Shown one piece after another: positions 1-64,000 of a stretch of DNA of 64,000 bases. The stretch's first letter is position 1. Each line of letters begins with the position of its first letter. The stretch is taken from NCBI GenBank assembly GCA_944474755.1, contig OX104115.1, forward strand, positions 58,470,648 to 58,534,647. The letters run 5' to 3'. Source of the stretch: Limnoperna fortunei (lineage: Eukaryota > Mollusca > Bivalvia > Mytilida > Modiolidae). Below the pieces are notes generated by a model. That model was not told the origin of the DNA. It ran no database searches and was given only the letters and a program-made list of their open reading frames with translations. Both the position numbers and the translations under genes were made by a program.

Positions 1-379
1 TACCAGTAGTCCTATCTGTGACATAAACAGATTTTTATACAAATAACTAACATAAGATATGGATAAATAGTTTAATTGTGCTTTCATTTGCAATAGACAT
101 TAGTCGATCATTATGGCTGCGTTTGTGCAAAAATAGACGCTCGCCGTGTGCGTAATTATATTTAGGTTCAGATAGATGTTAATTTAATTGTAGTAGATTT
201 TGTTGCTATATATGTTCAGACCAATAGACGTTCAAATGTTTTTTTTTATGTTTCTGATCAATAGGCATTTGAAACAATGTTAAAGATAAGTAAGCAGCAT
301 ACACAATGTAGGTTTTTCGTATAATTTAGGAGGTGTAATATATATTAAAGTTGCAACGGAGGTAGTTTGTTAGGTTGTT

Positions 380-612
380 GAACGTTGAACATGCATTTCA
401 AATTCAGATTTCAGGATTTCAGCAAAATGTGACTATTACCGAACCTAACGTCCTAATAGATAGCGGGACAGCACGATTTTGAAAAGTCAAAACGTTGATT
501 GTACATTTAATTCAGATTTCAGAATATCAGCAAAATGTGACCATAACGGAACTTTACTTCCTAATAGATAGAGGGACAACACGATTTTGAATAGTGAAAC
601 GTTGATTGTATA
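380..612. repeat. Tandem duplication of ~117 bp
   Basis: Two copies containing TTCAGATTTCAG, CAGCAAAATGTGAC and CCTAATAGATAG, starting near 380 and 496. It lies in a gene A intron or beyond its next exon; no PTP motif was found in it. Confidence 0.75.
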
Positions 613-705
613 TTTATGTATATATGCCATGCGAAGGGTGGAATATACGTTAGACTGTTTACTACTTTATTTGTTTACTTCTGAGAGTTTTATGTAGACA
701 CATAC

Positions 706-834
706 CTCTTGTACATCATTCAATATTAAAACAATAGTTGATGAGTTTTGATCTCTGATCATGGTCCAAAAATCAACTTTAGTATCTGGTAACGGAAGCT
801 GTGTTGTTAGGTATCCCACAAATTTTGTGTAAGA
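706..834 (-). CDS. Gene A exon 21: D2, VDFWTMI (last exon in window)
   Basis: 129-nt exon (phase 0-0): [30 protein letters not shown]. Same length and phase as the DFW exon of gene B (41524-41652), which marks both as D2-type. Donor GTATGT; the next exons are off-window. Confidence 0.88.
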
Positions 835-3800
835 CTAAAACCAATAAATTATACTAAATGAATTGTTAAAAAGGTAGTACAGCGTAACAATAAGTTTAAT
901 TACATTGTGTACCCTTGTTACTATTATGGAATCTGACAATCATGATTCACAACCTTCCTTTATAGTATGTGTATGGTGTGAAAAGAATTATTTATGTATT
1001 GTCTTGAGTTATAACGTTTCACACATAAAAAGTGTTCTATTAGTGCTTCGCATTTGTGGTTAGTTTTTTATCAATATTTCACAATATATTACGTTATGTT
1101 ATGAACTTTATCCAGGATATTGACTTTTATAACATGAATACATACGGGAACCTGCACGGCATTGATGTAGTTGGATCTTCCATTCTCAAATGAAGTTAGG
1201 AACACTCTGTTTATATCCACTGAAAGAGATCACATCAATGTTACGAAAACAACACAAAAGCAAAATTGAAATAATACACACATAAACATAGACCGCTATT
1301 AATTATGCAACAATATTATTACCAACTATATTAGTTGTGCACCAAATTTAATGTGCAATGTAAGGTTGCAATACCTTAAGTTGGCTGTAAAAGCAAATTA
1401 TATATGCATTAAATTTTATTGCATTGCATAACATCATGCTAGTTTATTGTTTTTATTTTAGTTTTACAATAAAGTATTTGAGCATTATCAAATACTGCGA
1501 CAATAGTTTTATGTTTAATCACAAGAAAATTCCTATTTCATTAAAACTTACTAGGCAGAACTCTTTTGTTTCTATTTTTATCAATATTTTCTGTGCTTGT
1601 TGCATCTTTATACTCGGGATCCTCGTGTTCAGATTTCTTCATGTTTAATTTCTGTAAATCATTATAAATATTGTAAGGATTATTACCAGAGAAGAATACC
1701 TCAAAATCAAATTGATATCGTCCTAATTATAGATTAATATTCCTAATGAACCCACAAGCAGATATTTAGTCCTGTTAATGAATTGCATGCTTGTTTTTTC
1801 TAGTCAACTTGAAATCAGGTTAACGGTCTGTAAGTTTAACGCAAAGTTTGGAAATAGGTAATAGTTTTGTGAATGTATATTACAAATAAATACCCTGAAT
1901 TCCTCATTAAGTCTTTGTTGATTTACTGGACGTTTATCAGACTGTATTTCACGCCAAAATGGCCCAAACTTTTCTTTGGAAATAGAAGTATCCTCCATTG
2001 TAAAAGCTTCTAACAAAGCGTGATGCAAACAAACATACTGATCCTGTGTAATATAAACATAAATCAATGTATTGTGCAATGTAAACACACATGTCTATTC
2101 TGTTAAAATTACCTTTTAGTTTGAATGGTTTTTAACGCCACTTTTCGTAATTTTAAGCTATATAAGGAAGTCTATTTTTTATTGTTGGAGGAAGCAGGAC
2201 TACCCGGAGAACACCCCTACCTTTAGTAGGAAAACTGGCTTTTCTAATGTAAACAAGTACACTGATAATATGTAATATTATAGCTCACATAAAAAACTTG
2301 CATTATGATTGGCTAGCAAGCAGTATCAGGCAAGTTTACGCCTACATGTCTATACATAAAGAATATTTGTATCCCGTATGGGCCCATGGTAAAACTTATT
2401 ATCATGGTCGACTTCGTATAGCTTCGATTGCATAATTTACGCAAGTGCATCAATGTCTAGCCCGAACATGTCATGACGTAAAAATTATATGTAATATATT
2501 TGTTTAAATAATAGTAAGTGGGTATATTAAAAAACAAAACAACTCAAATATTAGCGATTTACGGAACGGAGGTGGATGTTCTGGCTTAAGCAATGTTAGT
2601 CACAGGTGACAAATCTTTTTTTTATTGTGTCCTCTGGCAAGGAGTGTAAACCTGCAAAACCAACAAACGAGAAACGTGCTCTCAAGCCTAATTTAAGTTA
2701 ACAAGCCTGCACTCACTTCATCATCATGCCATAATTCATCATTCACTCTTCAGTCAAGACATTGTCCAAAATCCCTTGATATTCATTAGACTTAAAAGTG
2801 ACATTACCGCTAATTCCCAGATTTCTTATTTTAATTTACGTAATCAACGGCCAACTCCATACATCAATAAAGATCAATACAAACTCCAGTTTTTCCACCG
2901 ATTACTAGCAACAATAATTGACTTTGATGCTTTGCAAACGGTTATCTTGACGTTAAGGGTACAAGTGGGTTATTTATTGAACAAAAGAAGATATACATTT
3001 AGAAGAGATAATTTTTGCTATTATTTGATATAATAGTGTTTACATATTTTTATTAATTTGATGTTTAACAGAAATATTATGTGTTTAATATAAACTTTGT
3101 GTATAAATTCCTAATGATTTTTGACGATCGATGCAAGTACTGATGGGATGAAACCAGCAAAAAAAAAAATGTTTGGATTTTGATTTATCAATTATAGCAT
3201 AATTTCACAATTCCCTGAGTAGAATTCTGTTTGATAAAAACATTTATTAAAAACGCATTTAGCAACTAGACAAAGTCGATCCAGCGATCGCTGATACCCC
3301 CGCTTTTGTGAAAATTTCTAACGTTTTTCGTGGACTGCGACCTTGAAATTTGATGGATTTCCCCCAAAATCAAAAGGCTTTTTACCAACCTGATATATAA
3401 CAATATCCCAAAGTTTCATTCAGATCGGTTGCAAACTTTTTGAGTTATTGTCCGGAAACAACTTTTATGTTAAAATTTCTAACGTTTTTGTGGACTGTGA
3501 CCTTGAAATTTGACGGATTTCCCCCAAAATCGATAGGCTTCTTACCAACATGATATATGACAATATCCCAAAGTTTCATTCAAATCGGATGTAAACTTTT
3601 TGAGTTATTGTCCGGAAACAACTTTTTTGTTACAATTTCTAACGTTTTTCGTGGACTGTGACCTTGAAATTTGACGGATTTCCCCCAAAATCGATAGGCT
3701 TCTTACCAACCTGAGATATAACAATATCCCAAAGTTTCATTTAAATCGGATGCAAACTTTTTGAGTTATTGTCCGGAAACAACTTTTATGTTAAAATTTC

Positions 3801-6800
3801 TAACGTTTTTCGTGGACTGTGACCTTGATATTTGACGGATTTCCCCCAAAATTGTTAGGCTTCTTACCAACCTGATATATAACAATATCCCAAAGTTTCA
3901 TTCAAATCGGATGTAAACTTTTTGAATTATCATCCGGAAACCAAATGTGGACGGACGAACGGACGGACGGAAGGACGGACGGACGGACTGACGGACATGA
4001 GGACCACTATATACCCCCGACTCTGTCGAGCGGGGGTATAAAAATAATGCTTTTACTTAAAACGTTTATTGTCAAATAGACCTTCGTTTTCGAAGGAAAC
4101 GACGATATATATTTATCTCTTAAATATTGTTTTCCCGTTAAATATTTATAATAAGAGACGTGAGCTATAATATAAAAGTTACTCCGGTCTTCGACAGTGT
4201 ATACCATGTCAAATTCACGGCTGAGAACATGTTTTACATTCGCTTTCTGCTAATCCTAAGCGCTAAGTGTGCCATATACCATGGCTAAGACCGGAATAAC
4301 ATATGTGTCAAACATACTGACTCTGTGTAATTTAAGCACGTACATTGATTATGCGTATCTTAAAGCAGTAGCAACCAAAAAATGTTTTCTTTTACAATAA
4401 TATTTTGGCAGAGTGTCAAGACAACTGATCGACAAAAAACCTAGTAAGGCATTCACATAATTTCCCACGGTACAAAAACAAAATGTTTGTCATTTCCCCT
4501 TAGCACTTCAAAGATAAAATACCTGCTTTCTTAGTTGAAATAGGCAAGATTTTTGGAACAAATACAGTAGTAAATTTGCAGCAAAGTAAACGTATTTGCT
4601 CGCCTTTAGAATGACTTATCGAATTTGTATAAGGGAGTTTTAAGTAAACACCGTTTTGTAAAGGATAGTTATGCAAACTTGAAAAAACGCTAAAAATAAT
4701 GTTACAAGTGTTAAGTGTTAGCTATTTTAGTAAAAAACACATCTATAGGCTTAATAGCAAGTATAGTAAGTATTACAGATAACATTGCTTTGCTACAAAT
4801 GCGTGATAAATCTATAACACTTTTTTCAGGTGAATTCCTGAAGATGATTACATTCTGAATATCAAAACATATCATTAATGTTTAGAACAAAGAACTTACT
4901 GCAGTTTGAATCATATTCATACGACAGTACCTCATCTTCTTTACAAATTTGACAATGTCTACATTTCCTGTGGAGCGTCCTTCTTGTAACAGTGCGTCAA
5001 GTGCAATGAATGTCCCCGTTCGGCCAATACCAGCACTTAGAAAGTAAACAAAGAACTAACAAAGAACTAAAAAAAATCATACAGTAATAAACATTATTTT
5101 TTACATATCCGAAACTGTTCTTTACATTTAGACAGACAAAAGTTAAGAAAGCAATTTATAACAGTAGATATAATTTGTATACGGTGAAACCAGGTACTTT
5201 TTGTAAAATCAAAGATATTTAGTAAAATACGTAATAGAAAGAATTAATTTAACACTGCAACAGACAACGTCATTAGATCAATGTATACGAAATAAGATAA
5301 CAACATGGATTAAAACACCTAAAATATTGAACAGATTTGACATACTTTTTTCATTTTTCTTCGGTATACTTATAATAGTGCATGTGAGCAACATTTATTT
5401 GTTACAATTATTTGATTTCTGAATGCAAATTGTTTCCGACAAATCAACAACTGATAATATTAACATACCTGCAGTGAACTAAGACTGGACCACCTTGCAT
5501 ATTGTTGTGATCATTTATGAAGTGTTTGTGAAACAGCACAATGTATAATGGGTCAGGCGTACCATGATCAGTCCAGGCTGTGAAGTGGTATTGGATAACA
5601 GACCGCTTCTCTTTGGACTAAACAAAAGGTTGAGATTATTAACGAAAGTACAGCAGTTATAGTTATATATATATGTAACAGGAAATCTTTAATTGCTGCA
5701 GACATCAATTGATTGAATTTTCTTGTTCGACCCGAAACCTCAGATTTTCGTCTTCCGACTGACATAATCCTAAAATATACTGTAGCAAGGGTCTACCCTG
5801 TTAAACAGTTAGAAGTTAGATGTAGAGTCGTTACACGGCTACCTTAGTGCACAAATATAAAAATTGTCTTGCTGTTGCTGTCACTTATCATGAGGAATAC
5901 GAAAAGTATGAGATAATTTCAATTGCCATTTAGAAACATACTAGATGCCTCTGCTGGTGAACTGTAAGTGCACAAGGGTATCACCAGCCTAGTTTAAGTA
6001 GTCACACTTCGTTACTGAAAGGAACACTATTAATTCTTTCAGTGATTGTCTCAATTTACATGTATGTTTTTCTATTTAAAAGATAACCTTGGCTGGATTT
6101 GGTAAAACGCTTCTGATATGAATTTTGATAATAAAAAAACTACAAAATATTAAATCATCTGGATTTTTATATTGGTTGGATTTGAGCGCCATTAATGAGT
6201 CTAGATTAGACGCGCGTCTGGAGTAGTAAATTCTATCGTTGATGAAATTTTATATAACAAAGCGTTCTTACAAAATAATTAGAACATTACAAAACTAACG
6301 ATATTACATCCTTAATATCATACTTTTTTGTCTTCAATAGATATTTCCCTAGTAATATAAGCAGCTCTTTCTTTTTCACTCTCCAGAGTCAGAACCATGT
6401 TATCAAGTGTCATAGGTTTGCCACCAATTGGCCAGTACCTTTCGCATTTTACCTGAAAATAATATGTAACTAATTTACCCATTTTAAACGTACTTAGTTC
6501 CACATCTAATAAATGTTACACGAATCTGTTCCGATTCTTCTATATGACAGCAGACGTTATAAACATTTATAATTTGTTAAATATTATAACTAGATGATCT
6601 ATGTCAAGACTGAGTGTTGCTTTTGGTTTCTATAATTTACAAAAAGTCCATATTTAACCATGTTTAAATAGAATGTATTCGTCATATGTTCGATTTATAT
6701 TCATCGTTTCTTTGATAAATTTAGCAAGAGACCACAATATATTTTAAACAAAACTAAAGAACTATATCACCTTTAAACCTTCAACGAGGTTTGTTAACAT

Positions 6801-9800
6801 CACTATTTTTCTTGTGTTGTTCTGCCATATCATTTGCCAATGGTCTTGCAGGGTCTGTTTTATTGGTCCTTAAGAACAAATCACAGAAAAAATTATAAAT
6901 ACACAGAGTCAATTTATTACAGCGTAAATAACAAGTAGAGTGATCGGCCTGTCAATTAGAATAAGGCGGTCTGACATTTAAATATATGATTGGTAATGCA
7001 ACTTTATTATTATTACGTTCATAATCGGATAAAATGCAAAAATATATACAAAAAACACACTTTGAGAGCAAATTTTAATACATGATTGCTAATCAATGTA
7101 TTTTTACTAAAACCATTTACATTACAACATGAACACTCAGTTTTGACGAATTGTATGTAAATAACATTAAATTAAACACAAAACATAATTATTGTTATAT
7201 TGCAATATTGCGATACACTCAGTTTCAGTGCAATCTTATACATATTTCTGTATTTAAAATTACATGTGTATTGAAAATGTATGTGTGCAAATTGAACTTT
7301 GTTTCATATTACGGTATATGGCGTTGTGTGGTTGTTGCGTATTCTGAAGTGCTGTTTTGAGAAAATTGGTAAACTCGTTTCGAAAAATATCACATTCGTA
7401 GCATATCTATAGTTATACCATAAATATTTGCAAAACGATTACAATATTTAGTTAGGTGCAACAATTAATTGGGGCATCGAGTGGTTTAGGTAGTTCGCCT
7501 ACTATTGATCAAGTGGTCTGTCAACACTGAGATTGCGGATTCGATTCTCACTGCAGGCAGGGTGTACTCGACTCCAATCTAAATTGACAAGGATTGCCAG
7601 TTTTCCTACCGCAGGTCGGGGGTTCTCTACGGGTACACAAGCTTTCTCCCCAATAAAAACTGGACGGGACGCCACGATATAGCTGAAAAATTGCTGAAAG
7701 TGGCGTTGAAACACCATCCGCAAACAAACCAATAATTAATACACAAATGACAAATAGTCCTATATGGGAATGTAGTGCATATTCACTGTTTTATTTACAA
7801 TCCTGACAAAAATGTCAACTTAAAATATCTTATCGATGTTATGATGTGCATACATTACCTTGTGATGCAATGTAGCATTTATCTTTGTTAAAACCCTGTA
7901 AAAAGTGGTATATGAACAATAAATGTATTATTTCTGCTGTGTGGGACCGTTTTTCTGAATTTTATCTATTGTAAAGTGTCTTTAAGGAAGTTAGAACTGA
8001 GTATTTTATCTTCTGATTAATTCATTGTTTAAACATAAGTATTTTTGTAGACGTACACTTTGGCCCAGCAACATTCTTCAGAGCAAAGAATGGCTTCAGG
8101 ACGATAATTACCTCGACGATCATATGCAAACATGGTTCACGTATAAACCATTAGCTATAAAGAAAATATATTCGCGAACAATTTTAACGAATTTTTATTA
8201 ACAGTATTTAAAAGATAAACTCTTATATATACTGCTCATGGTGTACATGCCAATCGTTACAAATTACATACTGGTCCGTCCTGGTTTTGGGGATAAACAC
8301 ACAATGACAATGATATTGATTTCAAAGAAGAATTATAGCATACCTGTTATATCATAAAGGTTTTGTAAGTTGAAAATATCTTTTTTTTAAAACAAAATTC
8401 AAGGATTTCTAGAAACAACAAACAAAACTTTGAAACAGCAATATATGATTATATTTGAAAGACATGGCTTTCAAGTTTTATTTTGCGAGATATAGTTTAC
8501 ATAGTAATGCACAGATTGATTGTAAATATTAATTACAATACTTAACAGATCTTTGAGGGTTAAATTGGTTGTTAATAAATCAAGATTAATTGTGAGCTAT
8601 GGCTGAACATTACAAAATGTTGACTCTTCTATCACTCTAGCAAAACTTAAAACTTTCTGTCGATGATTCAGAAGATACAGAAGAATCAATAGTCAATAGT
8701 CAGAGGGAGGTCATCGGCATCTGATATAAAAACACTAAATCATGATTAGAATGCCTTTGTCCCATGCACCACATAAATACAAAATGAGCTCATACACCTA
8801 CTACACAAGATCTAGCCCTACATTTGTTTCTGAATATTTAATCCAGATAAAGTATTGCTTTTTAGTAACGTTATGCTCTGAATCTTGAAACGCAACAAAT
8901 TCTTATAAAGAAAGATGGTAGAATCGCCATTCATATATTCTTGAAGTTTTAGTTGATAAACAATTAGTGTCAAAGCTCTAAGTTGTTTTCATTTAGTTGA
9001 GAGAACTAAATATCTATTTACTCTTTGGCTACCATTTTACACATCTTTATTCTAAGTTGTTTTCTTGCACATATTTCTTGAGAATTATTTATCTGCAAAT
9101 GTTAAATACATATGTGTATTTAGTAATTCTCAAAATAGTATCATATTCTAATTATAAGCTTATATGTGTTAATTCAAGTGAGGAGAAAATTATAACAAAT
9201 CACCATGCCAAACATCAAAACATCCAGACTTACAAGCAGAGATAAGTGTATAACACTTTGTAATGATTTACCTCCATGCACATTTACATTCCATGTACGA
9301 ACAATGTACCAAGTTTCAGAAAAAATATAACAAAATGTTCAGAAGTAGTTGGTTTTACAAGATATATCAACATACTCACAGTATTTCTCATTAATTAAAG
9401 TTATTGACATATTGCCATGAACAACAATCTTTAGCATGTTTGAATGGTGTTTGAATGCCACTTTCAGCAATATTTTAGCTATATAATGGCGTACAGTTTT
9501 TAATGAAAGGGGAGCTAGAGTAACTGTGAAAACTCCCGACCTCCCGTACGACAACTTGTACACCTTGTCAATTTGTGTTGGAGTCGAATACACCCGGCCT
9601 GCAGTGACTAGAACATACTACCTCGGTGTGTTGAATGGCAATAGTGTCAACAGTAGTTGACGTAATATATGTCACATATCTCAACATCATCTAGTTCCTG
9701 AGTAGATAAGCATTTAAAGTATTTGGTTTCGTGTCGGTGTATGATAATCTGTATTCTATCTATAATCACATGTTAATAGACATCGTCGTAAAGAAGTCAG

Positions 9801-12800
9801 GGAATAAAGACGATATATCAGCTGTGAAACTAAGTTTGCTTTAACATGCTTTGAGGTGCTGGTCTTGTGGTATTATGTTCTTTTTTAGTTAGTTTCTAAA
9901 TATCTAATTAACTGATTACAATAGACTTCTTAAATTCTCATGCTCAAGGTTTAACATGCTTTGAGGTGCTGGTCTGGTGGATTTTTGTGTTTTTCTTGTT
10001 AGTTTCCAATTATCTAATTAACATGATTAACTAATTACGGTCATATTAAATGTTTAATGTTCTTGGTAATTAAAAAAAGTTCAATTTAATCAATCTGATT
10101 GTTGTGTTTATGTTATTGCCAAATAAAAAATAAACAATATTTTTATTTCTGTCATTACTTACAATACTGGAACAAATATTGTATAAAAAAATTATGTGAC
10201 AATACTAGAACGCATTTTTTTCCAGTATTATGCACTATACTGCTATACCAGTATTACGGTCGCCAAGTGTATTTAAAAAAAAACCAGATAATCCGAAGAA
10301 ATTTTAAATTTTAAATTGTTCAACAGACAATTTAACAGGAAATATGGTTGAAGATTGGTTTTGTCAAAATATGTGAGCTGTTTGTTTGCATTCAGCATTT
10401 GATCACACTGACCTGAAAGGAAATCGCATGCTTACTGATGGTCACATTTAAAACACCAACGGGGTAGTTTTCTTAAGACTTAGAAAGCCATGAAGAATAA
10501 TAATTTTCATACTTACTAAAATTGGCATAAATAATACATCCAGCAAAAACCTCCGTATGCCGAGGTCGTTATTTTGGACGATAGCGTCAATTCCTTTGCC
10601 ATGACAAATCTAAATAACAAAATCGCGGTACGAACGAGAGTACGCGATTTCGTATGGATTGCATAATTTTTAAACTACCAAAATCTTTTTTAGATAGAGA
10701 ACAGGCCTGACATTTTTCGCTTTTGCACAGTATAGAGATATAGCTGCGTTTATTCTTTGTGATTTATTTCAAGTTTGTCGACAGCTGTGCTCATATATAA
10801 TTTTTGATTAGAAGTGTATATAAATTACTTAAAATGTTAAAATATCGTCAAATTGAGATACACAAAGTAGATTTTCAATAGCTTACGACCCATAGATAAA
10901 TCAAGAAATATACTTTTATGAAGATTGGTTATATAAGAATGATAAAAAATGCAAGTACAAGATACAGAAGATTATTTATATTTCACCAAATATAAGACTC
11001 CAACGCTTCTTTATTTACAATGTTAGTATAAAACAAAATAGATGACTGTGTAAATACAATCAAAGTTAATAAAGACATGACAAAATACAAAACTATCTTT
11101 AAAAACAATGTAATTTAGACTCACACATAAAAAAGTTTCAACTAAATATATTATCCGTGTTGTCTTGTGATTTTATGATGTTCCAATCCTCAAAACAAAC
11201 GCAATAAATTGATTTTTATGTCGAGTATTATAAAATTATAAAAAAATATTTTTATTTGTGTATGGTGCATGACCACATAAGTATTAGCCTGAGCTTTTTA
11301 AACATGACTTTTATAATTTTTAAAATCTTTTTTTTTATTAATTTTATAGTTGTTTTAATCCCAGGGAGGAATTTTTATATTTTTGCAAGAAAAGCGCATG
11401 TTTGCAAACATTTAGCGAGTGTAACCAGAGGTACATTGTACTACCAGACAGACTACATTACTTAACATGTAAGATGCGTTAGTAGTAGAAAGATAGTTAA
11501 GTCTTTTGATGCAGCTATTAAGGGGAAACGCTTTTTGATAGCTACAAATGACATTTTGATAATAAACTTTATTGAGTTATTGAAAACCTATATGGCCCTA
11601 CAGTTTTAAATTGACTCATATATTTTTATATCCACCAATATCATAGGTATTTAGTTTTGTTGAAGGAAGAATACAATACATTCATTTATGAAATTTGCAG
11701 TTTCTGTTTGCATTTTAATGAGAAAAAACACATGAATTAAATAACTCACATCGACGTAGTTAGCATTGATATAGTCAGAATTTGTTGTTCCATTCACTGT
11801 CTCTATAGTAACTATCGTATGGTCATCTGAAATAAAAGATTTTATTGCAGAACATGTTTAAATTCGTACTTAAATACACATATGCATTAGAAAGTTATAA
11901 ACAACAAGTTTTGTAGAAAAAAATGTAAAATGAATATACTTACATGGGAAAGTGGTCTTAAACCTGTTTTTTGGCATATTGTCCTTCAGCTCTGCTTTAG
12001 ATGTCGAATGCAGAATACCGTACGGTATTTTCTGAAATTAAACCGATCGTTATCCAAATATATTATGCTTATAGATACCTTTTTAAAAGTATGTGTAAAA
12101 TGTCTACACAGGACTAAGTAGTTTAGATAAATAGAAGGAAACAGTTGCAATAATTGATGGCAAAAATATAAAACTTGCATTAAGTATGAAAGGAACAGAC
12201 AAATAGTTATTTTATTTTCAGCAAAATAAGATAAAATTTATTTTGCACGCTAAAAATAGCACGTGGTTAACGATTTTTGCATTTTACCGAATAGTGAAAA
12301 AAAATGAAAGGATAATTTTTCCATAATAAAGTTTAATAACAAAATTTAAGATGAATGCTATCCTGAAAACATTAGGATATTTTAACTTTTCTTCTGGCCA
12401 TCTTCAATCTTTTTATACCTCTAAATGGTTTCCTCAATTAAATCTTCAGTCATACTACGGATGACAATTATATATGCTGCCATAGGAATAAATTTAAAAA
12501 CGGAAGCAATGCTAGTTGTCAAAAAGACACAAATAGTGGAAACAACATTGAAAGGTTATTGTTCACGTCATTAAAAATAATCCTGTGTCAGCAATAAAGT
12601 GTAACTCTGTTGTGTGATGTGATAGGTAATTTAATTTGACATTAAATTGATGGAATGCTTTGTTTTATTTCTAGTGTGCTTTATTCCAGCTATATTCTTG
12701 ACGAAAATAAGTTTAAAAGAAATGAATCAACTGGGAAAGGGATGCACCAACACGAACACAATTTTGACTTCCACTAGAGAAAGTAGGGACAGGGAATTTA

Positions 12801-15800
12801 GCCTTGTGTAGCGGCTACAATGAGCCTACTCTTTTCCAAAGTTTACAAAACGCATCGTTATCGTGCAAAAAGCGTGGCATTATCTACCCACTGTGGTCCG
12901 CGGTATATCTGTCCGTATTATAACCTGACACCCCTTAATGAGAGGGTGGCCTCTAGCCTCCATCTTGGGGAGGCCGTCAGCTCTGTGATTTGAGTACTGG
13001 GAACTATTCTAGTATGGTTAAGTTCTTAAACAAAAAGGATATTCTTACCTTATATTCTTCCCTAAGGCCATCATGTTTTGCCTTCGTTTCTATGTACGCT
13101 TTCAAGTCCTTTACTTGAACAGTAGATTTTACATTATCAACGTTATAATATGTATTTTTGTCCTCGTCAATACTCTTTTGTACGGAGCTTGTTCTTGGTA
13201 AGTCAACATCTATTTCTTGCGCGAATACCACATTTTCATGACTAATATTGATGTACATTCCGTCATTTTTTGCTTCTGAAACATAGTTACATTCCAATAA
13301 ATTTCAGTCATATTAACCTTAGATTACCGCATGTATTCAAAATTAAAAGAGATCATATATACATTCAGATTGCTTGATGTTGTTTATAAATGTGTAAATA
13401 GGAATGTGCGATTACGCTACACGCATAATTCTAATTGTTTTACAGGATAGAACGCTCATATCCAGCTAACTCAAAACTCTTAGAAACCCCAAGAAATTTC
13501 CAGTTATCATATTTCTTGAGCTCTTTTTTCAATAATCTTCTTCTTGTTCTGAATTTTTTGATAAAATGATTTTTAATGGTTTCCTTTTACACGAGTCAGT
13601 TTAAATACATTGCAAAAACACAAACAGAAATCTTACTATACCTTACAGCTTGTTATTGCAAAATATGTTGTAAAGTTATCTATGTTACTAAGATAAATTA
13701 CATCTGACAAATAATATACAAGTATTGCCTTCTTATGAAGTGGACATCCACAATCGTCTTTTGAATTAGTTATATTTTTGAAGCTTAATCAATTATAACA
13801 AGTTGACAATTTTGGATGTCCATAATGGTTTAATTAAACGGAAGAAATTAACATAGACCAAAACATGTTTCGTAAATTTCGTTATTTTTCGGACGATTTT
13901 TTTTCTAACTTTCATTGCCTATCATAATTGGTAAGTGTTAATAATGTAGATAGTTTGCAGTTGTCTATCAAGTGAATTGGGGTCGTCGCGGGAAATCGGT
14001 TGTCCAGGGTAACAATACTATTGTCAGCTGCTGTCAATGCGATTTACAGCTCGTTCTAACTTGCAGATTACATGATTTCAATCACGAAACCTGTACAACC
14101 ATGTGTTTATTTATTACATAACATTTTAAAATTCAATTATAAAACTCTTAAGTTCAAACAATTGTTGAAATGTTGTTGAGGTACAGAAGAAAAACTAATC
14201 AAAACTAGACAAATGTTCTTATTAAGCGTTTAAAATGAAAAACTCGACCTCGGAGGTTAAGCGGTTAATCTACTATTGATTACCTGTGTTAATACCACGA
14301 TTGTCTGTTCGAGCTCTACCGGGAGGAGGGTGAGCTCGACTTATCCCTAAATTAGCAAAGATTTCCAGTTTTTCTAACGAAGATCAGTGATTTTCACCGA
14401 GTACTCAATACATTTTCTTTTCCAAGAAAAACTACGTCACATTATTAGCTTAATATCAATTAAAAAAATGGTAATAAACTTTATCAAAAAACATACGAAT
14501 AATGCGAACACAAAGTCACGATGTGATAAAAGTGTATGATTCCCCCTTCACTTTTTTCGCCAGTCGCGTTTTTTATCTGCTTCATAATATTTCAATGATA
14601 AAAACACGAGCTACCGCTCGCGAGACCAAATATAATTTAACGTCATTGGTTCTAGATATATATAAAATTATACTATGTGATTGTCATTGCTCATATTATA
14701 GAATCATCATTTGCATAACTTGCTCATATCGAGTCATATTCGGTCTCAGTTGCAGTAACTCTAAATGTTGAGAATTATCATTTTTAATTTTTATTTCAGT
14801 CATAACTTCAGACAAATTTAAGCCCTCTTCGGACTTAACCCAAAATAGTTGCTTTTTCAAGTCCGCCAGCCGCGGACGTGCCGTGCTGTTACTTGGCTTT
14901 CCTCAAATATTCCAACAAGATGTAATCAAAATTACCAAGGTGACAAATTCCTTACGCCAGACGCGCGTTTCGTCTACTTAGGACTCATCAGTGGCGTTTA
15001 ACTCTAAATGCTTCAAGTATTTTTTCATTCGGTGATGGAATGATATAAGTCCACTGGGATCGTGTAAAAACACAATACAGGTAGTTCAAAATATTATATA
15101 AACGTCTAAAGAGTCTACCAACCAGTAAAGCTTATTAACTATCGGATCGACAAACATGACGATACAGCATAAACAAAAAATAATATACAAGTCCAGAAGA
15201 TTATGCAACGATACAAATGACGGTGTTTCTTGTCAAAAATTTAGACAAAGACTGACCAACGAATGGCCTTAGTCATTGAATGTCAATATAAATAAATGAC
15301 GTAAACAAGTCATAACATATAAATGTTGGCATAACCGGAAATGCTTTTATTTTAATATGGCATTTAAATATAATTGCGAGTGTTTTAGAAAGGAAACACC
15401 AGATAGAGAGAGTTTTATTCCGAAAAAATGCATACTGGAATATCTGAGCTGATATTTAAAGTTGGGTATACTAACACAAGGATGGTTTTAATATACAATG
15501 TGATAGTATTTGGAAAATATTAACATGATATATAGCAGATTAAGGATATTATTTTTGCTGGAATAATTTTAATCGGATTGCTTTAAAAATTGAAGAACCA
15601 GATTTGAGAAATATAGTTTATTTTATTCTATTTAGAGTCCTGTTAATTAGAACATCTGGTATTTTGTCTTTTAGTATTGATTTAAGAATACTGCCTGTTT
15701 GGATTATTCCGGTTATTTATTTTACAAATGTGTGTATGTCCACATATTACTGTTAGTGTCCACAGATTACTATAAGTACAACATTTTCTTAACCAGTATC

Positions 15801-18800
15801 CTAAATCTAAATACAATACTGTTAATTACAGTTAGTTGTTATTCAATAAACAGTAAGTTTGACGATTTTGAACAACCTGTTTAATTTAAGCATAGAAGTA
15901 ATTTCGATTAAACATACCATGCCTATATGAAGACTCCTCATGATAAAATTTTTTATGATTCCGCCTGTCTTCTTTTTTCTTTGGCGTTTTTCTCCTGTAT
16001 CGACAGAAGTATTAATTTTAGTATTACATTGCTGATTTTAGTCATACCAAAAAGATGAATAGTTTGACTTTCGCTTTATCGAAACTAACTTATCCTTCTA
16101 TATTACTAAACAAAATGACAACATGAATTATTGAAGAATCATTAAACCTTAAGGGCATCAGTTTTCTCCGATGTTCTTGGTTTTCTAATTTGTATTTTGG
16201 CAAGTGTTTGGTTTGTCCTTTCGATTGTGAGTTCTCCTGTAGTTCTTGCCCTTCAGTTTTCGTACAAATGTTTAAGTTATATAGACGTACAAAAACATAT
16301 ACAAACTTAAAAAAGTTTCATAAGTGCGCATTATACACATTTATATGATAAAATCTAACTAACAAAGTGAACTGTGACCTACAAAGGTACTATTTAACTT
16401 TTTGATAGGTATCATTTGAGAAAATCTTTTTTATTTTAAAATTATGGACATGTAAGATTTATTGCAAATAATATTTATTAAACTACCTTTTAGTATAAAT
16501 GAATACAGCAACTATTATGAAAACAACAGCTACAATGCCTCCCGATACGCCTCCTGCTACTGGTCCCACAATTTTGTCAGAATTTGATGACTCTGATGCT
16601 AAAATATACTTATATATTTAAAAAAGTTTGTTTATTCTCGTCATAATAATCAATCCGTGTTATCAAAGTGCGAAATAAATTATGATATAATGAATTAACA
16701 AAAAAGTAAATATTGTAAACAGCCCATCATGTCATATCGGCTTCTGTAAAGAAACAGCTTACCATTTCTTTTTTGAATGTCCCAAATATGATGCACCAAG
16801 AAGAGACTTGTTCGAAAAGTTAAACACTCTACTCCCTATTGAACTATTAAACTAAAAACTTCTCCTGAACGGAAATGAAAGTTTATCTCAAGACAAAAAT
16901 CAAATGATTGTTACATATGTTCATGAATTTATTAAAAAATCTAAGAGATTCCTCCTCGTGTAGAGATGACCATAAATACTGCATACACACACAACAAACA
17001 AACGATGAGTTATGCAGTACATGTAAATATATATTCACGGGTCTTGCAACATTATTTTCCCTTTTTTGTACATATGTTTTTTTATATATATTTAGTTTTC
17101 TACAGTCATTCATCTTCGTATGTTTCATTATAACATTATTATGTTTATATTTCATTGGGAAAAGACTTCATAAGTACGATGTACTTGTGTCTAATCCCCT
17201 TTTGTAGCATTTCTACAAATAAAATATGTTTAAACTAAACTACAAACAAAAAAGTATGACAAAAATCAAGGTTTTTCTCGAATCTACAAAGTAAAAATGT
17301 TGCCATAAGTTTTATTGAGAAGTAATCAGGGTAATACGTTTTGAATTTTAAAATTATTGTCGAGTTTTCAAAAGACAGCCAGTAATTAGAGTTTCTACTC
17401 ATAGGCAGCATGTCGAATAAATAGGTTTCCGTGTTTTCTTAAATAAACAATCAGATCGATAACATTGACACAGTGTCTTCTGTTTGGTTATTTTAAAAAG
17501 ACTAATATGGCTACCAAACATGTGACCTAAAAACAGCAAATATAAAATGAGGAACATGACACTCTTTTAGGCCAAGCAAACATAAATATACAATGAACAA
17601 TATTTTGCTTATAGTCATAACACTTTATTAAAAAATCATTTTGTTTGGACTTTGGAAATTAAAAATTCAACAAAGTTCCAGGAAATAAATTTTGCTACGC
17701 CTGACGCGCGTTTCGTCTATTTAAGACTCGTCAGAGGCGTTCTACCCAAAATTAAAATGCCAAACACTATGTGAATATGAAGAGCATAGAACAATAAAAC
17801 TGAAATATGCCGATTTAGAAACTAAGTTATGACTTAAATCAACCTATTCCCGGGGTTGGAAGAACCTTAGGGTTTTGACAATTTGAAATTTACACGGACA
17901 ATTTCATATCTGTAATTTGTTCTTCAACACAAAGGTGTTGACGCCGGAGCGGTCTAACCTCGGGGAATTATTACTCCACCAGCAGCGCTAACCAACACGG
18001 ATGTTAGAAATAAAAAAAATACAACACAGTAAAACATGCTGAACTAATATTTGTTGGGGATGTTATCTACTATCATAATTCAAACCGTCATTTTGCTACA
18101 CTTTTTTAACGCTTACGTTTTCTTCTTCACAACGTTCTTTTCTGACACATTCTTGCAATGTTGCCTTACATGATCATTCGCTTTATCGTTTCACTCTATG
18201 TAATTAATCTACCACTTACAACCTTGCTCAATGTCTTCAATGGCTTACTTTCTCGCTTTTGACTATTTTGCACAACCTTCAGCCTACAATAAATAAACTG
18301 CATATTCCAAACTTAAACATTGACACTTTCTTGTTCTTTCTTTACTTGTACAATCGCTCCATTTATCTTTTTTCCTTCTCAACTTCTATCTGACTCTCCT
18401 GACCTTCAATATCCACGGCAATCTTAGTTTTATTCTCTACCGCCTCAATTTCATTTAAATTCACATTGAAAAATTAATTCAAAAGGTGCAAAGTTTCTTA
18501 TGGCAATAATGTCTTTGCAAAATTGAAAAATCTCGGTCTTCTTTAATGCAGACTGCAAGTGTTCAGGTGCGACACATTTGATGTATGAAGAACACATGAT
18601 TTTAGCATCATCATTTTTGGGAACAACATTTTGTTTTTTATAACAAATTTTGTCATATATTTTCTGCAGCGGACTATAAACACTAATATCCACAGGTTGC
18701 AGCAAGTGTGACGTTATCAGCAAACAGAACTTGTACGATGAAACTTTCAGTCAATAACTGAAACAGATACATAAGAATTGTAACCATCTAATAAGAGTAA

Positions 18801-21800
18801 AATATTGTGAAAGAAAATAATTCCGTAAATACTTGATGAAGATATGTTATTTATACCAGCCAGCGCGAGAGACAGAGCCAGCAGTATAAACTTTTTCTGA
18901 CTTTCTCCCAAATATTTATTTGTAATTTTATTTGGACTGTACTGCTGGATTTAGCTGGAGTAACATAAAAGTACAAAATGTGCACTTTTAAAACTGTTGT
19001 AAACGACTTAACTATCTATGCAATTAATGATTGATACAACATAATATAAAGACTACTTTTAATGTTTTGCTAATCATTATTTATGTCGTTTGCTGCTAAA
19101 GTAATGTACTCGATGTTTATGCCTGTAATTTTTAAAATCATTTTTATCATGTTTTTTTTTATTTTTAATTAAATTTATTATTAAGTAAAACATAGGCATT
19201 TTTATTAATAGTCTGCAATTTTTTTAAATGTTTCTTTACATCTTTTTCTTGAAATGTTGTTGGTTATTTCATGCATTTATGCACTTACAATTTCTTTTTT
19301 TAGATCAAAAGATTTATTGAATAAGTTTGTCACAACGTTTCAGTTTCTATTTAGTAATAAAAGAAAACCTAGTATGTACTAGTCACGGAGTAGATCTCGC
19401 CACCCGATCTTTTGGTCTTTTTTTGTGAAACATTGGCATTTTAAACGTGATAAACGTAACTTTTTTCGATGGATGATAGTAAAATATATCAAGTGAAGCC
19501 TTTGCCATCGATTTTAAAGGAAAAAATAACGACACAATCACCAAAATGGCGAGAATTGCCTCTGTCATTTTAATGGTGAGAACTACTATTATGTGTTGCA
19601 ACAAAATATCAGACGAATCAGTAAAGACAGGGCGCTTGTTAAAGCAAACATTTGAAGCAGTGTCACTTTCAAAGCGATGTAGCTTGACATTTTTAAGTAC
19701 AGAGAAAGTCACTTTGCTAGGCCTGACATTCCAATACAGTTCAGTGTCACTAGCCTAAATGTACATATTTCAATTTGAGGGAACATGTTGGGATGAAAAC
19801 ATATTTTCATAGTCTTAAAGTGCAGAAAACAGAAGCATTATTAAAAGTTGAGCATTTACACGTAATACTCTAATAAATAGGATTCTTACCTGCTTGAATC
19901 TCATTTTCTTTGGCAACTGTAATTGCCTTTCGTCTTTTATACCTGGACGCGTTTTCTTCAATGTATTGACGTCATCGATCACGTTACCGCGAGAAAAAAA
20001 GGTAAATACAAAATTATTGTCTGTTATAATATGTGTCATTATAAATACATTTGACAAATAACCAGCAAATACTTCACTGTTTACGCATTGACATTCAAAT
20101 TCTAAGCAGCAAAGTCGCCTTAATTGTTGCACTCCTTATGTAAATAATTAGGTAGCTTAGTGATTGACCTTTTTAATTTAAGCTTAAATTAAAAAGGTAT
20201 AAAAAAACTAATTTTACAAGACACATTGCAATCTGAACTTATTTCAGGAAACACATAGGCCGAAATATACAATCCACGTACCCTGTACATCAAGTTTGAC
20301 TGATTTTCCGGAACTCTTTCCAAGACTATTTTCAACATAACAGACATATATACCAGAGTCTGTGTAGTCTAAATTGTAGATGGTAAGTGATGGATCCAGA
20401 ACAGTACTACCGTTATACTTTGCACCGTCTTTAACAATGAGCATATTGTCATCTTTCATCCAAGAAACGCCAGTAGGTATAGGATAAGAATTGAAAGAAC
20501 ACTGTATGATAGTGTTTCCACCGATAATAGCTACTACGTTTTCTTGAACTGTATTGACTAGTGGTATATCTATAAATTAGAATGCGCCACGTTTAGCTGT
20601 TTTATATCTATGTGCATTTAAACCATCTGAAGCATTGTGAATGTTATTAAATATTATAAATTAATAATCTCACATCAATTCTTTATTGTACAAAAACACG
20701 TATACTATGTAACCATGTTTGTAGAAAGCAACTACCGTAATGTGATCATACAATTTAATTTAGCTTTATAAAATTAGAGTTCTATGAAAATTTTCATACA
20801 TTCAACGCTTGATTTAAGAAAACATTTGACAATTTTAATTTCAAAAGGATACTATATTTACCCTGTATTTTTAATTCAATATCAGCACTAACAGAAGGAA
20901 CAGACTCTAACAATGATTCACACTGGTAAATTCCAGTATCGTATCTAGTTAGCTGAATTACTGTTAACGATGGAACTGTAATATTACCACCAGAATATCT
21001 GCCACTCCCTATTTTAATGTATACACCGTTAAGTCGCCATTTTAATTCCGAAGCATCGTAGATTACACACTGTAAAGTAACAGAGTCATTTGCTTTTTTC
21101 TCGTAGTTTGAATTCGGAACAGCAGAATCTAAAAAGTATTGTTATCAATGATTTATGCAAACAATTTATAGCAAATGTAATATGACAACAATAATTAGAC
21201 GCTTTTTGGTAAAACAGAAGCACTTCATTAGCTTATTTCTTGTTTAAAATAACTAATTGTAACCATGCAGAAAAAGATAAACGGAAAGATGTACGTACAG
21301 ACGACTTTCAGCGAGGTCACATCACTTTGCTGGCCGAACTTGTTAGACACTAAACATTTATATCCACCTCTGTCCGTAAGGCTAACATTATTGATCAATA
21401 GATGTGGATTTTGGATGGATCCAACGTTGAGGATTATGTTATCTTTATACCAATATACTGCATCAGCGTTCATTACTGTACATTCAATTGTAACATTGTT
21501 TCCTTTTGAAGATACATAATGTTCACGTGCTACATTAGCTTGTGGAATATCTAAAACATGTGCAATTTAACATATTGACGATGATTTACAATGTGTTTGA
21601 AGTTTATTGTCTTCTTTATTTCAAATTATAAAAAGAACAATAGATATTGCCATATTTTGCATCTTTTGCATATTTATTTATAAGCACATTATGGTAATAT
21701 CTTATAGTTTTGATATATGAATAAAACATGTGCTACTTATACAGTCTTTAGAAACCAGTAAAATCATATGCATATTTATTTACACTGATGCCTAGTTTAG

Positions 21801-24800
21801 CTTCAGGTGATGTTTAAAGTAGATTATGTTGTTCGTGTTAAACCCCAAACATTTATTTGAATATCACATATAATTATCACAAAATCACTATAACATAAAA
21901 CATCTGCTTTAATACATACATCCAGCTTCAAGTTGGGTTGATTGATTATTTGTTCCCTCCGTATTTGTCGCATGGCATGTGTACGATCCGCTATCAGATG
22001 CCATCACGTTTGTTACCATTAATGATGGGTCTAAAAGACTTCCACCTACATATCTATTCCCATTCAACCTTGTTCCCTGACCATCTGTCCACCATATGTC
22101 AAAAGCGGCAGGATTACCAGTAACCGCACAGTCCAGTGTAACATTTCCCCCGATAATAGCTAGATATGTGTGGTTCATGATATTAACAGTAGGTATCGCT
22201 ATTAGAAATACACAAGTAAAAACTATATATAAGCATTCGACATAAGCACTGAACCGTTTTTACAGTTGAATGTCAAAATATGTTTTGTGTAATGATTAAA
22301 TTGTGATGAATGTAATTTTAGAAAACGGCCAACACATTAACCAAGTAAAACATAAACGAATTAAAGTTTGCTTAAAATTAAAGGAAATTATAATTTTTCG
22401 CATTGTTCAAGGTAAATTGTTTATTGACTATTCATCTTTTTACATTTTTGTTTCCTTCATATCACCTTATAAATAGCATGGCTGCGCTAAGATGCTTTAA
22501 TTCTGAACAATCTGCTAGCAAACAAAACGCTATTAAGTAGTAACACACACAACAATAAAAATTAATTAGGTATAGCAAAATACTAATTTTCAAAATTGGT
22601 AGAATGTTGCAATCGATAGCATATGTAAACGGTATCCCGTAACGATTATGAAAAGCATGATTATGGTCCCTGTGATACATTCTAAAATCATCAGCATGCT
22701 TCTTGTAATTAGGAGTTTATTAAAATTTCATCATCTGCAAAAGTTCTGATCGTAATTGTTTATCTTTGCTCTGCGACAGTGGTCTTGATGATTGGCATAT
22801 TTCCATTTTTTTTTCAAAGTGTTTGACAAACCACCGTACATGCTAGTCCAGATGAAACGACAATAAATAAATACACGTAATAAATCAAAACTATGCCAAG
22901 ATAAGACAGGTATTATCAGAGCTATTTAGCCCCCTCGCCAGTCTTGTTTATTTTGTCACGTTCATAGATATCGACACTTCAAAATATGCATGTTATGTTT
23001 TCAGTGCTAAGAACGCTTATTGTAAAAAAACAATGAAGGGTATCATTGAAAAAATGTTGAAAATTCCTTTTTGCTGCATTTCTTCTGTTTAATTTTTTAC
23101 TTTTGCGTGCAGTAAGTACGAAGCAAGTATCACTTGATAAATTTTCCATACGTCTATACGCGAGAATTGTCTTGGAAAGTAATTAATACATTTTTGTTAA
23201 ATATGACGGGAGAACATACTGTTTTTCTATGTGCATGGTTGAGATTTTACTATATTAAATTTTGAGTTAAGTATCCAGGGTAATAGCATTTCACTTTGTC
23301 AAAATTTTAGCACTTAAAGCAATAAAAACACAAATGGATTAGATTTTTGTAACTTCTAGCTGCTGTTACGCATCATTATTTTCATATTTGGAAACGATAA
23401 CAGTGAAAACAGGGATTAAACAGCGGTATCATCACAAGAATTTCAGCTAATTGCTGTGATAATTAAATCTTCTCACTGCCTTGCTCCCTGTTAGTGAAGA
23501 CATTTGTTTAATTTTTAATATAACGTTGTGCATAATATTATGTTACGGCTACAACGAACAGATCATACCTATCAAAATTTCACAACACGCCTGTATATTT
23601 CGTGTCATGTAGACTTGAGCATTATGTTCAACTACACGATGACCCCTGTCTATCAATTACATGGTCTTGCATAAACACATACCGAAGAACTAACCACTTA
23701 ACGGTTCCATCATTTAATTCATCGCTATACTAATAACGTTTTTTTTTCAAGATCGTTGGCGAATTTCCATTAAAATAGAAAAAAAAATAAATTGTTCCTT
23801 AATACCTCATTTGCCGTTAACGCATTAAATGATAAACTGATTACATGTTTGCTTACAATCCAATAAGAAATGCTATAGTGGAATTCAGAACAAAGCAAAC
23901 AATAAATCAAAGCGGAAAGGGATTGGTTATCAGGATGAAAAAAAAATAAGTGCAACTGAAAAAGTTATAAGCATAATAGATTTGTGTCGCGGTACAATGT
24001 TTCTTCTCTTTTTTTTAATACGAAGAGGTCTATCTTGCAACAATCGTGGCACTCTGCCATACGTTACCAATTACATATAGCCACAACCCCAACAAGATGA
24101 TCTCACGTATCCGCTACCTGGGTCGGCAATGGGCTGATTGTGAGTCAAATGCTGTGAGCCCAGTATGGTCCCATTCAAATCTAGTTGGTACCTTTGTCCA
24201 ATTATCTTATATTTAATATTTACCGGTTACATTTAATATTATCTTGTTTGACGTTTTGCTATTCACATTACACTGATATTGGCCACTATCATAGACGTCC
24301 AAATTCCGTATAGTTATCCGTAATGCATTAGGAGTACCATATTTGTCACTACTAGCCAGTGTCATCCAGTTGTTTAAATTGTATCTTTGCCATTGATAGT
24401 TAGTACCAGTGTAAGGACATGACCACTCTACAGAAGCTCCTTTACTTTCATAAACTGCAAAAATGTGAATGATTAAAACAAGTTGCATTTAAATTGCCAT
24501 AAGACACCGACATTGTTGAATATCTATCTTGGAATGACTATTCAAACAGAGTATTATCTGCGCAAATATAATAATAACAACATGTAGTGATATTATACAT
24601 TTAATTAAGGTATTGCAAAACATTTCTTTATATTAAAAGCTGACGACTTTGTGCAGGTTTATTTAGAGAGTATTCAGTATTCATTCCGTCCTTGACATGT
24701 AAATTAATAAAACAGCAAAATCAGGTTTTCAAATATTCAATACTAGATTATAGATATTTTCTTCAAGGATAATTACCCCACATATTACTATTTGATTTTA

Positions 24801-27800
24801 TTACCGGTAAAAAACATAGCAAAAACTAAGTCCGTCTAAAATGTTCAGACGAAGGTGGGGAAAGCTACAATTTTTTATTCATTATTATGCATACTTGCAT
24901 TAATAAGCGATTTATAAGAGTCACAATATTACTTCACAAAATGCTTCATCACACATTATATTGTATGAAAAAACCATACATATAACAGTGATAAAACTAT
25001 ACTATATAAACAATTTATTTTCTACCGTTGCATGTGATGTAACGCATCTTTAACCGTTTTGATAAAAACAGACATGTTTAAACAATAATAGAATAATATA
25101 AAACGTGTTAACTTTTTGTCTTACCATTTGAAATATGATAACTTTTGTAATTGTAGTAAACAAGAATGCATATAAGAAAAAGCTTATATCAGTAATTTTG
25201 TAATAAAAAAACTCAATTTTTTAGATTGACGTTCGTTCTAAGCTTCAATTGATAACAAACCTTAACTGCTTTCTCCAAAGAGCTTTGAAAGTATTGACAA
25301 TGAATAAAGTAATTGTCATAGTCTACGCACTGAACAAACGTTATTATTTGAAATTTTTCAAAAGATGAAAACTCCTGTGAAATTTCAACTGCCCTAATAG
25401 TGGTATACATCTCGCTTCACATTTATTTGGTAATATTTCATTTTCACTTTTTATAAAATAAATATTTCTAGCAAATATAATGTCACTTTTTTATTTTTAT
25501 CATTTTAAAATTCCGTTTGTTAAAATTAATTCTATCTTTCTCAATTCAGAGAACATATCTGTAGATTATTGAACACGGTTAAATAGTGTATTTGGAACAC
25601 CTGGAATATATATTCATATATTAAATCTACTTTCATGTCGTTCTGTACTAAACCACAACAATCCACATTCCTCTTGTTATCATTCATCACTTTGAGTAAT
25701 AATACTTTGCCGATATCCATCATTGTGGGTAACTAATACAATCTTCCAATAAAAAATGGAGATTTCAAACTTTATGGTGATCTTGTATATGATATGCATA
25801 TGATTTCACCAAGCAATTCTAATACTAGATTTTGTCGTTTAACATGTTTGCATGTAGTTCTGTATTTTAATAAGAGATGGCATGTATTATTGTTCATTCA
25901 TGTGCTGAACTTGAAACACCCAAGCAAAGAAACAATTTTGATTGTTGCAGTTTTTATAAGTTTTTAAACTGCATAAAACTACATCGGTAAATCCATATAA
26001 TTTGGTACTAAAGGTTCTAGAGCACCCAATTAGCATTATATGTACCTTCAGTTTCTTATTGTTTTAACAATAGAAAATAAATATGATTGCCATCAATTAT
26101 AGTTATTTATGTAGCTATAATTGCGTATTTAATTTGGGTCCGAATGGTATTTTTTCAAATATATTACTCTTCTTGACTTTAATTGCTTGATTTATTGTTA
26201 CAATTACAGAATATTGTTACTTCTATGAGTAGTCTATAAAACACATGGCAAAAAGTTGTAGAACGAATGTGTCCCAGATGTGCACAACTTCATCAAAGTT
26301 GGGACTTCCTGCTGTCCATTTCAATGTGTCGTCACAACAAAGCATGGTGCGGTATGGCGTTGTCTTCCATCAAGTTGGGTTTCGTCGAAAAGGGAAGATA
26401 ATCAAAATTAAGGAGTACGTTTGTTTTTAGAATTGTTTTTGTCGTATGACATACATGTTTAAACCATTACTTTGACACCAACAATATTGCATTCTTCACA
26501 AGCAGTCTTTGGTTACCGTCAAACTCGTACTCTGCCGTCAGTTACATACAATATAAAAAGGTTCTCGTAGGACCAAAGGAAGTTTTCAAAGAAGCTGTAT
26601 TCCATTGACGAAGCCTGGGCACAATCGTAAACATGCTGTTTGTATGTCTCTTTATGTAATATTATTGCTGAAGGCACAACGTTCGGCAAACGGTGTCGTT
26701 TTAACGCAGCTACATGGTATGTTAAGAAACGGTTTCTGGCTTACAAGTTGTCTTGTTGTCATGTCTTCTCGTTCAGTTCTCACAAGGGGTCTTCCAGGAA
26801 ATGGACGGTTCTTAACATAATTTTTATCGTTTGGCATTTACTTATGATTTGAATAATCATTGAATATAAGTTAATATCACGTATCTGTCATCCAAAAAAT
26901 GTGCCCTCGAACATTATTTGAAAGCAAAGTCGGACCTGTTTCAGCAGTTTAAAAACCTGATTGAAACCAACCAGCTTACACAGACATGAAAAATGAAACG
27001 TATAAAAATGTCAAATCCCTACGAGTAAAAATTTTTGATAAAGCAGACGATAATGTTTTTTATCAAGAAATTCAACATTTGTGTGGAAAAAAAACTGAAA
27101 ATACATACCTGAAGCATGGTTATTCTACCATATGCATGCACTTGTGAGTGTTATTTACGAAGTACGCATTATTAAATGTACTGATTGCTTTCTACGTCTG
27201 CCATTTGGATCAAATATTTAGATCTTTAAACAAATACGCTTTAATTAATAAAATGTCCTCAAAGATACCAAAGTCCACCAGCAGAGGCATCGACCCAGTT
27301 GTTGCAAATAAAATGTCGTCAAAGATACCAAGGTTAACAAAAAATTTTTCGCCAGACGCGCGTTTCGTCTAATCAAGACTCATCAGTGGCGCTCAAAGCC
27401 AAACAATATGTAAAAATCCAAATGATTAAGATGTTATAGAGCTTTTATCACCAAAATTCCAAAACGTTATATCAAATCCGGCTAAGGCTATCTACACCTT
27501 GAAATAGAAAAAACCTTAGAATTAAAATATTTTGTGAAATTTCTAGTCAGGAAATTTAGACAATGACTTTATCATTAATAGAATCAATGCTTTTCATGTC
27601 AGCACCGAAGTGTGACTACTGGGCTGGTGATACCCTCGTGGTCTAACAGTCCACCAGCAGAGGCATCGACCCAGTGGGTGCAAATAAAATGTCGTCAAAG
27701 ATACTAAGGTTAACAAAAATTTACTTCGCCAGACGCGCGTTTCGTCTAATCAAGACTCATCAGTGGCGCTCAAACCCAAACAAATATGTAAAAATCCAAA

Positions 27801-30800
27801 TGATTAAGATGTTGTAGAGCTTTTATCACCAAAATTCCAAAATGTTATATCAAATCCGGCTAAGGCTATCTACACCTTGAAATAGAAAAAAACCTTAGAA
27901 TTAATATATTTTGTGAAATTTCTAGTCAGGAAATTTAGACAAAGACCTACTGGGCTGGTGATACCCTCGGCGACTAATAGTCCACCAGCAGAGGCATCGA
28001 CCCAGTGGTTGCAAATAAAATGTCGTCAAAGATACTAAGGTTAACAAAAATTTACTTCGCCAGACGCGCGTTTCGTCTAATCAAGACTCATCAGTGGCGC
28101 TCAAACCCAAACAAATATGTAAAAATCCAAATGATTAAGATGTTGTAGAGCTTTTATCACCAAAATTCCAAAATGTTATATCAAATCCGGCTAAGGCTAT
28201 CTACACCTTGAAATAGAAAAAAACCTTAGAATTAATATATTTTGTGAAATTTCTAGTCAGGAAATTTAGACAAAGACTTTATCATTGTTAGAATCAATGA
28301 TTTTCATGTCAGCACCGAAGAGTGACTACTGGGCTGGTGATACCCTCGGCGACTAATAGTCCACCAGCAGAGGCATCGACCCAGTGGTTGCAAATAAAAT
28401 GTCGTCAAAGATACCAATGTTAACAAAAATTTTTCAGCCAGACGCGCGTTTCGTCTAATCAAGACTCATCATTGGCGCTCAAACCCAAACAATATGTAAA
28501 AATCCAAAAGATTAAGATGTTGTAGAGCTTTTATCACCAAAATTCCAAAACGTTATATCAAATCCGGCTAAGGCTATCTACACCTTGAAATAGAAAAAAC
28601 CTTAGAATTAAACTATTTTGTGAAATTTCTAGTCAGGAAATTTAGTCAGGAAACTTTATCATTGTTAGAATCAATGATTTTCACGTCAGCAACGAAGTGT
28701 GACTTGGTGATACCCTCGGGGACTAACAGCCCACCAGCAGAGGCATCGACCTAGTGGTTGGAAATAAAATGTCGTCAAAGATGCCAAGGTTAACAAAATT
28801 TTCTTCGCCAGACGCGCGTTTCGTCTAATCAAGACTCATCAGTGGCGCTCAAACCCAAACAATATGTAAAAATCCAAATGATTAAGATGCTAAAAGGCTT
28901 TTATCACCAAAATTCCAAAACGTTATATCAAATCCGGCTAAGGCTATCTACACCTTGAAATAGAAAAAACCTTAGAATTAAAATATTTTGTGAAATTTCT
29001 AGTCAGGAATTTAGACAATGACTTTATCATTGTTAGAATCAATCATTTTCATGTCAGCGCCGAAGTGTGACTACTGGGCTGGTGATACCCTCGGGGACGA
29101 ACAGTCCACCAGCAGAGGCATCGACCCTGTGGTTGCAAATAAAATGTCGTCAAAGATACCAAGGTTAACAAAAATTTTCTTCGCCAGACGCGCGTTTCGT
29201 TTAATCAAGACTCATCAGTGGCGCTCAAACCCAAACAATATGTAAAAATCCAAATGATTAAGATGTTAAAAGGCTTTTATCACCAAAATTCCAAAACGTT
29301 ATATCAAATCCGGCTAAGGCTATCTACACCTTGAAATAGAAAAAACCTTCGAATTTAAATATTTTGTGAAATTTCTACTCAGGAAATTTAGACAATGACT
29401 TTATCATTGTAAGAATCAATGATTTTCATGCCAGCACCGAAGTGTGACTACTGGGCTGGTGATACCCTCGGGGACTAACAGTCCATCAGCAGAGGCATCG
29501 ACCCAGTGGTTGCAAATAAAATGTCGTCAAAGATACCAAGGTTAACAAAAATTTTCTTCGCCAGACGCGCGTTTCGTTTAATCAAGACTCATCAGTGGCG
29601 CTCAAACCCAAACAATATGTAAAAATCCAAATGATTAAGATGTTAAAAGGCTTTTATCACCAAAATTCCAAAACGTTATATCAAATCCGGCTAAGGCTAT
29701 CTACACCTTGAAATAGAAAAAACCTTCGAATTTAAATATTTTGTGAAATTTCTACTCAGGAAATTTAGACAATGACTTTATCATTGTAAGAATCAATGAT
29801 TTTCATGCCAGCACCGAAGTGTGACTACTGGGCTGGTGATACCCTCGGGGACTAACAGTCCATCAGCAGAGGCATCGACCCAGTGGTTGCAAATAAAATG
29901 TCGTCAAAGATACCAAGGTTAACACAAATTTTCTTCGCAAGACGCGCGTTTCGTCTAATCAAGACTCATCAGTGGCGCTCAAACCCAAACAATATGTAAA
30001 ATCCAAATGATTAAGATGTAGAAAAAAGTAAAAAGGTACATCGTGCTTTTGTTTATGTTCCACAACAAACACTATTGAGTTTTACTAGATCTGCTCAAAA
30101 TGTGAGGAACAACTGCACTTTGGCCCCATTTAAATGCGGATATGTGATTTCAGAGATAAAAAGGAAGGGGCGCATAATTACGCCTTGTTCTCTTTCCTGC
30201 CCCCACACATAAAACAATTTAAAAAGGTGTGTTAACATTCTTTAAATTAGTCTTTCTTTATGTTTTGCGACAATTTTAGCATATTTTTCGTTATTAATTT
30301 CGCCAGTTGTTATTTTAGGAAAGACCTGACGATCCAGTCAACGTGAAACATCAGCAACGTTTTTGTAAAAAGAAATTTCATTGAATTGTAGTTTAACAGC
30401 AATAGCGTGTTATAATTTTAGAATTTAACTTCATAATAGACCAAACAAATGTCTTAAACTGGCGGTGTCGAAAAACATGTCTGGACTTAAAATAGATTAA
30501 TGGTTTTCTCCACATATGCTTTTTCTCAGTTTCGTATAACAAACTGTATGGCCCTTGAATACTTAGATGTGTCGCTCTTCATTACCAAATGACAATGAAA
30601 CTTTTTTGATAGCAAAAACACAATAAACGTATCAGTTATGCCGTATATATAATTTGTATTGTATATTGAAGTTACAACCAGTCTGTTTATTTTTATCAAA
30701 ACATCTAAATATAAGTACTGGCATCATCCTACTATTTTTTTCATGTAAACATGGGCCTTATTGGTCAGTCTACTTTTAATCGCGTTAAGTCGACACTGAG

Positions 30801-33800
30801 GTTGAGGGATTGAAGTGCACTGTCGGAAGGTGTACTGGATACCGACCCTATTTGGCAATGTTTGTTAGTTTTTCTACCGAAATATTTGCGCACATTCCAG
30901 CTGCTAGGTGCCACCCCCCACCCACACCATAAAAACTGAACGCCATGATACAGCTACAAAGTACATTGTGCTTTTGTTTATGTTCCACGTCAAACACTAT
31001 TGATTTCAGCCAGATCTGCTCAAAATGTGAGGAACAACTTCACTTTGGACCCATTTAAATGCGGATATGTAATTTCAGAGATTAAAAGGAAGGGGCGCAT
31101 AATTACGCCTTGTCCTCTTTCCTGCCCCCACACATAAAACAATTTAAAAGGTTGTGTTACTCAGAATTCTTTCCTCAGAAGCATGCAACATATACTCTAT
31201 GCTCACCACTTGTTTAGTTATTTACGCAATAGTACTTTTAACATTATGAATAAAATAACTTACCAAGTACATTTAAAAATGTTACTTTGTCTTGACAACA
31301 ATCTTGACAGACATAATAGCCACTGTCAGTAACATTAACATTGCGTATTGTTAACTTTGATATATTATCGATATAATATTTTTTATCATTTGTCAGCATT
31401 TTCCAACCACCAACCACGGCTTGTTGCCATGTTCTAGTAGTGAAAGGACATGTCAATGTGGCATTATTTCCTTGTACTGCATCATCTACAAATATTTAAA
31501 AAAGTCAAAAGTTTCATGTTTATGCTTACATGTATATAATCGGTCTATTATTTTTACTGTTTCAAGTGATCATAATACGATTTACTATTACAGGAATTTC
31601 TGTGTCCTTTTACTACAAATATAAGATGTTGACCATTTTTCATGTGCAACTGTTTCAATTCATTTTGGCAAACATGTTTTATCGACTATGACAGATTAAC
31701 ATGCGTATTATGTTTCCATGGGATTATATGGACAGAAGAGTTTGTGCCATGTAGGTATTTACCAATTTTCAGTAAAGAACTTTCCTCAACACCTACCTCG
31801 AATATGACGAGCTGTTTTTGATACATATCATTCAGAAAACTTTTGCCACATAACTATGAAGATATTCAAGAACCTGGACCGTCCTACATGTAATTTCCTC
31901 GTCTCAGTAATAAAATAGAAATAGTCCTTATCATTTTGGACCATCTGTTTTATATTAGTACCACGATTGCTATATGAGACCAAACATTCTACATGCATCC
32001 AGAGAGGGAGTGATGTAAAACGTTGTTATAGTTTAGTTTGGTCAACCGTTTCTTTATTTCATTCATTCTATTTGGAGTCTACATCCGCAGATTTAAAAGT
32101 GATTGAGCTTTAAAAGATCGACCAATACCATAAAGCAATACACAAGTTGACAAGATTTGATGTAAGACAAGAATTTTCTCGCATTTCAAATAAAAATAAC
32201 AGGAAATAACCGTAGATGACTGATTACATCTACTATGATGATATTGCTAGTTGTACTGTGTTTAGATTTCTGTTGAATAAAGGAAGACTTGGCAATATAC
32301 GTTATGTTTCGGATACAAATAAAGAAAAATAAACCTCGCATCTCGAGTGTAATGTTAAAATAAAAACAATTTTTAGTTTTATGCATATCACAAGCCTTTG
32401 TGCTCAAGCCTTTGTGCTCTGCAAGGCAAAAAACATACATACAGAAATTCAATAAAACAGGCAAGTGCAACTTTTGATTTGAGTGTATGTTTCGTTAATT
32501 TGATCTTTGAAGGCGTTTTTCAGAAACAAAACATAATGATAGTATACAGACAGTGTTGGAATTTTTTGCGATATCGCACCCTGGACGAAAATTTCTCAGC
32601 AAGCCGATGCCGTTGCACTTCTAGGGAAATAATCTGCACGAAATCATTAGAGACAACCGTTTCATAAATCGATAGTCTGAAATTTCTTTATATTAATTGT
32701 CGGTATGTAATTTTAATGTAATGTGTGTTCTTTATTTTAAAATTTTAATCAGTGTTTTAATGCCGGGAATTTTTTTTACAAATAAGTAACTGTTATCCAT
32801 ATACTTGAACAAACATTTTTAGTTTAACATATTAGTAAATCTCAAAATTGTTATGACATAATAAGTACAACAATTATATTAAGTACAACAGCATCAAATA
32901 TTTATCATTGCTTAAATAAAATTTGTATTGGACGAGGATATTTGGACTTTTAGGAACCCTCGCGTATACTCCGGTTACTTCCCTGAATTGATGACATTTA
33001 ATCAAAATAGTCATATCTCTACTAATATAACAGATAGTGACATAGGATCCTAACTATTGATCATCAATCACCAAAACCTTGAAAAAAGTTTAAGGTAAAA
33101 AATCAATTAAGGCCATCTTTTAAATGACTCTTTTTAACAGTAAGATCTCGTAGAATGATTAAATTTAATTTAAGTTGTCGAATCTCAATGACTAGAAAAG
33201 GTATTGAGATCGGATCTTCGCTGTTGTTCATTGTTGACCTTTAAAATACTCAAGGTCAAATTCCTATTTTTAAATTGTTTTCAATTTATAGTAGGGGCAG
33301 TACTAACATAACATAAACTTAACTTTAAAAAAAAGATAGAAAAAAACCAGTCAAGTCGACCGCTTTGACTGGACAGAATTTTGCCATCGTTTGTTATGTA
33401 AAATGCTTGTTACACATACTAAAATGAAAAATGCATTACATGTACTAATACGCATTTGTTTGCAAACTATAATCAATGATTCAAAACGCACCTAACTCAG
33501 AAATTTGACGCCATATCATTTGGGGCAAAATATCTCCAACTAACTAAAAAACTAATTAATCATTTAGTTTATCAATGAGGTTCATATATGGGATTTATTC
33601 TGTACAAAGTCACTGATCAATGTAAATTCTGTTACATTAAATCCAATAAGGGTACCGGGTATGTGTTTAAACTGTTAAGATAACTGCTAATGTTAGTAAT
33701 AAATATTCATAGTAGTCACAATATTCAATTTAGATATACCAGGAAGCGACCTGGTATTAACTTTAAACTTTAAATTGACTAAGTGTATCGTCAACAATTA

Positions 33801-34388
33801 CTGGTATTATTTAGACGCCATGTATAACGACACATTACCCTATAGTGCATTTAAATTGATTTAAGTTTAATCCTTTCTATACGTTAGGAGCAATACCAGT
33901 GACAAAAATAAGATTAAAAAGCTTAAAATAAATAGAAAGCAGAAAAAAGCATCTGATATATTTATTTACTACTAGATCAGGACCATATTACTTTACTTAT
34001 ATTTGGCAATTTGTTTACTATTACGTTTATTTCTGATGCTATTTCCGGGTTTAAGGCGTAGAATTAAGAATTTATCAAAATCAAGTTTATTTTTATCGCT
34101 TTTCAGCACGATTTTTGAAAAACTCATAAAATTCATTTAAATAAACTTCGATTAAAAGCTTTCTATCCTTTGTACAAGAATGTAAGAATTTCTCAAAACT
34201 TTTTAGAGTTTGAACCTTGTCCCGTAAATCCCTGCGACCTGCTTTATGAACTTGGCTACTGTGCGTCACGTGGACGCATTGATGTAACGTTAAAATTAAT
34301 AAAAAAATTAACACTTACCTGCATTTGAACGGTAAATGTTTATCGAGAGCAGAAACAGTCCTAATATTTTCGATATAAATCCAGACAT
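706..34388 (-). CDS. Gene A: receptor-type protein tyrosine phosphatase with six Ig domains (3' end off-window)
   Basis: Predicted type I membrane receptor that dephosphorylates phosphotyrosine inside the cell in response to extracellular Ig-domain contacts. Order: signal peptide (1-23), six Ig domains (about 24-536), transmembrane helix (about 547-572), basic juxtamembrane stretch, linker with YINI and YYNV, catalytic domain D1 with KCERYWP, WTDHGTP and [10 protein letters not shown], then D2 up to its DFWTMI exon. The 21 assigned exons sum to 3192 nt and all junctions match in phase with GT-AG borders. The remaining D2 exons must lie beyond base 1. The ectodomain has Ig domains only, without the fibronectin III repeats of LAR-type RPTPs. 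Upstream in the same orientation lies gene B, a close ectodomain paralogue. Exons were assigned by hand from sequence; RNA evidence was not available. Family assignment is very firm; ligand unknown. Confidence 0.93.
1146..1219 (-). CDS. Gene A exon 20: D2, NRVFL...NYINA
   Basis: 74-nt exon (phase 1-0): [14 protein letters not shown] and NYINA, typical of RPTP membrane-distal domains. Acceptor TTTCAG. The donor is either GTATGT after VQVP or GTTCCC two codons earlier; the former is preferred. Confidence 0.87.
1552..1651 (-). CDS. Gene A exon 19: D2 N-terminus
   Basis: 100-nt exon (phase 0-1): [16 protein letters not shown] then [10 protein letters not shown], the second-domain version of the KNR...LP motif. 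Acceptor ATTTACAG, donor GTAAGT. Confidence 0.88.
1894..2043 (-). CDS. Gene A exon 18: end of D1 and D1-D2 linker
   Basis: 150-nt exon (phase 0-0). [14 protein letters not shown] closes D1; the rest leads through QQRLNEEFR into D2. Acceptor TTACACAG; donor GTATTT (weak). Confidence 0.92.
2110..2245 (-). mobile_element. SINE 3' fragment, inverted
   Basis: GGTTTTTAACGCCACTTTTC and CCCGGAGAACACCCC correspond to the 3' half of the SINE on the minus strand; the tRNA-like head is absent. Confidence 0.55.
3291..4040. mobile_element. Pearl/CvA-like element with four ~160-bp core repeats
   Basis: Four tandem cores with landmark AATTTCTAACG at 3313, 3474, 3634 and 3795 (periods 161, 160, 161), then a GGAC/ACGG microsatellite (about 3953-3996), then a terminal hairpin ATACCCCCGACTC...GAGCGGGGGTAT (4010-4040). 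The start also carries ATACCCCCGC. Core repeats followed by a tetranucleotide tract is the described layout of bivalve pearl elements. It sits in a gene A intron. Confidence 0.75.
4900..5035 (-). CDS. Gene A exon 17: D1, AGIGRTG (P-loop) and Q-loop
   Basis: 136-nt exon (phase 2-0). Completes [12 protein letters not shown] with the invariant Arg, then runs to [11 protein letters not shown], where MIQT carries the Q-loop Gln. D1 therefore keeps Asp, Cys, Arg and Gln and should be active. Donor GCA|GTAAGT. Confidence 0.96.
5469..5617 (-). CDS. Gene A exon 16: D1, WPD-loop equivalent and VHC
   Basis: 149-nt exon (phase 0-2). [16 protein letters not shown] is the WPD loop with Pro replaced by Thr but the general-acid Asp kept; GGPVLVHC ends with the catalytic Cys. 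The intron falls within the next Ser codon. Donor GTATGT. Confidence 0.95.
6324..6452 (-). CDS. Gene A exon 15: D1, KCERYWP
   Basis: 129-nt exon (phase 0-0) starting VKCERYWP, the substrate-loop-proximal KCxxYWP motif, and ending ISIEDKK. Acceptor TTTTCAG, donor GTATGA. Confidence 0.95.
6771..6868 (-). CDS. Gene A exon 14: D1, HWQMIW...NLVEG
   Basis: 98-nt exon (phase 1-0): [18 protein letters not shown] then [12 protein letters not shown]. The usual DFWxMIW is HWQMIW here. Acceptor TTCTTAAG, donor GTGATA. Confidence 0.93.
7462..7735 (+). mobile_element. tRNA-derived SINE
   Basis: A box A-like GGTTTAGGTAGTTCGCC and box B-like GATTCGATTC are followed by a CTACCGCAGGTCGGGG body and a tail ending AAACACCATCCGCAAACAAA. 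Full-length looking; antisense open frames here are not genes. Confidence 0.75.
7859..7895 (-). CDS. Gene A exon 13: D1 micro-exon
   Basis: 37-nt exon (phase 0-1) encoding [12 protein letters not shown], the classical YIATQGP stretch with a conservative change. It is recognised from the motif, from ACAG/GTAATG borders and because its phase exactly bridges the neighbouring exons. Confidence 0.9.
9430..9625 (-). mobile_element. SINE of the same family, inverted
   Basis: Reverse complement reads TGTTGGAGTCGAATACACCC-type body reversed, with GCCACTTTCAGCAATATTTT matching the 3' portion of the 7462 copy. Confidence 0.65.
9839..10050. repeat. Tandem duplication of ~110 bp
   Basis: TTTAACATGCTTTGAGGTGC starts both copies (about 9840 and 9950), each ending in TATCTAATTAAC. 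Intronic in gene A. Confidence 0.75.
11750..11826 (-). CDS. Gene A exon 12: D1, DHT...DYINANYVD
   Basis: 77-nt exon (phase 1-0) carrying the conserved DHT and [10 protein letters not shown] motifs of PTP domains. Acceptor ATTTCAG, donor GTGAGT. Confidence 0.95.
11944..12031 (-). CDS. Gene A exon 11: start of phosphatase domain D1
   Basis: 88-nt exon (phase 0-1). KIPYGILH then [12 protein letters not shown], the KNRY...PYD region at the N-terminus of classical PTP domains. Donor CAT|GTAAGT; the next exon restores PYDHT. Confidence 0.93.
13049..13275 (-). CDS. Gene A exon 10: cytoplasmic linker with tyrosine motifs
   Basis: 227-nt exon (phase 1-0). Contains GMYINIS, TYYNVDN and KAYIET, and ends REEYK, which runs into the usual start of an RPTP catalytic domain. 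The two YxN tetrapeptides fit the known preference of Grb2-type SH2 domains once phosphorylated; binding itself is inference. Acceptor TGTTTCAG, donor GTAAGA. Confidence 0.88.
14245..14425 (+). mobile_element. Diverged SINE copy
   Basis: GGAGGTTAAGCGGTTAATCT and TTCGAGCTCTACC resemble boxes A and B; TTTCCAGTTTTTCTAACG matches the body. No full tail. Confidence 0.55.
14810..15310 (-). mobile_element. Hammerhead-bearing dispersed retroelement fragment
   Basis: About 500 bp on the minus strand that match 58536-58990 on the plus strand throughout: the CAGTGGACTTAT stretch, the hammerhead, the GTAACAGCACGGCACGTCCG block and a CATGTTTGTCGATCC end. Hammerheads in this context are known from Penelope-like elements and their derivatives; no coding capacity is left here. 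Confidence 0.7.
14955..14996 (-). ncRNA. Hammerhead ribozyme in a dispersed element
   Basis: Intact: stem I CGCCA/TGGCG, CTGATGA, stem II GTC/GAC with loop CTAAGTA, GAAA, ACGCGCGT. It sits inside the element at about 14810-15310, a different family from the tandem array. Confidence 0.82.
15918..15994 (-). CDS. Gene A exon 9: basic juxtamembrane segment
   Basis: 77-nt exon (phase 2-1), strongly positive ([15 protein letters not shown]) followed by [10 protein letters not shown], as expected just inside the membrane. Acceptor TGTCGATACAG, donor GTATGT. No counterpart was found in gene B. Confidence 0.8.
16487..16598 (-). CDS. Gene A exon 8: transmembrane segment
   Basis: 112-nt exon (phase 1-2). 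A Ser/Asn-rich stalk is followed by a Gly-rich hydrophobic helix ([20 protein letters not shown]) and a YTKR stop-transfer. Acceptor TATTTTAG, donor GTAGTT (modest). The same GGVxGGIVAVV pattern is found in gene B. Confidence 0.88.
16718..16952 (+). pseudogene. 3' end of a LINE reverse transcriptase ORF (remnant)
   Basis: Reads [19 protein letters not shown], then [10 protein letters not shown], the Cys-rich tail found at the end of some non-LTR retrotransposon ORFs. After a stop it continues as [11 protein letters not shown] and [15 protein letters not shown]. Opposite strand to gene A, next to its transmembrane exon. Confidence 0.65.
17698..17739 (-). ncRNA. Solo hammerhead ribozyme with a compensatory stem I change
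   Basis: CGCCT/AGGCG replaces CGCCA/TGGCG: both sides of one stem I pair changed together. The core is CTGACGA, a change only at the variable seventh core position. Downstream sequence to about 18000 resembles a single diverged array unit (CACCAGCAGCGCTAACC). Confidence 0.8.
18451..18723 (-). pseudogene. pogo/Tigger-like DDE transposase fragment
   Basis: A 90-codon open stretch begins [20 protein letters not shown], resembling the HxLQPLDVxVFxPLK block near the end of DDE_1 transposases. Sequence beyond it in either direction is full of stops. Confidence 0.6.
20282..20569 (-). CDS. Gene A exon 7: Ig domain 6
   Basis: 288-nt phase 1-1 exon: [36 protein letters not shown], ending KLDVQG. Donor GTACGT. 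The trailing G joins CA of the transmembrane exon to make Ala, so the membrane-proximal Ig runs straight into the transmembrane segment. Confidence 0.92.
20862..21128 (-). CDS. Gene A exon 6: Ig domain 5
   Basis: 267-nt phase 1-1 exon: [19 protein letters not shown], then [12 protein letters not shown]. Acceptor TTTTTAG, donor GTAAAT. The most conserved Ig between the two genes, with only two amino-acid changes. Confidence 0.92.
21299..21550 (-). CDS. Gene A exon 5: Ig domain 4
   Basis: 252-nt phase 1-1 exon: [30 protein letters not shown]. The donor is taken as T|GTACGT, so the codon across the junction reads Tyr. A second GTACAT four bases downstream is a possible alternative donor. Confidence 0.9.
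21920..22198 (-). CDS. Gene A exon 4: Ig domain 3
   Basis: 279-nt phase 1-1 exon, an I-set-like Ig: [16 protein letters not shown] then [13 protein letters not shown]. Several N-glycosylation sequons (NHT, NVT, NQS). Donor GTATGT. Differs from the gene B copy at 5 of 93 residues by my count. Confidence 0.93.
22199..24223. other. Gene A intron between Ig3 and Ig2
   Basis: Collinear with 53194-55482 in gene B. Only the shared repeat at 23985-24200 is recognised. Confidence 0.7.
23985..24200. repeat. Dispersed repeat shared by both duplicates
   Basis: CGTGGCACTCTGCCATACGT and CGCTACCTGGGTCGGC also occur at 55245-55445. A diverged relative (GTGTAGCGGCTACAATGAGC, then CGTGGCATTATCTACCC) is at about 12800-12960. 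Family unknown. Confidence 0.5.
24224..24454 (-). CDS. Gene A exon 3: Ig domain 2
   Basis: 231-nt phase 1-1 exon: [12 protein letters not shown] for the first Cys and core Trp, and [11 protein letters not shown] for the F-strand Cys. Acceptor TTTTTGCAG, donor GTAAAT. A 6.8-kb intron holding the ribozyme array separates it from Ig1. Confidence 0.92.
27350..27391 (-). ncRNA. Hammerhead ribozyme, array unit 1
   Basis: Core intact on the minus strand: stem I CGCCA/TGGCG, CTGATGA, stem II GTC/GAC with a 7-nt loop, GAAA, a very short palindromic stem III (ACGCGCGT), and C before the predicted cleavage site. Type I layout; such short stem III forms are known to work as dimers. Confidence 0.85.
27727..27768 (-). 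ncRNA. Hammerhead ribozyme, array unit 2
   Basis: Same 42 nt as unit 1; all core positions and stems I-III intact. Confidence 0.85.
28068..28109 (-). ncRNA. Hammerhead ribozyme, array unit 3
   Basis: Core and stems intact. The preceding spacer is shortened to give the 341-bp period. Confidence 0.85.
28436..28477 (-). ncRNA. Mutated hammerhead ribozyme, array unit 4
   Basis: CTGATGA reads ATGATGA (the conserved first C is lost) and stem I is altered, so self-cleavage is not expected. Confidence 0.75.
28806..28847 (-). ncRNA. Hammerhead ribozyme, array unit 5
   Basis: Core and stems intact, as in unit 1. Confidence 0.85.
29182..29223 (-). ncRNA. Hammerhead ribozyme with weakened stem II, array unit 6
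   Basis: Core CTGATGA and GAAA present, but stem II is GTC/AAC, so its outer pair is lost. Shared with unit 7. Confidence 0.75.
29559..29600 (-). ncRNA. Hammerhead ribozyme with weakened stem II, array unit 7
   Basis: Identical change to unit 6 (GTC/AAC), showing that one unit was copied from the other. Confidence 0.75.
29936..29977 (-). ncRNA. Hammerhead ribozyme with altered stem I, array unit 8
   Basis: Core and stem II intact, but the 3' arm of stem I is TTGCG instead of TGGCG, giving one mismatch. Confidence 0.75.
30035..30235. repeat. Local ~200-bp duplicate of 30960-31160
   Basis: CGTGCTTTTGTTTATGTTCC through CCCCCACACATAAAACAATT occurs here and again at 30960-31160, about 95% alike. 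Copy B has it once (61130-61320). The extra copy sits at the right end of the ribozyme array. Confidence 0.85.
30755..30965 (+). mobile_element. SINE copy shared with copy B
   Basis: SINE body (GTCGACACTGAGGTTGAGGG, then TAGTTTTTCTACCGAA). The orthologous insertion is at 60935-61130, so it predates the duplication. Confidence 0.65.
31264..31485 (-). CDS. Gene A exon 2: Ig domain 1
   Basis: 222-nt phase 1-1 exon encoding a V/I-type Ig fold: LTCPF (first Cys), a central Trp, and DSGYYVCQ (second Cys). Acceptor TTTGTAG, donor GTAAGT. Sequons NNAT and NVTDS are visible. It has an adjacent Cys pair (QDCCQD) where the gene B copy has Arg-Trp. Confidence 0.92.
31486..34318. other. Gene A intron 1
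   Basis: Collinear with 61634-63690 as far as about 33540, then unique. Contains a 73-codon open frame (34093-34314) beside the signal exon. A GAACCCTCGCGTATACTCCG block is shared with gene B. Confidence 0.6.
34319..34388 (-). CDS. Gene A exon 1: start codon and signal peptide
   Basis: The ATG at 34386-34388 opens a 23-codon peptide beginning [18 protein letters not shown] and ending in SNA, with a hydrophobic core typical of a secretory signal. The donor GTAAGT follows directly in phase 1, and the next in-phase acceptor is Ig1 at 31485. A TATA-like box lies about 105 bp upstream. The equivalent exon of gene B would fall beyond the right edge. Confidence 0.85.
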
Positions 34389-34482
34389 TGTATTTTCCTT
34401 GATACCAGTTAACAAGGAAGTGGATATGTACCCCTTTAAATTGTCGTTATAATAAACATGAACACAATAAGTACAATAAAAG

Positions 34483-34499
34483 TCACGTCATTATTTATA
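34483..34499 (-). promoter_or_regulatory. Candidate core promoter of gene A
   Basis: TATAAATA on the minus strand (34492-34499), about 105 bp upstream of the start codon, immediately followed by TGACGTGA, a CRE-like half-palindrome (34483-34490). Placement suits a TATA promoter with a short 5' UTR. Confidence 0.4.
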
Positions 34500-35849
34500 C
34501 ACTTAGGTATGTCGTGTTAAATTTTAAAATTAAAGATTTCATTTTAAATACTTGACTTGGTAGCGAACAAATTTACATTCTTGAACAAATTAGAGTACTT
34601 TATATTAATAGTTAAAGTAGATAGGATGTTTGGAGATACGTCACTACCTTACATAAATGTCTCGAGATTTGTTTTATCAAGGGGGCGTGGAATTTATCTG
34701 CTCAGCTAATGTGTATATTGCGAGCGAAAATATATCTGGACGTTAGAATTTTTTTGTCTTTCGACTATAGACACTTTTTCTTTAAGGATTTGCTCCCGCC
34801 CTTCTTTCCCCAATTTACCTTTTTTGTCTCATGTATAGATTATAGTCTCAAAACTGCTTAAATCTATGGCAGTGTTTTGTTAAATATTAAATATGTTGGA
34901 AAAGTAACAATATTGATATAGAAATGTAAATTCTTTAAATGTATTATTAAATTAACAAAAAAGATGCAACATAGTATTTAGATTTGTTAGCTGTATGATT
35001 GTTGTTAGAATTAGGTTTAAATACTGCCAAATTTGTGGTAACCCTCACATCGTTGTGATAATCTGGCACCCATTCGCCTGCATCATGTCCAGGGCTCTAG
35101 ACCGTTCTGCCAAATCCGCTCTGTATAAAGCTTCATTAACTGAGTTGAAACGTAGAGATTGACATAATAAATGTGTACTAGCGTGTAATGATGGCATTTT
35201 CCTAACCATTGCGTATAAACTTACAGTAATCTAACTGGACGTTTGTGTATGTATTAATTATGAAGTCAAAGTCACTTGCCATACATGCACAGCACGTAAG
35301 TTATATGCATACGTCTTAGTATTGTGACAGCCATATAATAGATATCTATCCAGCGGATTTCGGAAGCATCAGAGATACAAGGTTAACACCAAATATTTAT
35401 ATACGTCTACAAACTATGCTGAACACTGTTAGAATTAGAATTTAATACTGTCAAATTGTGTGCTTACCTTCGGGTGGTTTTGATTGGACAACGCAACGAG
35501 TACAAACGGGTGCACTTGAGCTTAACATGCACTCAGTCTCCTCAATCTGAAATCTGCTATTTACGGTAGACTATATTGGGACGGTTTGATGAAGAAGAGA
35601 AGTTTTTCATGGTGGGTATATTACAGAGGACGAATTTGGTAAAAGCTCGAACGTTTTGATATGAATAATAATATTGTTTTGTGGTTTCATAACATGTTTT
35701 TTTTGCCGTGAGAATTAGGGCATTTTTGTATGTACGAATCATGATTAATATGTCAGGATTTAAAAAATCTATCCAGTAATAAGCAATGAGCACTATTAAT
35801 TATAATTAAAAACGGTAAACAGATTTCATGAAGATTATTACAGTGCACG

Positions 35850-35925
35850 AATGCAATCTTAATTGAGAAGGATTTTTCCAACCGCAAGTCGGGGTATTCC
35901 TGCGCCCCCTGTTAAAAGCGGTACT
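35850..35925 (+). mobile_element. SINE body fragment
   Basis: TTTTTCCAACCGCAAGTCGG, then CTGCGCCCCC, resembles the central SINE body only. Intergenic, upstream of gene A. Confidence 0.4.
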
Positions 35926-36374
35926 TAAGCGAAAAGCTTAATTACTGCGTAATTAATAAATTTAACCCCAATTTTTTCCAGCCTAAAATGCAATGATTTT
36001 CTAGAAAAACAGAGACTACAGGTAATTTATTGTACCTTATGTTTAACTGAAAAATATAAGTCATTCTAATTTTATTAAAACCCCACTTAAATACTACTGA
36101 AATATCTTACTAAATTCAATTGATCGTTTTTTTTCAACTGAAAATACACGTACTAAAAAACTGTTACAGTATAAACTATAAATTTCCCCTACTCATTTAA
36201 ATGTCCTTTTATTTAAAATGAAAATCCGCTAATAAACAACTGAAAAAAAACTTGATTCTTTTGATAAACGGTAATAACAAAGTTCTGAATATCAAGGAAC
36301 CTATCAAGAAAGACAAAACACAAACCAACAACCGAACATATAGACTTGACTATGCGCTTTTATAAGCAATTAAC

Positions 36375-36455
36375 TGCCTGCTCTATGTTGATGACGTCGT
36401 TTTGATAGCTAAATCTCAAGAAACTCTTTTAATTATTTTAATAATTATATAATTT
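36375..36455 (+). pseudogene. Reverse transcriptase fragment (YVDD motif)
   Basis: CLLYVDDVVLIAKSQETLL is the catalytic palm motif of a non-LTR reverse transcriptase. Only about 25 codons remain before AT-rich sequence and a stop. Confidence 0.65.
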
Positions 36456-37720
36456 TAGTGAAGTTAAAACATTAAAAAATTCATGTAAATAAAAGTTTAT
36501 TCCAACATTGAGTTTGCATGTTTTGATTGATTAAAAACTACTGTCGGGTCATGTTATATCTCAATAGTAATAACATGCATCTCATCTGATTCTAGTATGC
36601 GTTAGTAACACAAGATTTCTGTCAAGTCAGCGACCAGTACGCGTCTGGTGTTAAATATATTTGCACCGTTAGACGACGATTTGTTGGTATTATTCGTAAT
36701 TAAACTGTTACTGACTCTGATATCCGGCTATAGGTGGTTCTCAACCCTCAAAAATGAGAAGTCAACTGTACTAGATGCTCGGTGAATATTACATTTTATC
36801 ATGTTGAAAGTCCGGATATCGACATATATTCAAGTCAGTAATTGAATGATGATACTTTAACGAAGACCCAAAGTTAATATAACCTTGGTTACTGGTTCCC
36901 TGGTATAAATATGTATGCATACATAATGGCCCCTTCTTGTCAAATAGCGAAAATGTATGTAGGGCACACAGAAAACAGAGGGAAATTAGATTCGCATTTC
37001 TTAGTTGTATATGTTTGCATTCTTTTGACACGAAGGTTTTTTTGTAATTGGGTGACACGTATAATTAATTACTTTAGGAGTTCGAGATTTTAATTTAATT
37101 ATAACATTCAATTAAAAACATTTAAGCATATAATCATTTATTGAAAAATAAATTATACTTCCAAAAACACCTATATAATAGCATAATATAAATAAAGAAT
37201 GTGTCAAAAAGGGACCTACTTAGGAGCGCTATCTTTAAGAAACAACTCATCCCAAAGCTTAGGTATAGCTTAGGACCACTGATAACATACATTTAGAGCT
37301 TCTCACTTAGTTTACCTAAATAATAATTACTTTTAGCAAGGTCACAAATGTGTGCATCTAGCATTAATAATATACGTAATATACGTAAATTTTAGACAAA
37401 TATCATTTGGGCTTGTAACTGCTACACTCCAAAATATAGCGCGTCTCACTTTTTTCCTGTTTCCTAAAATTTAATACGTAAATTAGATATTTTTGACGGT
37501 TTACGTAAAGGATTTTCTGACTTTGAGAAGTCTTCTATATACTAAATTATATTCAAATTTTCAATTCAAAACAATTATACATCGACCACTATTATTTCAC
37601 AGAAGAGGAAACTGTGAAGTGTTTGTTTCATTATTCGTTATTTAGTCGTTTGATAAAATCGAAATTAACACAAAGTCATTGTTAAATACAAAACATCACT
37701 CTTAAGCTATATGAATTGTT

Positions 37721-37726
37721 TTTATT
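37721..37726 (-). terminator. Candidate polyadenylation signal of gene B
   Basis: AATAAA on the minus strand about 147 nt after the stop codon of gene B. Position is plausible for a short 3' UTR; such hexamers are frequent by chance in AT-rich DNA. Confidence 0.4.
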
Positions 37727-37872
37727 GGGAATGACTGTAATGAAGATAAAACATTGTACAATGCAGTAATGCGGATAGCACGTAAAACATGCCATTCAAA
37801 TATATATAAGCATCTACATCAAACAGTTCAGATCAAATCAATATACACTTGCAAATCTGATAATGGCATATT

Positions 37873-37947
37873 TTAGTCGATAACTGCATATGTATGTTCG
37901 TTCTGTAGAAAGTTATCAATTACTCTGTAACAAAGATCATACTCCTC
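37873..37947 (-). CDS. Gene B: last coding exon
   Basis: 75-nt exon: EEYDLCYRVIDNFLQN, then EHTYAVID and TAA, the eQYxFcyxvvxdyl ending of RPTP D2 domains. Acceptor ATTTTAG, phase 0. Confidence 0.88.
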   Translation of the reverse strand, partial: EEYDLCYRVIDNFLQNEHTYAVID

Positions 37948-40900
37948 CTAAAATACAAAAATACAAAAAAATAATCCATAGCTTTGTCTAGAGTTGCTCA
38001 CATTTATACTTTTTAGCAACTTCCATAGCAACGACGAGGAATAAACAAATATGAAGTATGCTATTAAAAAATCTTATTATGTTTTCATAACCGTTATTTT
38101 TTATCAATGCCAATATTTATGCTAGATGTAATAATGTTTACATACATTTTTATTGTCTTTTTGCCAGAAATTAAAACATGCGTCCTAGTTGTTTTTTATC
38201 AGGCATCACTCAAATTTCTGAAGCTGACATGTTGAGCTTTGTCATTTGGACCGTAAGATTGAATTTGTCTTAAGAATATAAAAACAAAATACTGAATACT
38301 AACGAAACTGTTAAAAAGACAATCCACAAATCAAAGTCCAAGAAACTGACAAACTTTGGAATCAGCAACCCAAATATAACCTGACCCTGACTTGGTACAA
38401 GCATTACTGTATTATATGAGTTGGTTTGTTGATGAAAATTGATTGGTATAATATATCACTAGTCAGTAATAGATGTATCGAAGAGTCATTGCAGCACAAT
38501 CCCTGTGTACTGAATTAAACAATTGGGAGAACTATCTGCAATAATATTTTCAGACGAGATAGAATATTTTTCAACAGGGAAATTATATCTATAGTAAAAT
38601 TAATTAAAGGCGCGGACGAATCGTTTTCTCATATAACCTTAGTTAATAAGTTCATCTCGAAGAAATTGGTGACGTTTACAAAAAACAGCTTAATTCTTAC
38701 AAGCTCTTGCATTCCTGATCAATATAAAACTCAATATAAGAATGTATGGTATAAATTTAATAACTTACAAATGTTTGAAATAATTCTTGTCGATTTTTTT
38801 TAAGGCGGACAGCGATCTGTAATATGCTGAAACTGTGTTCAATGTGTATTGCATGAAGCACTTCATGACAAACACCAAGAGCGCCACACGCAGGAAAGTC
38901 ATCCCCATTACTACAATGAAATAAATGTTATGAATAAAATTAATACAGGAAAAACAAATCGCGACGCTCTGAATTGGCTGCGGTGCAAAGCAAGTCTTGA
39001 TATATGAATTACAATTGGATTTCATTCTATTGGATTACGAAAAGAAAACACTGTTCGAGAAGATTACACACCACAGTAACATCATTTACATTATATAAGT
39101 TGCGAAAATTGACTTAGTTTTAACGTGTTGAAAAATGAGAAAGCTTCCTTGAACAAGACCAAAACATTTGTAAAACTTTTAAATAAAATTTTTCTGTAAT
39201 GTTTAGGAATCTGAGTTGAGTGATTTAGAAGTAGATAATTAATAACACACAAAATCGGTACTATTGTCTCTAAAGGTATAAAGACTTAGGTTAAAAGCTG
39301 TAGGATGAGTTGATTAGACTATATATGCATCGCATTTTACCCGTCTGTCCACCGCGACCGCCCGCCTTTCTACTTTACCGTGCTAAAACCAGGGCTTGCA
39401 ACCAGGCCTTAAATTATGAAGATAACAATCATATGTGTACATTATCAGTAAAACGAAACGGATTTAGATACCATGATTATTAATATAGACTCATCAGTGC
39501 CGCTCAAATCAAAACAAGAGGATACAAATGCAGTTTTCATTTTCTACTAGTGTTTTAGACCATTGGTTCTAAATGGATCATCTGTCTATCTTTCCATAAA
39601 AAATTTCTATCACGTCTCGATACTCAATGGCTTACATGTTTACGTGGTACACAATACATGGTAAATTGGCTTTAAACTTTTCGGGATTTTAGTATCTTAG
39701 ATCGGTGTAAACATGGACGAATATAAATATGTTTTAACATCACGCTTCGTCTTAAACTTCGGTGTTGCAGAAGTCAATCTCATTTACAGGAAGGATTCTT
39801 CTAGAGTTTAAAGTTTGCACACGCGAGAATACATCAATCCAAATTTCAAATGATCTTGCTTCTTCAGTTTTAGTAATGTTAATAACAAGTGAATCAATCT
39901 TAAGTTCCCGATGTTTTGTAAGTCAACTATAGCACGAGCTATGAACAGGCAGTCGCTGCTGTGCTGGAAACATCTCTGTAGAGGTATATTGCAGACTTGT
40001 AAGGGGTGTCAAAACTTTATTGACCTATTGAGGTGCATTTTGATTGCTAGCAAATTACATCAATTTTAATAGTACAACTAGAATTATCACTCCAACATTC
40101 CTAAATTGTAAATCTCAAAGACACTGAAAACATTTGTAGGTCTATTTTTCGTATGCAGCAGTTATATGTAATATATTAGGAAATTCTTGCTAGATAAACA
40201 CCGTTAGTGTCTTGTAGTTAAATTACGCCGGTTTTACAGCCCCACCAATCACTAGTAAATAAAATAATTTAAAATTGGTTTGCATAGTCGCTATCTTGTT
40301 TCATTAATCTAACAACAAATTTGAAAATGTTCGTTTTTGGTCTTTTTGGTATTTCGTTTATATTTGTTTGGGTTTTTTTCTTTTAATTGTTTAGTTGTGT
40401 GGTGTTTTGTACATTTTCTGCTGAGGTGATTTACCCGTACGAATTGTATAACTTAACTCTATAAAAAGATGTTACGTACTAAAGATATCATGTATTATCA
40501 GCGCTTATTTAAATGCAAAATATTTTCTCGCTAACCTATACTATAACTCTAACTTCTGAGCATTATAAGTTATGATTATCACCGACAGGTTGTTATCAAT
40601 TAAACAAATGTAAATTTAAAATTAATACTAACCTCCCAATCAAGGCAACCAACCCAAGTTCTTTGCTGCTAATTACGTTAAGTATTTTACACATGATATC
40701 AATATATTGTTCAACCTTCCAGTTTGTTGTCTTATAAAGTTTAACTCGCATTACTGTCTCTTTTGCCTGTTGTGGAAACAAGTAAATGTTTGCAAAATCT
40801 TCATTTTTTAATTTAAATTGAATATGCTTTTATCTAAGGCACATTTTCTGTATGTAAACTGCAGATTCTAGAAATAAATTTTTACATTTAATTAAACTAT

Positions 40901-43900
40901 TTAGTTTTGAATTGAAGCGGTCATTAGAGATTTTAAAGGATAATATGTTGCTGTCTTGATATTGTTTACACGTTAGACTCTATTTAGAAGTATTTGTTTA
41001 ATGTTGTGTTCGCACTATGTGAAATGAAAAATTCTATACAATCTTATTGAACTTATGGCGACTTGAATTGTGTTTTATTCTATATGTCGTTTTCAACATA
41101 CCTTGTTTGAAATGTCCAAAACAAATTCAAATATGTTATTCTGTACTTTTTCAAAGTAACATATTTCCACTTTAAATGAGGGTGTATTGATAGGCTCAGT
41201 GGTATTTGGGAAGAATTCAGATATCTGCAACATGTAAACAAACAGATATAAAATACGAAAATGAATTCGTACAGTACTCGTACTTCTTAAACGGTAATAA
41301 TATTGTTTGAAACACAAATTCAAATACATGTAACTAAAAATCTAAACTTAAATATTAGTCCGATAATCAACTAGTTCGTAAATCCTATTTTGAATAAGAA
41401 CAGTCTTGTCGCTTGATTCTTGAGCGAGCAGGTTTCTTATTATGCCATGAAATTATATATAAAATAACGGATTAGACGCATCTTCTTAGAAAAGCTCTGT
41501 CTAATTTAAAAGAAATTAGTTACCGTTTCCACTCCATGTAAAAGAAGAACAATATAGCCAACATGGTAATTGGTGATCATAGTCCAAAAATCATCTATTT
41601 GACTTTGATGAGGTACTGTTGTTATAATATATCCACTTCCATCATCATGCTCCTATTAAAGCAATTGCAAGCATATTAACACGAATCGTAGTAATAGTTC
41701 CCTGTGCTACATAACATTGATAAAGACAAGACAATACAAGTTCCTATTTGAACCTTAGTCGATTGCAAGTTTCCTGCCTACGGTTGTTCCTACTCACAAA
41801 ATACTCCAGTTTTCTCCTCACTGAAAGCATGCAACGAATGGTAGAGCAACACGTAACAACACCATTTTGCCTTATAAATTCATATAAATTGATTTTAGGA
41901 TTTTCGACCGTTATTTCTGCATGTACATCGTCGTCACTTATTTTGAAACATATGTATCTTTATCTTATTCGACATATTAAAATTCAATATGCATTTAATG
42001 GCTGTAAAATAATACGAGCGATAAATTTCACAATGTTTGTAGCTATCATTGCATAATTATGGTTATGCAAATCTTGAATGTCGTTAGGTCAGGTTAACAA
42101 ATCTTTTTGAGGCAATACTCAATAGCTACTGTAAGAACGAAGAATTGAGGATACCAATGAGTATGCAATATACCGTAAGTCAGGGACAGAAGAAACAATA
42201 TTTAAAAAATCTGACATGTTAGAAAATAAAAAACGACATTATGTCATATGCATATTACGATTAGTACTAATGATCACATGTTCTCTTAACACTGAGATTG
42301 TGCATTTTAGTCTCAATGCAGGCAGGGTGCGCTCGACTCCAGTCTTAATTAACAAAGATTCCTAGGTTTACTACCGCAGGTCCATCGGGGTTTTCTCCGG
42401 TTACTTCGACTTCCTACCCCCTCCCCCCAACAAAACTGGACACCAATGATATAACAGAAAAGTGGCGTAAAACATCAAACAAACAAACAAGATTCCTTAT
42501 AATATTAGTCGGCTGGTATCTTGCTACTTTATTATACATATATATAATACATCTGCTTATATCTAGAAAGATAGGAACAATAACAAACTTTTATAACGGC
42601 TTTAGTGATATTTTCTTCAGCTATAGTTGCACCTGTAAAATATGATATTTTATACATTATACAATATTAAACATTTTTTTATAATTGCACTGATGATGTT
42701 GAAGTTAGTTTTGAAACGTATTCATTTGCCAGTAATTAATCTTTTATTTTTTCTGGCATCTTGTCCGTCCGCCCATAGAAGATAAGCAAAAACAAAACCA
42801 AAAATAATTAACAATAACAACAAGTAATTTTAAATTGGAAATAATCCATCTAACACCAAACAATCTTTGGTAACGCTTATTCGTAAATATATGCATCAAT
42901 TATAGAATTACTTTGCTAATCAGCATTGTTTTAAAAGCCGGTCATGTCGTGATGTACTTACTAATTTGAAGAAGTTCATTAATGACATAATCTGTAGGAT
43001 TCAGTATAAAGCAACAATTTAATACGAATTTAATATAAAAAATGACAGCATTATGTGAACGAATGATTCTTTATTATTTTATAAACGATTATATTTACCA
43101 GTTTTAATATTAATAATTTCGTAATCAGTTTCGTCCCTCAAAATAGGCTTACTTTCTCTCTCGAGTGCCTAGAATGAACAAAAAACATTTAAAATATATT
43201 AGTACAAACTGTAGACAATGAATATGTCTAAAACAATCTTAGACGTCTTTGTGTTTAGAGTGGTGCAATATGGACAATAGTTAAACTTTGAGCGTTATTT
43301 ATTAGTAAAATAGATTATAACCAGGGTAATCATAAAAAATACCTATTCAAGTACTAGATTGATATTTTATTGGAGCGGTTGCAATAATATGAAAAATATT
43401 TTACTTGCATCCAATCCCATGAGCACCATTTAATGAGTTACATGCGTATTTTCTAGGTTGGGCCAAACTTATTAGGTGTCATCAAATAAGCACCATTAGA
43501 CGCTTGTAAGCGCTTGCTCAGATTTATAATGTTTATAAGCACCTTCAGCTTACAAATACACTGGCAACACATTGTTCATAATTTTTGTCTAATTAAAAGC
43601 ATAGTCAAGATGATTCGACACATTTGAAAACCCAGAAAAGGACACATTCTAGTACACGCTGTTGTTATCATATTAAAGTACCTCATATTCCTTTCTGATT
43701 TGTTGCGACAATGATGATTTGTCTTGTAGAATCCTTATGAAATCTCGAGCATTATACGTCATAATCATCATATTCCTGTCGATTTGACTAGAAGTCTAAA
43801 TTTGAAAAGAAACTTGTACAACTTATATAATGATTTAGAATTTTTGTCCTTATGCATACTGATCCCGAAACTCAATTAATCTGACGACGTTATTCGAGAA

Positions 43901-46900
43901 CACATTTAGGTCAATTATTGAACTAGAAAATGTTGTCTATGTTTCTCAACATTTTGTTGCTGTTTTATCCTAATGTATGGTGTTAAATTTTAGATCCCTT
44001 TACCGTTGTATGCATGCAGTCAGCAAAGCATTTGCGTGAACTTTTTTATCTATGAAATTCCTAACGTTATTCGCGTAATGATATATTCACTTTAGAAAAA
44101 ATATTAAACAAAAACTACTAGATATTGAATGTCTGTTTGTTAGCAAAAATTATGAATCATTACAAGTTTTGTTTTTTTCTTAAGCATAATTAAAAATACA
44201 CCAAGTAACTGTGGTTGCTTCATTATCGAACAAGAATGTAGTACTATATCGAGCACTTAAAACTTACCAGCTCTTTAGATGGGTTGATATATGTATCAGT
44301 ACTGTGAGACCTTTGTGTTTCATCATAAAGATGCAGTTCAACTAAAAATAATAAAAGATTGTTATGAAGACGAGTTAAAACTTTAATTATATATTTAAAA
44401 TGTTGTTCTAGAATTAAACTGCAATAGTAATATTACTTGAATATTTAAGTTTAAGTACAAAGTGAAAAAACAACGCCAGAATTTTACATTGATAACTTGT
44501 TCATTAAACTTTACTTAATATTCTGTGTATCTGCAATGAACTGGCAATTTAATTTATTGATCCGAAACATTAATGGACAATTTCTTTTTTTCGTGAAAAG
44601 GAACTTTCGTTGGTTGTTGTGCTGTAAAAGGTGCTAGGAAGGTTTGCTGCTTTACACTTGCTAGCACCTTTTGAAGCACAGCAACCAAAGAAAGCTTCAC
44701 AAAATACTTCAAATGTTTCTTTAAATCAAGCAATTGTATTTACATACTGACCTGTGGAACTTATAAATTCCATTATGTTGGAGAAAAAGGGACAGCTTTC
44801 AATAACCATCGCTGCTTTCTCACGAAAAACAGAAATCGTCCATTAACTCGCCATCTTAAAAGTACAAGCCATTCTTTTGATACATCAACCAGAAGACTTT
44901 GAGAAACAATATGGATACATCAATTTAACACTCTAGAACCTGATGAATTGAACGGACGTAATACTCACGTAGAATACTAAAAATATTTATGGTTCTACAG
45001 TTATATTTCTGGTCATTCAGCATCTTACATTTTTTGTCATGTGAACAACAAAATAATTTCGATTTGAATTTTTCATTCAGTCAATCACTAGTGAAGCTGT
45101 TTGGTAGAGCGTTTCTTATATATTATTAGTATATAGTAGTTGTTGTTAGAACTATTTTCATTTAAAAACTATATTGATTTATTTTGTAATTGTATCAGTA
45201 TGCATCTGACTGATCCAACACTAACTAAACGAGATTGTTGTTGCAATTTATATATATATAATTAAGGTCTTTCACACTACTGTGGAAAGACCTTATCTTT
45301 CTTATGATTATGATTAGTATTATTATTTTTTCTTTTCTCTTCCAACGTCATTGGCAAAGAAGTGTCGCGAAATATTCTTTTCATACTTGGTACCATTAAT
45401 CAGTCGTACTGGCAGATGACTCTGTTCACCATGTGAAACTGGTCTATTTTAAGTAACATAGTTATCTACCATAACACCGTAAACGCTTGTTAGCAGATAA
45501 ACTCAGAAACCGTAATCGATTCTTAAAATCTAAAGCGTACAAAATGTCGGTGGACCTATGGCAATGATTTAACACGCACAATTGTTTTTTCCTATCGATT
45601 TCCTGTTTACGTGTCTTGACCCCAAAATGTTGCAACTCGTAATTTGTTTTTGAAACCGCAAGTCCTATAGACTTCGAACCATCACCATTGATCTTAAATG
45701 AAATATAGTACCTTTAAAAATGTCAAGGTCAAAAGTCAAAAGTCAAAGTCAAAGGTCACCATAGGTCTTATTAGCACTATATCTCATAAACCATCAAACA
45801 AAGATAGAAGCAGACAATAAATAGGAAAAATACTCCTTTGACCTTCATTTGGTACATTTAACCCAAAGGTGTGCAATGAACCGTTTTCAAGTTACAGCCC
45901 TTGACGCGCTTCGGTTAATTGGTTTTTGATTAAAACGGTTAGAGATAATGTAATCAACATGTAGTTGAACATGAACAGTACTAAAAGAACTTTAATTTGA
46001 GCCAAAGGTCAAAGGTCATAGGTCATACCATAGCAACAATGTGACTGTTATAAAAAGTCATTAACAACCATATATTTTTAGTACATCAGAATGATGTACT
46101 TTACTGAAATATGTCATTTCATAACCGGAAGTGGCGTTTTCTCCCTAGCAACGGAATGAAAGTCCTTAACAACCATGTATTTTTTAGCTCGGGACCACTT
46201 ATTTACTCAAATAACTCATTTTGATGACTAGACACAAAATCACATAGCAGTGGGAAAGACCTTCTCATTTGTTCTCAGAACAAAGCGGTTTCATGATAAT
46301 TATTATTATTATTTTCTTTTATGAATCTTCGGCTAACTTTCTTCAGTGTCTTTTTTTTACTTCGCGACATGTCGCCCTAATTTTTTGTATCTGATACCGG
46401 TTACCCATTGCACTCTCGCATATCATCCTGACTGACTGCACACTTTGTTCCTTTACTAAAAAGCTTAATCCTGCTACTCACTCTTTACACATAAAAATAG
46501 CAAGCTAAAATTTCCATCAACATGTCCTATATCCTTACGAAACTTTGGAACTGGTTGATTTGATCTGACGACATCTTAAAGGAGTTATCTCCTTTTAAAA
46601 AAGTATTAAGCGACATTTAAACAAATCTAAAAAACTAAGTGAGATAGAAGCCTTGAATATTCACCATTGACATTCGTGGCATTTTAGTTAATAATGGACA
46701 CAATATCATATGCCAAAATCACCTTTTAAATTTTAACATTTGCATGTTTTCGCGATTCCTGTAAAATTGCAAGACAGATAAATACTTACTAAGATGAACA
46801 TGTCACATTTAGAGCTAACTAATTTGACTTCATTTCAAAAGAGTTATTTCCCATAAATGTAATTGGTTATTAGCTTTTAATATTTAACTTATTAACTATC

Positions 46901-49900
46901 GATAGTAAAGGCATGGGGTCTTCACCATTGACCCTCTTGACCTTTGACCTTAAAAATTGACACAAGCGCAAAGGTCAAGGATCACGTTGTAGATTTTGAT
47001 ATTTGATTGCTATTGTTAGGTCTTTTAAGCAGTAAGAGATAAATAGGAACTTAAGGAGAGAAAAATGCTGGCCTTGTAAAGGATTAAGTTTGTTACATTT
47101 AGAGGGGAAGGATTTGATTTAATGTTAAACGAGTTATCTTACATTAAATGTAGTTTTACATACATAACTTATCAACTATTTATAGTAGAGTAATGGGATC
47201 TTCACCATTGACCATTATAACAGTTTGACCTTGAAAATGTCGTCAGGGTCACTAACATTTTATTTTAGTTATCTCGCTTAGAATGCTAATCTTTAGCAAA
47301 TAATACAAACTAATATTCAAAAAATGTTTTTCATTTATAGCCTGTTGACTTAAAATGCTTATAATGTTTGAAATCCTTGATGACCAAACAACATGTCATG
47401 TCCTAATTTTTGACCTTTTGTTAACTACTAACATATTGAAATGACTTTTCTTTTTGAGATGCATGCTATGTAATGATGATAAAATTTTGACATATCGCAA
47501 TAAGTTTAAATTATTGTTTAATTTCATGACTTCATACTGAATTTGAATAAATGTGGAAAGACCTTCAAATGTTCAACAGAACATTTGATTTTTAATTTCA
47601 GAAATTAAATTTGTATGATTGTTATAGTCTTTTTACCTTTTTTATTAGCTTATGTTAAATTTGGATTGAATTTGTGTGTTCTTAGCCGACTTAATATGTA
47701 ATCACTGTTTCTTAAAAATGACAATTGATTTAAGAGCATTAGCATTAATTTTTAAATTTAAAACTAATTTCAATTTAAACAAAAATGTGATAAAGTACCT
47801 TCTTTTTATAGTTACCTTTTGCCATATCTTGTGCTTCATAATTATGATTTTGTTTGTTATTTGCCCATTTTCTATTAAAACAAATGCAAGTATTTGAGAA
47901 TAGAAGATGCTAAAATTGGATGCATAATAAATTAATCTTTAATATTAAAATGCACTTAACAAAAACGAAAATGTCACACGCGAATTATAGAATGCAGTTA
48001 ATATAGTTAAATGCCAGTTAAACTGATGGAAAGCTCCATGTGCCACCGAATGAAAAGTTGACTGCTGCAATCTCTTACTAGTATTTTGTGCTATGAAACT
48101 GAATACAATTATTTTTTTTTTCAATAATTATAGCAAATGTTGATTTAACAATATAGAATTTATAAAGTAAGATGAACAAAACTTCCTTACTATTTTACTT
48201 TTGGCAAAACTATGGTATATTGGAAAATTTTCTTTTATTAAAACATATATGAACATGTTTTATTGTTACATTAAAAACTACTTTTTATTGTGCAAATAAA
48301 ATTATGTCAAACAACCTTTTGGCGTAAACGAATACTGTAATTACTACTAGAACAACAGCTACGATGCCACCGAATACACCTCCTACTACTGATCCCACAA
48401 TGCTGATAGATTTCAAGGGCTCTGCAACTTAAACATATTACATATTTACATCGTTTGTTCGTATATGAACTACTTCAACATATAACAATTTGCTACATAT
48501 AATCCTTTAATAAATTAAATAGATTAAATTAATTTGAATGAATAATCTAAATCAATTTTATTGCACTATTCTACTACATACAATGAGGTGTGTACAGAGT
48601 CGTGGTAAATATCTAAGCATTTTCGTAAAATACAACTTAATATGCAGTTTATACACAACACATTCAATTAAGATGATACTTAGCAAAAATAGATTTTGCG
48701 CATTGATTTTGATAGTTGTAAAATGGTTTCCTTATTTCGTACTTGGATTTTTTTGCTAGCTAGTATCTACTGGTTTACATTACATACAGATATACTGATA
48801 ATAATTCTAATAACCTTGTCATTGTTCTAATAACCTAGTGCATAGTGTTGAACTTAAAAGTGGTATATACGTGTAAACGCAAACTGAAATGTAACACCCA
48901 GCAAATAAGTATTACAATGTATTTAAAAATCAATCCTTAATCGTTTTTTGTTTAGGTTAAGGTTTGCACTGTCCTATAAAAACAACTAAATATATCCGCC
49001 TTAGGGACTATTAATGCAAGTTACTGAATATTGCGTAGTGTTGAATTCAAAGTGGAATAAACCTGTAAACGCAAACTGAGATGTAAAACTCAGAAAATAA
49101 GTATTACAACTTTAAGCGACAAAATACACGTGAAAAAAACTTCACGAAAAATTGAACAGGATACATGGTACACCTTGTACAACCAGCTTAGCAGATTTTC
49201 CTAAACTCATTCCTATTTGGTTTTCAACATAACAGATGTATATGCTAGAGTCTGTGCTGCTTACATTGTATATAATGTGTGAAGGAATCTTCACAGTACT
49301 ACCATTGTACTTTGCACCGTCTTTTTTCATCATTTTTGTTATTATTTGTAACTAAACTTATTATGAAGTAAAAAAAAGCCATATATGTGTGCAGTTTTTA
49401 AAATTGTTTCTTTACATCTTTTTCTTGAAATTTTGTTGGTAATTATATGCATTTATGCCCTCTTGTTGTTTTAGAGCAAAAGATAAATCGAATAAGTGTG
49501 TTAAACATATCAATTTCTACTTATAAATAAAAAAACCTAGTATGTACTAGTTACTGAGTAGATCTCGTCGGCAAATAATTCTCACCACCCAATCCTTTGG
49601 CCGTTCTTGAGAAAACTTAGCATAAAAGTGATAAACAAAGTTTTTTCGACGGAAGATATTGGCATCTATCAAATCAAGCCTTTGAAATCTATTTTAAGGA
49701 AAAAATAACGGCACAGTCACCAGAATGGCGAAAATTGCTCATGCCATTTTAATGGCGAGAATTACTCTCTGACCAGTATATGTTGCAACAAATTATCAGA
49801 TAAATCAGTAAAGATAGGGCCCTTGTTAAAAGTAAAAATTTACAATATTATCACTTTCAAAGCGATATAGCTTGACATTTTTAATTAGTAACGTTGCTAG

Positions 49901-52900
49901 GCGTGACATTCCCAGTACCGTTAAGGGTCACTAACCTAATTGTACATCTTTAATTTGAGAGAACATGTTGGGATGCAAACACATATTTTCATAGTTGAAA
50001 AGTGCAGCATAATATAACATTTTTAAAGTTGAACCTTCACAGGGAATATTCTTATACATAGGATTCTTACCTGTTTGAATCTCATTTTCTTAGGCAACTG
50101 TGATTGCCTTTCGTCTGCTTTACCTAGACGCGTTTTCTTCCATGTATTGACGTCATCGATTGCGTAACCGCGGGATAAAGGTAAATAAGAAATTATTGCC
50201 TTTTATTATATGAGCGGGCAAGGGATACTGCATTAATTATAAATACATTTGACAAATAACTGCAATACTGCACTGTTTACGCATTGACATTTAAGTATCA
50301 GTCCAGGTAAGAATCAGGCAAAATGCACACATGTGATGGCACATGAAGGAAAAAAACGCAAACTTTTGATCATGGAATTTGATAAAACTATCCAATATAA
50401 CAACATTCTAATTTATTAAAGTTCTGAATTATTTTGCCTTTTTAAGATATAATCATTTGAAATTTAGTTGAATTGTACAGTGAAAAATGCCGGGAAATTT
50501 TCCCGCCAAATTTTTCTCTATGTAACCAGTCAAAAATTATCTAGACAATTGACACTTTTTCAAATGTAAAATCTGGTAAGAATGTGTTTTTATATCAAAA
50601 TGAATGCATCTAAGCCAACAAAGCTAAAAACAAAATTTTTGATGTGCCGCCCACTGCCTGATCCTTAGCTAGAATACTACTTAAGTTCTAAGAAACAAAG
50701 TCGCCTTTAGTGTTGCATTCTGAATGTAAATAAGTAGGTAGCGTAGTGATTGACCTTTTTAAATTAAGCTTAAGTTAAAAAGTTACACATGTCATTAAAG
50801 GTATAAAAAATGTAATTTTACAAGACACATTGCAATCTGAACTTATTTCAAGAAATAAATAGGCCGAACTAATAAATCCACGTACCCTGTACATCAAGTT
50901 TGACTGATTTTCCTGAACTCTTTCCAAGACTGTTTTCAACATAACAGACATATATACCAGAGTCTGTGTAGTCTAAATTGTAGATGGTAAGTGATGGAAT
51001 CACAACAGTACTACCGTTATACTTTACACCGTCTTTAACAATGAGCATATTGTCATCTTTCATCCAAGAAACGCCAGTAGGTTCAGGATAAGAATTAAAA
51101 GAACACTGTATGATAGTGTTTCCACCGATAATAGCTACTACATTTTCTTGAACTGTATTGACTAGTGGTATATCTATAAATTAGAATGTGCCACGTTTAG
51201 TTTGTTTTACATCTATGTGAATTTAAACCATCTGAAGCATTGTGACTGTTATTAAATATTATAAATTAATAATCTAACATCAATTCTTTATTGTACAAAA
51301 ACACGTATACTATGTAAGCCATATGTTTGTAGAAAGCAACCACCGTAAAGTGATCATACAATTTAATTTAGCTTTCTAAAATGTGCGTTCTATGAAAATT
51401 TTCATACATTCAACGCTTGATTTAAGAAAACATTTGACAATATTAATTTAAAAAGGATACTATATTTACCCTGTATTTTTAATTCAATATCAGCACTAAC
51501 AGAAGAAACAGACTCTAACAATGATTCACACTGGTAAATTCCAGTATCGTATCTAGTAAGCTGAATTACTGTTAACGATGACACTGTAATATTACCACCA
51601 GAATATCTGCCACTCCCTATTTTAATGTATACACCGTTAAGTCGCCATTTTAATTCCGAAGCATCGTAGATTACACACTGCAAAGTAACAGAGTCATTTG
51701 CTTTTTTCTCGTAGTTTGAATTCGGAACAGCAGAATCTAAAAAATATTGTTATCAATGCTTTATGCAAACAATTTATATCAAATGTAATATGACAACTTT
51801 AATTAGACGCTTTTAAATAAAACAGAAGCACTTCGTTAGCATATTTCTTGTTTAAAATAACTAATTGTAACCATGCAGAAAAAGATAAACGAAACAGATG
51901 TACGTACAGACGACTTTCAGCGAGGTCACATCACTTTGCTGGCCGAACTTATTAGAAACTAAACATTTATATCCACCTCTGTCCGTAAGTCTAACATTAT
52001 TGATCAATAGATGTGGATTCTGGATGGAGCCAACGTTGAGGATTATGTTATCTTTATACCAATATACTGCATCGGCGTCCGTTACTGCACATTCAATTGT
52101 AACATTGTTTCCTTTCGTTAATACATAATGTTCACGTGCTACTTTAGCTTGTGGAATATCTAAAAAATGTGCACTCATTATTTAAAGGAATGCAATTAAA
52201 CATATTGACGATGATTTACAATATGTTTGAAGGTTATTGTCTTCTTTATTTCAAATTATAAAAAGAACAATAGATATTGTTATACCTTACTGTATTAGTA
52301 ATTGATTTAATTGGATGAAATAAGGTCACGTGACGTGAAATAATCTGGGTATTTTTCTTCAAATTCGTACAAAAGTTGAATAACCTTTTCAAAAACCCAT
52401 GTCCATTGAATAACCCTATTATTCACCGGTGAATAACTCTTGGTGAATAACCCTTGAAATAAACAAGTTTCAACATAAACATGATAAAAACACAAATACA
52501 CAGCATATGATATTCCAGTCCACTGTTTGTTCGGTATAATAAAACAATTACGGCCCTTGAAATCAGTGAATATCAAAATTGTCAACCTCGCTGGTTGACA
52601 ATTTTAGATATTCACCTCTTCCAAGGGCCGTAATTGTATATTGCCATATTTTGCATCTTTGGTATATTTATTTATAAGCACATTATGGTAATATCTTATA
52701 GTTTTGATATATAAATAAAACATGCGCTACTCAGACAGTCTTTAGAAACCAGTATAATCATATGCATATTTATTTACACGTATGCCTAGTACTAGCTTCA
52801 GATGATGTTTAAAGTAGAATATGTTGTTTGTGTTAAACTCGAAACATTTATTTGAATATCACATATAATTATCACAAAATCAGTATAACACAAAACATGT

Positions 52901-55900
52901 GCTTTAATACATACATCCAGCTTCAAGTTGGGTTGATTGATTATTTGTTCCTTCCGTATTTGTCGCATGGCATGTGTACGATCCGCTATCAGATGCCATC
53001 ACGTTTGTTATCATTAATGATGGGTCTAAAAGACTCCCACCTACATATCTATTCCCATTCAACCTTGTTCCCTGACCATCTGTCCACCATATGTCAAAAG
53101 CGGCAGGAATACCAGTAACCGCACAGTCCAGTGTAACATTTCCCCCGATACTAGCCAGATATGTCTGGTTCAGGATATTAACAGTAGGTATCGCTTTTAG
53201 AAATACATAAGTAAAAACTATATATAAGCATTCGACATAAGCACTGAACCGTTTTTACAGTAGAATGTCAAAACATGTTTTGTGTAATGATTAAATTGTG
53301 ATAAATGTAATTTTAGAAAACGGCCAACACATTAACCAAGTAAAACAGAAACGAATTAAAGTTGCTGAAAATTAAAAGAAATAATAATTTTTCGCCTGGT
53401 TCAAGGTAAATTGTATATTGACTATTCATCTTTCTTACATTTTTGTTTCCTTCGGCCAAATAAGAAAATAATAACACATATCACCTTATAAATAGCATGG
53501 CTGCGCTAAGATGCTTTAAGTCTGAACAATCTGCTAGCAAACAAAATGCCTTAAGTAGTAACACACACAAACAATAAAAAATAATTAGGTTAAGCAAAAT
53601 ACTAATTTTCAAAATTGGTAGAATGTTACAATCGATAGCATATGTAAAAGGTATCCCGTTACGATTATAACAAAGCATGATTATGGTCCCTGTGATTCAT
53701 TCTAAAATCATCAGCATGCTACTTGTAATTAGGAGTTTATTAAAATTTAATCAACTGCAAAAGTTCTGATCGTAATTGTTTATCTTTGCTCTGCGACAGT
53801 GGTTTTAATGATTGGTATAGTTCGTTTTTTTCAAAGTGTTAATTTTTTTACGCTTGCATTTGACAAACCACCGTACATGCTAGCACCGATGAAGTGACAA
53901 TAAATAAATACACGTAATAAATCAAAACTATGCCAAGATAAGACAGGTATTATCAGAGCTATTTAGCCCCCTCGCCAGTCTTGTTTATTTGTTCCCGTTC
54001 ATAGATATCGACACTTCAATATATGCATGTTATGTTTTCAGTGCTAAGAACGCTTATTGTAAAAAAAACCACTAAAAGGTATCATTGGAAAAATGTAGAA
54101 AATTCCTTTTTGATGCATTTCTTCTGTTTAATTTGTTACTTTTGCGTGCAGTAAGTACGAAGCAAGTATCACTTGATAAATTTTCCATACGTCTATATGC
54201 GAGAATTGTCTTGGAAAGTAATTAATACATTTTTGTTAAATACGACGCGAGAACACATTGTTTTTCTATGTGCATGGTGTAGATTCAGCCAGATATGGTA
54301 TACCTTTTTGATCTTGCATGGTAATAATTTCTCAAATTATTTGAATATTAATGATTTGGGTTAGAACGCCCCTGATTTTTCTTTATTAGATGAAACGCGC
54401 TGTTGGTATATTTAATTACAGAGACTATGTGTCCTTGATGAGATTTTACTATATTAAATTTTGAGTTAAGTATCCAGGGTAATAGCATTTCACTTTGTCA
54501 AAATTTTAGCACTTAAAGCAACAAATTACAAAAACGTTTATTATATTTTTGTAACTTCTAGCTGCTGTTACGCATCATTTATTTTCATGTTTGGAAACGA
54601 TAACAGGGAACACAGGGATTAAACAGCGGTGTCATCACAAGCATTTCAGCTAATTGCTGTGATAATTAAACCTTCTCACTGCCTTGCTCCCTGTTAGTGC
54701 AGACATTTGTTTTATTTTTTAATTTTACGTTGTGCATAATCTTATGTTACGGCTACAACGAACAGATCATATCTATCAAAATTTCACAACACTCCTGTTT
54801 ATTTCGTGTCATGTAGACTTTAGCATTATGTTCAAATACACGATGACCCCTGTCTATCAATTACAGACATGTAGTGCGACATCAATTACTTTGTCTAGCA
54901 TAAACAAATACCGAAGAACTCTAAATATTTATAATCATGACCTTCAGAGTGAACCACTTAACGGTTCCGTTATTTCATTCAACGCAATACTAATAACGTT
55001 ATTTTCATGATCGTTGGTGAATTTACATTAAAATTGCAAAAATATATCGTTTCTCAATACCTCATTTGCCGTTAACGCATTAAATGATAAACTGATTACA
55101 TGTTTGCTTACAATCCAATGAGAAATACTAGAGTTGTATTCAAAACAAAAGAAACCAATAAATCAAAGCGGAAAGGGATGGGTTATCAGGAGGAAACAAA
55201 AAGTGTAACTGAAAAAGTAATAAGCATAATAGATTTCTGTAGAGGCTACAATGATTCTTCTCTTTTTTTTAATACGAAGAGGTCTTATCTTGCAACGATC
55301 GTGGCACTCTGCCATACGTTACCAAATACATTTAGCCACAACCCCAACAAGATGATCTCACGTATCCGCTACCTGGGTCGGCGATGGGCTGCTTGTGATT
55401 CAAATGCTGTGTACCCGCCCAGTATTGTCCCATTCAAATCTAGTTGGTACCTTAGTCCAATTATCGTATATTTAATATTTACCGGTTACATTTAATAATA
55501 TTTTGTTTGATGTTTTACTATTCACATTACACTGATATTGGCCATTATCATAGACGTCCAAATTCCGTATAGTTATCCGTAATGCATTTGGGGTACCATA
55601 TTTGTCACTACTAGTCAGTGTCATCCAGTTGTTTGAAATGTATCTTTGCCATTGATAGTTGGTGCCAGTGTAAGGACATGACCACACTACAGTAGCTCCT
55701 TTACTTTCATAAACTGAAAAAAATGTGAATGATTAAAAAATGTTGCATTTTCATATCCATAAGACACCGACAATGTGGAATGTCTTTCTTGGAATTATTT
55801 TTAAACAATATTATCTGTATTATCTGAGCAAATATAATAATATCAACATGTAGTGATATTATACATTCAATTAGGGTATTACAAAACATTTTTTTATTTA

Positions 55901-58900
55901 AAAGCTTAGGACCTTTTTCAGGTTTATTTAGAGAGTATTCAGTATTCATTCCGTCTTTGACATGGAAATTAGTAAAAAAGCTAAATAACTTTTACAAATA
56001 TTCAATACTAGATTATAGTAATTTATTCAAGGATAATTACACCACATATTACGCTTGGATTTTATCAACCGGAAAAAGTAAAAACTTTGTCCGTCTAAAA
56101 TGTCATGTATTTGTGCAGCCGAAAGTGGGGAAAGGGACAATTTTTTATTGATTATTATGCATGCTTGCATTAAAAAGCGATATATACGAGTCACAATATT
56201 ACTTCACAAAATGCTTTTATATTAAAGACATTATATTATATAAAAAAATGCATATAACAGTGATGTAACTATATAAATAATTAATATAATATAATATAAT
56301 ATAAATAATCTACTTTGCTGCATTTGATTTAACGCAACTTTAACCATTTTGATAAAAACAGATTCTGAAATGTTTAAACAATAATAGAATAATAGAAAAC
56401 GTGTTAATTTTTTTCTTGACATTTGAAATGTAATAAGTTTTGTAAATGCAGTAAACCAAAATGCATATAAGAAAAAGCTTATATCAGTAATTTTGTAATA
56501 AAAAACAAATTTTTTGTTGATTGACGTTCGTTATAAGAATTAATTGATAACAAACCTTAACTGCTATCTCTAAAGAGCTTTAAAAGTATTGATAATGAAT
56601 AAAGTAATGGTCATAATCTGCGCACTGAACAAACGTTATTATTTGATATTTTTAAAGGATGAAAACTCTTGTTAAATTTGAACTCACTTCACATTTATTG
56701 TGTAATATTTGATTTCAGGTTTTATAAAGTGAATAACTTCTAGCATATATAATGGCTTTTTTTTATTTTTATCATTTCAAAATTTTATTGCTTAAAGTTA
56801 ATTCAATCTTTCTCAATTAAGAGAACATATATGTAGATTATTGAACACGGTTAAATAGTGTATTTAAAACACCTGGAATTTATATTAATATATTAAATCT
56901 ACTTTCATGTGGTTCTGTACTCTTAACTTGTATATATTGCAAAATAAACATTAAAAACAACCATTTTATAACAAAAACAAATAAAATCCTGAAATACATT
57001 GTTGGCACTTAAAAAAATCTCTGCACTAAAAATGTACATAAGATGATTAAAAATATCTCTGCACTTAATAATAGACATAAGATGACTATCACTCTGTTTT
57101 TACCAATTAATATGTACTAGTGAATTAATTTCAAGATAGTTTGGTGATATCTATTTAGCACTAGACTGTTTAAACATAATTAATTATAACTAAACCACAA
57201 CAATCCACATTCACTTTTTATCATACGTTACATCGTTTATTAATATTTAGCCGATATCTTGAAGAACCTTTACAACAAGGTAATTTACAGAATTTGTTTC
57301 ATAAGCATAATGCTAGTACAAACAGTTTTTGTATTACAATTACACATTAAAATTTGTAATAGTACATACGTTATTTCAATACATAAGCTGAATATAGCGA
57401 ATGTTTTCACAAAATCAGCAACTAGCATTTTATAATGACGGTTATTATGTATAACAATACACATACTAAACTAAAGTAGTCAACAAACAACAATTTAGTT
57501 CGTATAGAAAATGACCTCAGTATACTGTGCATTATGAGGTGACAGTGGCAGCAAAATGATCCCAAATTACATAAACATGCATTTGATTTTACCAAGCAAT
57601 TCTAATACTAGAGTATGTCGTTTAACATGTTTACATGTATTTCTGTATTTCTGTATTTTAATAAGAGATGACATGAATTATTGTTCATTCATGTGCTGAA
57701 CTTGAAACCCACAAGCAATTTTTTTGTTGTGTCTTATTTTGGCAATGTTCACTGTGAATAAATTACCCTTAAAGAATGTGTCATACATGTCTATCGAGGC
57801 AAGAATGACTGCCTCATTTATACACCTTGTTTGACTACTCTGCGACTAGCATTCAATCATAAAGGACCCAAGTGTTTCTGCCAGGAAAGAAATGAATACG
57901 AATTAAGTGTTAGAATTAGATTATTTGGCGTGATACAAATATGTCATAAGCGGCAAAAAGGAACGTACAATTTTTTCAACCGCTGATGAAGGAAGTAATT
58001 GAATAATATATATATATATAATTCGTCTAAAGAAATAGTCAACAATTGTTCGTACGGGATGTTGGATCGTTACGGTAGATAACGATGCTGTACAGACTAA
58101 AATAATAATATATTCGTTTAAAAATATGTACAACAACATCTAGATACATAATTAAAGCGAAAACAGTTTTACACTTTAAAAAATGCACAAATATTTCGCC
58201 TGACCAACAGGCTTCGTCAGTGTTTTTACAACGAATGACAATAACAGGTTATATATATTCGTTTAAAAATATGTACAACAACATCTAGATACATAATTAA
58301 AGCGAAAACAAAGTTTTACACTTTAAAAAAATGCACAAATATTTCGCCTGACCAACAGGCTTCGTCAGTGTAAAACCTGTTATTGTCATTCGTTGTAAAA
58401 ACACTGACGAAGCCTGTTGGTCAGGCGAAATATTTGTGCATTTTTTTAAAGTGTAAAACTTTGTTTTCGCTTTAATTATGTATCTAAATGTTGTTGTACA
58501 TATTTTTAAACGAATATATATATATAACTATCTGTATTGTGGATTTACACGATCCCAGTGGACTTATAATATTCCATCTCCCAATGAAGAATATCTTGAA
58601 ACATTTAGAGTTAAACCCCACTGATGAGTCTTAAGTAGACGAAACGCGCGTCTGGTCTGAATTTGTCACCTTAATAATTTTGATTTCATCTTGTTGGAAT
58701 ATTTGGGCAAAGCCAAGTAACAGCACGGCACGTCCGCGGTTAGCGGACTGAGAAGCAACTCTAAAAAAGTTTTGGGTTCAGTTGAAATGAGAAAGTTTAA
58801 GATCAATATGTTATGATTGTTTACGTTATTTATTTATATTGACACTCAATGACTAAGGCCATTGTTTGGTCAGTCTGTGTGTTAATTTTTGACAAGAAAC

Positions 58901-61633
58901 ACCGTCATTTGCATCGTTGCATAATCTTCTAGACTTGTATATTATTATTTTTATTTGTTTATGCGGTATCGTCATGTTTGTCGATCCAATACTAAATAGG
59001 TGTACTGGTTAAGCAGCTTTCTTTAAAACTCTTTATATATATATATATATATATATATCGTTCAAATCAGGATTATGTCCTCTTTGCAGCTACGCAAAGA
59101 AACAATTTAGCTTGGACTGCATAAAATTACATTCGTAAATCCATATAAATTAATTCTAAAGGTTCTAGATCAGCGAATTAGCATTATTCGTACCTTTAGT
59201 TTCCTATTTTGTACAATAGAAAATAAATTTGATTGCAATCAAAATAGTTATTTATGCAGCTATAATTGCGTATTTAATGTAGGTCCAATTGTGATTTTTT
59301 CAAATATATTACTCTTCTTGACTTTGATTACTTGATTTATTGATACAATTACAGAAGATTGTTATTTCTATTAGAAGTCTGTAAAAAACACATCGCAAAA
59401 AGTTTTTATAGCACCGATGTGTCCCAGATGTGCACAACTGCATTAAAGTTGTACTTCCTGCTGCCCATTTCAATGTGACGTCAGAACAAAACCTGGTGTG
59501 GTATGGCGTTGTCTTCCATGAAGTTGGGTTTCGTCGAAATTGGATGATAATCAAAATTAGGGAGTGCGTTTGTTTTTAGAATTGTTTTTTAAAATGTCAT
59601 ATGAAATTCATCTTGAAGCCATTACTGTGACACCAACAATATTGCATTCTTCATAAGCAGTCTTTGGTTTCCGTCAATAACAAACTCAACCGTTCGTTAC
59701 ATGCAATATAAATCGGCATCGTAGGACCAAAGGAAGTTTTCAAAGAAGCTGTATTCCATTGAAGAAGGCTGGGCACAATTGTAAGCGTGCTGTTTTTATG
59801 TCTCTTTCTGTAATATTATTGCTGAAGGCACAACGTTTGACAAACGGTGTCATTTCAACGCAGCTTCATTGTAACAAACGGTTTCTGGTTACACGTTGGT
59901 AAAGAACCATGTCTTCTCGATCAGATCTCACTGGGGGTCTTCCAGGAACTGGACGGTTCTTAACATAATTTGTATCGTTTAATATTTCCTTATGATTTGA
60001 CTAATCATTGAATATTAGTTAACTACACTTAGAGAAAATTGTCTTGAGTGACATCCCGCCTCTGTCATCCAAATCATTTGCCATTGATCCTTATTGGAAA
60101 GCAAAGTCGGACCCGTTTCAGCAATTTTAAAACCTGATTAAAACCAACCAGCGTACATAGACATGAAAAATGACACGTACAAAAATATCAAGTTCCTGTG
60201 AGTGAAAATTTTTGCAGACGATAATGTTTTTTAACAAAAAATTCATTCTACATTTGTTTTGAAAAATAAACTGCAAATACATGTCTGAATTATGGTTATT
60301 CTATCATATACATGCATTTGTGAGTGTTATATACGAAGTACGCATTATTAAAAGTACTGATTGGTTTCTACGTCTGCCATTTTGATACAATATTTAGATC
60401 TTTAAATTAAATAAACTTTAAATTAATGTTTCGTTATGTTTGCGGCCAATTTTAGCATACTTGTTCGTTATAAATGTCGCCAGCTGTTATTTTAGGAAAC
60501 TCCTGACGAGCCAGTCAGCGTAAAACAACAGCAACGTTTTTGTAAAAATCAACATTTCATTGAATTATAGTTCAGCAGCAATAGCGTGCTATACTTTTAA
60601 AGTTTAACTTTATAATGAACCAAACAATTGTCTTAAACTGGCGTTGTCGAAAATCATGTCTGGACTAAAAATAAATTAATGGTTTTCTCCACATATGCTT
60701 TTTCTTAGTTTTGTATAACAAACTGTATGGCTCTTGAATACTTCGATGTGTCTCTCTACATTACCCAATAACAATGAAACTTTTATTATAGCAAAAATAC
60801 AATAAACGTATAAGTTATTGTCGTACATATAATTTGTATTGTATATTCAAGTCACACCCAATTTGTTTATTTTTTATCACAACATCTAAATATAAGTACT
60901 TGCACAATCCAAATATACTTTTCTTGTAAACAAGAGCCTTAGTGGTCAGTCTACTTTTAATCGCGTTTAGTCGACACTGAGTTTGAGGGATCGAAGTTCA
61001 CTGTTAGAAGGTGTACTCGACACCTTCCCTAACTTTCAATTATTGTCAGTTTTTCTACCGCAATTTTTGCGCACATTCCAGCTGCTACCTGCCTCCCCCC
61101 AATAAAAACTGGACGGAATGATGCAGCTAAAAATTACGTGCTTTTGTTTATGTTCCACATCAAACACTGTTGATTTTGACTAGATCTACTCAAAATGTGA
61201 GGAACAACTTCACTTTGGACTCATTTAAATACGGATATGTAATTACAGAGGTAAAAAAGAAGCGCATTGTCCCCCTCCCCCCGCCCCAAGTAAAGCAATT
61301 AAACAAGTTGTGTTACTCAGAACTCTTTCCTTAGAAGAATGCAACATATACTCTATGCTGACCACTTGTTATTTACGCAATACTTGTAACATTATGAATA
61401 AAATAACTTACCAATTACATTTAAAAATGTTAATTTGTCTTGCCAACGATCTTGACAGACATAATAGCCACTGTCAGAAACATTTACATTGCGTATAGTT
61501 AACTTTGATATATTATCGATATAATATTTTTCATCATTTGTCAGCATTTCCCAACCACCAACCACGGCTTGTTGCCATGTTCTTGTAGTGAAAGGACATG
61601 TCAATGTGGCATTATTTCCTTGTACTGCATCAT
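37873..61633 (-). CDS. Gene B: six-Ig receptor with a single degenerate phosphatase domain (5' end off-window)
   Basis: Paralogue of gene A in head-to-tail tandem. In the window: Ig1 to Ig6, a transmembrane exon, a linker exon with a YINP motif, and one phosphatase fold ending at a TAA (37873-37875). The Ig exons match gene A exactly in length (222, 231, 279, 252, 267, 288 nt). The phosphatase part is D2-like: its DFW exon has the 129-nt, phase 0-0 structure of A's D2, and the seven D1 exons of A have no counterpart. The region aligning with [10 protein letters not shown] reads ALIGSNGDDFPACG, lacking the catalytic Cys and Arg, so catalysis is not expected. The signal-peptide exon should lie just beyond 64000. 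The juxtamembrane exon was not found, and the transmembrane exon has a poor donor (GTTGTT), so the link between the two halves is less certain than either half. Confidence 0.82.
38769..38910 (-). CDS. Gene B: exon after the degenerate P-loop
   Basis: 142-nt exon (phase 2-0): SNGDDFPACGALGVCHEVLH, then HSFSILQIAVRLKKNRQELF and QTF, matching the Ixxxv+xlRxxRxxmvQT end of the fold. The GxGR[TS]G Arg is absent. Borders TTGTAG and GTAAGT. Confidence 0.88.
38911..40632. other. Gene B intron
   Basis: AT-rich. A short ACTCATCAGTGCCGCTC stretch near 39490 looks like the edge of a decayed hammerhead repeat. Nothing else recognised. Confidence 0.5.
40633..40766 (-). CDS. Gene B: exon over the missing WPD loop and catalytic Cys
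   Basis: 134-nt exon (phase 0-2): VMRVKLYKTTNWKVEQYIDI, then ELGLVALIG. Where active PTPs have WPD there is NWK, and where they have VHC there is VAL: both the general acid and the nucleophile are gone. Borders AACAG and GTTAGT. Confidence 0.87.
41102..41224 (-). CDS. Gene B: D2-like exon with FFP replacing YWP
   Basis: 123-nt exon (phase 0-0): ISEFFPNTTEP replaces KCxxYWP; SFKVEICYFE and FEFVLDISNK continue the PTP beta-sheet pattern. Borders TTTGCAG and GTATGT. Confidence 0.87.
41524..41652 (-). CDS. Gene B: D2-like DFW exon
   Basis: 129-nt exon (phase 0-0): GYIITTVPHQSQIDDFWTMI then VGYIVLLLHGVET. Same length, phase and motif order as gene A exon 21. Borders AATAG and GTAACT. Confidence 0.9.
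41822..41936 (-). CDS. Gene B: candidate exon equivalent to NRVFL...NYINA
   Basis: Reads DDDVHAEITVENPKINLYEF, then a longer tail ending CMLS at a GTGAGG donor in phase 0, which fits the next exon. Similarity to the PTP motif is weak (INLYEF for YINANY). The upstream junction phase was not resolved: a candidate preceding exon at about 42590-42632 (GATIAEENITKAV) lacks a clear donor. Confidence 0.45.
42275..42490 (+). mobile_element. SINE copy in gene B intron
   Basis: TGCAGGCAGGGTGCGCTCGA and CTACCGCAGGTCCATCGGGG, then a CAAACAAACAAACA tail. The box A region is truncated. Confidence 0.65.
43099..43168 (-). CDS. Gene B: N-terminal exon of the D2-like domain
   Basis: 70-nt exon (phase 0-1): ALERESKPILRDETDYEIIN. 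It occupies the place of [16 protein letters not shown] in gene A. Borders CTAG and GTAAAT. No KNR motif is present. Confidence 0.65.
43682..43795 (-). CDS. Gene B: exon leading into the phosphatase fold
   Basis: 114-nt exon (phase 0-0) ending ARDFIRILQDKSSLSQQI then RKEYE, equivalent to the REEYK or NEEFR stretches that precede D1 and D2 in gene A. Acceptor TTTAG, donor GTACTT. Confidence 0.75.
44268..44341 (-). CDS. Gene B: cytoplasmic linker exon with YINP
   Basis: 74-nt exon (phase 1-0) encoding ELHLYDETQRSHS then TDTYINPSKEL. The entry phase is the same as that of gene A's linker, so a phase 2-1 juxtamembrane exon is expected before it. The YxN motif is kept although the rest differs. 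Acceptor TTTTTAG, donor GTAAGT. Confidence 0.75.
44604..44694. repeat. Inverted repeat (34-bp arms)
   Basis: Left arm 44604-44637 and right arm 44661-44694 are imperfectly complementary (CTGTAAAAGGTGCTAG against CTAGCACCTTTTGAAG) around a 23-nt loop, immediately before the GIY-YIG fragment. Confidence 0.7.
44708..44980 (+). pseudogene. Penelope-like element GIY-YIG endonuclease fragment
   Basis: CIYILTCGTYKFHYVGEKGT, then PLTRHLKSTSHSF, WIHQFNTLEPDELNGR and a stop: the Y-(I)-YVG core and the late REtxWI..L.T..P..LN signature of GIY-YIG domains at the C-terminus of Penelope-like retroelements. An in-frame TGA at 44900-44902 breaks it. A hairpin lies just upstream. Confidence 0.7.
45264..47570. 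mobile_element. Two related elements marked by GGAAAGACCTT
   Basis: AAGGTCTTTC at 45264 and GGAAAGACCTT at about 45283, 46250 and 47555 delimit two head-to-tail units of about 1.0 and 1.3 kb; two boundaries are followed by the same ATTATTATTTTCTTTT tract. The interior is rich in GTCAAAGGTCA and TGACCTTTGACC repeats. No coding potential. It occupies the gene B intron where the juxtamembrane exon is expected. Confidence 0.55.
48316..48421 (-). CDS. Gene B: transmembrane exon
   Basis: 106-nt exon (phase 1-2). EPLKSISIVG leads into a helix VVGGVFGGIVAVVLVVITVF ending VYAKR. Acceptor AAGTTGCAG. The donor position reads GTTGTT, poor against the GTAGTT of gene A. Read-through would add about eight residues (LFDIILFAQ) before a stop, giving a tail-less receptor. 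Confidence 0.8.
49174..49333 (-). pseudogene. Truncated extra Ig6-like exon in gene B
   Basis: Second half of an Ig domain closely related to Ig6 ([10 protein letters not shown], then TDSSIYICYVENQIG and KLVVQG), followed by a usable GTGTAC donor. The first half, including the B-strand Cys, the core Trp and the acceptor, is missing: upstream sequence is AT-rich and unrelated to Ig. No matching fragment is recognisable at the corresponding place in gene A. Read as a decayed third Ig6 copy between Ig6 and the transmembrane exon. Confidence 0.75.
50297..50685. mobile_element. ~390-bp insertion with terminal inverted repeats
   Basis: Present only in copy B, between the segments matching 20100 and 20103 of copy A. 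The ends carry TAAGAATCAGGCA and TGCCTGATCCTTA, imperfect inverted repeats of about 20-27 bp. No ORF. Confidence 0.6.
50886..51173 (-). CDS. Gene B: Ig domain 6 exon
   Basis: 288-nt phase 1-1 exon with WMKDDNM and [17 protein letters not shown], ending KLDVQG; donor GTACGT. Nearly identical to gene A. Confidence 0.92.
51470..51736 (-). CDS. Gene B: Ig domain 5 exon
   Basis: 267-nt phase 1-1 exon with [17 protein letters not shown] and [11 protein letters not shown]. Two Pro to Ser changes are the only differences I find from gene A. Confidence 0.92.
51908..52159 (-). CDS. Gene B: Ig domain 4 exon
   Basis: 252-nt phase 1-1 exon with [19 protein letters not shown] and [13 protein letters not shown]; acceptor TTTTTAG, donor GTACGT. 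Changes cluster in the first third of the domain. Confidence 0.91.
52280..52637. mobile_element. 358-bp insertion with terminal hairpin and ATATTG duplication
   Basis: Absent from copy A, where ATATTGCCATATTTTG is uninterrupted. Flanked by ATATTG at 52274-52279 and 52638-52643. Its right end is a long hairpin (about 52545-52637: ATTACGGCCCTTG against CAAGGGCCGTAAT, with ATTGTCAACC/GGTTGACAAT inside). Non-autonomous DNA element. Confidence 0.75.
52915..53193 (-). CDS. Gene B: Ig domain 3 exon
   Basis: 279-nt phase 1-1 exon with [16 protein letters not shown] and [12 protein letters not shown]; acceptor TCTAAAAG, donor GTATGT. Confidence 0.92.
54367..54406 (+). ncRNA. Decayed hammerhead remnant
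   Basis: CGCCCCTGATTTTTCTTTAT, then GATGAAACGCGC, keeps the outline of the motif but has lost the GA of the core and stem II. It lies inside a ~165-bp insertion (54272-54437) absent from copy A. Confidence 0.5.
55483..55713 (-). CDS. Gene B: Ig domain 2 exon
   Basis: 231-nt phase 1-1 exon with [12 protein letters not shown] and DNGQYQCN; acceptor TTTTTTTCAG, donor GTAAAT. About seven replacements relative to gene A. Confidence 0.91.
58107..58520. repeat. Direct plus inverted repeat (large palindrome)
   Basis: A ~150-bp unit (58107-58256), a partial second copy (about 58257-58376), then the unit inverted (58376-58520), giving near-perfect arms of about 115 bp around a short centre. Each unit includes CACTGACGAAGCCTGTTGG followed by TCAGGCGAAA, which has CTGANGA, a GCCTG/CAGGC stem and GAAA as in a hammerhead core, although stems I and III are not evident. 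Found only in copy B. Confidence 0.8.
58536..58995 (+). mobile_element. Hammerhead-bearing dispersed retroelement fragment
   Basis: Opposite-strand relative of 14810-15310, inside the B-only insertion of about 57720-59093. It is followed by a TA dinucleotide run at about 59033-59059. Confidence 0.7.
58616..58657 (+). ncRNA. Hammerhead ribozyme in a dispersed element
   Basis: CTGATGA, stem II GTC/GAC with loop TTAAGTA, GAAA and ACGCGCGT intact. Stem I is shortened (CCA/TGG). Confidence 0.75.
60935..61130 (+). mobile_element. SINE copy shared with copy A
   Basis: Orthologue of 30755-30965 at the same place relative to Ig1. Confidence 0.65.
61412..61633 (-). CDS. Gene B: Ig domain 1 exon
   Basis: 222-nt phase 1-1 exon with LTCPF and DSGYYVCQ; acceptor TTTGTAG, donor GTAAGT. 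Seven amino-acid differences from gene A, including CC to RW and two Lys to Glu changes. Confidence 0.92.
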
Positions 61634-64000
61634 CTACAAATAAAAAAGTCAAAAGTTTCATGTTTATGCTTACATGTATAAAATCTGTATAAGGTTTCAA
61701 TGCAAACAAGTGATTATAATACGATTAACTATTACAGGTACCAACCTTGGAAATTTCTGTTTCACTTTTCTATAAATATAAAAGGTAGACCATGTGCAAA
61801 TGTTTCACTTCATTTCGTCGAATATGTTTTGTCGACTATTACAGATTAAAATTCCACACTTCATTCGTATTTTGTTTACATGCGACTATATGGACAGCAA
61901 AGCTAATTTTCCGCCATCTTGGTATTTAAAATTTTCAGTAAACAACTTACCAAAACGTCCTAATTTTCTGGTCCCAGTAAAAAAAAGTAAAGTCCAAATC
62001 ATTGTGAACAATCTGTTTTATATTAGTATCTTGATTGTTATATGAGACCAAACGTTCTATATGCATCCAGAGAGTGTGATGTAAACCGTTGCTATCGTTT
62101 AGTTTGGTCAACCGTTTCTTAATTTCATTCATTCTATTTGGAGTCTACATCCACAGATTCAAAAGTGATTGAGTTTCAAAAGATCGATCAATGCCATAAA
62201 GCAATACACAATTTGACAAGATTTGATGTAAAAAGACAAGATTTTCTCATTTTTCTCGCATTTCGAATACAAATAAGAGGAAATAACCGCAGATGACTGA
62301 TTACATCTTATCTGTTGACATTGCTGGTCGTACTGTGTTTAGATTTCTGTTGAATAAAGGAAGAATTTACAATATACGTTATGTTTCGGATACAAACAAA
62401 GAAAAAATAAACCTCGCATCTCCAGTGTAATGTTAAAATCAAAACAATTTTTAGTTTAATGCATATGCCAAGTCTTTATACTCAGCAAGGCAAAAACAGA
62501 CATACAGAAAGTCCAAAAACACAGGAAAGTGCACATTTTGATTTGTGTGTATGTTTCGTTAATTTGATATTGTGAAATCGTTTTTCGGATAAGCAAAACA
62601 TAACGATAGTATACAGTGTGGGAATGTTTTGCCATATCGCGCCCTGGACGAATATTTCTCCACAAGCGGATGCCGTTGCACTCCTAGTGAAATAATCTGC
62701 ACGGAATCATCAGGGACAAACGTTTCATAACTTGATAGAGTCTGGAATTGCTTTATATTAATTGTCGGTATGTAATTTCAATGTAATGTATGTTCTTTAT
62801 TTTAAAATTTTAATCAGTGTTTTAAATTTTTTTTTACAAATAAGTAACTGTTATCCATATACTTTAACACAAATTCTTAGTTTAAAATCTTAGTAAATCT
62901 CAATATTGTTTTGACATAATAAGAACAACAATTATATTAAGTACAACAGCATCAAATTTTTATCTTTGCCTAATTAGAATTTTCATTGGACGAGGATATC
63001 AAGACTTTAAGGAACCCTCGCGTATACTCCGGTTACTTCCCTGAATCGATGACATTTATTCTAAATAGTCACATCGCCGTTAATATAACATATAGGGACA
63101 TAGCATCCTAACTATTTATCATCAATCACCATGACCTTGAAAAGGTTTAAAGTAAAAAAAATCAAGGTCATCTTTTAAATGACTCTTTGTAACTGTAAGC
63201 TCCAGTAGAACGATTAAATTAATTATAAGTAGCCGAATCTCAATAACTAGAACAGGTATTGAGATCGGATCTTCGCTGTTCATTGTTGACCTTTAGAATA
63301 CTCAAGGTCAAAGTTATATTTTTAAATTGTTTTCAATTTATAGTAGGGGCAGTACTAACATACAAAACTTAACTTAAACAAGTCAAAATATCTGCTTTTG
63401 ATATAAAAAATTCCAAACAGCCAGTCAAGTTGACCGCTTTGACAGGACAGAATTTTGTCAAAATCTCTGCTTTTGTCGTCGTTTGTTATGTAAAAAGCTT
63501 GTTTTAGTACGTTACAATTAATTTCTGGAGGTTAAATAAGCATAAAATACAATATTTTAAAAACAAATACTACAATGAAATTCTGCATTACTAATACGCA
63601 TTTGTTTGCAAACTGTTATCAATGATTAAAAACGTACCTAACCCAGAAATTTGACCCCATATCATTTGGGGCAAAATATGTCCAGAAAACTAAAACCAAA
63701 ATTGTCGCGAACGAGGGAGCGAAGGAGTCTAATGTAATATTGTAATGTAAAATATATACATTCTGACCCCCTAATCCAATGAGAACATATCACTGCCATT
63801 TCTGTCAAAAGTTTGAAAGCTGTCATCGGAGATATGTTATCTCTGTTTTGAACTATTTTCAGTCATGATCAATTAATTTATTACGTCATGACTTTGTTGG
63901 GACGTTTCGGTGCATTCATTTGATTGATTAGTCTGTAACGGACATCTCATTGTTACTGATGACGTTAGATTGTAAACAAGTACTTATTCATAAAAACATT
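61634..64000. other. Gene B intron 1 (partial)
   Basis: Matches gene A intron 1 up to about 63690; from there to the edge the sequence (GTCGCGAACGAGGGAGCG onwards) has no match in copy A. No exon found; the signal-peptide exon is presumably beyond 64000. Confidence 0.6.

Follow-up and report, generated by a model that had tools for sequence, protein, structure and literature searches.

Results

Genes A and B and the array around them

The window, by which we mean the whole 64,000-nucleotide stretch of Limnoperna fortunei DNA that was analysed, contains two receptor genes, A and B, both on the minus strand (Table 1). They had been described in an initial annotation as a tandem pair. The genes are indeed neighbours, but the pair belongs to an array of four genes that extends beyond the window, in which A and C are of the catalytic type and B and D are dead and open. 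Gene C carries two defects and its ectodomain is disabled, which leaves the array with a single intact catalytic gene. Two orphan dead tails are also present in the array.

Table 1. Features of genes A and B and of the sequence between them (window coordinates unless indicated)
Feature	Position	Strand	Remarks
Gene A exon 1, signal peptide	34319..34388	-	ATG, donor GTAAGT, phase 1; homologues in B, C and D lie beyond the window
Gene A Ig1 exon	31264..31485	-	
Gene A Ig2 exon	24224..24454	-	
Gene A Ig3 exon	21920..22198	-	Pfam Ig families
Gene A Ig4 exon	21299..21550	-	Pfam Ig families
Gene A Ig5 exon	20862..21128	-	
Gene A Ig6 exon, last of ectodomain	20282..20569	-	Stretch matching Pfam V-set
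Gene A transmembrane exon	16487..16598	-	
Gene A juxtamembrane exons	15918-15994, 13049-13275	-	
Gene A D1, 8 exons, including P-loop	1894..12031	-	Pfam PF00102, 3.3e-92
Gene A D2 start, 3 exons	706..1651	-	
Block with four-gene tree AB|CD, read as gene-conversion tract	20240..23635	-	Matching stretch in B at ~50.8-54.7 kb
End of dead tail, intergenic sequence and region upstream of A	34305..43046	-	Repeated upstream of B
Gene B signal-peptide exon	65160-65229		Extended window coordinates, beyond the window
Gene B Ig1 exon	61412..61633	-	
Gene B Ig2 exon	55483..55713	-	
Gene B Ig3 exon	52915..53193	-	
Gene B Ig4 exon	51908..52159	-	
Gene B Ig5 exon	51470..51736	-	
Gene B Ig6 exon	50886..51173	-	
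Relic 3' half of older Ig6 exon, inferred recombination junction	49172..49324	-	
Gene B transmembrane exon	48316..48421	-	
Gene B juxtamembrane exons	47816-47871, 44268-44341, 43682-43795	-	
Gene B D2-type exons, first four	43099-43168, 42962-42991, 42589-42632, 41524-41652	-	Within 37873..43168
Gene B D2-type exons, last four	41102-41224, 40633-40766, 38769-38910, 37873-37947	-	Last exon with stop

Gene A encodes a signal peptide, an Ig ectodomain, a single transmembrane segment (this and the signal peptide were judged by eye) and a PTP D1 domain with the HCX5R motif. The best PDB match of D1 was PTPRF/LAR (3.3e-122), and PTPRF/LAR and PTPRS were the closest among the solved structures. In the WPD motif the Asp is kept and the Pro is replaced by Thr. 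The D2 domain runs past the left edge of the window, to about -1.5 kb, and a probable last exon lies near -3.8 kb, where a reading frame was seen and splice sites were not located. This architecture indicates that gene A is a receptor protein tyrosine phosphatase (RPTP) with intact catalytic motifs in D1. Despite the likeness of its D1 to those of LAR-type enzymes, its assignment to the LAR (R2A) subfamily was rejected: R2A ectodomains are described as combining three Ig domains with five to nine of the FN3 type (PMC10815196), whereas gene A has six Ig exons, in which Pfam identified Ig families and no FN3 at E values up to 0.01.

The cytoplasmic tail of gene B matched PF00102 (2.4e-18) and the D2 domain of PTPRZ (5.2e-14). 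It could be aligned with D2 of gene A (24% identity, E 4e-13), two of its exon lengths (129 and 123) being equal to those found there, but not with D1 (E 0.98), which confirms that the cytoplasmic parts are barely alignable. Where HCSAGIGRT would be expected gene B has IGSNGDDFP, and both the catalytic Cys and Arg are lost. This indicates that the tail of gene B is a D2-only pseudophosphatase lacking D1, and the possibility that it is a decayed copy of the entire cytoplasmic part of A was rejected, since it matches D2 and not D1. Hence, the proposed opposition of a catalytic and a dead tail stands as far as the motifs are concerned, but the dead tail consists of nothing more than a D2-type domain.

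Genes B and D are open from the signal peptide to the stop codon, with AG/GT at all exons other than the 30-nt one (42962-42991). This exon is uncertain; paralogue D lacks an AG acceptor there, and it can be skipped in frame. Comparison of the dead tails of B and D gave a dN/dS of 0.31 (p 3e-4, the uncertain exon being left out), identities of 0.960 in exons vs 0.901 in introns, and indels in multiples of 3 in 3/3 cases in exons vs 19/111 in introns. These values indicate that the tail of gene B is under purifying selection and is kept as protein-coding sequence. Similar dead-tail exons occur at 26 places in this genome. The juxtamembrane regions of B and D share TDYEII, which matches the ITSM consensus, although so short a motif is weak evidence; no ITAM was seen in the juxtamembrane Tyr contexts examined.

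Ectodomains alike, tails unlike

As noted in the initial annotation, A and B each have six Ig exons of matching length (222, 231, 279, 252, 267 and 288 nt); all are of phase 1-1 and flanked by AG/GT splice sites. The proteins are 93.8% identical over the 513 aa of the ectodomain and 89.7-97.7% per exon (B as query vs A exons), in agreement with the 90-98% first estimated, and the ectodomain dN/dS is 0.36. At the DNA level each Ig exon is 0.943-0.981 identical, and the transmembrane exon, correctly described as moderately alike, 0.732. The two transmembrane segments share GGVxGGIVAVV; GxxxG is a helix-pairing motif.

Colinear homology, introns included and far beyond chance, was detected by blastn between 19141-33549 and 49324-63695, interrupted in A by a satellite stretch at 27.25-30.04 kb. 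Comparison along both regions showed that identity is not uniform: in noncoding sequence it falls from 0.945 around Ig3-Ig6 (20283-23635) to 0.86 at 19500-20239, just beyond the last Ig exon, and to 0.563 on the transmembrane side (16230-19140). Uniform divergence across the boundary between ectodomain and tail was therefore rejected. The layout of paired receptors is present: the two genes are linked, their ectodomains are nearly identical and their tails differ.

Inferred recombination history of the array

The four-gene tree switches about 40-150 bp beyond the last Ig exon. Around Ig3-Ig6 gene A groups with gene B, and farther on the tails group by type (AC|BD). Counting noncoding sites only, 67 supported AB|CD, 5 AC|BD and 4 AD|BC at 20240-23635, whereas the corresponding numbers at 19141-20239 were 1, 48 and 5 (Fisher p 1.6e-24 for the switch). 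Each of the 5 block trees had a UFBoot of 100. The topology varies by block along 35-20 kb, and the putative conversion tract spans introns as well as exons. AD|BC is favoured at 24.5-31 kb (28 sites vs 6 and 6), which indicates that exchange was not limited to neighbours. Identity in the Ig3-Ig6 introns is 0.926 for C-D, 0.925 for B-C and 0.918 for A-C, and a single A-B conversion suffices to account for the AB|CD sites. The neighbour signal, and with it the homogenisation of ectodomains across tail types, is clear for A-B and not distinct for C-D.

The stretch that includes the upstream region of A is repeated upstream of B at 65146-74038 (81-95% identical by piece). At the other end, A-B homology stops at 49324 in B and 19141 in A, at a half-Ig6 present in both B and D. 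This half exon is open in the two genes and preceded by AG. No pyrimidine tract is visible, and the B-D changes affect 6 synonymous and 5 nonsynonymous codons; for these reasons it was taken as a relic and not as a used exon. It groups with the Ig6 of the dead receptor at C10:54.74 and not with the Ig6 exons of C5. Outside C5, the tail of B is closest by identity to the dead tails at C12:61.2-61.3 (71-74% in one exon and 60-64% in two more), and these are not the loci closest to its relic Ig6. The layout fits a tandem duplication of ~30 kb followed by A-B gene conversion, and we infer that the dead type received the ectodomain of the catalytic gene by recombination. The earlier suggestion that duplication or gene conversion had kept the ectodomains alike is supported for both processes, by the tree switch and the shared upstream region.

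Mixed receptor groups elsewhere in the genome

Ten other loci, among 22 Ig6-type matches outside C5, were sampled by one Ig exon (Ig6), and their tails were assigned as catalytic or dead by position. The catalytic receptor at C10 10.92 grouped with the dead one at C10 10.54, ~0.38 Mb apart (Ig6 93% identical, UFBoot 98/100), and the catalytic receptor at C10 10.83 with the dead ones at 10.63 and 10.72 (Ig6 83 and 80% identical, 89/100). Including the A-B array, the Ig6 tree thus contains three mixed groups on two chromosomes. In 5/5 cases the nearest neighbour of a catalytic Ig6 exon was dead, a result that is weak alone, 9/14 loci being dead. Receptor type changed 5 times of a possible 5, and shuffled labels averaged 4.3, so that the two types do not cluster in the tree, but mixing is not in significant excess either. 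A matched catalytic/dead design would seem to recur in several receptor groups across the genome.

Discussion

On balance, we favour the reading of A and B as a matched pair with a shared ectodomain, made by recombination and conversion, in which A dephosphorylates and B competes. A tandem duplication of ~30 kb, reaching from inside the old Ig6 of the dead gene to the post-Ig6 intron of the catalytic gene, would have placed the upstream region, signal peptide and ectodomain of the latter onto the dead tail, and later gene conversion would keep A and B alike. Both receptors would recognise one ligand and be present on the same cells; A would dephosphorylate its targets, and B would compete with A for ligand and, via D2, hold or pair with the substrates of A or A itself, the A:B ratio setting the signal. 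The absence of D1 from the dead receptor, which has a D2-type domain only, shifts the likely mechanism to substrate or partner binding. The low identity (just 24%) between the D2 domains of B and A was counted against shared substrates.

One important question is whether conversion is a side effect of tandem homology, because tails so unlike that they cannot convert would remain distinct regardless. The pair would then simply reflect a recombining array in which homologous ectodomains convert and tails cannot, with no functional pairing. The inclusion of introns in the conversion tract, the differing topologies between blocks and an ectodomain dN/dS that denotes ordinary constraint only are all compatible with this account. 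We nevertheless consider it unlikely, although worth keeping in view, given the constraint that maintains the dead tail, the mixing of catalytic and dead types in three groups on two chromosomes, and the similarity in Ig6 of the C10 10.92 and 10.54 receptors despite their separation. It is also rather doubtful that B acts as a positive co-receptor, its D2 presenting substrates to D1 of A in mixed ligand-bound clusters and so helping A. The D2 domain of PTPRU can recruit Afadin for dephosphorylation by an active D1 in chimeras (PMC7320164), and the shared transmembrane motif could support A-B pairing, but the D2 domains of A and B are dissimilar, and hetero-pairing would be speculative.

Two further explanations appear much less probable. 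The array might work as one combinatorial locus, where read-through transcripts of B, which shares the strand of A and is located 5' of it, splice the B ectodomain to the A tail and splicing picks the tails. The phase of the Ig exons, which both transmembrane exons accept, would permit this; however, the presence of a separate signal exon and upstream region in each gene, together with the tail exons and stop that belong to B, makes such an arrangement very improbable. The least probable explanation is that B is a pseudogene. Its missing catalytic residues, the broken copies in the array (the ectodomain of C and the orphan tails) and the acceptor lacking in D at the 30-nt exon would be expected of decay, but the open frames and intact splice sites of B and D, the skippable nature of that exon, the constrained tail with its in-frame indels and the recurrence of similar dead-tail exons across the genome argue against it.

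To our knowledge, the ectodomains of PTPRU and PTPRK are not tandem-converted copies. These R2B receptors otherwise resemble the proposed pair, in that PTPRU, a catalytically dead RPTP, and its active paralogues compete for substrates, which PTPRU binds and protects, its D2 alone being enough to bind one of them (PMC7320164), and D2 of PTPRK recruits Afadin (PMC9640194). PTPRU, however, keeps both D1 and D2 (PMC7320164), whereas gene B has no D1. Among vertebrate paired immune receptors, CD300A and CD300C are likewise related Ig-superfamily receptors with conversion-matched ectodomains and unlike tails (PMC12447643). They exert opposite effects through inhibitory or activating motifs or partners, whereas in A and B the tail itself is an RPTP or a D2-only remnant, and a common ligand and opposed signalling are putative. 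Among invertebrates, Botryllus fester and the fester co-receptor, and cnidarian allorecognition genes, belong to families of many genes that occur in haplotypes and include putatively activating and putatively inhibitory members (PMC12065747); they differ in their domains and have co-receptors with ITIM/hemITAM tails. Among the titles and abstract openings on bivalve or allorecognition RPTPs that were covered, from which subscription papers were largely absent, none described such a system.

A wider possibility, which we put forward tentatively and hold to be less probable than the pair itself, is a recognition system spread over several loci, every ectodomain specificity existing on both tails, with partners re-matched by conversion and by transfer of whole ectodomains along with upstream region and signal peptide, for an immune or self/non-self use. 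In vertebrate immunity, paired receptors carry inhibitory and activating tails. Our results suggest an invertebrate recognition system of this kind. If so, A and B would be a phosphatase/pseudophosphatase counterpart of ITIM/ITAM paired receptors in an invertebrate, the paired design would have evolved on another signalling chemistry, and such pairs could arise in one step, with the traces of recombination still legible in the DNA. Gene B would offer a natural experiment on the role of RPTP D2 without D1, and genes A and B are concrete candidates for recognition tests in bivalves.

Organisation of the receptor array

The 334 kb around and including the window were searched by tblastn with the two minus-strand receptors A (catalytic, two-domain D1-D2 tail) and B (dead, D2-only tail) from -70 kb to 264 kb in extended window coordinates, in which minus lies left of the window. 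Four receptors were found, A and B being joined by C, whose tail is of the catalytic type, and D, whose tail is of the dead type.

Features of the receptor array
Feature	Position	Strand	Remarks
A signal-peptide exon	starts 34388	minus	window coordinates
A six Ig exons	31485 to 20282	minus	
A transmembrane (TM) exon	16598-16487	minus	
A tail in the window		minus	2 juxtamembrane exons, 8 D1 exons, first 3 D2 exons; then off the left window end
B signal exon	65229-65160	minus	outside the window
B six Ig exons	61633 to 50886	minus	
B TM exon	48421-48316	minus	
B tail	stop at 37873	minus	
Orphan dead tail 1	68.8-74.0 kb (68817-74038)		extended coordinates; no ectodomain found
C	162959 to about 118.6 kb (118584)		extended coordinates, G000:C5; second catalytic copy
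D	207152 to 183339		extended coordinates; dead
Orphan dead tail 2	209.4-213.4 kb (209425-213435)		extended coordinates; partly inverted, no ectodomain found
Isolated signal-exon match	216.1-216.2 kb		tblastn
Weak TM-like match	222.7 kb		tblastn, E 0.009

The first domain of A (Pfam PF00102, 3.3e-92) contains the P-loop and a QTADQY motif, and its closest PDB entry is PTPRF/LAR (3.3e-122). In its D2, read on into the flank, VVSCDGAKNCG keeps the Cys and lacks the Arg; the last exon of A is visible solely as a frame near -3.8 kb. Further left, between about -5092 and -5616, RYIDDVLSL occurs in open frames that look to us like a reverse transcriptase fragment. A satellite-like array (27240-30124, about 8 units spaced 331-379 bp) occupies the A intron between Ig1 and Ig2, with a related piece at 17687-17780 and no counterpart at the matching place in B; the intron preceding the last D1 exon contains a unit of about 160 bp in four tandem copies (3304-3971).

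The B tail matched PF00102 at 2.4e-18 (profile positions 33-232), and its best PDB match was the second domain of PTPRZ (5.2e-14), followed by PTPRG. It is 24% identical to the D2 of A (E 4e-13), and gave no match to the D1 of A (E 0.98). Two B-tail exons, of 129 and 123 nt, agree exactly in length with the corresponding D2 exons of A. The P-loop position of the B tail reads IGSNGDDFPACG, so that both Cys and Arg are lost. The Arg is also replaced in the same exon of two more dead genes of the genome (GIGVPVCG and IGFPVCG), where the Arg position alone was compared, since the Cys codon would fall at the end of the preceding exon. The TM segments of A (16487-16598) and B (48316-48421) share GGVxGGIVAVV, a glycine pattern by which helices might pair. 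TDYEII, present in both dead-type tails (B and D; window 43099-43168), fits the ITSM consensus TxYxxV/I, possibly by chance.

D has an uninterrupted reading frame from its start codon to its stop codon (906 aa including a 30-nt exon); this exon has no AG in D, and its in-frame skipping is possible. In C, Ig2 lacks 1 bp and Ig6 is interrupted by an in-frame stop, whereas the tail exons examined are open; either C is dying, or the defects are assembly errors, or both exons, which are symmetric, are skipped.

Different histories of ectodomain and tail

In a four-way alignment, identity per alignment window was 0.80-0.97 for all pairs between the region ahead of the signal exon and Ig6. Past 20.3-19.9 kb, where the alignment window is mixed, pairs of unlike type fell first to 0.82-0.86, next to 0.71-0.75 and then to 0.54-0.57 (0.65-0.68 in the alignment window holding the TM exon), whereas the same-type pairs A-C and B-D remained at 0.87-0.97. 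The initial annotation, which described like ectodomains on unlike tails, is thus borne out: divergence across the boundary is not uniform. Informative sites change grouping between 20240 and 20136. Counts for AB|CD, AC|BD and AD|BC (the three possible groupings of the four genes) were 67/5/4 in 20240-23635 and 1/48/5 in 19141-20239, a switch with p 1.6e-24 from noncoding sites alone. Elsewhere AD|BC was ahead (24.5-31 kb, 28 sites vs 6 and 6) or AB|CD (33-34.9 kb, 23/6/3). Each of five block trees had an ultrafast bootstrap of 100%. With groupings that differ from block to block, the ectodomain part, unlike the tail part, is a patchwork of exchanges. Intron identity around Ig3-Ig6 was 0.945 for A-B, 0.926 for C-D and 0.925 for B-C; neighbouring genes are clearly more alike in the case of A-B but not in that of C-D, and a single A-B conversion is enough to account for the AB|CD sites.

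Origin of the pair

Homology between the two genes reaches position 19141 (A) and position 49324 (B) and stops there. The junction in B holds the 3' half of an Ig6 exon with 74% identity to the Ig6 of A, against 96% for the corresponding part of B's own Ig6; D has this relic in the same place, with 92% identity to the B copy. The stretch upstream of A at 34305-43046 (dead-tail end, intergenic and upstream region) has a second copy 5' of B (65146-74038), with 81-95% identity depending on the piece. From this layout, a single tandem duplication spanning about 30.2 kb, running from inside the Ig6 of an old dead gene to the intron past the Ig6 of a catalytic gene, would account for both the junction and the repeated stretch, and the orphan dead tail that precedes B would then be a remnant of the older copy. 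In the Ig6 tree the relic is placed with a dead receptor, C10:54.74 (UFBoot 93 and 98; 78-80% aa identity), and apart from the Ig6 exons of the array (67-73%), which is what replacement of the dead gene's original ectodomain would predict.

Constraint on the tails

dN/dS came to 0.31 between the dead tails of B and D (computed without the 30-nt exon), 0.33 between the tails of A and C, and 0.36 between the ectodomains of A and B, with synonymous exceeding nonsynonymous change per site (p 3e-4, 4e-5 and 2e-4, respectively). B-D tail identity was 0.960 in exons and 0.901 in introns, and indels were multiples of three in 3/3 cases in exons and 19/111 in introns. All five coding exons examined in orphan dead tail 1 are open (dN/dS to B 0.32).

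Similar receptors elsewhere in the genome

The genome search (1.335 Gb, 285 contigs) gave at least 101 matches to the six-Ig ectodomain, 94 to the A-type catalytic tail and 111 to the B-type dead tail, all lower bounds because the best candidates alone were scored; the remoter dead-tail matches are D2-only or possibly second domains of other receptors. In lists read by eye, the dead P-loop-position exon had at least 27 copies at 26 or more places (four in the array, two of them orphan tails), and the catalytic one occurred in at least 15 places, plus an intronless two-domain gene on contig C4. Many PF00102 exons are clustered at C1 7.7-8.9 Mb, C1 84.2-84.7 Mb, C12 68.6-69.2 Mb and C10 4.6-11.4 Mb. 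RPTPs are thus greatly expanded in this genome, and the Ig family of A-D seems to make up only part of the expansion.

Ig6 was compared among 14 loci (10 of the 22 Ig6-type matches outside contig C5, plus A-D). According to the tail downstream of each, 5 were typed as catalytic and 9 as dead, tails being assigned by position and order. The catalytic C10 10.92 and dead C10 10.54 are 93% identical in Ig6, and the catalytic C10 10.83 is 83% and 80% identical to the dead 10.63 and 10.72; identity across groups was 0.51-0.73 (relics left out). In both trees the nearest neighbour of 5/5 catalytic exons was of the dead type, which alone is not significant as 9/14 loci are dead, and shuffling the labels of the 14 loci gave nearly as many type changes as the real ones. 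Two catalytic receptors on C12 (24.03-24.05 Mb, minus; 24.85-24.86 Mb, plus) have very similar match patterns in opposite orientation, possibly through an inverted duplication, possibly as a haplotype artefact of the assembly.

Possible mode of action

No description of this receptor system was found in the open-access literature searched (titles and abstract openings on the bivalve side). CD300A/C resemble A and B in having converted ectodomains with differing tails (PMC12447643). PTPRU, a catalytically dead RPTP, binds substrates of an active relative, reportedly protecting them, and its D2 alone suffices to bind one substrate (PMC7320164); the D2 of PTPRK recruits Afadin (PMC9640194). By analogy, B, a D2 alone behind an A-like ectodomain and upstream region, would fit a competitor for ligand and substrate; B may either hinder or help A.
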